Assembly (NCBI RefSeq): GCF_032884065.1
Contig: NC_088867.1
Coordinates: 23,566,281 to 23,630,280 of the forward strand
Direction: 5' to 3'
Source: Artemia franciscana
Lineage: Eukaryota > Arthropoda > Branchiopoda > Anostraca > Artemiidae
DNA length: 64,000 nucleotides
Positions 1 to 64,000 of this stretch are shown in pieces. The notes beneath the pieces were generated by a model. It searched no databases. It was not told the DNA's origin and saw nothing but the letters and a program-made list of their open reading frames with translations. The translations under genes and the position numbers were made by a program. The stretch's first letter is position 1, and each line of letters opens with the position of its first letter.

Positions 1-591
1 CAGCAGCATTGGAAGGTTCAAAATCTAAAACTATGTAAATTTAAATATTAATGGATACAAAACAAAATCAATCTGTACTTATTTTAAATGAAACATGCAA
101 TGTTTATTTTCGTACTTAAGTGTTTTTTTCCAATCTTGTAGTCCAAATTCACCAGCAGTTATTCGTAGGTTTGTCAGAATACACCTTATGGTAATATAGT
201 ATTTCTTAAAATTGAAGCTTAAATTTAAACTGTAACTTTAATCTTAAAGTTGATTAAAGTCAACTTTAATCTTAAAATTGGTTATAATTAAAGCTTATGT
301 AAACGTCAATAATTTTAATACAATGATTTTTACTTTTTTCTCTGCCTTGGATTGTTCATGGTTTTTATGGTTTTACGTATGTGTGTCTTTGCAACAGCTT
401 TGGGAGGTTCAAAATCTAAAACTGTATAAAGTAAAATGTCAATGTATAAAACACAAAATCAATGTGCGCTTGTTTTTAAATAAAACATACAATTTTTGCT
501 ATCGTACTTAGGTATTTGTTTTAATCTTCTAGTCCAAATTCACCGGCAGTTGTTCGTAGTTTTGTTGATATACTCCTTATGACTAGTACTG
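1..591. repeat. Tandem duplication, offset about 391 bp
   Basis: Bases 1-200 and about 392-591 are diverged copies of one segment; both contain the string GGTTCAAAATCTAAAACT and the string TAGTCCAAATTCACC. The first copy probably extends to the left of the window. The stretch between them is not repeated. Each copy contains a splice-acceptor-like tract followed by a short open stretch, but only the first keeps a GT donor. Confidence 0.75.
142..190 (+). CDS. Candidate micro-exon upstream of the unc79 exons
   Basis: A pyrimidine-rich tract ending in TAG is followed by 49 bases reading PNSPAVIRRFVRIHLM in one frame and then GTAATA, a plausible donor. The peptide would suit the region just before the recognised unc79 exon at 912. 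The phase does not work: it ends in phase 0, while the exon at 912 needs two bases from its predecessor, so another small exon would be required between them, or this is not an exon. A degraded duplicate lies at 533-581 with the donor replaced by ACTAGT. Confidence 0.3.
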
Positions 592-911
592 TATTTCTAC
601 TTGGGCGTCGTGAGAGCGGACTAAACTCTGCGTCCATAAGATTTTTCACCTCCTTCTTGATGAACTTCGGCTGAATAGGGAAATCATTTAAATGGACGTG
701 GTCCTGCTATTTGAAGACGCTACATTTCCTTCTAGATGGTTTCTCTTGATAAATCGATGTGTTTTAACATATTTCAGTTATTATGTTCATCGCTTTTCTA
801 TTAGAAACTGAGCCAGAAGCTGTATTACCAATTCTAGGTTACTTTAGAAGGTGATTTATTATTGTTTGTATTTCCTTTCAAAAAATTTAAAATTTAAATT
901 TCTATTTTTAG

Positions 912-1161
912 ACCAAGAGAATACTTGGAGTGCTTGTGTCATATTAGACTTATATCATGGCTGCTAAATGGTGCTCTAAGACATTTAGCTACAATGCAGC
1001 CATCGAAAGACACCTTATCAGTTAGTTGGATGCCAGTACAATTAGACTCGAGTTGCCAGCTTGCTGAACATGTTCAAGCCATCATGGCTGGCTTCGCAGA
1101 GCAGTCAAAAGCGTCAGTATTGCACATGTCATCCCTATTTCATGCTTTCCTTCTCTGTCAG
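912..1161 (+). CDS. unc79: UNC79-like protein, exon (3' region of gene)
   Basis: This 250-base exon encodes 83 residues beginning PREYLECLCHIRLISWLL and ending LFHAFLLCQ. The family protein is a very large scaffold subunit that, with UNC80, holds and regulates the NALCN sodium-leak channel at the neuronal plasma membrane. What is seen: TTTTTAG before 912, GTATGG after 1161, and continuous coding between them; the segment FAEQSKASVLHM is the part I recognise from animal UNC79. It starts with the last base of a split codon and ends in phase 0, which joins cleanly to the exon at 6702 (LLCQ then LWTVY). Upstream exons lie left of the window. The assignment to UNC79 rather than UNC80 is from memory. 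Confidence 0.85.
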
Positions 1162-2068
1162 GTATGGTATTATTTTTATTCGCTTTCTGAAAAGTTACGA
1201 AGGTCACTTTTTAATTTTCATCAAAATATTATAAATTAGCTCTAAGTTAACAACATTTAAGACTAAATGTATTTCTATAAAATGATTAATGGCCAAATAA
1301 AAAAACCGGGCAAATTTTACTTTTTTATTGCTTCTCTGTAGGACAGAAAAATCCTGAAAAAGAAATTCTCAGATGAATCTTTAGAATAAAATCTTATATT
1401 CCATGATGATCTATTGTTTTCGATAAAAATAATATTTTATGAAAATATTTTTCTGTGAGTTTTTGTCATTTTTTACTGTTGTTCTTGTGGAGAGTTTCAA
1501 ACAGATTTTGACAACGACAAAATAGTGTAAAAACTGTTGAGGCAAACATTTTTCACATAACTTTTTCTTGAAAATAAAAAGAAATATACTCGATAGACTC
1601 AGCTAGAAAGTATGAAAAAATTGACTTAACTGAAAAGGGAATTTTAATGATGAGAAGAGATTTTTAAGCATTTCTGAAAAGCACCTGAAACCCTTGAAAG
1701 ATGACGCCCCACTGAAACAGAAAGCACACTATTGTAATTGTCATTATCGTCCTTAACCGGAGATTTACTGTTCCTCAAGTTGAAGAACAAAAAAAAACTC
1801 ATTTATTGCATGGGTAGTACTGAGGAGATGGGTTGGTCGTTCGAAATTCTAATATTTAAGAAAGTTTGGCCTTTCCATGTTTATTTCTTGTCTTTTCCTT
1901 GTGTATGCTCTTGAGTTGCTTAAACTCCCACTCATTGATGACAACAATACCCCAAGTCAAAGGCTGTCGCTCCTGTCTCTCCATATGGAATTGTGTTGAT
2001 TATACGAAACCTAAGAGGAAATTCAGATTCTCTATTCCACCGAGTGCGTACTAATCTATTAAAACCAG
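1162..2068. other. Intron sequence, nothing recognised
   Basis: First part of the 5.5 kb unc79 intron. AT-rich; I see no exon-like or repeat structure here. Confidence 0.5.
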
Positions 2069-2636
2069 TTGCTTCGTATCATAGAGCCTCTTACTTACTT
2101 GATCAATTTGTCTCTGCAGAAGGGTACTTTCCCGGAAAGTCTAAAGAAAGCTAGAATTGTTCCTTTGCACAAAGGAGGTTCTCGAGCTGATCCTGCGAAT
2201 CTTAAATCAAGTTCCATTCTTTCTGTTTTTTCAAAGGTTTTTGAAAAGCCCATGCAGCAGCAGCTACTCCAGTTTCTAGAGTAAAAATTATTTATTAGCA
2301 TTGGAAAAGACTAGTTAAATAATGGTTAATAAAATGATTTTTATATAAAGTATCAAATATAAACAGATATAAATAAACTAATTTTTTTGGGGGGTATAAT
2401 GATGAGGCGGTTTCCCCTGGGGCAAAAGGCAAAGGGCAGGAGGATAATTGGTAGTTTTGTTGGATAATTGAGAGGTAAGGTTGTTTCTGAGAGCAAGCCG
2501 CAGTGACCACGCTGCGTATTATGTTTAAAAGGTAACGATTGGGAATCGCGGCTTCCAGGGATGGACTGAGTATTGTTATTATGTTTAATTTATTTTTTGA
2601 ATTGATAATAAACCCCATTGATTGATTGATTGATTC
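2069..2636 (+). mobile_element. LINE fragment (reverse transcriptase) with GATT-repeat tail
   Basis: Bases 2069-2284 translate to a 71-residue piece of reverse transcriptase from the CR1/jockey-like group, with PLTYLINLSLQKGTFPESLK and then ARIVPLHKGG and VFSKVFEK, which correspond to the fingers region of the polymerase. A stop follows at once. About 320 bases later the sequence ends in GATT repeats at 2613-2634 after a purine/T-rich stretch, which looks like a LINE 3' tail. The element lies in an unc79 intron in the gene's orientation and is dead: no endonuclease or YADD box remains. Confidence 0.7.
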
Positions 2637-2859
2637 ATAGTCACTCACTAATGGAACTCCTAAAGATTTCTGGACAAAAATCACAGCCAAGAAAGAAGAG
2701 TGGAAAGGAAATTATTATCAGAATCAAATTGTCCTCGCAAAAAAGTATTTCCATGGAATCTTCGTTCTATAGCATTTCATATCCTAACCTAAATTTTTTC
2801 ATCGTTTTTTTTTTGTGTGTAATCGTTTCCAGCGCTGTTTTGTCTTTCATCGGATAAAA

Positions 2860-3440
2860 TATCATTGTTTTTTTTTCTATTGCTGCAATAAGTGATATTG
2901 TTTTTCGTCATCAGACAGACTAATACTTTGTTTTTTTTTTTTTCGTAGCCTCAAAAATTGCATCATTTTTGCTGTCATCGACAAAGTGCCATTGCTTTTT
3001 CGATCATCTTAAAGATTATCTTTTTGTGTTTTCACCTTGTCACCTATCATCATTGCAGCCATTATCATTGCGTAATCACAAGAATACACTGAAGGAAGAA
3101 GGTGACAGTGTAAATTTCTATTAAAATCAAAAAATAGTAGTGACAATAAAATGACAAAACTTACTTTTATAAAAAAAAATATAGTTCTATGTGTTTTTAT
3201 GATCTGGCATTTTTTTCATCGCTTTTTCTGTAATTTGCTTTTTGGTCATTGCTAGAAGTTCCATCGCAAGAAGTTTCAACGTTCTTTCGGTAAGTTAACA
3301 AAATATCATTGTTTTACCTGCCATTGCAAAAAGTGTCATTGTTATTTTCTGTTGTCTGACAAACTGCCATTTTGTCTGTTTTTCAATAACAGTCGTTATT
3401 TTCATACCAAATTATCAATAATTGCTAGTGTCCGACAGTA
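2860..3440. repeat. Degenerate short-unit repeat region
   Basis: Irregular repetition of the theme GCCATTG/GTCATTG followed by T-runs and AAAGTGTCATTG-like strings at roughly 40-60 base spacing; the same theme reappears at 4180-4270. No coding potential recognised. Confidence 0.35.
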
Positions 3441-3554
3441 GATTTGGTAACTGGCGCTGATTCAGTTCATTGGAGAATGAAACAAATACCCGATTATATA
3501 GTCATCATACGAAACACAAGCAGTGATTGCCAAATTTTTCTATGGTAGGCACAC

Positions 3555-4155
3555 CAATGGAAGTTGGAACGATTATGATGGTGGAATAGTCAACGAGATA
3601 AAAATTAGAATTGGGCAAGCATTACCGGCAGTCAACAAACTAAATCCAGTAAGATGAAGCAAAAAATACTACTTGCCCCTAAAGCTCTGTCTATTGAATA
3701 GCAACGTCATACCCATTCTCTTTTATGCAAGTGAATTCTGGAAGCTGAATATCCAGCTGGAGAAACGTATCCTAGCATTTGAAAATGTCTGCCTCAGAAG
3801 AATTCTTAATATTTCTTGGTAGGACAGGGTCATGAACGTAGTGATCTGCAGATGAACAGGTTAACCAGTAGTAACTGATCTCTTGAAGCAGAGAAGATGG
3901 ACCTATCTTGGTTATGTCCTCCAAATGCCAGGAGACCGTCTTCCGAATGCTGTCTACGAGTGGCAACCCGAGGGTGGGTGACAAAGAGGGTGACCGAAAC
4001 ATACCCTCCGATGACGGTACGACCAAGACCTGCGAAGTGCTGATCTGTCATTACAACCACAGTGGGAGGACATCACCACTCCGAGACATCTGGCGGGGCT
4101 CTTTTGATGCCCTATGTGCCACACCTGGCCCTGGAGGAACTAAGGTCTAAGGTAA
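3555..4155 (+). mobile_element. LINE C-terminal fragment (RTE/L1-like)
   Basis: Interrupted frames give the region that follows the reverse-transcriptase palm in this LINE type: VIPILFYASEFW (equivalent to the usual SVLLYGCETW), then CLRRILNISW, a WTYLGYVLQMP block and finally WRGSFDALCATPGPGGTKV. Several in-frame stops and frameshifts are present. The terminal motif also occurs near 6.5 kb and, on the other strand, near 15.1 kb, so one LINE family left several truncated 3' ends in this gene. Confidence 0.7.
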
Positions 4156-4429
4156 GGCAGGAAGTGTCGTTGTGGAGTGTTACTTTTTTGGTCATCGAAA
4201 AAGTATTATTTTTTAATCTTCATTGCGAAAAGTTTAGTCGTATTCTGTGTCATTTCATAAAGTGCTGACAGTAATGGAAATATATCGAAAGAGAACAGTT
4301 TAATGAAATTTAGTTACAATTCAAAGCAATTTAAAGTGCCTGGAAGCCACCTCCTTTGAACGTTCCTGTATTATAGTACCACGCGATCACAATCGCGAAA
4401 GAGTTTGTCCTCAAGAATCACATCCAGGG

Positions 4430-5150
4430 ATGAAGGTTGTGATTGAAATTTTAGACACCTGTTGGTATGTGTCAATTTTTGCCTGTTAAAATTTTAGCCA
4501 ATCAGAGACGACAAGTTTTTGGGCCTATCTTAGGTGTCATATATCGATTTGACTGAATTTTTGTCTTCGTCGAGAGCCTTATGCTCCTGTCAATATGCCA
4601 TGCAAGGCTCAAGCTGATCGGAAAAAAACAATTTTTGGGCAATTGTCACATCAGTAATCGATACAACTGAATTTTTTTGTTAAGGTCCACTTTCCCCAGG
4701 CTGTTTGACATGTCACTGTTTTGTGAGCCGGTCAAAGATGGCAAACTTTTGGGTTTGCATTGGGTATTACCAATCGATGCAATCAATTTTTCTAAATTTT
4801 TTAGTCTGGATTGGGGTTACCTTGTCCCTGTTTACATTTTCTGAAAGTTTATACTGATTAGGACAGCACAGATTTCTGGATTTTCTTGTGTCGTACATTG
4901 ATACAAGTCATTTTTTTAATTATTTTGCTGTTCATTGAGGTCTTCTTTGCTCAGTCTACATATCCCTTATGTTTTGAGTGGATAGAAAAAATGATATTCA
5001 TTCATGTCTCCTTGTTCTAGTCAAGTAAGTTTCAAGCCAATCAACCCATCCCCCTCCCAAGAAAAAAAATGGAAAAAGTGTCAAAATCGCTTTGGAGCCG
5101 CTTTGGGAAGTAGTGAATCGATATAGCCAAAGTTAGTTTCAATCCTGTTT
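4430..5150. repeat. Degenerate ~120 bp tandem array
   Basis: The motif ATCGATnnAACTGAATTTTT, or a decayed form, recurs near 4544, 4660, 4775, 4896 and 5112. Most intervals are about 115-125 bases; the last is about twice that. Each motif is followed at similar distance by a CTTTCCCCAGGCTG/CTTGTCCCTG-like string. Identity between units is low, so the array is old. No function can be assigned. Confidence 0.5.
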
Positions 5151-5896
5151 CTACGTTAGGTTCTACGTGTTCCATTTTTCTTAGGAGCAAAAGTATTTCT
5201 GAGTTTTTCTTTATATATTGGAGTACCCTTGACACAGGCACTGACTGATATGTTTTAAACAGTTCTAAAAGAAAACAGTTTGATGCCCTTTTTAGGGCAA
5301 TATTTTCAGGCAAAACAATTTATTTTCAAATTTGTATGCACTAGATTTATCTTGACCTAAGGATATGATGGTTTGAGTTTCCAACCGATCAGGAAAGCGA
5401 GTTTCTTCTTACCCAGTTTGATGCCAATCAGCTTTTTTCTCCAGTTTTTTTTTTTTTTTTTGTATGAGGGTCTTTTTAACCCAGGTATTAACAAATATTA
5501 ATTTCAGGAACAAAATCCTTCTTACCACCCATTGTGAAATTTCAGCGACTACTAAAGAAGGAATCTTTAATATTCCAAGTTAAAAATTACACCCAAACAA
5601 ATTTAAACCAAAGATTCTGCTCCCCAAAAAATATTACACCCGTAGCTGCTTGCACCTACAGAAGATGGTGCCAAAACACATGTACCCAAACCTTTAGATA
5701 TCTTTTTCTTTCTTTGCAATTCGTTATTGTTTAATATTTTGCCTTGTTTAAGTTCGCTAACCCTCCTACCGAAATATATCTTTCCTATGTGTTTGTCACA
5801 ATCTTCTGTGGATTATTGTCCCCATAATACTTTTTTGCAACGACACTTTTGGAATAAAAAACAAATGATTAATGCAAAAAAAATGTGAAAAGTGGT

Positions 5897-6017
<121 letters not shown>

Positions 6018-6375
6018 TTACATTAAAATGTGAGAATTAAAATTAATAATGTTTTTTAAAAACTTTCTAAAAACAGGCCTAGCATCCTTACTTCAACGAA
6101 GTTCAACCAGGACCCACCCTTACGTTGCATCCTTACTTCGCTATTTTCTTTTCCAGTACAATTATTGCAATCACACTTTTAGCAATTAGGAAAAAAAGAA
6201 CGGCTCACAAAGGGGCGACAAAATGATTTTGTGGTAAAGTTGATACAGAACCATTGATTTTCCTATGAAGCGCTAGACGGCATCTTTTTTTCTATAAGAG
6301 GTTAGCTGTAGTTTCCAACCTCTTTAGTTTCTTATAGTCTTTAGTTCAATATTGATTGAACTAAAGCCATTTCTT

Positions 6376-6610
6376 AAGAATGGGAGACCTGAGAACTCCC
6401 AAAGCACCCTTCCAGTGGCTACCTGAAGCATTAAGGAAGAGAAGTCGTCCTAAGAATACCCTACATCGCATAAACCAGTCAGATCTCCACACTCTTGTTG
6501 CTTTCCTCAACCCGAATAGAAACAATGCTGCTAGGATACAAATATGGCTTGAAACCCTTTTTTGATGCCCTAAGTCTCTCTGCAAGTACAGGAGGTTTTT
6601 CGGTCTAAGG
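6376..6610 (+). mobile_element. LINE 3' terminal fragment
   Basis: Encodes the extreme C-terminus of the same LINE type as at 3.6-4.2 kb: WLPEALRKRSRPKNTLHR, then QSDLHTL, a degenerate stretch, and IWLETLF just before the end (equivalent to WRGSFDAL). It ends about 90 bases before the next unc79 exon and has no catalytic domain. Confidence 0.6.
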
Positions 6611-6701
6611 TAATCTTGGACGTTAGGTAGTCTTGAATTATGTTATAGCAAGGGATAAATTAGATATCGTCTTAATTAAGTATGTTGTTCTTCTATTTTA
6701 G

Positions 6702-6836
6702 CTATGGACTGTTTATCTGGAGCAACTGGGACGTTGTGGCACTTCCGAGAATCATCTGACGTGCCAAACCGTGATTCTGGATTTTTGGATCAAAGTAACT
6801 CCCTCTGTTCTTCATCTAATTGCACATTCTAAAACA
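6702..6836 (+). CDS. unc79: UNC79-like protein, exon
   Basis: The exon of 135 bases encodes 45 residues starting LWTVYLEQLGRCG and ending VLHLIAHSKT. The acceptor is CTATTTTAG at 6693-6701, and the donor GTAAGA follows 6836. It begins and ends in phase 0. The join LLCQ/LWTVY with the previous exon and HSKT/LSEMVSLH with the next both reproduce the continuous family sequence as I know it, which is the strongest support for the gene model. The preceding intron is 5.5 kb and the following one 8.5 kb. Confidence 0.87.
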
Positions 6837-9780
6837 GTAAGAAAATATTTTTTATAGTTTGTTTTTATTCTATTTATATAATTCTAATTATCATATTTTG
6901 CAGTTCGTATTTTTTCCTGTGAGTTGTATATGCTTTTTTATATCAATAATGTTAAGACTGCACAGATCTAAGTTTTTAAATTACTAAGACGGGAAAAGGC
7001 AAAAAAAGAGAAATAGACGAAATTCTGAGCCGACGTTTGCGGTCTAACTTCAGCATCAGAACAAAGATGCCTAACGGAAACGGAAAAAGATGCCTAACGG
7101 GAACTTACCATATCAGTATGATAAACTATAAAAAAGAGAACAAAAAATAGCGAGAAACAAGTGTGGTAGCCCTTTTTTCGGTGCTGAAGACAGATCTTGA
7201 ACATTGATCCTCAATTTCTCCCATTTTCCTGCTTTTATTGCATGTAACACGTTCTGGTGCTATGAAAGCCTTTTATTTTCTTGACGGCTTGATTGTCTAA
7301 TTTGGTCTCAATATATAAAGATAGATTTAGCTGAACATATTACGCAAAAAAATAAAATGATAAAAAAAAATCCAATAAAAGGAAAGATCTTATAGTTTTA
7401 AAAGCAACCTGAACAAGGTCACACTATTTGGTGGTGTGAAAGGTTGAAATATTAAAATATTTTTCGTTTCAGCTAAGTTTAAAAGCAAATTTTTGGAAGT
7501 TATTTTCGATAGAATTTTGGGTCATTTCCCCCACCCCCTCCTACAAGCTATTCTTTGATAGAAGAGAGAAGGTTTTAAAAATTATCGAAAAAATGGACGA
7601 AAGCGAAAAACCCACAAAGGGTGAGAAAAAAAGGTAGTCCAGAGATAAAAAGTAAATATTAAATACAAACAACAGAGAGGAAAAGGAAAACCAGAAGTCT
7701 GTTTCATTTTCATTCAGATTGGTTTTATTTCTTTTTCTATCAACAGTTCTCCTTCTTGTTGTTATTTCTTTTCTCTCTTTTGTGTAACGTTTGTAATTTC
7801 GTTTCCTTTATTATTTGATAACTTTTTTAACCTTTTTTTTTGTGGTTAGAGCTAAAGTTGTTATTAGATCAGCTGTACAAGTTGCTATAATTTGTCTTTG
7901 CAATTTTGTACCTCTTATCTTATTTCATACTTCTGAATCTTTAGACGTCTCTTTTTCTGCAGCTTTCACGATTTCATTCCTTCTCCTGTCATAATTCTGA
8001 GTTAGGAATGAATGACAAATAAATTGTCGATTTAATGAAAAGCACTAATTTCAACTGAAGTTCTGTCTTGGAAAAAACAAAAGCATCTTTATTCGTAGTT
8101 GTAGGTAACTATTTTCATCCTATTTGCAACCTTATTTGCAAACTTGATAACTGGACAGGAAGAATTTCTCAAGAATGCGAAGCGATATTCATCCCTTTTA
8201 TGGCTTTTAGGTAAAATCTTTCAATATTTATTTGCCAAAAAAAGTTATGCTTGGCGAGAAAGATACTTTGAACTTCTTAGCCATTCTTTTTAAAATGAAT
8301 CCAGTGCCATATGGCCATGGGAGACTCCAAGGACATGGAGAATGTAGAATGGATGAACCCTTGCAGGATTCGTCTCTTAAAAAGAGCACTAGATTTTAGA
8401 CTTTGCAATTGAAAACCCCTCTCTTAACTTTTTATAATTATTAGCTCTTTACGGTGAGGCTCGAAGAAATTAAATAATGATAGAAGGATGCGAATCGCTA
8501 TTTACTAATTGAATAGTAATACGAAAACTATGATATACAAGATTTATGAAACTTATGAAGTAGGACTAGAGAAACGAGTTGAAATTTTAAGTAAAATGAA
8601 AAAGCTTAAAATATTTCATAGTTTGCTTTTATTTTTCTTTGGTTCATTCACGGTTTTATACCTAAATGGTTAACAAATAAATTTCTGTTCTTGCCTACTT
8701 AGGAATCGGAAGCTAATCAGGTATCTTTCATGCTTGTTTGATTGAGAATGAAATTCATTTACCCCATTATATTTTTAAAAATGTCAATAAAAAGAAATTG
8801 CATACAGAGTTCATTGTAATTAGGAACGTGAAAACCCGTTGTAGTCTCTCGTTTTTTTGTTGTTTTTTTTATTGTTTTTTTTTTATACAAAAAGAAATGA
8901 TGGTCTGTTTTTTCCTCCTCTAAGTTCTGCTTTTATATCCCTAAGTTTCTTTTACTGCTCTCCCCAATGTTTCAGTACTGGCTCAATACTAACCTTTCAG
9001 TCTGTCATTACCTTCATTTATCTAGTTTCTACTGTTTTTGACTTGTAATTCCTTGGAATGAAACTGAGTAAATAGGGTAGTTGTTTCATTACTGCTTTAG
9101 TTTTATTTAATTCGTTGTAACTTTATTTCAAGATAGTTTAATTTGAAGCTTCGATCGGTATAGTTGAGACTTTTTTTTCTTCTTTTTTTACGGATTGTAA
9201 GGTAAAGTTTTACTGCATATTTTGAAAGATATATAAAGTAAATCCCATATCACTTGCATTCAGTGTAACCTTACCGTGGTTTTTGCTGTATGTAGCTTCA
9301 CGAAAAATGCTGGGTAAGTCATAAACAACTTATTTTTGTTGAAATAATTGTAGATGTCCATAGACTTTATATTTTGGAAGCAATGAAAGAATAGTAAACA
9401 TAATCTAATGCCCTGTTAAATTTTGTTTATATCTTCTTTTTACAAAATTATATATATTTCAAGACTACGTGCCTTTAATTTTCCCTCGTCATGAAGTATT
9501 TTTTTCCTGTTTAGGTCTGGTAATTTATGTTTACTTTTTTGGATTTATTAAAAATGCCACTAAGTAATTTACCCAGGGATGGTCTACCCATTTTGAAGGA
9601 GGGAAGGTATGAAGCTTACCTTTGAAATATCATCTAACATATTTTCTTCGACTTTGCTTAGTTGGCTGCTAAATCCTGATTGTAAGGCAACTGATGAGGA
9701 ACCGGAAATAAACTGTCCACATTCTGGAAGAATACTATGCGGTACTATGAAAAAGGGAAGAAACCGTTTATTCGAGCTGG
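6837..9780. other. Intron sequence, nothing recognised
   Basis: Start of the 8.5 kb unc79 intron. AT-rich with T-runs (for example 8850-8885). No exon, RNA gene or clear transposon recognised. Confidence 0.45.
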
Positions 9781-9784
9781 TGGA

Positions 9785-10530
9785 CGATGTTTGCCCCCTG
9801 ATGATACTTCCCCCCGCGGAAAATACCCCTCCCCCGGAAAATATTCTCTGGAAAATACCCCCATGTGGAAAATACCTCCCGTGTAAAATACCATCCGGAA
9901 AATAACCCTCAGAAAACAGGCTATCAAAATTTAGAATTTTATTTGAGTCCTTTTTTTTTCATTTCCGAAGGAATTCTGGTACTTGTGTATTATACGCCAC
10001 TCACTCAAGTTTGAACTATGTAAAACTCGGGAACAAACCGGTTTCTTCGTTGGTTTCTTTCAGCTTAGCGCAGGACAGGACAAATGTAAGTAACAGAATA
10101 TATGGGAAATACGTAATTTGGGCTATTTATTTACACATAGGAGGGGAGGGCTGAATTATTTGGACAGTTTGAAGACAGAAAACAATTTTTACTTCATAAT
10201 ATGCAGAATAATTGTACCTAACACATTTTGCATGCAAACCCGCTATACTCTACCCCTCCCTCCTAATGTGCAAATTTATAGCCCAAGTTTGTTTCTGAAG
10301 TAACGAAGAAACTAGCGAGAACCGGTTTGTTCTCGAGTTTTACACACAGTGTTAACTTGAATGAGTGGCGCATAATACACAAGTACCAAAATTTCTTCTT
10401 CCTACGGAAATTAAAAAAAAACAAAACTCAAATAAAATTCTTCACGGGGGGAGATATTTTTCGAGGGTTATTTTCCGCGGGGGGGGGGGGTATTTCTCGA
10501 GCGGGGAAGTAGTCGTTGGGGGGGGGGTTA
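9785..10530. mobile_element. Foldback element with minisatellite ends
   Basis: A large imperfect inverted repeat. The arm at about 9925-10160 pairs with about 10235-10445 (for example AACAAACCGGTTTCTTCG near 10030 against GAAACTAGCGAGAACCGG near 10308). Outside the arms, 9812-9906 holds about six units of GGAAAATACCCC-type sequence spaced 14-18 bases apart, and 10441-10525 holds the complementary G-rich version. Both ends therefore carry the same minisatellite in opposite orientation. Its inner sequence resembles the foldback at 32.8-33.4 kb, so the two are probably related. Confidence 0.7.
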
Positions 10531-12445
10531 AACGCCTTGAACTATCTGTGCTAATACAAATAACTTCAAATGGAATAATCTTGTCCTTTATGATGATCAT
10601 AAACCTTGAACCATGGTTGGACAGCTAGAAGTTGTCCCTACAGTAATTTAGTGTATAATTTACCTTCTCATTTTTAGTACCAAGTACGACTATTTTAGTA
10701 AACGGGAAAAAAAGAATTAGATGTTTGGCACTTCAACGTGGTTCTTATAATAACGTTCACTGGTAGTGGCTCACAGTGCTCAGGTAATTTCAAAGGGAAA
10801 AAATATCGAATTCCCGAGTCATTAGCGGTGTGAACAAAAGTCCTCCGTCAAATTTAAAAAGTATACACAGTATCAAGCATGATACACACGAATAGATAAT
10901 ATTGACAGATATTCTTCATCTCGGTGTTTGTGGGTACGAGTGTACGATAATCCTTCTACTTTTTTGGGGTCAACATTCAACCGAAAGTAGTAGTTTATTT
11001 CATAAATTTGAGCTGAACCAATAAGAAATAGGCATGTTTGGGGAAAGCTCAAATGACAAGGGGTGTTTTCTTAGTGTTAAATCGTCATTTTCCAATATTA
11101 GGTGGGGGAATATGACATGCGAAGCGAGATAAGGTTATAATTGAATAACCTGCTGAAAACTTTGGCCTCACGAATGTATGAAGTGCATTATTCTATCCTG
11201 ATTTAGGGCCCTTTATAATAGAATTGAGCAGTGCTAGCAGCGGAGTCGGTTGTGTGGAGGGGGAGTTCATTCCCTCCGAAGATTTTTTTCTAGATTTCCC
11301 GCCTATATTGATGTCCCGAAGATTTCCCTCCCTAGATTTCGAATATTAGGCTGTTTTGTTGTTTTTTTTTCTCATTGAAAAAGCAACAAAATTCTCCCCC
11401 GTGTATTTTGCAAACTAAACCCCCCCCCCCTAACTATGTTTTCGTGAATTAATGGAACTTGGCACTAGATAGCACTTGAGATTTTCTTCTGGGTGTTCGG
11501 CTTGAACTCTTAGTTTCTCAATTCTCATGTAATCTTTAGTTTAAAGCACGCATGTCTAGTTAGTTTATGTTCTTTTTGCTTCTTCCTTTTGGTTTCTCTG
11601 CTTTTTCAAGTTCCTTGGCGTGATTCTATGCTCTACTACTAGAAGATCCAATTTAGTAAATCTTGTTTTTAGAATAGTTTTTTTTTCAAATGCAAATTAG
11701 GCATGACTAAGGATTCATTCACCTTAAAGCAAAAAAAACTGCTTATTCTTATGTGTCCACTTTTAAAAGAAGAATTTAATATCCTTTTATTAAAACTTAT
11801 CTTATGTAGATATTCTTCACCGTTAAACTGGATTGACCTTTTAGCAGAGAAAAAAAAGTATAAGTACGTGTTTCAACCATCGAATTTAGTTGGCCTATAG
11901 CTTAACCGATACCAAAAGATTCGAAGTATTTTAAGAGGTAATATGAAGCCGCCTGAAAAGTGTCTTTACATTAACTTTTGTTTTCTCTTGAGTATTAGCT
12001 AACTTCTTCTTTAAACTAGAACACATATTTGCTTAAAAGTATAAACAAATGTAGGGCTAAATATAAAATTAGATGTTTTTAAATATTGTTTTTAAAGGAA
12101 AACAGCCCTGGGCAAACCAAACCATATTATTTTTGGATGAATTTAAACTGGATTTAAATTGAAAAGATCCCTTAGTTTTGTCAAAATGACTCTTATAAAT
12201 TTTACTATTTGTCTCAAATATCCGAAATAAACAGGCTTACTTTTAATATGTGAAAGATAGCTATATAATAAATATGCCAACGTTTTACTATGTAAAAATA
12301 AATCTCAAACTAAACTCATCTATATAGTAGAAATAACTCACTGAAAGTGATGAAAATAGACCAGTAAATATACCGTATGGTGTTTTTAGATGATTCTTCT
12401 GTGGTAAAGCTGCTTTGAAATCTGTTCACTTTCGCCTTGCTTTTT
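10531..12445. other. Intron sequence, nothing recognised
   Basis: Continuation of the unc79 intron. Contains C-runs (11419-11428) and T-runs but no coding exon or repeat family I can name. Confidence 0.4.
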
Positions 12446-14965
12446 ATGGCACTTGGTATTAACCAAGTGACATATAGCAGTCGCCAATTCTGTCGGTCTG
12501 TCTGTCTGTCTGTCGGTCGGTCTGTCTGTCGGTCCCGGTTTTGCTACTTTAGGCACTTCCAGGTAAGCTAGGACGATGAAATTTGGCAAGCGTATCAGGG
12601 ACCGGACCAGATTAAATTAGAAATAGTCGTTTTCCCGATTTGACCATCTGGGGGGGAGTGGGGGCCCGGTTAATTCGCAAAATATAGAAAAAATGAAGTA
12701 TTTTTAACTTATCAGCGGGTGATTGGATCTTAATGAAATTTGATGTTTGGAATGATATTGTGTCTCAGAGCTCTTATTTTAAATCCCGACCGGATCTGAT
12801 GACACTGGGGGGAGTTGGAGGGGGAAAACCTAAAGTCTCGGTTTTGCTACTTTAGGCACTTCCAGGTAAGCTAGGACGATGAAATTTGGCAAGCGTATCA
12901 GGGACCGGACCAGATTAAATTAGAAATAGTCGTTTTCCCGATTTGACCATCTGGGGGGGGGGGAGTGGGGGCCGGTTAATTCTGAAAAAATAGAAAAAAT
13001 GAAGTATTTTTAACTTGTGAGCGGGTGATATGGATCTTAATGAAATTTGATGTTTGGAACGATATTGTGTCTCAGAGCTCATATTTTAAATCCCGACTGG
13101 GTCTGATGACATTGGGGGGGAGTTGGAGGGGGGAAACCTAAAATCTTGGAAAACACTTAGAGTGGAGGGATCGGGATGAAACTTGATGGGAAAAATAAGC
13201 GCAAGTCCCAGATACATGATTGACATAATCGGAACTGATTTGCTCTCTTTGGGGTAGTTGGGGGGGGTAATTCTTAAAAATTAGAAAAATGAGGTATTTT
13301 CAACTTACGAACGGGTGATCGGATCTCAATGAAATTTGATATTTAGAAGGATATCGTGGCTCAGAGCTCTTATTTTAAACCCGACCGGATCTGGTGACAT
13401 TGGGGGGGGGAGTTGGGAGGGAGAAACCTAAAACTTGGAAAACACTTAGAGTGGAGGGATCGGGATGAAACTTGGTGGAAAAAAACACGAGTCCTAGATA
13501 CATGATTGACATAACCAGAACGGATCCGCTCTCTTTGGGGTAGTTGGAGGGGGGGGCGTTAATTCTGAAAAATTAGAAAAAATGAGGTATTTTTAACTTA
13601 CGAACGGGTTATTGGATCTCCATGAAATTTGATTTTTAGAAGGATATCGTGTCTCAAAGCTCTTATTTTAAAACCTGACCGGATCTGGTGACATTGGGGG
13701 AAGTTTGGGGTGGGGAAACCTAAAATGATGGGAAACACTTAGATTGGAGGGATTGGGATGAAACTTGGTTGGAAAAATAAGCAGAAGTCTTGCATACGTG
13801 ATTTACATAATTGGAACGGATCCGCTCAATTGCGGGGGGGGGGGTGTAATTCTGAAAAATAAGAAAAATGACGTATTTTTAACTTACGAAGGAGTGATCG
13901 GATCTTCAAGAAACTTCATATTTAGAAGGACCTCGTAACTCCGATATCTTATTTTAAATCTCAACCGGATCAAGCGTAATTGGGGGGGGGGGCAGTTGGG
14001 GGGACCGGAAATCTTAGAAAATACTTAAAGCGGTGAGATCAGGATGAAACTGGATGGGAAGAATAGAAACCTGTCTAAGATACGTGACTGACATAACTGG
14101 ACCGGATCTGCTCTCTTTGGTGGAATTGGGGGGGGGGGGTAATTTTGAAAATTGAGGTATTTGTAACTTACGAAAGGGTGACCAGATCTTAATGAAATTT
14201 GATATTTAGAAGGATCTTGTGCTTTAAAGTTCTAATTTCAAATTCCGACCAGATCCTGTGACATTCGGGGGAGTTGGAGGGGGGAACCGGAATTCTTGGA
14301 AAACATGAAAATTGGAGTATTTATATCTTACGAATAGATGATCGGATCGTAATGAAATTTGATTTTTAGAAGGAACTCATGTCTCAGAGCTCTTATTTCA
14401 AATTCCGACCAGATCTTTTGATATTGTGGGGATTTGGAGGGGGAAATCTTGGAAAAACACTTGGAGTGTAGGAATCGGGATGAAGCTTGGTGGATAGAAT
14501 AAACAAATGTCCTTGATACGTGATTGACAGAATCGTACTGGATTCGCTCTCTTTGGGGGTGTTGGGGGGAGGGGTTCAGTGATTTGGCGAGTTCGGTGCT
14601 TCTGGACGTGCTAGGGCGATGAAAATTGGTAGGCGTGTCAGGGAGCTGCACAATTTGACTTGATAAAGTCGTTTTCCCAGATTCGACCATCTGGGGGGCA
14701 AAAGGGAGAGGAAAAATTAAAAAAAATTTAGGTATTTATAACTTACGAGTGGGTGATCGGATCTTAATGAATTTTGATATTTAGAAGGACTTTGTGACTC
14801 AGAGCTCTTATTTTAAATCTTGACCGGCATTAAGCCTCTTATTTTCCTTTTTAAATCAATCTATTGATCCATAGAATTTTGTTAGAGCTCATACCATATG
14901 ATCTCTTGGCTCTTAGCTCTTCTCGCCTCGTCACAAGTGCCATATGAGCTCTTAGCTCTTGTTCT
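12446..14965 (+). mobile_element. Family B array element, copy 1 (DINE-1/HINE-like)
   Basis: Starts with ATGGCACTTGG, part of the hairpin CACTTGGTATTAACCAAGTG, followed by a GTCT/GTCG microsatellite at 12492-12535. The body repeats a unit about 290 bp long: GAAATTTGAT-type strings occur at 12738, 13042, 13331, 13624, 13909, 14195, 14355 and 14769, and each long unit also carries GATGAAAC, TGATTGACATAA and CTCTCTTTGGGG. It ends near 14955 with CACAAGTGCCATATGAG, the inverse of the start. Terminal inverted bases, a GTCY microsatellite, central tandem repeats and a terminal stem-loop are the known layout of DINE-1/HINE Helentron-related elements; the assignment is inferred from structure. No protein is encoded. 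Confidence 0.7.
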
Positions 14966-15074
14966 TTTTAGATATCTCTTCTGAAACTGCTTTATCATAA
15001 ATCCTCCAGTGAATCATAACGAATACGCTTAATTTCCAAAAAATGTTGTATTTTCAAATGATCTTTGAATAGTT

Positions 15075-15255
15075 GTGTTCAATGTTGAAGAAGAGCTTAG
15101 ACCTTAGTTCCTTCGGAGCCATTACTGGCGTATAGGGCGTCGACGGAGCCTCTCCACTCGTCATTGGTAAAGACCCCAGCTAAATTGAATTTTATAGTCT
15201 GGTCAACAGTCCAATCTGATCTATTTAGCTCTTTAGCTGAAACTTCAGATTAGCA
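15075..15255 (-). mobile_element. LINE 3' terminal fragment, antisense to unc79
   Basis: The minus strand reads KELNRSDWTVDQ, then DEWRGSVDALYASNGSEGTKV and a stop, matching the C-terminal end of the LINE fragment at 3.6-4.2 kb. It lies between the family B element and the next unc79 exon and retains no catalytic motif. Confidence 0.6.
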
Positions 15256-15325
15256 TTGTCACTTACTTCTATCAATATTTGTGCATTTTTCGAACGCAGA
15301 ATCGTACAAGTCTTTTTTTTTTTAG

Positions 15326-15448
15326 CTCTCTGAGATGGTGAGTCTTCACTTTCTAACGATGATAGAAAGTCTGAGAGAGTGCCAGTCATCCTTGGTTCCT
15401 ATTCTTCTGCCAGTTTGGAGTCCTGTTCTCCATGCAAATTCAAATCAG
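15326..15448 (+). CDS. unc79: UNC79-like protein, exon
   Basis: This 123-base exon encodes 41 residues starting LSEMVSLHFLTMIESLREC and ending HANSNQ. A strong polypyrimidine tract (T-run then TAG) precedes 15326, and GTAAAG follows 15448. It begins and ends in phase 0 and is preceded by an 8.5 kb intron. In vertebrate UNC79 the same place reads as a helical segment with EMVCLH and a following LIPMWLPM; here VPILLPVW is the counterpart. Confidence 0.87.
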
Positions 15449-16379
15449 GTAAAGAAAAAGTAGTTCTTACCAAATAATATGGCTCAACAATAGGTTGAAC
15501 TAAGGCTAAACATATAGTTAAATAAACATAATAGGTTAAACAATAGGTTAAACAATAGGTAGCCCTATCGTGTTATATATTCATTTTGTTCTTTCCTTTT
15601 CCTTCAAGTTATATTTTTATGTGCTGTTTTAACGCTTAGTTGATTTTTGTTTATCACATACTATTTAGAATTATTATTATACCTTATTTCGGTACAAAAA
15701 CTAATACCAATATCTTTGAAAATAAGAGTGCGTTTTCTCTGATCGCCAGGCATGCTAGGCAAAGGGGGGAAATTTTTCTGGTCTGGAATATTAATGCATA
15801 TTATATTTGCTCATGATGAGCTTCAGAGTCAGTTGCGGCCATTGACCGGCTTTGATCACGTTGGCCCTTGAAAGTTTCATTTTATGTGAAAGCTTTATGA
15901 AGAGTATTTGCAGGTCAAATCAATACGTACTAACTAGCGAAAATTTTCGCTTGCCGTAACGCTTCTGTAATGTAGCAGTTTAATTAACTTCTCCAACATT
16001 AGGCAAAAATGAACTAGGAACTTAGAGCAAAACAGGATTCTTAGTTTTTTCCGATGTAAAAAATTTTGTTGGGGGCTGGACTGCATCCTAAATCCAAAAA
16101 AGAAATCCGTTATATTATTCAAAAACCTAAATCGCTCAAAAAAAAAAACATATAGCTTACCATTAATCATAGGATTTAAATATCTTGCCAATTTTTGTAA
16201 AAAAAAAAAAAAAATGTTTCGTTTTTATGCTAAAACAAACATAAAAATTGTAAGGTAGGAATATTGTTCTCCTCAAAGCCGACATTCAAGCTATGCGTTC
16301 GGTCTTGATGTCCTAATAACATAGATTGGTTTTACTTCCTCTTTATAGCGGCAAGTTTACTATTAAATATTCTTTTCAG

Positions 16380-16464
16380 CTTCCAAGTCACCTTGAAGTT
16401 CGTTATCAAGTTTGCTTGAATGCTCCTCCGACTGTACCAACTGATGAAAATGAAGATTTTAAAG
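16380..16464 (+). CDS. unc79: UNC79-like protein, exon
   Basis: This 85-base exon encodes 28 residues plus one base, LPSHLEVRYQVCLNAPP through NEDFK. The acceptor is TTTTCAG ending at 16379 and the donor is GTAATA from 16465. It ends in phase 1; the leftover G joins AT of the final exon to make Asp. Conservation is weaker here than in the preceding exon, as expected near the C-terminus. Confidence 0.8.
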
Positions 16465-17654
16465 GTAATAACTATCCGTAAGGCCTTCACTTTAATACAT
16501 TTGTCCTAGCTATAACATATTTAAATTAGAACTAAATGTGCAGTAAAGTTGATTTGGGGTTAGTAAACTTTACTTTGTGCTTAAAAATCGATCAAATATT
16601 ATATACGATAATATTTCCAGTGTTGGCCTAGATTTGTCTGCCTCAAGTTGGAAAATGTAATAGTTGTTATCTATTTTATAGAGAAAGAGAGGAATTTATA
16701 AAAAAAAAGAAAAGAAATATAGAACAACTACTATAAATTTAATCAACGATTCTGTCCCTAGAGACCATGATGAGTTCTATTTTAGGGTAAATTCTCACTT
16801 TAATTCTATTTCTTCGATGTGCATAACTTCCCTGACCTTAATTAATAACAATTAACCACTTAAGTGCACACACAAAAATACTTACTTACATTTTGGCCAT
16901 CTTCATTAAACAACTGGAGAGTAATCCCTTTACCCATGCATACTAAAACAAAATCTGTTAACTCGAAATACAAACTCAGATAATTCCTAAATATGTTTAA
17001 TATCATTGGGTACATCTAATCAACATTTACCCTATACACGTAAAGGAAAAGGTATATCGCATCAACGGAGCAAAAGGTATTTGGACATTCTGAGCTTGTC
17101 TAGCTGAATAATTATGGACCTAGTTTCCTAGCTAAAACATAATATTGCAACTAGGTCCTAGGCTACTATTCATAATCCGATACATTAGCTTTCCTTTGCT
17201 GGAAAAAAGTGAAGAATCTTATAAATTTTAATTTCTTTTTTTTCCAACAAACAATAATATTTTTTTAACCGACTTACATTTTCTTTTCGAGTTCAGTTTG
17301 CCTAAATTTTACAACAGCAAAATAATAATGTGCAAAAACTGCAACTTCTAGAGTAGAATTTTGGTATCAGGACGTAAAACTACATAGGTATATTAAAGAG
17401 GATTTTTTTTTAAGAAAAAAGGGTTTATTCATCAACAATAAACATAACAAAAACTGAAGCAAATCTTGCTTAGCTAAATAATTGCCCCACTAGGCCTATA
17501 TATAAATCAACTTATGAAAAATAACAACAATTAAACACCAAAACAAAACAAGAAACGACAAAAAATCAAATAAAAACCATTGGTACCTCCCATCATCAGT
17601 TCATCAAGCCAAAAAATTAAACAATTTTATTAATTTGATAAATAAAGAAACCAG
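16465..17654. other. Intron sequence, nothing recognised
   Basis: AT-rich start of the last unc79 intron; no exon or named repeat recognised. Confidence 0.4.
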
Positions 17655-18075
17655 AGAACTCATCACCCGTCATTCTCGTAAACCCTAAAACAATGGTCTT
17701 TCAGCAAACTTCGGAACTTACTCGGGTTGGTTTCCTGCATAATATTATGTGGCAAAGTATTGCAGATAATAGGACAAACATGGCGCACAGAAAACTTTGA
17801 TCGTGTAGTAACTACTCTAGGATTCCTATACTGACTTGAAGTTCTTGTGTTATGCTCATGAACATTTGAATCCGATTCAAAGGACCGCTGAAGCACTTTG
17901 GCAACAAATTATTTTGGTACATAAACATAAATAGAGCATTATAAAAATAAACTAGACCAAAAAGGGGCAATATCTTAAGTTCAACATACCTAGACCTCAC
18001 TAAAGAACTTCGATCTGCACCTGTCAGTGCTCTAACCACTTTATTTTGTAGCCCTCTCAATGGATGAAGATGAAC
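17655..18075 (-). mobile_element. LINE C-terminal fragment (CR1/jockey-like)
   Basis: Two overlapping minus-strand frames (18060-17812 and 17896-17663) together give the segment downstream of reverse transcriptase: LQNKVVRALTGADRSSL, LPLFGLVYFYNALFMF, NNLLPKCF, then HNTRTSSQYRNP, VCPIICNTLP and a terminal FRSLLKDHCF. One frameshift separates the halves. Such NTR-(x)n-WN.LP motifs are typical of CR1/jockey-like LINE polyproteins. The fragment is antisense to the host gene. Confidence 0.7.
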
Positions 18076-19019
18076 TGCGAACGTAGAAGATCATAAAGTA
18101 ACACAGTATACTAGCTGTGTGTGCACAGGAGAAAAATAAAGCTTCCTTAGGATATTATCCAGGAAAATATGCTATCATCGGATGAAAAGAAAGACAGTTT
18201 TTTTTTTTAATCTTGCAAAACAAAGTTTGCTAAAACGTTGTAAAAGTTTTTTTTTTTTTTGCCGTAGAAAGTAAAACCGCTAGGATATTGGGTGTCAGAG
18301 TATTTGTGACATCAGTCATTTTAAAAATGTTTAAATTTTTTTTTTTTTTTTGAAAATTAAGGACCTACACTAATTTTTTCATAGTTGTGACATATCTAGA
18401 CTGTTTTATCACACCAAACAGTGGAAGTATGTCAAATACCAGGAAAAAAAATAGTACTGTTTTCGGGAAAATAAATGTACATATAAATATAAAAATGTAC
18501 AAATATAGAATTATTTTTCTTTAAATAAATTTATACCTCTGATTTATTGTTTAAAAGTTTAACCTGTATGCTGTTCTGACCTTAGATTGTCTGTGACTCA
18601 ATAAAAAAAAAATAATAAAAAAAAAAATAATAATAATAAAAAAACACAAGCAGAGCTAGCAGCCATACAAACCGATAGCAGCTTTACAAAACTATTTTTG
18701 AAAAAAATATCTACTAATGAAAGTAAAAATTGACTTCATTTCACTTCATTCTTTTGTGTCTTGCAGGGTTTTTACTTAATGATTTTGTAACTTATTCCTT
18801 GCATGATCTCTACACTTTTACACTTTTGGGTACTAAAGTCTGGATCTAAGAACGGGTATTTAATGAATATTAGTAAATCATTAAGTTTTTTCCAGTGAAA
18901 TCTAATCCCAGTGATGTAATCGGGACCTCGTAATATTTGGCAAAGGATTATAATTCCTTACCTAATTACTATAGTTTAATCATTTTTGATAATTCTACAA
19001 ATAAGCGAGCAGAAGAGGA
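18076..19019. other. Intron sequence with A/T runs
   Basis: Low-complexity A and T runs (18198-18210, 18249-18260, 18338-18352, 18602-18650). Nothing else recognised. Confidence 0.4.
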
Positions 19020-20545
19020 TAGGTTTCTGTTGCAAGTTTCATCGTACCCGCTGGAAGCGTTGTCTCCCTTAAACTACGGGGAATAGGTAGCAGAGACCTA
19101 CGCTTCCCTTGCTTATTGGGGTCCGGGCATTTCAGTAGCGATCGATTATTCGCCCACCGGAGTTTCCTCTCTCCGTAATCATTGCTTAATGAGATGGCAA
19201 AAGAGAAACTTGTATTGAATGCAGAATTGAATTTTATTTTGCAAGTTAAAGGAACGGGGTGTGCGACAGATTATGTCACTAAAATGACTTGTGATTTCTA
19301 TAAGGTGGAAGACATTGTTGAGGCTAAGAAAATATTGTGGGCTCTCGCAAAGTCAACGCAACCTCATAGATATTGTTCGAGCATTCAATTTGTGTGAAGA
19401 GAAGAGGGTTCTTCGATTCGTCATATATGAACCAGATGAATTGCCTGCGGTTCCAGGTGAAACTACCGCCACAATCACTCGCAAGTGCAATGAATTCTTT
19501 ATGGAATTTAAAATTTTTGCCGAACAACAAAATGTTAGACTGTCCCTCATTATTTTACTCCTATGATAGTACCTCCAAAGCCAACTCCTGCTGCGGTCAT
19601 CAAGAATCCTCCGCAAAATTTCGACAGTCCAAATGTCCGCAAAATGTTTCTAGACTCTTTAGCTGGCGATTTTAATTCAAGTATTGTTGCTCCAAAGCCG
19701 TGAAAGCTGACGCGATGGTCTTGCGTAAACTATTGCTAACTTTAAGCTAACTTATTTTTATTATTTTATTCTTATTATTTTATTTTTATTTTTATTTTAT
19801 TTTTTATTTTTATTTTATTATTTATTTTTATTTTATTATTTTATTATTGCTAACTTTAAGGTACAGCTTCGAAAGTGAAATCAAATTTGTTCGGCTTAGT
19901 CCCCCAGGAATTTCGACCATATACATTCAGAGTTTCCTACAGAACTGCACTGAAGTGTATCAAAATGCAGTCGTCATTCTTTGTCCCATTTTGAGGAGAA
20001 CTTTGCGGCGTTGGAAAGCTCAAATGAGGAAATCGGCCTGTCTTTCAACGAGGCTAAAACACATTTGATCGTCTTTAATCACAAAGGAACTTATTCTGCC
20101 CCTGAAGTAAAACTTGGTCACAAGATAGTAAAATCTTCATCAAGCCTAGTGCATCTTGCTCTAACTGTTGGTTGAACGTTACGTCGATACGTCTTCTGTT
20201 GATAGAAAGTCCGAAAAGCTTATGGTATGATTGTATCTTCGAAAGCTTCGTATTGTCGACTGATTCGGGCCGAGCTATTTTTGACGATGGTTAAACCACA
20301 TGTATTGTAAAATTTTTATCGTTTTACTACCGTTCTTATGAATTTCTCTTGCGAGTACCTCCTTGGAAGCGCAACGCAGTGATTAGCAACCAATATAACA
20401 TACTGAACCCATACAGAATCCTTAAAAAGCCTCCACGAGATGCTCGACGCCAGAACGTGCATGACGGCATGAAAATTTTAAATGAAAAGACCAAAAAGTG
20501 CATTTTTAATGAAAATGCCCACCAAAAGGTATTTTTTAAAATCTA
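19020..20545 (+). mobile_element. Degenerate non-LTR retroelement
   Basis: Broken frames give an ORF1-like protein (EMAKEKLVLNAELN, KVEDIVEAKKILWALA, then after a frameshift RVLRFVIYEPDELPA and CNEFFMEFKIFAEQQN) followed near 20,000-20,175 by a reverse-transcriptase palm-side segment, SNEEIGLSFNEAKTHLIVFN. GC content is visibly higher than in the surrounding intron. The assignment as a LINE rests on the order of these pieces and the second motif; the ORF1 part is not firmly identified. A later insertion at 19747-19844 interrupts it. Confidence 0.5.
19731..19860. repeat. AT-rich insertion with 16 bp target-site duplication
   Basis: TATTGCTAACTTTAAG is repeated exactly at 19731-19746 and 19845-19860. 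Between the copies is about 98 bases of TTTTA-type repeat. Removing one copy plus the insert restores an open frame across the junction in the surrounding LINE remnant, so the insertion came after the LINE. Confidence 0.75.
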
Positions 20546-20731
20546 GGAAAGGGAAAAAATACAGCGGATACATACCCTCCTCCCCCCCCCCCTCCATACC
20601 ATCTCCGCTTTCGCGAATTGACGCCATTGAAATCTTGGTGTTGTTATTTAAACAAATATGATGTTCTTGCCAAAATTGGTTGCTATGTGATGTGTCATTC
20701 GCAGTTGATTATCTATGTTAATTTTTTTTAG

Positions 20732-20835
20732 ATAAAGTGAACCGAGTTTTGATCAAATGGCTTCAAAAATGCAGTCTCAAAATGGCGCAGATTGAACTTC
20801 AATCCTCGGCTGCAGCTCAACTCTATACTGTCTAG
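20732..20835 (+). CDS. unc79: UNC79-like protein, terminal exon
   Basis: After the acceptor ATTTTTTTTAG the exon encodes, with the split Asp, KVNRVLIKWLQKCSLKMAQ, then IELQSSAAAQLYTV and the stop TAG at 20833-20835. The family C-terminus has the same layout: a KWLQ helix, KMAQ, an acidic-hydrophobic turn and a short tail ending in a hydrophobic residue. This fixes the end of the gene. The last intron is 4.3 kb and contains two LINE remnants and the AT-rich insertion. Confidence 0.88.
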
Positions 20836-21062
20836 CTTTAGCGTGGAGGATTCATTTTTCACTTTATTTAGTTGTTATGAATGTTTTATTTAATTTAATG
20901 TAGTTCGTTCTCAGCTACTCTTAACTATTATACTAATTTAACTGGAATCAATCACAGCTCTAATGTTTTTATAGGTTTCGACTTAGGCCAGATATATCAT
21001 ATTTTACCCATACAAAGAGCAGAATTCATTTTATAGATCTGTTACCTGAATAGTTTTCTCAG

Positions 21063-21068
21063 AATAAA
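21063..21068 (+). promoter_or_regulatory. Possible poly(A) signal of unc79-like gene
   Basis: AATAAA 228 bases after the stop codon is the first canonical hexamer downstream on the + strand. It lies just before the first family A/C repeat. No transcript evidence is available here. Confidence 0.4.
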
Positions 21069-21157
21069 AAAAGAATGTCGGAATACGCGAGTGGGCAAAC
21101 TGCCACCAGGTGTCAAATAGTTCGTGGTAACGAATGGATATTTGTCCCTATTAAAGA

Positions 21158-22845
21158 ATTAAATAAAAAAAACTAGTATTTTTGACTGAAAGTAAGGAGC
21201 GACATTAAAACTTAAAACGAACAGAAATTACTCCGTATATGAAATAAGTTTTCCCCTCCGCAATCCCTCGCTCTTTGCGCTAAAGCTTTTAATTTTTTTA
21301 AAAAGCAGAATTGTGGCAAAGAGTCAAAATTTAGCGTAAAGAGCGAGGGATTGTGGAGGGGAAAACCCATTTCATATACGGAATAATTTCTGTTCGTTTT
21401 AAGTTTTAATGTCGCTCCTTACTTTCAGTTAAAAAAACTAGTTTTTTTATTTAATTTCTGAACGTTTTTGAATTAATGCATGTTTGATTTTGGCTCTCCG
21501 CACATAAATTATTAAAATGAAATTTGTATATTAATTCTTTTTTTGGCTAAATGGCTTTCTCTTAGTTTTGATCAGACGATTTTGAGAAATAAGGGGTGGG
21601 GAAGGAGGCCTAGTTGCCCTACAATTTTTTCGGTTACTTAAAAAGGCAACTAGAACTTTTAATTTTTAACTAACGTTTTTATTAGTAAAAAATATACGTA
21701 ACTTAAGAATTAACTTACGTAACAAACTTTTATATTCTTACATTTGTATTACGTATAGGAGGGGGTTTGTACCTTCCTTAATACTTTGCTTTTTATACTA
21801 AATCGTATGTTTTGTCCCAATTCTTTAAGAATGACCCCTGAATCAGAAAGGCCGTAGAATAAATAGTTGAAATTACTAAAAATACTAAAGTATTTTTGGA
21901 ACTCCTCATATGCGTAATAATCTCTGTTCATTTTAAGTTTCAATGCTACTCCTTACTTTCAATTGAAAAAAACTTTTCATGTTTATTTTTTCATTGTTTT
22001 TTTATAGTAATGCTAGAAAATCCTGCGCCCTTTTCATTGAATTTTTCTTCCCCCATGACATATTCCTCCAAGGAAAAATCCTCCCACATAGCCCTCTCCC
22101 CTCAACCCCAACCCCCAAACCAAAAAAATACCCTGAAACGTCTGTACACTCCCCAATAACCATTACTATATGTAAACGCTGGTCAAAGTTTGTAACTTGC
22201 AGCCCCTCCCCCAGGGACTGTGGGGGAGTAAGTCATTCCCAAAGACATAGTTATTATGGTTTTCGACTACGCGGAACAAAATTGCTATCTCAAAATTTTG
22301 ATCCGTTGAATTTGGGAAAAAAGTGAGCGTGGGAGGGGGCCTAGGTGCCCTCCAATTTGTTGGTCACTTAAAAAGGCCACTAGAACTTTTCATTTCCGTT
22401 ACAATGAGCCCTCTTGCAACATTCTTGCAACATTCAATTAAAATACATTAACTATGTCAGTTCTTTTTGAAAATTTAAAAAGCTAGAAAATATCCTATTA
22501 TTAAATTCATTTGACATAGGTTAAATGTAAAGATTGTGGTTCATTCTTTACGCTTGTTCTCTGAAACGGGCTCTGGAAAGTAAAAATAGGAGTCGAAAAT
22601 AAGTCTTTTCGCTTGTAGATGGTCACTCACTGTCTAGACAATGCATATAATCCTAGACGGTAGGACCCGTGATGTCAGCCTTTCAATCTAAAAAAAAAAA
22701 AAAACATCTGCTCGTGCTGAGATCATGAATTTGGTCGATACGATGACCCCTGGGGAAAAAAAAACAAACAAATAACACGCACCCGTGATTTGTCTTCTGG
22801 CAAAATAAAACGAAATTCCACATTTTTGTAGATAGGAGCTTGAAC
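21158..22845 (+). mobile_element. Family A/C element, copy 1
   Basis: Begins with a complete foldback (arms about 21158-21285 and 21325-21459; core GTAAGGAGCGACATTAAAAC and its complement), then the C body: GTTTTTGAATTAATGCATG, a GGCAACTAGAACTTTTAATT block, a second decayed GTAATAATCTCTGTTCATT half-arm near 21914, CTGGTCAAAGTTTGTAACTT near 22173, and GGTCGATACGATGACCCCTGG at 22733. The body is interrupted by a 296-base insertion (22435-22730) and stops at 22845 without the terminal hairpin seen in other copies. Short frames in it, for instance 21979-22326, are repeat sequence and not genes. Confidence 0.75.
22435..22730. mobile_element. ~300 bp element F, copy 1, nested in A/C copy 1
   Basis: From CAATTAAAATACATTAAC to GAGATCATGAAT. 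It splits a C element exactly where the intact copies run on from ATTCTAGGACCAC to TTGGTCGATACGA. The left junction shows CTTGCAACATT twice in a row. Ends show no clear inverted repeat. It contains a poly(A) run and the palindrome TGTCTAGACA. A second copy lies at 23662-23957. Confidence 0.7.
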
Positions 22846-22884
22846 GACATTAAAACTTTTTAAAACATTCTACTTTTTAAAACA

Positions 22885-23032
22885 ATTAAAAACTTTAGCG
22901 TAAAGAGCGAGCGATTGCGGAGGGGAAAACCCATTTCATATACGGAGTAATTTCTGTTCGTTTTAAGTTTTAATGTCGCTCCTTACTTTCGGTTTAAAAA
23001 ACTATTTTTTTTTTTATTTAATCTTACCAAGA
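22885..23032. repeat. Family A half-foldback
   Basis: Only the right arm is present: TTTAGCGTAAAGAGCGAGC, then the complement of the GTAAGGAGCGACATTAAAAC core, ending TTTTATTTAAT. The next bases, CTTACCAAGAATGG, closely match the flank of the copy ending at 40,093. Confidence 0.7.
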
Positions 23033-23661
23033 ATGGTAGAACTCAACCTTGTAATAGAGAAGAATAACTAAATAGCATCTTTTTCCAGCTTTTAACACCA
23101 TAGGAGATTTTTTCCCGGTGGCTGGGATGTATTTAAACTGGAAGTGACTCGGAAAAAAATCCTAAATTTCTGAAAGTAGTGAAGTAAGTACACTTTAGCT
23201 TTTTGTTGAAATTCCGATTTTTCTGTGTCTGTATGCTCAAAATCAAAGGCTTGTCTCGTCCATCAAATGAAAGTAATCTAAAATCAAAGGCAGAACCACA
23301 AGAAGTTCTCCAAAACACATGTTGTCCGTAAATGATACGTCTATTGCTTCTGAATAATCGTTAAGGGGGTCAAAAACTTAGTAGAAATTTAGTTATACCC
23401 TCTATGAAGCTTATTTAGTTAGTTTTAGCAATTTGTGTTTATAAATTCTACCAATTAAATTTGATTTCTTTCACTTTTCATTCTATATACATTCTGGACC
23501 ACAACCTAATGATAAAAAAAAAACAAGTTCTCTAAAAGTTAGATCTATAAGCGACTATGTTGAATAATTTAAAACTATTAGGAGAAAGTAATAGACTTAT
23601 AGGTATCTTAGTTTTATTTTAACTAATAAAAGTGCATAGAATAATAACCATTGTTATTCCA

Positions 23662-23957
23662 CAATTAAAATACATTAACTATGTCAATTCTTTTTGAAAA
23701 TTTAAAAAGCTAGAAAATATCCTATTATTAAATTCATTTGACATAGGTTAAATTGAAAGATTGTGTTTCATTCTTTACGCTTGTTCTCTGAAACGGGCTC
23801 TGGAAAGTAAAAATAGGAGTCGAAAATAAGTCTTTTCGCTTGTAGACGATCACTCACTGTCTAGACAATGCATATAATCCTAGACGGTAGAACCCGTGAT
23901 GTCAGCCTTTCAATCTAAAAAGAAAAAAAAACATCTGCTCGTGCTGAGATCATGAAT
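23662..23957. mobile_element. ~300 bp element F, copy 2
   Basis: Nearly identical to 22435-22730, with scattered substitutions only, but in unrelated flanking sequence, which defines its ends as CAATTAAAATAC and ATCATGAAT. The flanking 23,033-23,661 shows nothing I recognise. Confidence 0.75.
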
Positions 23958-24159
23958 ATCGTATTTGGGGTTATTGCAGGCATAGCTTTTATTGTATGAT
24001 TTAATTAATAACTTTTAATGAGTTATTGCAGGCATAACTTTTATTGTACAATCTGGATAAGCCTTTGAATTCCTTCTATCATGACGCCTTATTTATAGCA
24101 ACCTTAAAAATATTTTGTCGTACCTTGTTTTTTGTTTTTTCGTTGTTTTTTTTTAACAA

Positions 24160-25520
24160 AATATTTGTATCGGAAATTTGTTGTATCTGCGTGAACCGCC
24201 ATCAAAGATGCACAAGAGAAATAGACGAATTGAGTTAAAGACGCTAGGGTAAAGGACAGAGAATGTGAAAGTCATTTTTCAAGAAGTGGATAAGTAAAGG
24301 AGAGCAAAAATTATTGCATGGGTAAGAAGGGCTCTCTTGTCTTGAATGCATTGTTCGTATTGCGAAAGATGTGAAAATAAAGGTTGATATACCGATTCCA
24401 GTCATGTGTATAGAAGAATACTTCAACTTGGCTTCCTACTCACCGAAAAACAATCGGTGACCTTTGTGAAAAAGTTGATGAGGTTCAAAAAACATAATTT
24501 AATTGTCTGAAGATAAAATACTATTTTTTGATAAGCATGTCGAGTCAAAATCAGCAGCAAAAGCTGACAAGGATAAGAATCAGCTGCTGGAGACCCCAGT
24601 CCTTTGCTTGGACTTGCACTGCCAAGAGGAGATGTTTCTTTTTTCTTTTGTAAAAGGAAAATAAACACATACAAACTCCCATCGGTTTTGCAGTGCATAT
24701 ATGAAAATAAAATACTAACACAGTACACTACACTGTTTATTAGATATTCTTGGCATATCGTTTTAACAGCTTGCATGCATAGGGTGTGTCTTGACACAAA
24801 ACTTAAACTAACAAACATTATCATGGAGGCATAAGTGAAACCCAAGACAAACATAAATGAAAATGAATAATGGTCAAAACTAAAACGAGCAAGAATTATT
24901 ACAAATTATGGCGAGACTACTGCTTTTAATTAAATCTTTTGAAAATTAGGGTGGTATTGGAATTTCACGTAAAGAAATGTATATTTTGAACAGTCTTTTT
25001 TTTAGTTTGTCTTCGAAAATGATCCCAAAAAATTTGGAAAGCAACAATGTATAGAATACTTCCGTTACCTTATATTCACACAGAGCATGGATCTGCGGAA
25101 GGCTGCTGCGAATTGTATGTTGCGGAGCAGCAGCTCTGCAAGTGTATGCTTCTTCGGCTGCTCATTTTTGTGGTTTTCAGCAAGACACGTGTATTGAAAA
25201 AATCCAACCCATGCGGTTAAAAAAACTTGCGGTTTGTGGGAAAAGAACATGGATGCAGTGCTGAAAGGCTGATTTCAGCCTTTAAATTTCTTCAAATAAG
25301 ATATGACAAACCTCATCTTAAGCAAAAAAGATCCCATTTGATTCAAAAGGTTTGGAAGGAGATCTCGAGAGAGATGAATTTGCCAGATAGGATGTGTTGG
25401 ACAGTACACTGGACTATTTTAAACAGCAAGCCATTTACCAAAGCTCACAATTCACTAAAAGGAAAGGAGGAGATATCAGTTTTACCAGTTTTTGTTCCCG
25501 CCCTTTTTTTTTGACAAATG
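24160..25520 (+). other. Possible degenerate coding relic
   Basis: Scattered frames look more protein-like than their surroundings: FDKHVESKSAAKADKDKNQ near 24,520 and, at 25,227-25,514, FVGKEHGCSAERLISAFKFLQ followed by KRSHLIQKVWKEISREMN, which has the spacing of a Myb/MADF-like helix. Many stops lie between them. I cannot name a family, and the likeness to transposon-linked proteins is only an impression. Could equally be non-coding. Confidence 0.2.
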
Positions 25521-25726
25521 CAACTGTTGATTTGGTAATTTGAGCCTGATAGCCCAATCCAGGTTATGTAGATCTCGAATGAGAACTGTAGCTGAGCCAC
25601 AGTCATAGGGAAGTTGCAATGTCTTATATCAGGGATCATACAGGACAAAGTTGTGTGAAAAGAAAATGAATTTAGTGACTAATGTAGAAAAAGTGACCAA
25701 CTACAAAGATCTCGGTAAATGAAACA

Positions 25727-27230
25727 GTTCGTGGTAGCGAACTGTAGTAAGGAGCAGTAACTGTAGTAAGGAGCTGTAGTAAGGAACTGTAGTAAGATAT
25801 ATTAAAAGAATCGCATTTTAATGCTGATTTTAAATATGTAAGTTTCATCTTACCCATCAAAAGCTGCGAGCCTCTGAAAATTTGCCTTATTTTAGAAAAT
25901 AGGGGGAAACACCCCCTAAAAGTCATATAATCTTAACGAAAATCACACCACCAGATTCAGCGTATCAGAGAACCCTATTGAAGAAGTTTCAAGCTCCTAT
26001 CTACAAAAATGTGAAATTTGTATTTTTTTTGCCAGAAGGCAGATCACGGATGCGTGTTTATTTGTTTGTTTAATTGTTTTTTCCCAGGGGTGATCTTATC
26101 GACCCAGGGGTCCTAGAATGTTGCGAGAGGGCTCATTCTAACGGAAATGAAAAGTTCTAGTGCCCTTTTTAGTGACCAAAAAAATTGGAGGGCACCTAGA
26201 CCCCCTCCCGCGCTAATTATTTTCCCAAGGTCAACGGATCAAAATTCTGAGATAGCCATTTTATTCAGCGTAGTCGAAAAACCTTCTAACTATGTCTTTG
26301 GAGACGACTTACTCCCCCACAGTCCCCGTAGGAGGGGCTACAAGTTACGAACTTTGACCAGTGCTTACATATAGTAATGGTTATTGGGAAGTGTACAGAC
26401 ATTTTCAGGGAGATTTTTTGGTTGGGGGAGGGGCTGAGAAGAGGGTGATATGTTGAGGGAACTTTCTATCGTGGGATTTGTCATGGGGGAAGAAAATTTC
26501 AATGGAGGGAGCGCAGGATTTTCTAGCATTATTAAAAAAAACAAATAGCAAAATGTTTTTTCAACTGGAAGTAAGGAGCAGCATTAAAACTTAAAACAAA
26601 CAGAAATTATTACGCATATGAGGGGCTCACCTCCTCCTTATACTTCGCTCTTTACGCTAAAGTATTCCTAGTAATTTCAACTATTTATTCGACGGTTTTT
26701 GTGATTCAGGGGTCATTCTTAATTAATTGGGACAAAATTTAAGCTTTAGTGTAAAGAGCGAGGTACTGACGAGGGGGTGAAACCCCTCATATATGTAAAA
26801 AAAACATGAGAATACAAAAGTTCGTTACGTAAGCTAATTTATAAGTTACATGTATCTACTAATAAAAACATTCGTAAAAAATTGAAAGTTCTAGTTGCCT
26901 TTTTAAGTAACCAAAAAATCGGAGGGCAACTAGGCTTCCTCCCCCGTTCTTTTTTTATCAAAATCATTCGATCAAAACTATGAGAAAGCCATTTAGCTAA
27001 AAAAAAAAAATATGCAAATTTCGTTTTAATTATTCCTCTGCGGAGAGCCTAAATCAAAGCATGCGTTGATTCAAAAACGTTCAGAAATTAAATAAAAAAA
27101 ACAAGTTTTTTTAACTGAAAGTAAGGAGCGACATTAAAACTTAAAACGAACAGAAATTACTTCGTATATGAAAGGGGCTGCTTCCTCATGAACGCCCCGC
27201 TCTTTATCGCTCCTTACTTTCAGTTAAAAA
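25727..27230 (-). mobile_element. Family A/C element, copy 2
   Basis: In reverse orientation to copy 1. It starts with the terminal hairpin ACAGTTCG...CGAACTGT (25727-25748) followed by GTAAGGAGC, runs through the full C body and ends in a truncated foldback (27090-27230) with the core GTAAGGAGCGACATTAAAAC. An extra short duplication of AACTGTAGTAAGGAGC occurs near 25740-25795. It abuts the family B element that follows. Confidence 0.78.
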
Positions 27231-29845
27231 AACAAGAGCTAAGAGCTCATATGGCACTTGTGACGAGGCGAGAAGAGCTAAAAGCCAAGAGATCATATGG
27301 TATGAGCTCTAACAAAATTCTATGAATCAATAGATTTATTTAAAAAAGAAAATAAGAGGCTTAATGCCGGTCAAGATTTAAAATAAGAGCTCTGAGTCAC
27401 AAAGTCCTTCTAAATATCAAAATTCATTAAGATCCGATCACCCACTCGTAAGTTATAAATACCTAATTTTTTTTAATTTTTCCTCTCCCTTTTGCCCCCC
27501 AGATGGTCGAATCTGGGAAAACGACTTTATCAAGTCAAATTGTGCAGCTCCCTGACACGCCTACCAATTTTCATCGCCCTAGCACGTCCAGAAGCACCGA
27601 ACTCGCCAAATCACTGAACCCCTCCCCCAACTCCCCCAAAGAGAGCGAATCCAGTACGATTCTGTCAATCACGTATCAAAGACATTTGTTTATTCTATCC
27701 ACCAAGCTTCATCCCGATTCCTACACTCCAAGTGTTTTTCCAAGATTTCCCCCTCCAAATCCCCACAATGTCAAAAGATCTGGTCGGGATTTGAAATAAG
27801 AGCTCTGAGACATGAATTCCTTCTAAAAATCAAATTTCATTACGATCCGATCATCTATTCGTAAGATATAAATACTCCAATTTTCATGTTTTCCAAGAAT
27901 TCCGGTTCCCCCCTCCAACTCCCCCGAATGTCACAGGATCTGGTCGGAATTTGAAATTAGAACTTTAAAGCACAAGATCCTTCTAAATATCAAATTGCAT
28001 TAAGATCTGGTCACCCTTTCGTAAGTTACAAATACCTCAATTTTCAAAATTAGCCCCCCCCCCAATTCCACCAAAGAGAGCAGATCCGGTCCAGTTATGT
28101 CAGTCACGTATCTTAGACAGGTTTCTATTCTTCCCATCCAGTTTCATCCTGATCTCACCGCTTTAAGTATTTTCTAAGATTTCCGGTCCCCTCAACTACC
28201 CCCCCAATTACGCTTGATCCGGTTGAGATTTAAAATAAGATATCGGAGTTACGAGGTCCTTCTAAATATGAGGTTTCATGAAGATCCGATCACTCCTTCG
28301 TAAGTTAAAAATACGTCATTTTTCTTATTTTTCAGAATTAATGTCACCAGATCCGGTCAGGATTTAAAATAAGAGCTTTGAGACACGATATCCTACTAAA
28401 AATCAAATTTCATGGAGATCCAATCACCCGTTCGTAAGTTAAAAATACCTCATTTTTTCTAATTTTTCAGAATTAACCCCCCCCCCAACTACCCCAAAGA
28501 GAGCGGATCCGTTCTGGTTATGTCAATCATGTATCTAGGACTCGTGTTTTTTTTTTCCACCAAGTTTCATCCCGATCCCTCCACTTTAAGTGTTTTCCAA
28601 TTTTTAGGTTTCTCCCTCCCAACTCCCCCCCCCCCCAATGTCACCAGATCCGGTCGGGTTTAAAATAAGAGCTCTGAGCCACGATATCCTACTAAATATC
28701 AAATTTCATTGAGATCCGATCACCCGTTCGTAAGTTAAAAATACCTCTTTTTTTTTCAGAAATACCCCCCCCCCAACTACCCAAAAGAGAGCGGATCCGT
28801 TCCGTTTATGTCAATCATCTATCTAGGACTTGTGTTTATTTTTCCCACCATGTTTCATCCCGATCCCTCCACTCTAAGTGTTTTCCAAGTTTTAGGTTTC
28901 CCCCTCCCAACTCCCCGCTCCCATCACCAGATCCGGTCGGGATTTAAAATAAGAGCTCTAAGACACGATATCCTTCTAAACATCAAATTTCATTGAGATC
29001 CGATCACCCGTTCGTAAGTTGAAAATACCTCATTTTTCTAATTTTTAAGATTTACTCCCCCCCCCCCAACTACCCCAAAGAGAGCAAATCAGTTCCGATT
29101 ATGTCAATCATGTATCTGGGACTCGCACTTATTTTTCCCATCAAGTTTCATCCCGATCCCTCTACTCTAAGTGTTTTCCAAGATTTTAGGTTTCCCCCCT
29201 CCAACTCCCCCCAATGTCATCAGACCCAGTCGGGATATAAAATAAGAGCTCTGAGACACAATATCATTCCAAACATCAAATTTCATTAAGATCCAATCAC
29301 CCGCTCATAAGCTAAAAATACTTCATTTTTTCTATTTTTTCCGAATTAACCGGCCCCTACTCCCCCCCCAGATGGTCAATTTCCAATTTAATCTGGTCCG
29401 GTCCCTGATACGCTTGCCAAATTTCATCGTCCTAGCTTACCTGGAAGTGCCTAAGGTAGCAAAACCGGGACTTTTGGTTTTACCCCTCCAACTCCCCCCA
29501 ATGTCATCAGATCCGGTCGGGATTTAAAATAAGAGCTCTGAGACACAATATCATTCCAAACATCAAATTTCATTAAGATCCAATCACCCGCTGATAAGTT
29601 AAAAATACTTCATTTTTTCTATTTTTTGCGAATTAACCGGGCCCCCACTCCCCCCCAGATGGTCAAATCGGGAAAACGAATATTTCTAATTTAATCTGGT
29701 CCGGTCCCTGATACGCTTGCCAAATTTCATCGTCCTAGCTTACCTGGAAGTGCCTAAAGTAGCAAAACCGGGACCGACAGACAGACCGACAGAATTGGCG
29801 ACTGCTATATGTCACTTGGTTAATACCAAGTGCCATAAAAACTTG
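27231..29845 (-). mobile_element. Family B array element, copy 2 (inverted)
   Basis: Reverse-complement copy of 12446-14965. It begins AAGAGCTAAGAGCTCATATGG with GGCACTTGTG, carries about eight array units, and ends in a CGACAGACAGACCGACAG microsatellite and the hairpin CACTTGGTTAATACCAAGTG (29816-29835). The first 600 bases match copy 1 almost base for base, so the copies separated recently. A segment near 29,390-29,480 is tandemly repeated at 29,640-29,770. Frames such as 27503-27799 also appear in copy 1 and are array sequence. Confidence 0.75.
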
Positions 29846-30059
29846 TTTTTTTAAATGTAATTTCAAATATAGGGCCATAATGAGACAGCTAGGAAACGCA
29901 GCTTATGATGTAAGCAGAATCTGTGGTTTCACCGCTACGGCAATACGAGGCGGAATGCGCACCGCGTAGTGTTTTCCGCAACTCACCAATCTGTGTGAAC
30001 ATTAGGTTAACGTAGAAATTCAAACAATCTTTAGAAATACCAGGTAGTCTTTAGGAAAT

Positions 30060-31755
30060 TATTAAATAAAAAAAACAAGTTTTTTTTACTGAAAGTAAGG
30101 AGCGACATTAAAACTTAAAACGAACAGAAATTACTTCGTATATGAAAGGGGCTGCTTCCTCATCAACGCCCCGCTCTTTACGGTAAAGTATGACTTTTTC
30201 TTTTGACTCTTCTTTTTAAAACAGTACAAAACTTTAGCATAAAGAGCGGGGCGTTGATGAGGAAGCAGCCCCTTTCATATACGAAGAAATTGTGTTCGTT
30301 TTAAGTTACAATGTCGCTCCTCACTTTCAGTTAAAAAAAACTTGTTTTTCTATTTAATTTCTGAACGTTTTTGAATCAATGCATGTTTTGATTTAGGCTC
30401 TCCACAGAGGAATAATTAAAACGAAATTTGCATATTAATTTTTTTGGGCTAAATGGCTTTCTCATAGTTTCGATCGAAAGATTTTGAGAAAAAAGGAACG
30501 GGGGAGGAAGCCTAATTGCCCTCCAAATTTTTGGTTACTTAAAAAGGCAACTAGAACTTTTATTTTTTACGAATGTTTTTATTTGTAAAAGATATACATA
30601 ACTTATAAATTAGCTTACGTAACGAACTTTTGTATTCTCATATTCTTATTACGTATATGAGGGGATTCACCCCCTTTTCAGTACCTCGCTGTTTACACTA
30701 AAGCTTAAGTTTTGTACAAATTCATTAAGAATGACCCCCGAATCACAAAAGCCGTAAAATAAATATTTGAAATTACTAAAAATGCTTTAACGTAAAGAGC
30801 GAGGTATTAGGACAAGATGAGCCCCTCACGTGCGTAATAATTTCTGTTCGTTTTAAATTCAATACTGCTCCTTACTTCCAGTTGAAAAAACTTTCTCCTA
30901 TTTATTTCTTCATTTTTTTTTAAATAATGCTAGAAAATCCTGCACTCCCTTCATGGAAATTTTCTTCCCCATGACATATTCCTCAATGGAAAGTTCTCCC
31001 AACAAATTCCCCCTCTTCTCAACCCTTCCCCCAACAAAAAAAAATCCCCCGAAAATGTCTTTACACTTCCCATTAACCATTACTATATGTAAGCACTGGT
31101 CAAAGTTTGCAACTTGTAGCCCCTCACACTGGGACTGTGGGGGAGTAAGTCGTCCCCAAAGACATAATTATAAGGTTTTTCGACTACGCTGAAGAAAATG
31201 GATGTCTCAGAATTTTGATCCGTTGACTTTGGGAAAATAATTATCGTGGGAGGGGGCCAAGGTGCCCTCCAATTTTTGATCACGGGCACTAGAACTTTTC
31301 ATTTTCGTCAGAATGAGCCCTTTTGCAATATTCTAGGACCACTTGGTCGATACGATCACCCCTGAAAAAAAAAAAAAAAAAAACAAACAAACAAATAAAC
31401 ACGCATCCGTGATCTGCCTTCTGGCAAAAAAACAAAATTCCGCATTTTGTAGATAGGAGCTTGAAATCTCTACAATAGGGTTCTCTTATACGCTGATTCT
31501 GATGGTGTGATTTCGTTAACGTTCTATGACTTTAAGGGTGTGTTTCCCCCTATTTTCTAAAATAAGGCTAATTTTCTCAGGCTCGTAACTTTTGATGGGT
31601 AAGATTAAACTTGATGATACTTATATATCTAACATAAGCATTAAAATGCGATATTCTTGATGTAGCTATTGGTATCAAAATTCCATTTTTTTGAGTTTTG
31701 GTTACTATTGAGCCGGTTCGCTCCTTACTACAGTTCGCTACCACGAACTGTTTGA
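30060..31755 (+). mobile_element. Family A/C element, copy 3
   Basis: A complete copy: a perfect-looking foldback at 30060-30360, the C body with AGGGGATTCACCCCC near 30660, CTGGTCAAAGTTTGCAACTT near 31098, GGTCGATACGATCACCCCTG near 31349, and the terminal hairpin at 31730-31752 (ACAGTTCG/CGAACTGT). With copy 2 it forms an inverted pair around family B copy 2. Its hairpin end lies about 60 bases from the RPC8 start codon. Confidence 0.8.
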
Positions 31756-31812
31756 TTACATTCGCTGGAAACACTGCATATTTAGTATTTTTGACATTTA
31801 AAATATTAAAAT

Positions 31813-31923
31813 ATGTTTCAAAAAGTTACATTAGATCATAAAGTCTTCATTAAACCACGATTGTTTTCTAAGAATGACTATAATGCAATTGTAACTGCAC
31901 TATCAGAAATATATGGCAACAAG
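31813..31923 (+). CDS. POLR3H: RNA polymerase III subunit RPC8 (POLR3H), first coding exon
   Basis: This exon encodes 37 residues, MFQKVTLDHKVFIKPRL through IYGNK, and is followed by GTATAG. RPC8 is the Rpb7-like stalk subunit of RNA polymerase III; with RPC9 it forms the stalk used in initiation of tRNA and 5S rRNA synthesis. The N-terminal SHS2 domain of the family starts MF and has its first exon boundary at a conserved NK|VV site; this exon ends exactly NK in phase 0, and the exon at 59741 starts VV in phase 0. The start codon is the first ATG of the frame. The intron that follows is about 27.8 kb and contains the rhodanese gene on the other strand. RPB7 is the alternative, less likely from the GLC and GDG motifs in exon 2. 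Confidence 0.8.
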
Positions 31924-32161
31924 GTATAGTCTTATTTGATATTTTTCTGTGAGGTTACATGTCAAGCTAGGCTAGTTTCACATGTTTTTTCTATTTTTAA
32001 ATGGTTGAATTGTTTGGTTTTGCGCATCGTGTCCCTTGTTCTGAGTTTTCTAAGGTCAATAGATGTCCATACCGTTTCAAGTATTAATCCACCTAACCTC
32101 TTAGCATATTTCTTATGAAACACTAATATAGCCTAAGCAATTTTGCTTGTCAGGTGATCAA

Positions 32162-32793
32162 TTGGTAAAATTCTAGTTAATTGACTTCTTGCTATCTCAG
32201 AAAGGATTAAAGTTAGGAAAATGAAACTTTCAGAGATGGGTCTACAGACTTAAGTATGTCTCAGGAAGGTATTTTAAAGCACCCACCCCCACTTCTTTTT
32301 CCTCTAGAGGGCCCTGAAATTTGCCTACATGACAGGTCTATACCTATTGAAATTTTGACAAAACAAAATTTTACCTTAATTTTCAGTTACTAGTTGCCTT
32401 TTCTCTGCCTTTATTTCTGAAAATGAAATTCCTGTTATTTGAGTAGAATTTTGAGCCATATCAATGTTTTTTTTTTTAATTTAGGAAATGTATTTGCATA
32501 TGTTTAAAACCTTGTAAAATGGAGTTGAGCAAAGTTATGAAGCTCAAAACAATTTTTTTGTTCTTGAATTAAGCAGAAGATCTATTTTGCAAGGTTTCAC
32601 TTTTATAACACACATATTTTTAAAGGTCATTAAAGGTCAGGGCCCTCTAGATGGAGAAGGAGTAGAGGTAGTTGCTTCAAAATACCTTCCTGGGACATAC
32701 TTTAGTCTGTAGATTTATTCCTGAAAGTTTCATTTTCCTAACCTAAACCCTTGCTGAGATAGCAAGAAGTCAATTAACTAGAATTTTACCAAG
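32162..32793. mobile_element. Foldback element D
   Basis: Inverted arms 32162-32326 and 32640-32793: TTGGTAAAATTCTAGTTAATT at the left end pairs with AATTAACTAGAATTTTACCAA at the right, and GGGCCCT near 32316 pairs with AGGGCCC near 32642. A loop of about 310 bases shows no coding capacity. It lies in RPC8 intron 1. Confidence 0.8.
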
Positions 32794-32810
32794 CAATCTT
32801 AGTATACTCA

Positions 32811-33410
32811 GAGGTATTTGCCTAAAGAACTAACTGGAGAGAAGGAAATGTGTTAATAAAACAATTCTTATTTTGTAATAGCCTATGCAGAATAATCATA
32901 GTTATCACATCTTGCATATAGCCTCACAATACTTTACCCCACCCCAAATTTACAAATGTATATCTAAAATTGTATATTTTTGATTGCATTATGCCATTCA
33001 TAACTTCTTTTTACCAGATTTTGTTTTGTCATAGTTGATTTAATTTAAAGGTCGGCTACATGGGTTGTGACAACTAATATGCATAGGGAGAATAGATAGG
33101 AAATGTATAATTTGAGCTATGTTTTTATACATCAGGGAGTTTTGCTAAAGTATAATGGGGCTGCATACAAAATGTATTAACTATCATTGTCCTGCATATT
33201 ATGAAGTCCTAAAAATTGATTACTTAAAATAGGAAATATAGGCCTATAATTTAGGCTATATAGGCTAGGCTATTTTCACATTAGGAGAAGATAGGTTATG
33301 GGTAAACTATAGCAAGGCTGTATACAAAATGTGTTAGCTTTTATTATTCTACATGTTATAAAGCAGTATATTTCCTTCACTCTAGTTAGTTCTCTAAGCA
33401 AATACCTACT
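32811..33410. mobile_element. Foldback element E
   Basis: Directly follows element D. GAGGTATTTGCCTAAAGAAC at 32811 pairs with TTCTCTAAGCAAATACCTAC at 33391, and the arms run about 170 bases inward. An internal segment (33100-33200) is a further related copy, with CATACAAAATGTATTAACT. The inner sequence resembles that of the foldback at 9.8-10.5 kb. Confidence 0.65.
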
Positions 33411-33599
33411 CAAATACTGGGATTCAAATAGTACTTTTTCCTATTTGATTTCTGAGTAAATTTGGAGAGAATTACAATACTTACATAGGGACTAGGTAAA
33501 TAGACTAGTTCTACTTATTGTATTGGATTAACAATGCTTCTTGACTACCAAGATCCCTCCGTTGGCCCTGCAGTGCATTCCTGCAGCATTACTCCCCCC

Positions 33600-33670
33600 C
33601 CCCTGTAACATTCAATCTCTGGGTCCTGCATTACTAAGCTAAGGTCAAACCCACTGCACCACCACAGGAC
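33600..33670 (-). repeat. tRNA-derived SINE head or tRNA pseudogene
   Basis: On the minus strand TGGTGCAGTGGG fits the RNA polymerase III A box (TRGYNNARNNGG), and GATTGAATG about 40 bases later is a decayed B box (GWTCRANNC). The ends, CCTGT and ACAGG, can pair like an acceptor stem. No clean anticodon arm is visible, and a G-run follows. More likely a SINE than a functional tRNA. Confidence 0.45.
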
Positions 33671-34499
33671 ACTGGGTCTACTTAATGTCTCTGTTAAGGT
33701 CTTTTCAAACATAATAATGATTTTGCACAGACATCCAGTTTAAATCACTTAATTGTTTCTTTGCCTGTGGAAAACACTCTGTTTAAGGGATTTCCATAGA
33801 ATTGTTAGAACAATAATCAATAGAACTATTTACATGGGCTAAGAGATGTTATGAAGCTTAGGTGCATCTGACTAGCTCACAATAATAAAAAAAACACTTA
33901 CAATTGAAGCAAATTAGTCTGTTCCAAAAGTGCTGTATAATAGTGAACTTACAAATAGCAAAGGCCAATGCTATACTGTATCTATTAGCCTAGCTGTGGC
34001 CTACCTGACATAGTATTTTCCCCAACCACAACTTTCTCATCCCACAGTTGCTTCTTGTATATTTTTTTTTTATCTGATCTACATGTTCTGTTTCTTCAAA
34101 TTTCAAAATTAGTATTATTACCTTAAATTGCAGCTTGGAGCAGTCTAAGCATTTCTTCTTGTAGAGCTCCAGAGTGGACAATTTGAGTTGCATTCAGAAT
34201 TCTTTAGTGACCAGGTGCACTCTGCTGATCTATAGCTTCCAGTTCAGTTTACACTCCCTAGAGGACCACTAAGCTTAATTTTATTTGACTGTTTAATTTA
34301 GTTGATCCTACTCATTACACTAATCAAACACAAATACAAGGGTACTAAACCCCTTTGGAAAGTTTTATTTTAATTAATTTCTGCTTCTTTTTTTATTGCC
34401 AAAGTCTGTTTTAGGTTAATGTACTGAATATTTTATCAGTTTTCATTTTTTTTTGACTATAATTAAAATATTTGATTCTAATTTCATAGTTCTAATTAG
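33671..34499. other. Intron sequence, nothing recognised
   Basis: Part of RPC8 intron 1. No repeat family or exon recognised. Confidence 0.4.
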
Positions 34500-35060
34500 T
34501 TTCTTTTGATTTCATCCACCCTTAATATTCCCTGAAAGGTGTAACTGAATACCATTAGCCAGTCCTGGTATATTGCATCTACATCCTTTTAACAACCAGG
34601 ATACACAGAGTTTTATATTAATTAAACTCTACATCCCCCTCAACATTCTCCAAAAGTTTTATAGCCTTTGCTATTCCTCAGATACTACACATATGCAATT
34701 TTGACAACTGGTATGCACAAAATATCTTTGATTGTCTTTAACATCCCCCTTAGTATTCTAGGAAAGTTTTAACTTCATACTGTAGCTGTTCCTGAGATCA
34801 GTATAGATATGGTTGGGTGCACCCCTTTAACAACTAGGATGCACCTAGTGTCCTGATTTTGTATAACATTCCCTGAAGTTTTCAACTTTTAACCTTAGCT
34901 GTTTATGAAATATTGCAGATAAGTCTTTTTGACAACTTTGCACTATGCCATTTTGGCAAGAAGAATGCCTTTAAACTCTTTTGATATAGTTCAATAGTTT
35001 TAGTTATAATAGTAGAGAATCAGCAAAGCCTTCACTATGTTCAGCATGAACATAGTGTGT
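34500..35060. repeat. Degenerate ~120 bp tandem array H, copy 1
   Basis: Recurring themes ATTCCCTGAAAG(T)TTT, ACTTCATACTGTAGCTGTTCCTGAGAT, TTTTGACAACTnnnATGCAC and CATCCCCCT at about 110-130 base spacing. The same themes form the longer array at 60.3-61.7 kb. Confidence 0.5.
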
Positions 35061-35264
35061 TTTGATTGTATTTGGTATATCAGTATTTCCTCAATGTTTC
35101 ACCTTAATGAATTAAGCCTTTTAGGGGACCCAGGATCAAACATGCTGTCTTTTCTCAAAAAACATTATATCTTAACAATGGGCAACTTATATAACTTACA
35201 GGCTTTGGGGGGTATTGGGGGGGTATGTAAACCATAGAAGCATATTAATTTTACCTTTGGACTA

Positions 35265-35470
35265 GTTTGAACAAAATGGCTATCTCAAAATTTTGATCAA
35301 ATGTATTGGGAAAAAGGGCATGGAAGGGGGCTGATTGCCCTCTAATCATTTTCGACTCTTGAATTGACACTAAAACTTTCAATTTTCAATCAAATGAGCC
35401 CCCCCCCCAAAGTTTGTACAACCACTCCTTCCATATGAATTTGCCCTGGAAAAAAATTATAAGAAGAATA
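35265..35470 (+). repeat. Diverged relic of family C
   Basis: GGCTATCTCAAAATTTTGATC, then GGGAAAAAGGGCATGGAAGG and ATTGCCCTCTAATC follow the order of the C body (compare 22278-22360) but with many differences, implying an older copy. Confidence 0.5.
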
Positions 35471-35479
35471 CATTTAAGC

Positions 35480-36183
35480 CTTGCTGATTTTTGCTATAGG
35501 CAATGCTAGAGTGGGATTGAATATTACTTCTGCTGAAGTTCGGTTAAGATACAACAAACCCTTTTGGCTATTGCTATAATGACATGCATTTATGGTGCCT
35601 TCCTTTCCCCCCCCCCTGCAGTGTTCTGATTGAGCCCTGATCTAAGAAAGGTAAACTAGGAAATTGGCTCTTACTTCCCACCAAGTTTTTCAAGGTCATA
35701 CAACCTCTTCTGATAAACGTCCTGATGACAAAGGTTTAGAGATTTCCTACCCCTTAGACAGGTTGGATTAGGTACTAACTCCCAAAAGGCAGAGCTGTGA
35801 ACATAGGCCATTTCTGCCCACCAGGTTCAGTTGGATTTGATGTTTTTTCTGATAGATGCTGCAATGACAAGAATTCATAGACCACTTGCCCGACAGAGGT
35901 CAAAATAGGTATGACCCTCCCCACCCAACTGCACAACTAGGATACTTAATATTAATTTTGAATAAATTTGTCTGGTATCCAATGCCTCCTTCTTGTATAT
36001 GTCTCAATGACGAGACTTTGGGAACTCTTCCTATTTACCTGCCATAAAAAGTTCAATTAATTTTGGATATCTAGAACGCAGAAGCATCACTTAAGCTTGT
36101 GGTTCATGCCAAGGTTCATCAAGATCTGGCAACCTTTTTTGACAAATATCCTGATAACAGGAGTTCAAGGACTTCTTTATGCT
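35480..36183. repeat. Degenerate tandem-like sequence
   Basis: Themes such as CTGATAAACGTCCTGATGAC, GATGCTGCAATGACAAG, GTCTCAATGACGAG and ATATCCTGATAACAGGAG recur at about 100-130 base intervals. Another old array of the kind seen elsewhere in the window; no coding potential recognised. Confidence 0.4.
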
Positions 36184-36670
36184 CATGGGCTACCCCAGAA
36201 ACAAAGTGTCAAAAAGCACAATTTAGGCACCCCTCTCTAATAAGTTTTCTGATAATAAGAGTCTAGGACACCCCCCACTGTTCTGTAGGGCAAATTCAGC
36301 ACGATCACCCAAAAACACAGCTAGTAAACTTATTCGTGTTTTCAGGAGTTAAGCAGGGTTGTGTTCTATCCCCTTTTATATGGATCATTTTGATGGACTT
36401 TGTCTTAAGGAGAGAAAAGGCAATGGGGAACTGCCCCAGAAATAAAGTCTCAAAAAGCACAATTAGGGCACCCCTCTCTAATAAGTTTTCTGATGACAAG
36501 AGTCTAGGACCCCCCCCCCCCCTGTAATATAGGCCAAATTCAACATGATGACCCAAAACAGAGCTATTAAACTTACTCGTGTTTCTAGGAGTTAAGCAGG
36601 GTTGTGTTCTATCCCCTTTTATATGGATCATTTTGATGGACTTTGTCTTAAGGAGCATGGGAAAGGCAAT
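36184..36670 (+). repeat. ~245 bp tandem duplication carrying a reverse-transcriptase piece
   Basis: Two direct copies (36184-36428 and 36429-36670), each with AAGTTTTCTGATnA(C/T)AAGAGTCTAGGAC followed by a coding stretch for GVKQGCVLSPFIWIILMDFVLR. The duplicated unit starts in the upstream array-like sequence and ends inside the LINE, so it arose after the LINE inserted. Confidence 0.8.
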
Positions 36671-37450
36671 GGCAGACCAAGGAATCAAATGGGGAGGAAA
36701 AACTCTCCCGGACTTGGATTATGCTGATGATTTAAGCATCCTAGATGAAAGTTTGAGCAAAATGAATGTACATTTAGAGGTTTTTTGAGTTGTGGGTGCT
36801 AGAATAGAATTGAAATTAATTTTAAGAAGACTAAGTTGCTAAGGCTAGGAATAAATGAAGATGAACAGGTGATGTTGAGTAACAAAATTATTCATCAGGT
36901 GAGCAGCGAAAATATTAAAAGTAAAATAGCAAAGGCTCAGGGTGTTTTTTTTTTCACAACTAAAAGAAGTTTGGAAGAATAAGAAGATAAGTCTGCAAAC
37001 CAAGAATAGAATATTGGAAGCTACAGTGTTGACAGTGGTTAAATATGGCTCTAAAGTATGGGCGCTCCAGAAAGTGGATAAAGATTTGCTAGGTATTTTC
37101 CAGAGAAATTGCAAACAAATTGTTCTCGGCACCCAGCTGACTGACCAGGTTTCAAACAGTAGGCTTTACGAAAAGTGTGGTTTCATCCCGCTTTCTAGGG
37201 CTGACATGGATAGGGCATGTTCTACGGATGAAGGATGACAGATTGCCAAAGATTGTCCTTTTAGGCCAACTGTCTAGGGCTAAATGGAAAACAGGTCGTC
37301 CTCGTTTGGGGTGGAGAATGACATAAAGAAAGATTTAAAGGAAATGGGAATTTCCTGGGAGGGTGTAAAGAGGGAGGCTTCGAATAGATTGCAATAGAGG
37401 AGGAGTATGGGTGTTGGCTTCTTGTGGCCTGGTGCTCTGGTGAGTTGTTA
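36579..37450 (+). mobile_element. LINE fragment with YADD box (segment S, copy 1)
   Basis: Reads GVKQGCVLSPFIWII (finger/palm motif 4), LDYADDLSILDES (catalytic YADD), then, after a stop in TTTTTTGAGTT, frameshifted pieces: VWKNKKISLQTKNRILEA, VVKYGSKVWALQK, LTDQVSNSRLYEKCG and RLPKIVLLGQLSRAKWK. Upstream endonuclease and RT motifs 1-3 are absent. Frameshifts and stops make it inactive. It is the proximal part of a segment duplicated at 52.4 kb. Confidence 0.8.
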
Positions 37451-38363
37451 TTAGTAGTAGTCGTAGTAAATATTTTATTCAAGTTTGCAATGGAGCAATA
37501 CTTTTCTTAAATAGTTTGCTTTTGCACTAAACATTAACAACATATGATTGCTATATGTGCTTATGAGCCAGCTTCACTTTCAAGTGATATTTCATGGATA
37601 TTTCCCTTTATTTTGCTATAGTATTAGTTTTATATAGGTAAGGATGCCTTTTTGTTTCATTTTCTCGTCCATCAATGGCAAATCTGTAACCTTCAAAGAA
37701 GGCACGTGAGTATAGTGGCATTTCAGAAATATGTCAACTGCAATGATCTACTTGAATTTTGGGCCAATGCTCTTTATTAATCAGTTTTGAGAATTTTGCC
37801 ACAAACATTTTCACATTTTAGACATTTTTTTAATAAATTAAAAAAATTGGATTCGCTGGGGTTGCGTAAAAAGTAGATCATCTTCCAATGAGATCAGATG
37901 AGCTGATTGCAAGATAGATCTCAAGTTACCATTTATACATACCTTCTTTTAGAAGACAAATCGATTAGGTTCATTAAATATGTAACAGAGTAAATTGAAT
38001 AAGGGATATGTATATTCAATCTTAATATTAGTAAAGACTGAGTATACAGAAAAAATACTGAAGGTTTTTGGTGTTTCCTCATGGTTGGATGCAATGAACA
38101 TCCTCAAGTACATTCCTGAATTGGTTTAGTTGAATCAAATTCTAAAAGACTACAATGTTCAGTAATAGATGCGTTTGCACAGAAAGGTGGTTGTGTGACC
38201 TATAGCCTAATATGTTGGTGGCAAAAGTATTTTATAGTACTTGATATTAGTACTTACTTTAGTAAATCTGTTATTAGTTATAGACAAATCTGGTTCATTT
38301 AGGCATAAAATTAGGAGTTGGCAAGAAAGCGGAACTAGTTAATTTGGCTTAACCAGAAACATC
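37451..38363. repeat. Segment S copy 1, non-coding part
   Basis: Continues the duplicated segment: 37,450-38,035 matches 53,225-53,815 closely, and 38,110-38,363 matches 57,330-57,585. About 75 bases at 38,036-38,110 are absent from the second copy, at the place where that copy carries a transposon. Confidence 0.8.
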
Positions 38364-40093
38364 AAACAGGTTGTGGTAACGAACTGTAGTAAGGAGCGAC
38401 CTGGCTCAATAGTAAATGAAACTCTAAAAAACGGAATTTTGATGCTAAAAGATATATTAAAAGAATCGGATTTTTATGCTGATTTTAAATATATAAGTTT
38501 CATCAAATTTAGTCTTTGCCATCAAAAGTTACGAGCCTGAAAAAATTTGTATTATTTTGGAAAATAGGGGGAAACACCCCCTAAAAGTCATAGGATATTA
38601 ACGAAAATCACGCCATCGCATTCAGCGTATCAGAGAACCCTTAGGAAGAATTTCAAGGTCCAATCTACAAAAATGCGGGATTCCGTATTTTTTGCCAGAA
38701 GACAAATCACAGGTGCTTGTTTATTTGTTTTTTTTTTCCCAGGGGTCATCGTATCGACCAAGTGGTCCTAGAGTGTTGCAAGAGGGCTCATTCTAACGGA
38801 AATGAAAAGTTCTAGTGCCCTTTTTAAGTGACCAAAAATTTGGAGGGCACCTAGGCCCCCTCCCACGCTCATTTTTTTCCCAAAGTCAACGGATCAAAAT
38901 TTTGAGATAGCCATTTTGTTCCGCATAGTCGAAAACAATAATAACTATGTCTTTGGGGATGACTTACCCCCCCACAGTTCCTGGGGGAGGGGCTGCAAGT
39001 TACAAACTTTGACCAATGTTTGCATACAGTAAAAGTTATTGGGAAGTGTACCGACGTTTTCAGGGTGATTTTTTGGTTTGGGTGTGGGGCTCAGGGGAGG
39101 GGGTAATATGGGAGGATCTTTCCTTGGAGGAATATTTCATGGGGGAAGAGAAATTCAATGAAAAGGGCGCAGGATTTTCTAGCATTACTATTAAAAAAAC
39201 AATGAAAATATAAACATGAAAAATTTTTTTCAATTGAAAGTAAGGAGAAGCAATAAAACTTAAAACGAACAGAGATTATTACGCATATGAGGGGTTCTAA
39301 AAATACTTTAGCGTAAAGAGCGAGGTATTTAGGAGGAGATAAATACTTCGCTCTTTATGCTAAATTATTTTTAGTAATTTCAACTATTTATTCTACGGCC
39401 TTTCGGATTCAGGGGTAATTCTTAAAGAATTGGGACAAAACTTAAGATTTAGTGTGAAGAGCGAGGTATTAACGAGGGGACAAACCCCCTCATATATATA
39501 ATCAAAGATATAAGAATATAAAAGTTTGTTACGTAAGTTAATTTTTAAGTTACGTATATTTTTTACTAATAAAAACGTTTGTTAAAAATTAAAAGTTCTA
39601 GTTGCCTTTTTAAGTAACCGAAAAATTGGAGGGCAACTAGGCCTCCTTCCCCACCCCATAGTTCTCAAAATCGTCTGATCAAAACTAAGAGAAAGCCATT
39701 TAGCCAAAAAAAGAATTAATATGCAAATTTCATTTTAATAATATATGTACGGAGAGCCAAAATCAGACATGCATTAATTCAAAAACTTTCTGAAATTCAA
39801 TAAAAAAAACAAGTTTTTTGAAGTGAAAGTAAGGAGCGACATTAAAACTTAAAACGAACAGAAATTACTCCGTATATGAAAGGGGCTTTTCCTCCTTGAC
39901 ACCCCGCTCCTTGCGCTAAAGTTTGATTCTTTGTCGCAACTCTACTTTTTAAAACAATAAAAAACTTTAGCGTAAAGAGCGGGGTATCGAGGAGGAAAAG
40001 CCCCTCTCATATATGGAGTAATTTCTGTTCGTTTCAAGTTTTAATGTCGCTCCTTACTTTCATTTCAAAAAACTTGTTTTTTTTTATTTTAAT
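38364..40093 (-). mobile_element. Family A/C element, copy 4 (full length, 1.73 kb)
   Basis: Starts AAACAGG with the decayed terminal hairpin, runs through the C body in reverse, and ends in a complete foldback (39798-40093) closing with TTTTATTTTAAT. Comparison with the unoccupied paralogous site at about 57,585 puts the boundaries at 38,364 and 40,093 within a few bases and shows no target-site duplication. Confidence 0.8.
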
Positions 40094-40434
40094 CTTACCA
40101 ATAATGATATTGTTATCAGCTATGTCAATTTAAAAATTAAAGAGGGGGACAAATTAAACTTTTCGAAATTTAGAGGGGGAAGGGGGCAGTTTTTATGCTC
40201 AATGGTAATACAAAAAAGGAAAATATCCCCCAAAAAAGCGCATTTTTGAGACCCATAAAAAATATACGGGTAAATCCCCCCTCCCAAAAAAATGATACCA
40301 CCAGCTATTCTGAGCAATTACACCATATGTACATAAAACATATGGAATATCTAAAAATGAAAGTATATTCTCATTTCAAAATGAAGACAAAATTACTGTT
40401 GAATAGTTTTCAACTATTTCATACTTAATGGAAT

Positions 40435-40498
40435 TTATTTTTCTTCTTTACTGGAAATTTCGCTGTATTCGGCGAACCCTCCGGGGTAGTGTTTCGTC
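40435..40498 (-). CDS. Single-domain rhodanese, exon 4 (terminal)
   Basis: After the acceptor TTTTCTTTTATAG the exon supplies the last base of Arg168, then TKHYPGGFAEYSEISSKEEK and TAA. NYxGG(F/W)xEW is the usual last motif of rhodanese domains, forming the final helix; HYPGGFAEY here is its counterpart. Codon phase matches exon 3 (AG + G). The stop codon is embedded in AAATAAA, so a poly(A) hexamer overlaps the end of the reading frame. The intron between exons 3 and 4 is 5.3 kb and contains a CR1/jockey-like LINE antisense to this gene. Confidence 0.85.
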
Positions 40499-41399
40499 CT
40501 ATAAAAGAAAACTAACTTAATACATTGTATTTGCCTAAACTTAGGACGTAAAAAAAATGTATTGGTACCGCTAACTTTTAAAAAAACAATTTTGTGCTTT
40601 GGTTTGTAGTTTGGCAAATATTTTGATCTTAAAATAGGAATTCTTTCTGCTTTCCCTCTCCTGTTTCTTGCAAAAAGCATGACCTAATAATGGAATTATT
40701 GGCAAAAATCCATTGCATAGAGGAACGATTAAAATTAAACTAAGATTTAGAATGCAGAAGAAGAATGATATATTAAGTACCTATTGGATTTAAGATGGAT
40801 ATTAATAACCGGTCATATTGATGACAAACAAGTCACATAGTCTATCTTGAAAGAAATTAGAAGATAAGAGATGCATTAGTTAGCATGCAGAGGTCTTGTA
40901 TACTGAAGTTCCTACAGGATCTAAGAGCTAATGTGCCTCAGAAGTCTTAAGGCTTAGTAGATGGTGTTGCGCCATTGAGGCTTGCATACCATGCTACTTC
41001 AGTTTAGCTTGTTTGTGTTTGAGATATAATTATATTTGAGCGATAATAATTTCAACCACTTATGCAGTGACTGTGCTGCTACAAATATATCTAAAAATTG
41101 CAGCAGAAGAAACTGATGTTAGCCTAAAAAGTGTTCTGAAAAGTAAGCGTTTGAACTCCGGAGCGCTGGCGCCATCTCTTATTGAAATTCTCATTATATG
41201 CCAACTGTACAAACCTTACAGAGATGTTACTACTGTTAAGCTTAACCTAAAAAGGAAAACGAGATGGTGTTGGTAGCGCGCAGGTAGAAAGGTCCGGGAT
41301 TGCAGAGAGCACTGTGTTCTTTATAACGGTGATACCAGTATTCTAGTAGTAAACATAGTTCGCAATTACAGCGAAACGAAAAAGTCGAAGAATAAGCAA

Positions 41400-43345
41400 C
41401 ACGAGATATGCTTAGTTACTATACATTGTTCAGAACCTAAACCAACATTACCAACATTGAAGCCCTACTAGCGTGACGAAGCTTTGAACAACTCGGATAA
41501 CCGCCTCCTGTGCTAAAACATGTCACCTTAAGTGCCATAACGAATTTCCCAAGCCTGATTCTGTGCAATTCATGATCACTGAAGAATAAAGTTGACGACA
41601 TAGAACTTGTCGTATGCTTCAACTCGACACCACTAGCAATAATTACCGAATGTTGGGATATTACTTCTGAAATAGGCCCTATAAAAGGCTATCTGAACTT
41701 CTTCAATACCAGGCGTGACAGAGACGACAGACGATGCGGAGGTGGAGTAGGCATCTATTGCCGTGAAGACTTGCCATGCACACAACTTAATAACCCTTCA
41801 GATTCCTGGGATGAAACAAAAAGTTGTTTCAGTCCTCCAAGCTTCCCGAAAAAGATATTTACTGGAAAAAATAGCACCGCTCCTAAAGTCAGGTTCTCAC
41901 AAGTGGCATGGTGCAGTAAAACAGCTTAGTGGGAAAAAGAAATGAAACGAAGTATAAATCAATAACCCAGATGGTAGTCTGATAAAAGCCTCGGAAGTCA
42001 ACGAATTCTTTACTCATATTTGTACTACCCACCCAACCGTAAGTGACGAACAAATGTGTGACATCATTAACAACAGTAGTACAGATGAAATCGTCGAGGT
42101 GTCAGAAATGACAGTTCACTTGCAGTTGGACCTCTACGTGACAGCTGTGCCTCATACCCAGGTGAACTCCCTTTGAAATTACTGAAAGTGTACTCACCTT
42201 TCTTAGCCAAGTCTATCGCATCAGTGATAAACCAATGTTACTTAGAACAATCATTTCCGAAGATGTGGAAAGCTGCATATGTCTGTGTTATACCGAAAGT
42301 CAAGACACTCCAGTCCTGTGACCAACTGAGACCAATATTAATAACTCCTAACTTAGCAAAAGTAGCTGTGTGTCTTATCTACCGTTCTTTGTTATAACAA
42401 ATTTCTTATGCGATCGATCCGTTCCAATATGGTTGCATACGAGGCAGTAGCACGGCAATATATCTAGTGCGAATGTATCACTTAATTGTCAAGTGGTTGG
42501 ACACTTCTAATGTTGCTGTCGACTTATTTTTGGCGTACTACCGAAGAGCATTCAACCTTATCAAACACGTGACCGTATTAATCAATCTGAAAGAAATAGG
42601 AGCTAAAAACAAATACTACTATTAGTGAGAGAATTTTTACAGGGGAGACAGCAATCAGTTTACCCTCTGTTTACATAAAATACCTGCTCTGAGTGGTCAG
42701 AACTAACCTGTAGCTACCCACAAAAGGAACTAAATTAGCTGTTCTTTTATTTCTTGCCGTCATGACCCCCATCCTTGCAGAATTTGGAGAACGTTTCAAG
42801 TTTGTTGATAACTTGTCTACACTTCTCAAATATATAGTCAAAAATGCAGTAGCAAAGCAGCAGTCTGACTTTCTTCACTGATTTCATCAACCAGTGTAGG
42901 TCGAGTAGTCTACAAGTGAATGAACAGGAATCAAAAGTTTTACGAGTTAATCCACTCAAGCGAGATATCACAATCCCAGAAGTTTTGATTCCAATTATTT
43001 CCTCAACAACAATCCTAGGCGTAACGTTTACAAGTGACTGCTCGCTGAAGCTGCATGTAGACAGTATTGTACACGAAGGTCCCTACTCAATCCAGAGTTT
43101 AACAAGTGTGCGCAGGTTAGGCATCTCTGAACTTCAGCTCCTGCTTGCGCATAAAACCTACATCAGGCCTATCCTCGAGCATTGCTGTTCTGTTTGGGTT
43201 CCCCAAACTCATAACATAGCTTATATGTCAGCTGAACTAGAAGAAGTTGAAAAATGCGCCACTAAGATAATACTCGGACCCTGTTTCAGCAACTATGAAA
43301 GTGCCCTTGAGCTCTTGAATTTTCCCACCTTATTTGATTGAAGAT
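41400..43345 (+). mobile_element. LINE pseudogene (CR1/jockey-like), endonuclease to C-terminus
   Basis: In order and broken by stops: an endonuclease segment (ITECWDITSEIG, LNFFNTRRDRDD, CGGGVGIYCREDL, about 41,590-41,780); the start of reverse transcriptase (FPKMWKAAYVCVIPK, 42,250-42,300; FQYGCIRGSSTAIYL, 42,420-42,470); and the post-RT region (KSLKLHVDSIV-type text at 43,040, KTYIRPILEHCCSVWVPQ, 43,160-43,210; CATKIILGP, 43,255). The YADD region is deleted or unreadable. It lies within an intron of the rhodanese gene, antisense to it. Confidence 0.75.
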
Positions 43346-45774
43346 ATGAGCTAAATATGAAATTTGGGGAATCATTGTTAACAAACGAGAAGCACCAATC
43401 CATACTTCCACCATCCACATCAATCAGCAGAAATACTGGGCATAACAACAAATTAGAACCAGTCAAGTGCCATGCGAAGAGATTCGCAAACTCCTTTGTA
43501 CCATATTTCGTAATTGTAGCTAACAAGTAACCATTTCCTGATTGTAAAAGTAGCGTAATTTAGCGTTCATTTTTGAGTGCTGCGATAGGTATTTCATTAA
43601 ACGAATACGAATTAAGCTTCTATCAGACTAATGAATGATCTTAAAGGCCACTTGCATAGAAAATAAATATGCAAAATTAGAATATAATTTGTGGGGGTAT
43701 GCATAAGTTCTATAGGACCTAAATTGAAAGGTTCTCAAGTTATCTAATATGCAGATCATAGAGTGATATTAATTTCTGTCATATATAAAGAGAAAAAAAT
43801 ACAATAAAAAAGCTATAATCTAAGAGAACACGCATATTGGTAGGTGTAAGCTTAAGTTTCTACAAAACTTTATTGGTAAGTTGCGGCTGAACCAACTTGA
43901 AAACTGTTTAAATCCTTGGAGAACTTGAACACGACTTGAATTAAGGGATGCACTGATAGATTAAGTCGACATGCCGCTCCAGAGAAGAACTTTTTGTAGT
44001 TTGACTGCATCTGCAGTATGTTTTTGCTGTCCTAAGGAAAATTGTGGGCAATGATTTTAATCCGCGAAGTTTTTCTGTAAAGCAGCGGAAAATTGCCTTT
44101 AGAAATTCCTTGAGAGTTCTTACAACATAAAGAACCATTGCTAGAGGTTATTTAGTGTACTTTTAGCATGAACTTCGAAAAATTACAGAAGGAAAAAAAA
44201 ATTATAAACCTCGGAAAGTAATTATTAACTAATTTATGTGCTCTATGTTTCAATTTGTAAATTCCCATTGTGACTTCAGATAGTAAATTCCCATGAATTG
44301 TTGGCTACAAATTTTTATTAAGAAATATTCTTGTTCCGAAATATCTATAAAAAATTGCCGCTAGTAACGGTAAGCAATGATGGGTATGCTGGAAAGACAA
44401 TTGATAGGACTCATAAAGAATTCCCTGAAAACATGAAATGCTAGACTAGGGCCAAAAAAATGATTTTCGAATCTCAATAGACTAGTAAGAAGTATTTGAT
44501 GGCCGCATGAACTTTTTCTTATGATTTCTGAAAATATCCAGTCAGAGGCTGTAGTGAAATCCCTGCGGAATGCCAGTGATAGGTTAAACTTTCGCAAAAA
44601 AAATGAAGCACATAGCTCGAAAATTATTTCCATATAGCAGACTGTATGGAAAAACGAATTTGTCAGGGATGCCAAATAAACATGGTCTCAAAAATGCAAA
44701 AGAAGCTAGACTCCAGCAAAAAAATAAAAAAATAAAAATAATATCCAATAAAAAAGAATTCATTTACAGAATCTTTACCTAGGGTAAAATTGTATCAGTT
44801 CTTTTCTGGCGCCAAGCATGGCATGAGTGCCCATTAGGGAGGCAGTCCTTTACCAGATTATTCACTGGAATTTCTCCTACTATTGCTCGAATTTTTCTTC
44901 GAATTACTATTGTTTTTACTGGAAAGAATCTATATATGTCTTTATAAGGATACAACCCTTTGGAAGTCTCTTCTGATTTTGAGATCACAGCTGAAAAAGC
45001 TGTTTTTAAGTACTCTTACTTGGCCGTTCCCAAAGCAAGGTGTTTGCCTACGCATTTTTCCGATCGTTGTACGGATTTTTTCCGTCGTTGTACGCATTTC
45101 CCGTACGTATCTTGCATGCCATGACGTACGATGGTATTAGGAGATATACCTTCTCGAAAGAAAGTAAGTGGATTGACGTCACATCAAACGTGGCCTTTAA
45201 ATGTAGCAGTTGCTCTTTAGTCGTCCTTTAACCTTAACTACCAACCTTATTCTCCCTCGTCTGGCGTATTGCCAAGTGACTCTCAAGAGCCCCAGCAGAG
45301 AAATGCTCTAGTAGCCTCCACAACCAATAGAGACAAGTTGAAAAAGCTATTAAAAATATTAATTGCCATTAATCAATATAAACTTTAATTACTAAAATAC
45401 CATACTAGTCAATATATTTTAAATTATTTCTTTTAAATGCTGATGAGTCAATGATTATTATAGCATTTTTTTTCTTTGTGGCTTTTAATAATTGTTATAA
45501 TTTACATTCTCCTTAAGGCTCAAGAAAAGAACTCTATACTACTAGTCCATACTAGTATCCACAGCTTTCATTTATAGATTTTGATGTAAATTATACATTA
45601 CTTTATAGTTTGAACTGGCGTGGCATTGCATGGGAAGAGATATAAGGCGGGGAATTATGCAGGTGAGGAGTTGACAGGTAGCGAAATCTTCTTATTGAAA
45701 TTTTTCGACCATTTATTGTGTGGACTTGGTCCAATTTTCCCATGAAAGATTCAAATAAACCATCAAATACTAAC
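43346..45774. other. Intron sequence, nothing recognised
   Basis: Intron 3 of the rhodanese gene. GTTGTACG is repeated near 45,065-45,095. No further exon or named repeat found. Confidence 0.4.
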
Positions 45775-45934
45775 CTGTAAAAGCCAAGTTGACGTGCCAT
45801 GATCAATGCTTTTAAGCTTCTGATTCCAGCCAAGCATGAAAAAATAATTTCTTGGTCCTCGTCGGGCTTAGGAGTTCTGTATCGCTCTTCAAAAACTCTA
45901 TCAGGCATCTGTAATGCATTTATCAATTCACCTA
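45775..45934 (-). CDS. Single-domain rhodanese, exon 3 (active-site exon)
   Basis: Encodes residues 115-167 plus two bases of Arg168: LGELINALQMPDRVFEERY, then KPDEDQEIIFSCLAGIRS and ALIMARQLGFY. The acceptor is TTTCTTACAG and the donor GTTAGT. Rhodaneses transfer sulfane sulfur through a persulfide on one cysteine; here it is Cys148 in the loop CLAGIRS, where relatives usually have CRSGxRS. The Gly and second Arg of the loop are kept, but the first Arg is Leu. The split Leu115 (T + TA) restores INIPLGEL, the standard rhodanese string, across the 2.2 kb intron. Confidence 0.9.
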
Positions 45935-46024
45935 CTGTAAGAAAAAAAATATTTATATATACACGAAAATAGCCTCTTTTCAGCGAGATATTATTCCTGT
46001 GGGCTATACCCAAGGCTGGATTAC

Positions 46025-46624
46025 TCAGTAGTCTAGGATAGGCTGCTGCCTAGCGTGAAATAAAAGAGCTGGGCCAGGGACCAGGAACATAATTATGTGA
46101 AGGAAATGAATATTTGAATGTATGACATTAATTAGTATAAAATTATGGAAACTGCTTAAGAGACAAAAATTCGTATGCCTATAGCAATGAAGTCTTGTAA
46201 GTATTCCAAGTTTTGCAGGGGACTGTGTTGTGGCTTTAACCAAGTGATATCTTAAATAACTGTTCAGTATTAAACTATGATCTAGTGATTATATTTGGGA
46301 TACAGGGGAGTCTTTTAACTATGTGAGGGTTATCTTGTCTTGTTTTGTTTTGATTACTGTTCCTACAAATAGTGTTGAAGGAGGAATGTAGGGAAAGACA
46401 GGAGAAGAGAAAGAGGGATCTATTTAACAGTTTAGTCGCTATACCCAGATTCCACTGCAGAAGTGGCAAAGCATTAAAGAAATATATACATTTTAATATG
46501 CACGGCTTCTAAAATGTGTTATGACAGAAATTGTATAATATCATTAGCGATTCTTTACTGATATAATTATAGCTAACATTATAGTATTGCATTTACTTTT
46601 ACGCCATATATAGTTGTAACCTAA
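46025..46624. other. Intron sequence, nothing recognised
   Basis: Intron 2 of the rhodanese gene between exon 3 and the triple repeat; no structure recognised. Confidence 0.4.
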
Positions 46625-48088
46625 GATTATGACGTCATTCATCAATCTTGTACATGAAGATACAGTTTCTCGTAAAAAATTGATTCTATTTTTTATATTA
46701 TTTTTTTAAATTAATATTTTTTAAATTAAACAGCTCTCTATGATTTTCCTGTGTCCCGCCAGCTGCGCAGGAAAACAAGGGAGAAAAGATACCGTCGATA
46801 CAGAAAATCGTAGTTACAGCAACTTTTCATATTTTTCAAGCCAATTGATTTTCTTTGTTATTCAAATCAAGGAGCTGTAAGTTGCCTTCATAAGAGTTTC
46901 GAACAAGGCAATTATAATAGTACACTTTGTGTTTCGATCTAACTCTATTTTTATGAGTTATGGGCTACTTTATTTCTTCGTCTGGGACGTGATCGTCTCT
47001 TACAAGGTTGCTAGCTACCGTTGCAACCCGAATCATTATAATCATAGTTCTAAGAAAACTATGACGACAAAAAGATGCCGTGTATGCAGAATATTGTGGT
47101 TTCAGCCACTTTTCTTGATTTTCAAGCCAGTATATTTCCCTTGTTGTTTAAGCCAAGGACAGTAAGTTTTCTATATAGGGTTTCGGTCAAGCGGTTCTAA
47201 TAGTGTAATTTGTTTTTTGATTCTATTTTTAGGAGTTATTGACCATTTTATTTTATAGTTTGGGGCGTGATCGTTTCTTACTAGGTTGCTAGCTACCGCT
47301 GTAACCCGGATAATATTTTGAAAAAATTTCAATCTGGAAAAAGCCTTTGGCTTTTTCTTAATCGGAATAGTAAGAGACAAATCACAGAGAATCAAGCAGC
47401 TAAGTAACTTCGATATGTACCATGATTTGTTTTTACTAGTTTTCAGCTATTTCTGCAGCCATGATACTGATGAAACTTACATAATTCTAATTTATAATTA
47501 ACTGTACCGATACTTTGTATAATCACTTAGTCTGGGCTATAGTTCCCTCTTTAATATAATTAATTACAAAAGGTTTCTATATGCAGCAATTTCCTTTAAA
47601 ATGAGCCATTGAACAGCTCTCTATTGTGATGATTAAATACCTACGATTATGACATCATTCATCAATCTTTACCATGAAAATGCAGTTTTTTTTTGTAAAA
47701 AAGGATTTTATATTAAAAATAACTTTTTTAATGACAAAGGTTTTTAACCCCATCAATTTTCTTGAAAATGAGCTATTAAACAGCTCTCTACGATGTTCCA
47801 GTGCCCGTCTATCCGAGGAAAAGAAGAAGAAGAAAAACAAATGCCATATATGCAGAATATCCTGGCTGCAGCCACTTTTCTTCATTTTCAAGCCAGTATA
47901 TTTCACTTGTTATTCAAGCCAAGGGACTATAAGCTTACTATATAGGTGTTTCAGACAAGGCAGTTCTTATAGTGAACTTGGTTTTTTTATCTGATTCCAA
48001 TCTTAGGAGTTATGGGCTATTTGATTTTTAACTATGGGCCGGGATCATGTCTTACTAGGTTGTTAGCTACCGCTGCAACCCGAATAAA
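46625..48088. repeat. Three direct copies of element G
   Basis: Copies at about 46,625-47,043, 47,065-47,312 and 47,646-48,088. Each ends in a stem-loop, GGTTGC...GCAACC, within GGTTGCTAGCTACCG(C/T)TG(C/T)AACCCG. Shared internal strings are TTATGACGTCATTCATCAATC (first and third), AAACAGCTCTCTA, TTTTCAAGCCA, TAGGAGTTATGGGC and GGCGTGATCGT. Middle copy lacks the left part. All sit in rhodanese intron 2; the last one ends ten bases from the 5' splice site of exon 2. Confidence 0.75.
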
Positions 48089-48097
48089 CATACATAC

Positions 48098-48286
48098 AAG
48101 GGATATTAATGCCTTTTGGCAGCTTTCCTGGACTTATTAGTTCCTCTGGCTGCCGAACATCAATTATTAATTTCTTCTCATTTTTAAAAGCTTCAACCAG
48201 ATCTTCATAAGAAACTTCAACATCTTGACGGGATGTAGTCGCTCCACTATACAAGAAGCTTGGAGTAGAGTGGATTCTGCACCGAA
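48098..48286 (-). CDS. Single-domain rhodanese, exon 2
   Basis: Encodes the end of Phe52, residues 53-114 and the first base of Leu115. After a leader-like stretch (RCRIHSTPSFLYSGATTS) the rhodanese fold begins at VSYEDLVEAF, with the signature KLIIDVRQPEEL (residues 90-101) and LPKGINIP (107-114). The acceptor is TTTCATTTTCCAG; the donor is GTATGT. The N-terminal part, rich in Arg/Ser/Thr and nearly free of acids, suggests processing in mitochondria. The phases fit exon 1 (T + TT) and exon 3. Confidence 0.9.
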
Positions 48287-48639
48287 CTGGAAAATGAAAA
48301 AAAAATTGTTGATACAGATATTCATAACTTTTAAGCACTAACTTAAAAGTTGTCAGCTTTGATTTTACTGCACACGTTCAAGTCTTGGTTACATTTGATG
48401 AATAGTGTTTGCAATTTTTCTTCCACCAGAAAATTTTGATTCCATTAGAATACTATAGGTCACACCTTAAAATCTTGTTTAACTATTATTTGAAAAGATG
48501 TATTTCTAATAGATACTGGATACTAATCATCCAGATAAAACTATTAGGGAAAAAAATGGCCTTTTGGGATTTTGTGAGTTCAAAGCACGAGGACAGTTTG
48601 AAACATTAATGTTACGAACACTAAGTTACTTGAATTAGT

Positions 48640-49430
48640 AATAAATATAGCGAAGAAGGCATCAGGAAAATTCATTGAACAAATAGCTTTAGCTAGGTAG
48701 TATTATTAGTAAGGATGGTGCAGAAAACGTAAAAAGCAAAGAAGTCGAAACACATGATATTTTTGTCGCAGCTGACAAAAAGTTTGGAGGATTAGGAAGA
48801 TAAGCATCAGAACTAAGACTATGGAACTAGAACCCGCGGTAATGAAAATGTTCAGAAATAGTTCTGAAACGTGGGCCCTTTGAAAGGCTTAAGATAAACG
48901 ATAGTTTTAGTTGCTCGTTTGAGGGACCATATATTAAACAAAAAATGTGGTTTGATCCTACTTTCTAGGGCTATAATGAGAGAAATATAAGACGTTTAGG
49001 TCATATTTTACCCTGTGATAGCATAGTAGATTGATGCTAAGTCTGATAAATACCTGGTCAATTGATCGATCCCCGCTGCAACAATATTGGGTGACATGCT
49101 GGCTACTTGTCCCGTTGAAAAGATCTGCCTACTGAAACGTCAACGTGACGCCATTAATGGCACTGAAGGATCCTTATCGCTTTTATTTAGGTCAAGTTTT
49201 ACTTATAAAGGATGATAGACTGCCGAAAGTCGTGCTTTCTGCTAATCCAGGTGGGGCTTAACAAAAAGGACATTGTCGAGTGGGCTAAGAAGAGGTCATC
49301 AGAAGATTTAAAAGAACTAGCAACTTTATGGGAGGAAGTAAAGAGTGGCGTTTTGAAGAAGGTGAGGTAGAAAAAGAGCGTGTTCAGCTGTCTAAGCTTC
49401 ACGAGACCTTGTGCTGCTATGAATTAGAAA
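48640..49430 (+). mobile_element. Decayed LINE fragment (YADD-type family)
   Basis: Nucleotide-level likeness to 52,640-53,190: GTAGTATTATTAGTAAGGATG, AAAAAGTTTGGAGGATTAGG, AAAATGTGGTTTGATCCTAC, TTTCTAGGGCTATAATGAGAG and GGATGATAGACTGCCGAAAG occur in the same order. About 170 bases of unrelated sequence (49,020-49,195) are inserted. No usable frame remains. Lies in intron 1 of the rhodanese gene, antisense. Confidence 0.65.
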
Positions 49431-51824
49431 GATTTTTTCACTTGTAGACACCTGAAGACTCACAAAGCCTCAAAATGAGTTTTAAATTTTGAAGTTAGAA
49501 ACATTCTTACTGAATATTGGAGCTGGTTATACCATAAAAGTACAGAAAGAAAAACTGTTCGCTTGCACAGTCGTAAAAGTGGTTGAATCAAGTATATTCC
49601 AGATGTAGCGACATTAAAATTGGGCAAGACCAACTATTGTTAATGAAACTTCAATTCATCGTATCTAACATTTATACAAAATAGAAACAAAATAGAACGA
49701 TCCCTCATTATACAGAATCACTGTATAACCTGACACTGCCCCCGATTTTATTATTTGACGATGATAGTATTTTCACTTCATTAAAGGGGAAAAAGGACGA
49801 CTTAATGGAACATGCAGTAGGTGGTACAAGGGCTGATATTGGCATTTCATCCTTTGTACATTGAAGGTGTTAAATATTCCAAAGCAAGGAACTCAGCATT
49901 ATTCTTAAGAAATAAACGAAGATACGCTACTCAGCAAAAGCGTCATACAAACTCGATTAACCTTGAGTCATACACAGTTAAAACCCCGTCTTCATAGTTT
50001 TAAGGGTACTAAACAGTCATTCAGTAGTTGCAGATTAGCAACTGCTGATATTTCTCCTTCTGTACCTGGCAGGAGTTGAATATACTAAAACCAATCGTCA
50101 AAACAATGTATTTAAGTACAAAGGGGATATTCCTTTTAGCGTGTTTTGTTTAGATGATTATCTTTGGTATTAAGGAAAAAAGGAAGATAGACTACTCAGC
50201 AAAGGTGTCATCGAAAACCCGCTTAACCTTGAGTCCCACAGTATTGGCAGATACCATATCTGCTCTACTTAATTAAAGCTCCCTGCTAAGATCGGTTTCA
50301 AACTGGACATCTGGTAGATGATAATGTGAAGCTAATTGGTTATTTAGTGCTAGTTTTCCTAGCTTGTGTTTTTCTAGCGGCTATTATCAAACAGCATGGA
50401 CAAAATTAAAGGATCCCCATATGATTCTACCATAACATATATTTAACGCTTTTGACTTGGTCCTTCGCCCACAAGCTATATTGGGTTCCCTAAAGTGCAG
50501 GACAAGCCTACTCATCTACATCCTTCCAGAGCATTGGTAGCATAAGTATTTATTTGGGTATGAGTGAACAGTGTCTGGAGTCTTTTGAGGAGTGTTAGAA
50601 TTTTAAAAAGTCTTTTGAAATTTACAAAAAATGGATAATGTTACTGCAAGATTTAGAATTCGATCCGATTCAGTGGTTGATTTTTTACTAAATTACCTTT
50701 TGCTAGTGTGACTTGTCTTGAGTTTTGATATTCGTTTTTGTGAAAATGTATTGGCAATTGTATGCGTCTCCTGTTGTAAGTCTTCTGTTTGCATTCTGTA
50801 TAGAGGATTTAAATAGGCTAATATTATTGAAGCTGAGAGCTTATAAATGAAATAAGGACAACTGGGAAAAATACTCAACTTATCCTCTCTTGCATAAAGT
50901 CCCGCCTAAGACATAGCCTGTCAAATGAAACACAACGAAGCAGAAAGTTTTACAATCCTGTTGTGGCTCTTCTGAAGCCTTTATGTCAGCTCATCCTTTT
51001 TTTTACAGAAGTTTCCTATTTTATACATAAACAGGGAGAATTGACACATTACATGAGAAATATGCGAAATTTCAAAGACAATCCTAAAATACCATGCTTT
51101 GGGAGGGGGAATGGAGGGCACACATGGTCAAATGTGTATATAGTCAGGGGTGAATCCTTAGGGCAAAGGGGCATGTGGCCCCTTCCCCTGAAGGTTGAAA
51201 ATTGCAGTAACGGAAGGAACAGAGAAGCAAGACATCTTGATGGGGAACCCAATTTTTTTGCTTCCCCCTTCCCGCTGACGACAGGCATAACTTATGTATC
51301 TTATCCTATACATGCTTCAAATATAACCATATTGGTATCAAAATGGAAATCTTTGAGGAAATGAACTTACAAAAATAAATCAATACACAAATTTTTTCAC
51401 TCACTTGGAGGATAAATCTATGGAGCAGGGCAGGAAAAGTACTATAAATAACCTTAAAAAGGTTGTGTTGTAATCAATTGTAATGAACAATGATTAAAAA
51501 TGATTTCAAATGCTACACTATAAGTTTTCCGTCATACTCCAAAATTTAGGATTTTATAAAATCACTAATTATTATCTACTTCTAGTCGTGTCAGCGTTTT
51601 GACTTGTATATGTCCGTTGTTTAGTATACTAGCCTGAATAATCAGGTGTGGTAGCTTATCTTTTTTTCATTATTAAGCTGAGCACCATATTTTTATGGTA
51701 TTTTCACTTTATAAAACTATATTTTCCTAGAGTTTATGAAAATCAGCTCTCAACTTCTAATAGTTTCGCAGTTGATATAAACCATTTAACTATTATAAAG
51801 AAAAGAAATTACTAAGGCACTCAC
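49431..51824. other. Intron sequence with a weak direct repeat
   Basis: Intron 1 of the rhodanese gene. GCTACTCAGCAAAAGCGTCAT near 49,927 and ACTACTCAGCAAAGGTGTCAT near 50,189, each followed by TTAACCTTGAGTC, are decayed direct copies about 260 bases apart. Nothing else recognised. Confidence 0.4.
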
Positions 51825-51978
51825 ATTTTCCTAGAGCATTATTCCAATTTGAATTATAGGTGGCGTTGATGTAGCTTCTCTCTTGCATTCTCAGATGTAC
51901 CGTCTTTTCTGTATAAATGAGTCCTCTACTAGATATTAAGCATCGCAGCATGGTTGTTCTTAATCTGTTTGAACTCAT
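51825..51978 (-). CDS. Single-domain rhodanese, exon 1 (start and leader)
   Basis: Encodes residues 1-51 plus one base, starting MSSNRLRTTMLRCLISSRG and ending NNALGK before a strong donor GTGAGT. The ATG at 51978 has the context TTAAAATGA; a second in-frame ATG at 51951 (MLRCLISSRG) is an alternative start giving 179 instead of 188 residues. The leader is rich in Arg, Ser and Leu with very few acids, typical of a mitochondrial presequence. It was chosen because the donor is strong, the phase (one base) is exactly what exon 2 needs, and it is on the right strand at a sensible distance. The frame is open further upstream, so the true start is not certain. Confidence 0.65.
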
Positions 51979-52379
51979 TTTAATAATAAGTAAAAAGATA
52001 GTCGAAAAGCCGATCTGTCGACAAAATAGCACTTGATACTCTATCCAACTTGTGAATAGATGGCGGGGAAGTATGCAGCTTTTCACAAATTCCTGGTTTA
52101 AGAGGAATATCCGTTACAAGTTGTGTTTTAGCTTGCAAACATGCTTATTTAGAAAATCAGTGAAAATTGAAGCTCGCTAATAAAACAGTCTAGTATAAAA
52201 ACTGCCCGGAATACCAAACTGAAACAGTAAATTATCTAAAGATTAGCCACTCTCCCATTGCTATTACCATCTTAAGTCAATAGATTCTAATTTGTAAAGC
52301 TGTTTGAATTGCGATTCTGACAGTTTTCACAAAATTTATTCATTACATAAGTTTATTAATATTATGTAAAAAAAAAATT

Positions 52380-53240
52380 TTGCTCAAACTTTCATCTACG
52401 ATGCTGGACTCTCCTGGACTTAGATTATGCTTATGATTCAATCAACATCCTAGATGAAAGTGTGAGCAAAATGAATGAGCTTTTAGTGGTTTTTTGAGTT
52501 ATGGGTGCTAGAATAGGCTTGAGAATTAATGTTAAGAAGACTAAGTCGCTAAGGCTAGGAATAAGTGAAGATGAATAGGGGACGTTGAGTAACGAAATAA
52601 TTGATCATGTGGACAGCTTCACTTACCTTGGTAGTATTATTAGTAACGACGGTGGGAGCAGCTAAGATGTTAAAAGTAGAATGGCCAAGGCTCAGGGTTT
52701 TTTTTTTTCACAGTTAAAAAAAGTTTGGAAGAATAGGAAGATAAGTCTGCAAACCAAGATTAGAATATTGGAACCTACAGTGTTGACAGTGGTCAAATAC
52801 GGCTCTAAAGCATGGGCGCTCCGCAAAGCAGATGAAGATTTGCTAGATATATTCAAGAGAACCTGCCTATGGATTGTTCTGGGCACCCGGCTGACTGACC
52901 GTGTTGCAAACAGTAGGCTGTACGAAAAATGTGGTTCGTTCCCGCTTTCTAGGGCTATAATGAGAGAAAGTTTGAGATTGCTAGGGTGATGTTCTGCGGA
53001 TAAAGGATGACAGATTGCCGAAGATTGTCCTTTTCGGCCAACCGTCTAGGGCTAAATGGAAAGCAGGTCGTCCTCGTTTGGGATGGGAGAATGATATAAA
53101 GAAAGATTTAAAGGAAATGGGAATTTCTCGGAAGGATTTAAAAAGGGAGGCTTTGGATAGATTGGGATAGAAGAGGAGCATGCGTAGCTATGTTGGCTTC
53201 AGGTGGCGTCGAACTCCGGTGAGTTGTTAGTAGTAGTAAC
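52380..53240 (+). mobile_element. LINE fragment (segment S, copy 2)
   Basis: Parallel to 36,710-37,450: LDESVSKMNELL-type text, the shared stop in TTTTTTGAGTT, then VWKNRKISLQTKIRILEPT, VVKYGSKAWALRKADEDLLDIF, LTDRVANSRLYEKCG and RLPKIVLFGQPSRAKWK. It keeps TTCACTTACCTTGGTAGTATT (52,619) that copy 1 lost. The YADD codons read YAYD-like (TATGCTTATGAT). Bases 52,379-52,405 are an inverted copy of 52,449-52,475, forming a hairpin at the left breakpoint. Confidence 0.8.
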
Positions 53241-53815
53241 AATAGTGGTAATTTTTTATTTAAGTTCGCAATGGAGCAATTCTTTTTTTTAATAATTTGC
53301 TTTTTCACTAAATATTAATAATATATGATTGCTATGTGTGCTTATGAGCCACCTTCATTTTCAAGTGATATTTCATGGATATTTTCCTTTATTTTTCTTT
53401 AGTATTAGTTTTATATAGGTAAAGATGCCTTTTTATTTCATTTCCTCATCCATCAACGCCAAATCTTAACCTTCAAAGTAAGCACTGAGTATAGTGGCAT
53501 TTCAGGAATATGTCAACTGCACTGATCTACTTGAATGTTGGGCCAATGCTCTTTATTAATCACTGCTTGAGAATTTTGCCACAAACATTTTCACATTGTA
53601 GAGAAATTTTAAATGAATTAAAAAAATTAAAAAAATGGGAATCGCTAGGGTTGCTAAAAAGTAGATCATCTTCCAATGAGATCAGATGAGCTGAATGCAA
53701 GATAGATCTCAAGCTACCATTTATACATACCTTCTTTTAGAAGACAAATCGACTAGGTTCATAAAATATGTAATCGAGTAAATTGAAAAAAGGGTATGTA
53801 TATTTAATCTAGCCG
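53241..53815. repeat. Segment S copy 2, non-coding part
   Basis: Matches 37,460-38,035 with substitutions and small indels (for example TAGATCATCTTCCAATGAGA and ACCATTTATACATACCTTC). It stops where the family C copy begins. Confidence 0.8.
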
Positions 53816-55285
53816 TAAAACGGAATTTTAATACCAATAGTTACATCAAAAGTATCGTATTTTTGTGCTGATTTTAAATATATAAAGTTTCATCAAGTTT
53901 AGTCTTACCCATTAAAAGTTACGAGCCTGAGAAAATTTGCCTTATTTTAGAAAATAGGGGGAAACACCCCCTACAAGTCATAGAATCTTAACGAAAATCA
54001 CACCACCAGATTCAGCGTATCAGAGAACCCTATTGTAGAAGTTTCAAGCTCCTATCTACAAAAAATGTGGAATTTTATATTTTTTGCCAGAAGACAGATC
54101 ACGGATGCGTGTTTATTTTTTTTTTTTTTGTGTGTTTTTTTATTCCCAGGGGTGATTGTATCGATCAGGTGATCCTAAAATGTTGCGAGAGAGCTCATTC
54201 TAACGGAAATGATAAGTTTTAGTGCCCTTTATAAGTGACCAAAAAAATTTGAGGGAACCTAGGCCGCCTCCCACGCTCATTTTTTCCCAAAGTCACCGGA
54301 TCAAAATTCTGAGATAGCCATTTTGTTCAGCATAGTCGAAAAACCTAATAATTAAGTCTTTCGGGACGAATTAATCCCCCACAGTCCCCTCGGGAGGGGC
54401 TGCAAGGTACAAACTTTGATCTTTGTTTACATATAGTAAGGGTTATTGGGAAGTGTACATACGTTTTTAGGGGAAATTTTTTGTGTTGAAGGAGGGGAGG
54501 CGGGTCGGGGGGGGGGGGGGTTCAGGGAGAATCGTTCCTTGGAGAAATTTATCATGAGAGAAGAGAATTCCCATGAAGGGGCTGCAGGGTTTTCTAGCAT
54601 TATTAAAAAAATAATGAGAAAAAAAAATTCAGCTGGAAGTAAGGAGCAGCATTAAAATCTAAGAAGAACAGAAATTATTACTTAAATAAGGGGGTTCATC
54701 TCCTCCACAATACCTTGCTTTTTACGCTAAAGTATTTTTAGTAATTTCAGCTATTTATTCTACGGCCTATGTGATTCAGGGGTCACTCTTAAATTATTGG
54801 GGCAAAATTCAAGCTTTAGTGCAAAGAGCGAGGTATTGATGAGGGGGCGAACTCCCTCAAATACGTAACAAAAATATACAAATATAGAATTTCATTACCT
54901 AAGTTAATTCGTAAGTTACGTATATTTATTACTAATAAAAACGTTCGTTAAAAAAAATAAAAAAGTTGTAGTTGCCTTTTTATGTAACCAGAAATTTAGG
55001 GCAACTAGGTCTCCTCCCCCACCCCCTTTTTTTTATCAAAATCGTTCGATCAAAACTATGAGAAAGTCATTTATCCGAAAAAAAATTCATATGCAAATTT
55101 TGTTTCAATTATTCCTGTCCGGTGAGCCAAAATTGAAACATGGATCAATTCGAAAACGTTCAAAAATTAAATATAAAAAACAAGTTTTTTTACTGTAAGT
55201 AAGGAGCGACATTAAAACTTAAAACGAACAGATTCCGTTTATGAAAGGGGTTGCCCCCTCCTCAACGCCTCTCTCTTTACGCTAA
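53816..55285 (-). mobile_element. Family A/C element, copy 5 (split, end-truncated)
   Basis: The terminal hairpin is missing; the element starts inside the body (AAACGGAATTTTAATACC) and runs to the left arm of its foldback at 55,165-55,285. The right arm is found at 57,165-57,325, after the family B element that was inserted in the loop. Confidence 0.75.
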
Positions 55286-57160
55286 AGTTTTTTATGGCAC
55301 TTGGTATCTACCAAGTGACATACAGGGATCGCAAATTCTGTCGGTCGGTCTGTCTGTCTGTCTGTCTGTCCCGGTTTGGCTACTTTAGACACTTCCAGGT
55401 AAGCTAGGCTGATGAAATTTGGCAGGCGTATCAGGAACCAGACTAGATTAAATTAGAAATTGTCTTTTCTCCGATTCGACCATCTGGGGGGAGGGAGGGT
55501 GTTTGACGGTTAAATCGAAAAAATTAGAAAAAATGGGGTATTTTAAACTTACGAACGGGTGATCGGATCTTAATGAAATTTGATTTCTGGAAGGATATCG
55601 TGTCTCAGAGCTCTTATTTTAAATCCCAACCGGAACCGGTGATATTGGGGGTAGTTGGGGGGGGGATCTAAAATATTGGAAAACCCTTAGAGTGGAGGGA
55701 TCAGGATGAAACTTGGTGGGAAGCATAACTGGAACGGATCCGCTCTCTTTGGGGGAGTTGGGGGGGATTTTTTGTTCTGAAAAAATTAGGAAAAATGAGG
55801 TATTTTCAACGTACAAAGGAGTGATCGGATCTTAATGAAATTTCATATTAAGAAGATCCTAGTAACTCAGATCTCTTATTTTAAATCCCGGCCGGATCCA
55901 GTGTCATTGGGGGGGGGGGAGTGGAAATCTTGGAAAACGCTTAAAGCGGAGATATTTGGATGAAACTTGGTGGGAAGAATGAGCACAAGTCCAAGATACG
56001 TGATTGACATAACCGGACCGGATCTTCTCTCTTTGGTGGAGTTGGGGAGGGGGGAGTAATACGAAAAAATTAGAAAAAATGAGGTATTTGTAACTTACGA
56101 ACCGGTGATCAGATCTTAATGAAATTTGATGCTTATAAGGATCTTGTGCTTTAGAGCTCTTATTTTGAATCCCAATCGGATTTGGTGACATTGGGGGAGT
56201 TGAAGGGGGAAACCGGAATTCTTGGAAAACGTGAAAGTTGAGGTATCTTTATCTTACGAATGGGTGCTCTAATCTTAATTAAACTTGATATATAGAAGGA
56301 TCTTATGTCTCAGATGCTCCATTTTCAATTTGATTCCGATCCGGGGACATAGGGGGTTGGAGGGGGGAAACCGGAAATCTTGGAAAACGCTTAGAGTGGA
56401 GCGATCGGGATGAAAATTGATGGGAAGAATAAGCATAAGTTATAGATACGTGATTGACATAATTGGAACGGATCTGATCTCCTTGGGGGAGCCGAGGGGT
56501 GTTAATTTTAAAAAATTTAGGTATTTTTAACTTAAGAATGGGTGACCAGATCTTAATGAAATTTGATATTTAGAAGGAACTCATGTCTCAGAGCTCATTT
56601 TTCAAGTCCCGACCGGATCTGCTGACATTGAGGGTAGTTGGAGGGGAAACCGGAACTCTTGTAAAACGCTTGGAGTGGAGAAATTGGGATGAAACTTGGT
56701 GGGTAGAATAAGCAAATGTCGTAGATACGTGATTGACGTAATCGTACTGGATCCGCTCTCTTTAGGGTAGTTGGGAGGTGGGGTTCAGTGCTTTGGCGAG
56801 TTTGGTGCTTCTGGACGTGCTAGGACGATTAAAATTGGTCGGCGTGTCAGTGAGCTGCACGAATTGACTTGATAAAGTCGTTTTCCCCGATTCGACCATT
56901 TGGGGGGGCTGAAGGGAGAGGAAAAATTAGAAAAAATGAGGTATTTATGACTTACGAGTGGGTGACCGGGTCTTACTGAAATTTTGATATTTAGAAGGAC
57001 CTCGTGACTCAGAGCTTTTTTTTAAATCCCAACCGGCATTAAGCCTCTGATTTTCTTTTTAAATCAATCTATTGATTGTTAGAATTTTGCTAGAGCTCAT
57101 AACATATGAGCTCTTGGCTCTTCCGGCATCGTCACAAGTTGCATATGAGCTCTAACCTCT
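55286..57160 (+). mobile_element. Family B array element, copy 3
   Basis: Starts ATGGCACTTGG with the hairpin CACTTGGTATCTACCAAGTG, then a GTCGGTCTGTCTGTCTG microsatellite (55,340-55,370) and about six array units (GAAATTTGAT-type strings at 55,577, 55,837, 56,121, 56,281, 56,560 and 56,979). Ends near CGTCACAAGTTGCATATGAGC. It is shorter and more diverged than copies 1 and 2. No protein is encoded. Confidence 0.75.
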
Positions 57161-57164
57161 TGTT

Positions 57165-57325
57165 ATTGCTTGAAAAAGTAGTGTCGTGAGAAAGAGTCAA
57201 ACTTAGCGTAAAGAGCCAGGTGTTGAGGAGGGGACAACCCCTTTCATATACGGAATAATGTTTTTCGTTTTAAGTTTTAATATCGCTCCTTACTTGCAGT
57301 TAAAAATATTGTTTTTTATATTTAA
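57165..57325 (-). repeat. Right foldback arm of family A/C copy 5
   Basis: TTAGCGTAAAGAGCCAGGTG, then the complement of the family core and the end TTTATATTTAAT. It completes the element interrupted by family B copy 3. Confidence 0.75.
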
Positions 57326-57329
57326 TTAA

Positions 57330-57625
57330 TTCCAGGACGGATTTAGTTGAATCGACTTCTAAAAGACTATAATATTCAGTAATAAATGTGTTGGCACAGA
57401 GAAGTGGTTTTTTGACCTATAGCCCAATATGTTGGTGGTAAAAGTTTTTTATAGTACTTGATATTGATATTTACTTTAGAAAAGCTTATATTAGTTAAAG
57501 ATATATCTGGTTCATTGAGGCATAAAATTAGGAGCTAATAAGAAAGTGGAGCTAATCAATTTGGCTTAATCAGAAAGACCTTACCAATAATGAGTTTATC
57601 AGCTATGTCAATTGAAAAAATTGTG
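57330..57625. repeat. Segment S copy 2, distal part (empty site)
   Basis: Matches 38,110-38,363 and, without interruption, 40,094-40,140. The uninterrupted string CAGAAAGACCTTACCAATAATG at 57,575-57,597 is the unoccupied version of the place where copy 1 carries the 1.73 kb A/C element. Confidence 0.8.
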
Positions 57626-57849
57626 AGGTTATTAAAATTATGTTAAAAAAAAATAACAGCCAGATTCAAACGCTGTTAAAAAAAAAATCGTAATAGTTAT
57701 AATTCAAATTTGGTGCTAAAAATTAATATTAAATATTATCCATTAAAGGTCTGAATTTTTTTTCAAATCTAGCTTCCGACTGTTAAATTCTGGCTCGTAA
57801 GATAATTTAATTTAAAAATTGTTGCAAAAATGAACCGAGAAGATAGATT

Positions 57850-58830
57850 ATTATTGCTACTACTAACAATTCACTGTATCGCCATGCCGCCTGGTCAAAT
57901 GCTCTGATCAGCTTATTTGCAGATTTACAAGAAAGAAGTGCTAGCTCTTATATTAGGAGGGATCCATGTGAATTTTCGGTTGACGTAGGTCGGTCGATCC
58001 TAAGTCCAACGCTAAATGATATTGTAAGATGAGCTTTAAATAAAAAAGACATAGAAGTACTGACGGCTTACCCCAGCAAATTGACATTATTACTTGATTT
58101 ATTGATTACTAATTGAAATTTACAATATCAGAAAAATAGTTGGATTCAAAAATTGTTAAAACCCAGCCTGGTATTTTTTTATGCTAAAACCAGACAACAT
58201 TTTCTACTAGTTGACAGGATTGATTTTTTGAATCTGAGCATTTTCAGTGAAGTTGGCTTTTGTTTTTAGTTTCCGAAAATCGTCCTGCAATTGATTTAAA
58301 AGTCGAGGTACAGGCTGTTCAGATCAACTCGGTGCCATGGATGTGTTGGACCACATTCTGTCACTGTCTTCGATTTTCTGTTTGAAGAGGAACGACATCC
58401 AGCCACAATTTGTCTCATTTATGTCTGTACTTATGGGATTCGCCCAGAGACTCCAGGTCTTTCTTTACTGTGGCACGCCGTGATTTAGTTCCCCATCTTT
58501 GCTGATTCCTCCGCTGGTATGGCGGGTTTTAATTCAAGGAACTGGCGGGTCAGTTACATGTTTGGATACCCCATAACGTGCGCAAGCCACCTGAGCCTTC
58601 TACTCTTGACGATTGTGGATAACGAATACTTATGCATGAAACGGTCGTTGTTTATCCTATGGCTAAGTTTGAGGCGACAAATGGCTCCTTGGCATTTCCG
58701 ATCAAAGATGTCAAGTGAGCGTTCTTCTGCCTTTATCAGTCAAGTTTCTCACCCATATAACAAAATGAAGCGGATATACGCCACATAGACTCGGATTTTG
58801 GTCTTCAGGCTTTTTTTATTTTAAATTTTT
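57850..58830 (-). mobile_element. LINE C-terminal fragment
   Basis: Read on the minus strand: TKIRVYVAYIRFILLYG, then RSLDIFDRKCQGAICRLK, SRRLRWLAHVMGYPN and AKMGN followed by stops; this is the segment after the RT palm in RTE/L1-like LINEs. Near 57,850-57,880 the minus strand reads GTGAATTGTTAGTAGTAGC, similar to the 3' ends of the LINEs at 37,440 and 53,220. Confidence 0.65.
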
Positions 58831-59740
58831 GATTTTAGTTTTATTGGTCGTATGTTGTTCTAAGTCTTTTTCTTTTCTATATTTATGTTTTTCTGAGGAC
58901 GGCCCTTGTACATAAGGCCGAAATATTCATTCAAATTAGAATTCCACTGTCTTACGAAAATAATTCCCTATTGTTCTTCTTTTTTTATGTTTGTGATGGA
59001 AAGGCAGTGGTCTAGGTCGCTATTTATACAGAATCCATTTAAAATATTCTTTTCCTAACCAATGGTAAAGATTAAGTCAGTTAAAAATGAACAAATAATT
59101 TTTTTTTAAATCCACAAAAGAAGTTTCTCGGTAAAAATAAGCGGAAATTTACGCAAATCTTGTTCTATGACCCTTTAGATAATTCAACACTTTCCTTATT
59201 TAGTCCTTTTAATTTTTTTGTTTTTTTCATCTTTATTCTTATGCAAAATAAAAAACGGTAAGCTTTTTTCTAGCATTTTTGAAAGTAGTCAAATCTCTCT
59301 TAGGAAGCAGTTTGAACCCTGGGCCTTTCAACGTCGGAAGTAGAATGAATAGACATGCAATACATTTAAATAAATTAGATATCAAATGAAACACTGGATA
59401 TAAAAAAAATAACATAAATTGAAATTCATCGTCCTGCATTTTTTGAGATGAATCATAAAATTTGAGTAAAAATAATAAAAGAAGTATATACAAGAAAAAA
59501 AAGTTAACCACACAGTTCAAACTGTCGTTGTTTCTACCGACTTTTACTCGTGCATTCTTAATTTGTGTGTATACATTTTCGATCAATATTCAAAGTTGTG
59601 TCCTACTCTATAATTTAAAATCCAACATTTATCTTCATTAGCCTCCCCAACCCCTTCCAACCAATGCCTCAAGTATGTTCACATTTAAGAAAGATACCCT
59701 GCTACATTTAATTTATCGTAAAAGGATATATCTTTTTTAG
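58831..59740. other. Intron sequence, nothing recognised
   Basis: 3' end of RPC8 intron 1. AT-rich with T-runs; no exon or repeat recognised. Confidence 0.4.
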
Positions 59741-59927
59741 GTTGTTCCAGAACTAGGTTTATGTGTGTCTATTGATCGCCTTTTGAAAGTTGGTGATAGG
59801 ATAGTGCCTCAGTCAGGTGATGGATCTTATGAAGTTGCGGTCACGTTTTCAGCTTATTTTTTCTGCCCTTTCATTGGAGAGATTATCGAGGGAAATATCT
59901 CAGGAATGACATCTGAATCAGTAAAAG
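59741..59927 (+). CDS. POLR3H: RNA polymerase III subunit RPC8 (POLR3H), second coding exon
   Basis: Encodes residues 38-99 plus one base: VVPELGLCVSIDRLL, SGDGSYEVAVTFSAYFF, CPFIGEIIEGNISG. This is the second half of the SHS2/Rpb7 N-terminal domain. GLC near the start, GDG in the middle and the PF.xEI..G.I.G string are those of RPC8; RPB7 has different residues in each place. The acceptor is TATCTTTTTTAG. Two donors are possible, GTAAAA after 59927 or GTAAAAG after 59920; the first keeps a conserved SxV and is preferred. The C-terminal OB-fold exons (about 100 more residues in relatives) are not visible and should lie to the right of the window. Confidence 0.85.
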
Positions 59928-60299
59928 GTAAAATTAAAACGATATTAAAAAAAAAATATCTTATGGATGCTAAGAGTGGAAGTGTCAGGGTGCAATTCTT
60001 TCCTGCAGAATTACAAAAAGATCTACGGTATGTGAAATACAAAATCTTCTAACGTTAGCCTATTAACGAAAACATCGACTCTTTTTGTTATGAGACCACA
60101 TATAAATTCATTTTAATTTCTTAAAAATAATGATAATAGTTTGCTTAAACCTACCATACAAATAAAATGCACCCCTTTGTAATCTAGATTCGTATAATCC
60201 CTTTTGAATTAATTTTACACTCCTTCATTTTTCCCTGACAAATAAAGTTTAATGTCCTATTTTGTAAGTCCTATTCTGTGCACTCAAATCCTTTTAATC

Positions 60300-61720
60300 T
60301 GGGTCAGTAGTAATAGTAGTATTAGTAGTGGGCCGGAGAGCTTCAACTTGATACCCTCAGTCGTTCGTGAGATATTGCTGGTAAGTTCTTTAGACAACCA
60401 GCTTGCATATATTACCTTTTTATTTAGCTTTATGACAGCTTAAAATATCAATGAAAGTTTCAACTTAATACCCTTAGCCATTCCTGAGATATTGTTGATC
60501 TACCGTTCGACACCCAGCATGTACCTAATGCCTTTTCGTTTAGTTTACATACCCCTCACCTTCCCTTAAGCGCTTCATCTTGATACCCTATTCAGTGCCT
60601 GAATTATTGCATCTTTGTCATTTTGACAACCTGGATGTAGTTGAACTCTTTTGATTTAATCAAGTAGCAGTAGTAATAGTAGTAGCCCCGAAAATTTCAA
60701 CTTAATACCCTTACCTCCTCCTGTCATATTTATGTTACGCACTTTGACAACCGGCATGTATATAGTTTGTTTCAGTTTAGTTTTACATCCCCATCAAATT
60801 TTCATGAAATTTTCAATCGAATACTCTATTTCAGTCCTAAGATTTTCTGCCTATGACATCTTGACAACCTGGGTACTCTTAAATTATTGAGTTAGTTCAA
60901 ATGTACTAGTAGTAGCAGTAGAAGTAGTAACAATTGTAGCATTGATATTGGTAGCCCTGGAAATTTTGGCTCAATACTCTAGACATTGCTGGGATATTGT
61001 TTATACATCCTTTTGGTAACCCGCGTATGCACAGTGTGCTTTGATTCAGTTCCATATTCCCCTCAAATGTTCTAAAAGCTTCAGTTTAATGCTCTAAGCT
61101 GTTCCTGACATATTGCTGATGCGCCCTTTAGACAACCTACATGCACATAGTGTGTTTGATTTAGTTCAACACCAGCCCTTACCATTCCCTAAAATTTTTA
61201 CCATAATATCCTCATCCTTAGCAATAGTAGCTTTGTAGTATCATTAGTAATAGAAGAAGCAATGTTTGCTTTGACTCAGTTCAACACTCCCCTCAACAAT
61301 CTGTGAAAATTTCACCTTAATACCCTTAGCCTTGGTAATAGCAGCACTAGTGGCAGTAGCAGTAGTTGTGTGCACAAAGGGCCTTTTCGTTAGTTCAACA
61401 TATCACTCAATATACCCTGAAAGTTTTAAGTTAACACTCTGAGCCGTTCCTGAGATATTCTCGGTATGCTCTTTGACAGCCTACTTCCACATTGCATGAT
61501 CTGATTTCATTTGAAATACTATGTGGACACAGGTCATCAAAAGACTATATAAGTTGTATCCCAATAACAGCTCAGAGTATTAAATTGAAACTTTCAAGGC
61601 ATATCGAAGAGGATTTTTGATCAACCAGAAGATACTATATATGTACTTCTGCTGCTACCTCTACTGCAAATACTACAACTTCTAAGGCAAAGGGTATTAT
61701 AGTGAAATTTTCAGGAAATT
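60300..61720. repeat. Degenerate ~120 bp tandem array H, copy 2
   Basis: Repeated themes: AGTTTCAACTTAATACCCTTAGCC (60,451; 60,690; 61,290), (C/G)CTGAGATATTGnTGAT, TTTGACAACCnGCATG, TAGTTCAACATnCCCCTCA and AGTAGTAnTAGTAGTA runs. Units are about 110-130 bases and heavily diverged, with some later ones (61,540-61,720) inverted. The same themes occur at 34.5-35.06 kb. No coding capacity is evident. Confidence 0.55.
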
Positions 61721-62034
61721 TTCGGGAGGGTGTTAAACTAAATAAAAAGATGCATTAAAATTCATTTTTCAGAGACAGTTGAAGGAATATAAAATTAAAT
61801 CAAAAGGCACTATGCGTATACAAGTTGCCAAAAGGGCATATGTGCAATATACTAGGAACACCTTGGAGTTTTACGTTGGATGTTTCAGAGCAAGTTATAG
61901 TCCAGGACTTTTAGCTCAAAAAAGGGTCGAACCCGGACAAAATTGCAATATAAACGAAAATGGTACCAAAATGATCAGAAAAAAATTCTGTACAACATAC
62001 TAAAAGTCCCCATAAATCCGAGTGGGGCGAGTAC

Positions 62035-62465
62035 CCGAAAAACAGGGGAAAAGGGGGAAATGCGGGGGAAAATGGGAAAAATGCCGAACATGCCCAGAAA
62101 ATAGTTTAAAGTGAGTTTTCTGGGGTTTTCACATACGCTGATTACGAAATTGACATCTAAAATTCAGTATAGAAAAAGAGTACTACGGAAAACGGGGGAA
62201 CAGGGGAAAGAGGGGAGAAAAGAGAAGAATACAGGGTAGGGGTAGAAAGCGGTTTGGAAGATATTTTCTGGGGTATTCCTATCTGGTGATTATGAAATTG
62301 AGATATAAAATGATATACAAAAATCGATTAACATGAAACGGGGAAATGGGGGGGGGGGGAGGGAGGGGAAAAAGGAAAATATACAGGGTAGGGGTAGAAA
62401 GCATGTGGAAATGTGTTTTCTAGGGTTTTTCTATCTGCTGATTATAAAATTGACATCTAAAACAA
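62035..62465. repeat. Three ~150 bp tandem units, purine-rich
   Basis: Each unit has a GGGGAAA-rich start, AGGGTAGGGGTAGAAAGC (second and third), GTTTTCTnGGGTTTTnCnTA and CTGATTA(C/T)(G/A)AAATTGACATCTAAAA, ending near 62,160, 62,310 and 62,465. A G-run at 62,348-62,359 lies in the third unit. Confidence 0.65.
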
Positions 62466-62669
62466 AGTTCGAGAACAAATACAGGAGATCTATAGAGGTT
62501 CGGCTACCCCATAGGTTCGGAAAAGGCAAAAAAAAATTCGAGAAAGAAATACGGAAAAATACTGAAATTACATTATTCCGTATTCCTCGCCGTTATCGAC
62601 AAGCGCGTGGGTTCGTCAACATAATCCTGTTCTAATTCGACATCCAGTAAGAGAAGCAAGGTAGACTAG

Positions 62670-64000
62670 TCACCGCGGAGTTCCAGTGCCGACGACAAAA
62701 CCTATCCTGACGGAATGACATCTAGCGGATCCAATAGTCCCCAGTCTGCGTGGATGCTTACACATGACGGGTCGAAACTGATGGGTCTAGAGTACAGTTC
62801 TAGTGAACAGCACGTTACTGCAACCGCAGCACGAATACAGAGAGATACTAAGGATCTACTGACGTTTCTTGAATTCCTTCTAGAGAACTCTCCTTTCACT
62901 AGTTCCACAGAGCTTAGAAGTATAGGTTCCGGGCTGATTGCCCATAAAGGCGTCAATACAGAGGATGCTAAAGCTGTAGGTGAGCTGATCCTCCAGCGCA
63001 TGGATGGCCAATCCGTCGAAAGTTTTTCATTCAGGAAGAAAGACAAAGTCGTTACACTGGCATCCGATGGGAACATTAGGATAAATGGCGAGATTTTGCA
63101 TATCGATCCTCCACTGCTTTTTCAACGTCTTTCGACTGCTGCCCATACATCTGAAAATGACATGGCAGAAACTCTACGTTACGAACTGTGCAGTTATCCG
63201 CCCGCTTTGTTTGAGAATCCTGGCATAATGCGTCAGCCAGACAAACCTGCACTAGCGAAAGCAATATGGAAAGAAGCGAACACGGACTCGATTCACCACC
63301 TGCCAGTGTCAGATCGTGTCACTGTAGTTGACGGAGGTTGGCTGCTTCAGCAAGTACCTTGGAAGATTGGTGATACTTATGATTCAATCTGTGACAGCTA
63401 TGTTTGTTTCGTTACTCGACGCTGTACCTCCCCTACTGTTGTCTTCGATGGATACAGCGCTGGTCCAACCACGAAAGATGCTACGCACAACCGACGGTGT
63501 AAGGGAAGCCAGTATCAAATGATCGATTTCAGTTTAGGGATGAAGCTCCAGAAAAAGAAGGAAGAGTTTTTGAGCAACTCTCAGAACAAACAGCGAATTA
63601 TAAGCTACATCGGGGAAAAACTCAGAGCCAAAGGATTTGAAGTCGTCCATGCGAAGGACGATGCTGACTATCTAATCGTGAAGACTGCCGTAAAGAAAGC
63701 AGAAAACTCTGAAACAATAGTTCTTGGCAACGACACTGACCTTCTGATTCTACTCTTGTATCACCTCCCGCCTAATGCAAAAACACTTTACTTCGAATCG
63801 TCAACGAACGCAAAAGAAGCGATAACACGGTTCTGGTGCCTCAACGAAGTGCAAAAAAAAATGGGAGAAGTATCCAGGCTGCTTCTGGTAGGGCACGCAC
63901 TCTTGGGATGTGACACGACCTCACGAGTTTTCGGACTTGGAAAGCAAGCTGTGCTACCTCTTTTGAAGAAGAGCGAAGTGTTCAGAAAAAAATGCAAAGT
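62670..64000 (+). CDS. FEN1/PIN-like nuclease-fold protein, uncharacterised family (partial at 3' end)
   Basis: Open for 443 codons to the window edge, with no stop or frameshift. The first in-frame ATG is at 62715; the frame opens after TAG at 62667-62669, and that same ACTAG could be a splice acceptor, so the start is unsettled. Counting from the ATG, the conserved acids of a FEN1/PIN fold appear in the right order: VVDGGW (Asp206), VVFDGY (Asp245), KDDADYLIV (Asp315, 316, 318), GNDTDLLILLLYH (Asp340, 342) and HALLGCDTTSRVFGLGK (Asp400), the last resembling the helix-hairpin region of FEN1/XPG. I know this HALxGCDTTS family as multi-copy and unnamed in many invertebrates. Substrate and role are unknown. 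It probably lies in RPC8 intron 2 and is more GC-rich than its surroundings. It could be a recently moved retrocopy. Confidence 0.75.

Follow-up and report, generated by a model that had tools for sequence, protein, structure and literature searches.

The window analysed here, a 64-kb stretch of DNA, carries two genes on opposite strands, one lying within an intron of the other. The outer or host gene is assigned to RPC8, a subunit of RNA polymerase III (Pol III) of the Rpc25/POLR3H family, and the inner one is a predicted rhodanese. With 60 kb of downstream and 20 kb of upstream sequence from the same contig (C5) added to the window, the sequence examined came to 144 kb, and a third host exon was found in the downstream part. 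In window coordinates, the features are the following:

31813..31923, plus strand: RPC8 coding exon 1, residues 1-37, donor GTATAG
31924..59740, plus strand: RPC8 intron 1, 27,817 bp, phase 0, housing the nested rhodanese
51825..51978, minus strand: rhodanese coding exon 1, 154 nt, with the start codon and a basic N-terminus
48098..48286, minus strand: rhodanese coding exon 2, 189 nt, ending ...NIP|L in phase 1
45775..45934, minus strand: rhodanese coding exon 3, 160 nt, with the putative active-site loop CLAGIRS, its C at residue 148
40435..40498, minus strand: rhodanese coding exon 4, 64 nt, with a TAA stop
59741..59927, plus strand: RPC8 coding exon 2, ending in phase 1
95737..95866, plus strand, outside the window: RPC8 exon 3, an in-phase continuation on the same contig

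A preliminary description had placed six exons inside the window, and a check of all their positions and GT/AG ends confirmed each of them. The phase 0 junction that it proposed between RPC8 exons 1 and 2, from 31923 to 59741, indeed reads through across the 27,817 bp that separate them, and the four minus-strand exons join, as it had stated, into a 188-residue single-domain rhodanese; the introns between them are GT-AG, and the protein has matches in both Pfam and the PDB.

The host gene begins with an ATG, and the 3′ end of its first exon, ...GGCAACAAG, is followed by gtatag. Exon 2 has the acceptor TTTTTTAG (tttttag, then GTTGTT) and ends in AAAAG, followed by gtaaaa. Exon 3 is located 31.7 kb past the end of the window, which makes intron 2 35.8 kb long; it is flanked by TTTTTTTCCAG upstream and GTGAGT downstream and, once joined to the phase-1 G left over from exon 2, reads in frame as VSLGFFDDISVPKSLLPGNTVFDEVEQVFVWNVDEDIQFRIETG. 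The three exons, which allow RPC8 to be read through residue 143, all lie on one contig of 60.9 Mb, with zero N across the 144 kb. The C-terminal exon or exons were sought in the 28 kb after exon 3 by tblastn and by motif, in one case in conjunction with splice acceptors, and no convincing match was obtained.

Several lines of evidence identify the host as RPC8. When joined, exons 1 and 2 match the Pfam family SHS2_Rpb7-N with 30.7 bits (cut-off 24.8, E 3.5e-7), and among proteins of the PDB they match solved RPC8 at 3.1e-14, 3.3e-14 (yeast), 1.2e-9 (3ayh), and 2.6e-8 (human, 7a6h). The 143-residue join strengthens these matches to 6.3e-24 (yeast), 6.8e-24, 1.5e-21 (human), and 1.4e-20, while solved RPB7 is matched at 1.2e-6 or weaker. 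An RPB7 identity for the host was rejected, as the E-values of the joined protein for RPC8 and RPB7 differ by about 17 orders of magnitude in favour of RPC8. With exon 3 included, the Pfam family RNA_pol_Rbc25 is also matched, at 57.3 bits (cut-off 25.1) over profile positions 1-60 of 121. The host thus resembles known RPC8/Rpc25/POLR3H proteins in combining an SHS2 domain with the first half of the Rbc25 domain, collinear over residues 1-143, and differs from them in its strong divergence from the human protein. Exons 1-3 cover the first half of the Rbc25 domain, and its C-terminal half was not found in the 28 kb searched.

The weakest link in this assignment is exon 1, which on its own found three PDB matches up to E 10, all of them RPB7 and the best at 0.17. 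Because of this weak result, its placement was examined in a control in which the plus-strand candidates were taken upstream of exon 2 and only open 37-codon segments of that exact length, from an ATG to a GT, were admitted; the score was the better of those against human and fly RPC8, the fly reference being provisional. Against RPC8 residues 1-37 the claimed exon scored 32, and the next of the eight plus-strand candidates reached -5 (79.7 kb). On the minus strand, the best of 16 candidates scored 0 (144 kb). The idea that the RPC8 exons are chance open frames was rejected on the basis of this control and of the PDB matches of the joined exons.

The divergence of the host protein deserves closer consideration. 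It is identical to human RPC8 at 55 of 142 aligned residues (38.7%; the human sequence is in part provisional), and in the PDB it matches yeast RPC8 better than the human protein. Human and fly RPC8 share 93 of 145 residues (64.1%), a comparison in which the fly sequence, like some of the human sequence, is provisional. Judged from its sequence, the host is more divergent than expected of an animal RPC8 and could be a copy that is decaying or has become specialised. A broader form of this idea, in which the host is a second, diverged RPC8 gene (a paralog or decaying duplicate) and a standard RPC8 resides elsewhere in the genome, would account for the gap between 38.7% and 64.1% identity and for the final exon not being found in the 28 kb downstream of exon 3. 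It is nonetheless rather unlikely: the three exons retain phase, splice sites, and an open frame over 64 kb, and the entire lineage may simply be fast-evolving. Moreover, since introns here measure tens of kb, it would be no surprise for the last exon to lie beyond the 28 kb.

The rhodanese gene comprises a coding sequence of 567 nt and 188 residues, closed by the TAA, and stop codons close the genomic frame 5′ of its ATG. Its three introns are all GT-AG, measure 3,538, 2,163, and 5,276 bp, and have phases 1, 1, and 2. One copy of the Pfam Rhodanese domain spans residues 79-181 (42.8 bits, cut-off 22.2, E 7.7e-11), and eight distinct solved sequences are matched in the PDB at E <=0.001, the best being yeast RDL2 at 3.5e-18 and human TSTD1 at 4.4e-15. 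In the alignments, CLAGIRS lies opposite CAKGVRA in RDL2 and CQMGKRG in TSTD1, which points to C148 as the probable catalytic cysteine; in rhodaneses this residue sits in a CxxGxR loop. The human TSTD1 sequence, as printed in the alignment, has no R at the place aligned with the sixth position of CLAGIRS.

Like RDL2 and TSTD1, the nested protein consists of a single rhodanese domain that aligns with theirs along its length and has its cysteine loop at the equivalent place. It differs from them in the basic stretch of about 75 residues that precedes the aligned domain; in RDL2 and TSTD1 the aligned part begins at chain residues 40 and 27, respectively. The first 70 residues contain 10 R/K against 2 D/E, with no acidic residue before position 24, and this basic make-up suggests a mitochondrial presequence. 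It is most improbable that the gene is a defunct duplicate or a series of open frames that line up by chance: its 188 codons run uninterrupted through four exons, all three introns are bounded by GT-AG, the CxxGxR loop is retained, a solved rhodanese is matched at E 3.5e-18, and at another locus of the genome a related exon keeps the equivalent splice position.

That related exon emerged from a search of the genome with the Pfam Rhodanese profile, which found at least six places; the count is a lower bound, since the search proceeded exon by exon and missed the nested gene itself. When the nested protein was compared with these six places by tblastn (E up to 10), one was matched, locus L006 on contig C16, whose exon is 43.6% identical to the nested rhodanese over 39 residues. 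The L006 exon ends AAT GTC CCA C|gtaaga and nested exon 2 ends AAT ATC CCT T|gtatgt, so that the two share an intron in both position and phase. This places the nested rhodanese in an intron-bearing family rather than among spliced retrocopies. Retroposition was therefore rejected as its origin, the gene having three introns, one of them common in position and phase with L006. The rhodanese would have moved in as DNA, introns included, or the host intron may have grown around a gene already there.

The composition of intron 1 was also considered. Of its 27,817 bases, 10,662 (at least 38%) have a second copy inside the 144 kb, as counted by blastn at E 1e-10 or better after dropping self-matches <=5 bases from the diagonal; by the same comparison, the 567 rhodanese exon bases are free of repeats. 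Expansion through repeats would account for the intron being long enough to accommodate a gene. The intron contains 33 open frames of >=80 residues, and the 10 of >=110 residues that were compared with Pfam gave no match above cut-off for a further nested gene, a comparison that small exons would escape. Below the cut-offs, the frame at 59242-59589 (minus strand) resembled SCAMP (E 0.0052) and DHHC (0.016), the frame at 55907-56248 (minus strand) resembled TMTC_DUF1736 (E 0.056), and the frame containing rhodanese exon 3 matched Rhodanese (E 0.053). Within the 64-kb window, a tRNA scan found none, and an Rfam scan at gathering thresholds found no family.

The rhodanese coding span, 40435-51978, falls wholly inside the single host intron 31924-59740, with all the inner exons included. 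The inner gene has its own complete frame on the minus strand and the host is on the plus strand; the rhodanese start and stop are 7.8 kb and 8.5 kb, respectively, away from the closest RPC8 exon. The preliminary description is thus supported, at the level of sequence, in both gene identities, in the nesting, and in the head-on orientation. Its view that the arrangement is unusual did not hold up. According to one survey, C. elegans has 567 opposite nested protein-coding pairs, and many animals, including worm, fly, and human, have several hundred opposite nested genes each (PMC12274878). Another source puts the share of nested genes at about 6% in Drosophila, 2.1% in C. elegans, and 0.5% in human, and describes the opposite direction as frequent (PMC3786989). 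For human, 158 nested protein genes are cited in a third work, about one third of them tandem (PMC3192792). The pair is therefore very probably an ordinary one, namely a four-exon single-domain rhodanese (a thiosulfate sulfurtransferase of the RDL2/TSTD1 kind), probably mitochondrial, on the opposite strand within RPC8 intron 1. In biological terms, it is one more case of opposite-strand nesting, of which hundreds are known from the animal genomes where such pairs have been counted.

In the most likely model, each gene would be driven by its own Pol II promoter, with the rhodanese read against RPC8. Pol II travelling along RPC8 would cross the rhodanese in antisense, and that RNA would leave with the spliced intron. 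The two products would have no functional link, and the genes would merely coexist. The preliminary description had raised the prospect that the arrangement could couple the expression of the two genes, a suggestion not borne out as it was put. Coupling of this kind, in which nested transcription or enhancers would alter RPC8 output, or the reverse, and Pol III capacity would track sulfur metabolism, has a precedent in the C. elegans opposite nested pair ceh-10/polq-1, where the nested gene is described as inducing its host (PMC12274878); moreover, PMC3192792 reports for human that a nested gene may interfere with the splicing and polyadenylation of its host. For the RPC8/rhodanese pair, however, such coupling seems highly doubtful. 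PMC12274878 gives opposite nested pairs a lower average co-expression than non-nested neighbours, yet calls co-expression among them not rare, and here 7.8 and 8.5 kb separate the rhodanese start and stop from the nearest RPC8 exon. For nested genes in fly and mammal, PMC13343718 reports that divergence in expression is no likelier, with larger shifts in fly when it does occur. These published results concern other genes and have no direct bearing on the RPC8/rhodanese pair. It is extremely improbable that the two genes act as a conserved regulatory unit in which Pol II, by crossing the rhodanese in antisense, would link the level of a Pol III stalk subunit, and with it the supply of tRNA, to sulfur metabolism in mitochondria. 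Returning to the ordinary nested pair, greater importance would attach to it only if the nesting were old and linked to expression.

Two published cases offer comparisons. As in the RPC8/rhodanese pair, ceh-10 is a whole protein-coding gene on the opposite strand of an intron of an unrelated host, polq-1; the difference is that co-transcription has been established experimentally there and the nesting extends to all six nematodes listed (PMC12274878), whereas the present pair is described from its sequence. In Drosophila, 2mit is likewise a multi-exon protein-coding gene within a host intron, that of tim2, on the opposite strand; the gene families differ from RPC8 and rhodanese, and the nesting is reported in Apis and 21 Drosophilidae. 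The authors of that study see no overlapping adult functions for 2mit and tim2 (PMC3786989). A narrow literature search on POLR3H or rhodanese with nesting returned only work on a human syndrome and on a Trichoderma deletion, and novelty of the pair is not firmly claimed.

The arrangement has a practical consequence for genome annotation. Since RPC8 spans more than 64 kb and its intron holds another gene, automated annotation might break the host into separate genes or fuse RPC8 with the rhodanese.

The protein encoded by RPC8, the RNA polymerase III subunit gene, is unusually divergent for an animal, sharing 38.7% identity with its human counterpart, compared with 64.1% between human and fly. 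The gene and the features around it are listed in window coordinates, those beyond 64000 continuing on the same contig:

12513-14968 and 27226-29793, two arms in inverted order, each about 2.5 kb, spaced 12.3 kb apart
31813-59927 and 95737-95866, plus strand, RPC8 exons 1 to 2 and exon 3
62670-64439, open frame of 590 codons extending beyond the window end
67776-69128 (L007:3776-5128 in the downstream piece), open frame of 451 codons within RPC8 intron 2

The inverted arms, which lie upstream of RPC8 exon 1 at a distance of 2 kb, are 92-98% complementary in their best blocks, with lower values for off-register unit pairs, and a tandem unit of about 290 bp makes up much of their sequence. They may be the two ends of a large transposon or have arisen by a recent foldback.

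The 590-codon frame, which presumably resembles a mobile-element protein, gave no Pfam match at E 0.01 over the 428 residues tested, from 62715 to the window end. The 451-codon frame carries a DUF4371 domain (42 bits against a cut-off of 32.1) and is read as a putative hAT-like transposon remnant.

Elsewhere in the genome, a tandem repeat with a 73-bp unit in 12.1 copies (L006:1584-2464) covers the point where a rhodanese exon ends, together with the splice donor that follows; because the unit spans both, exon end and donor are present as tandem copies. On contig C1680, two rhodanese domains (L001 and L002; G000:C1680:17999-18775) apparently lie within a single uninterrupted 283-residue frame, which may be an intronless gene or a bacterial contaminant.
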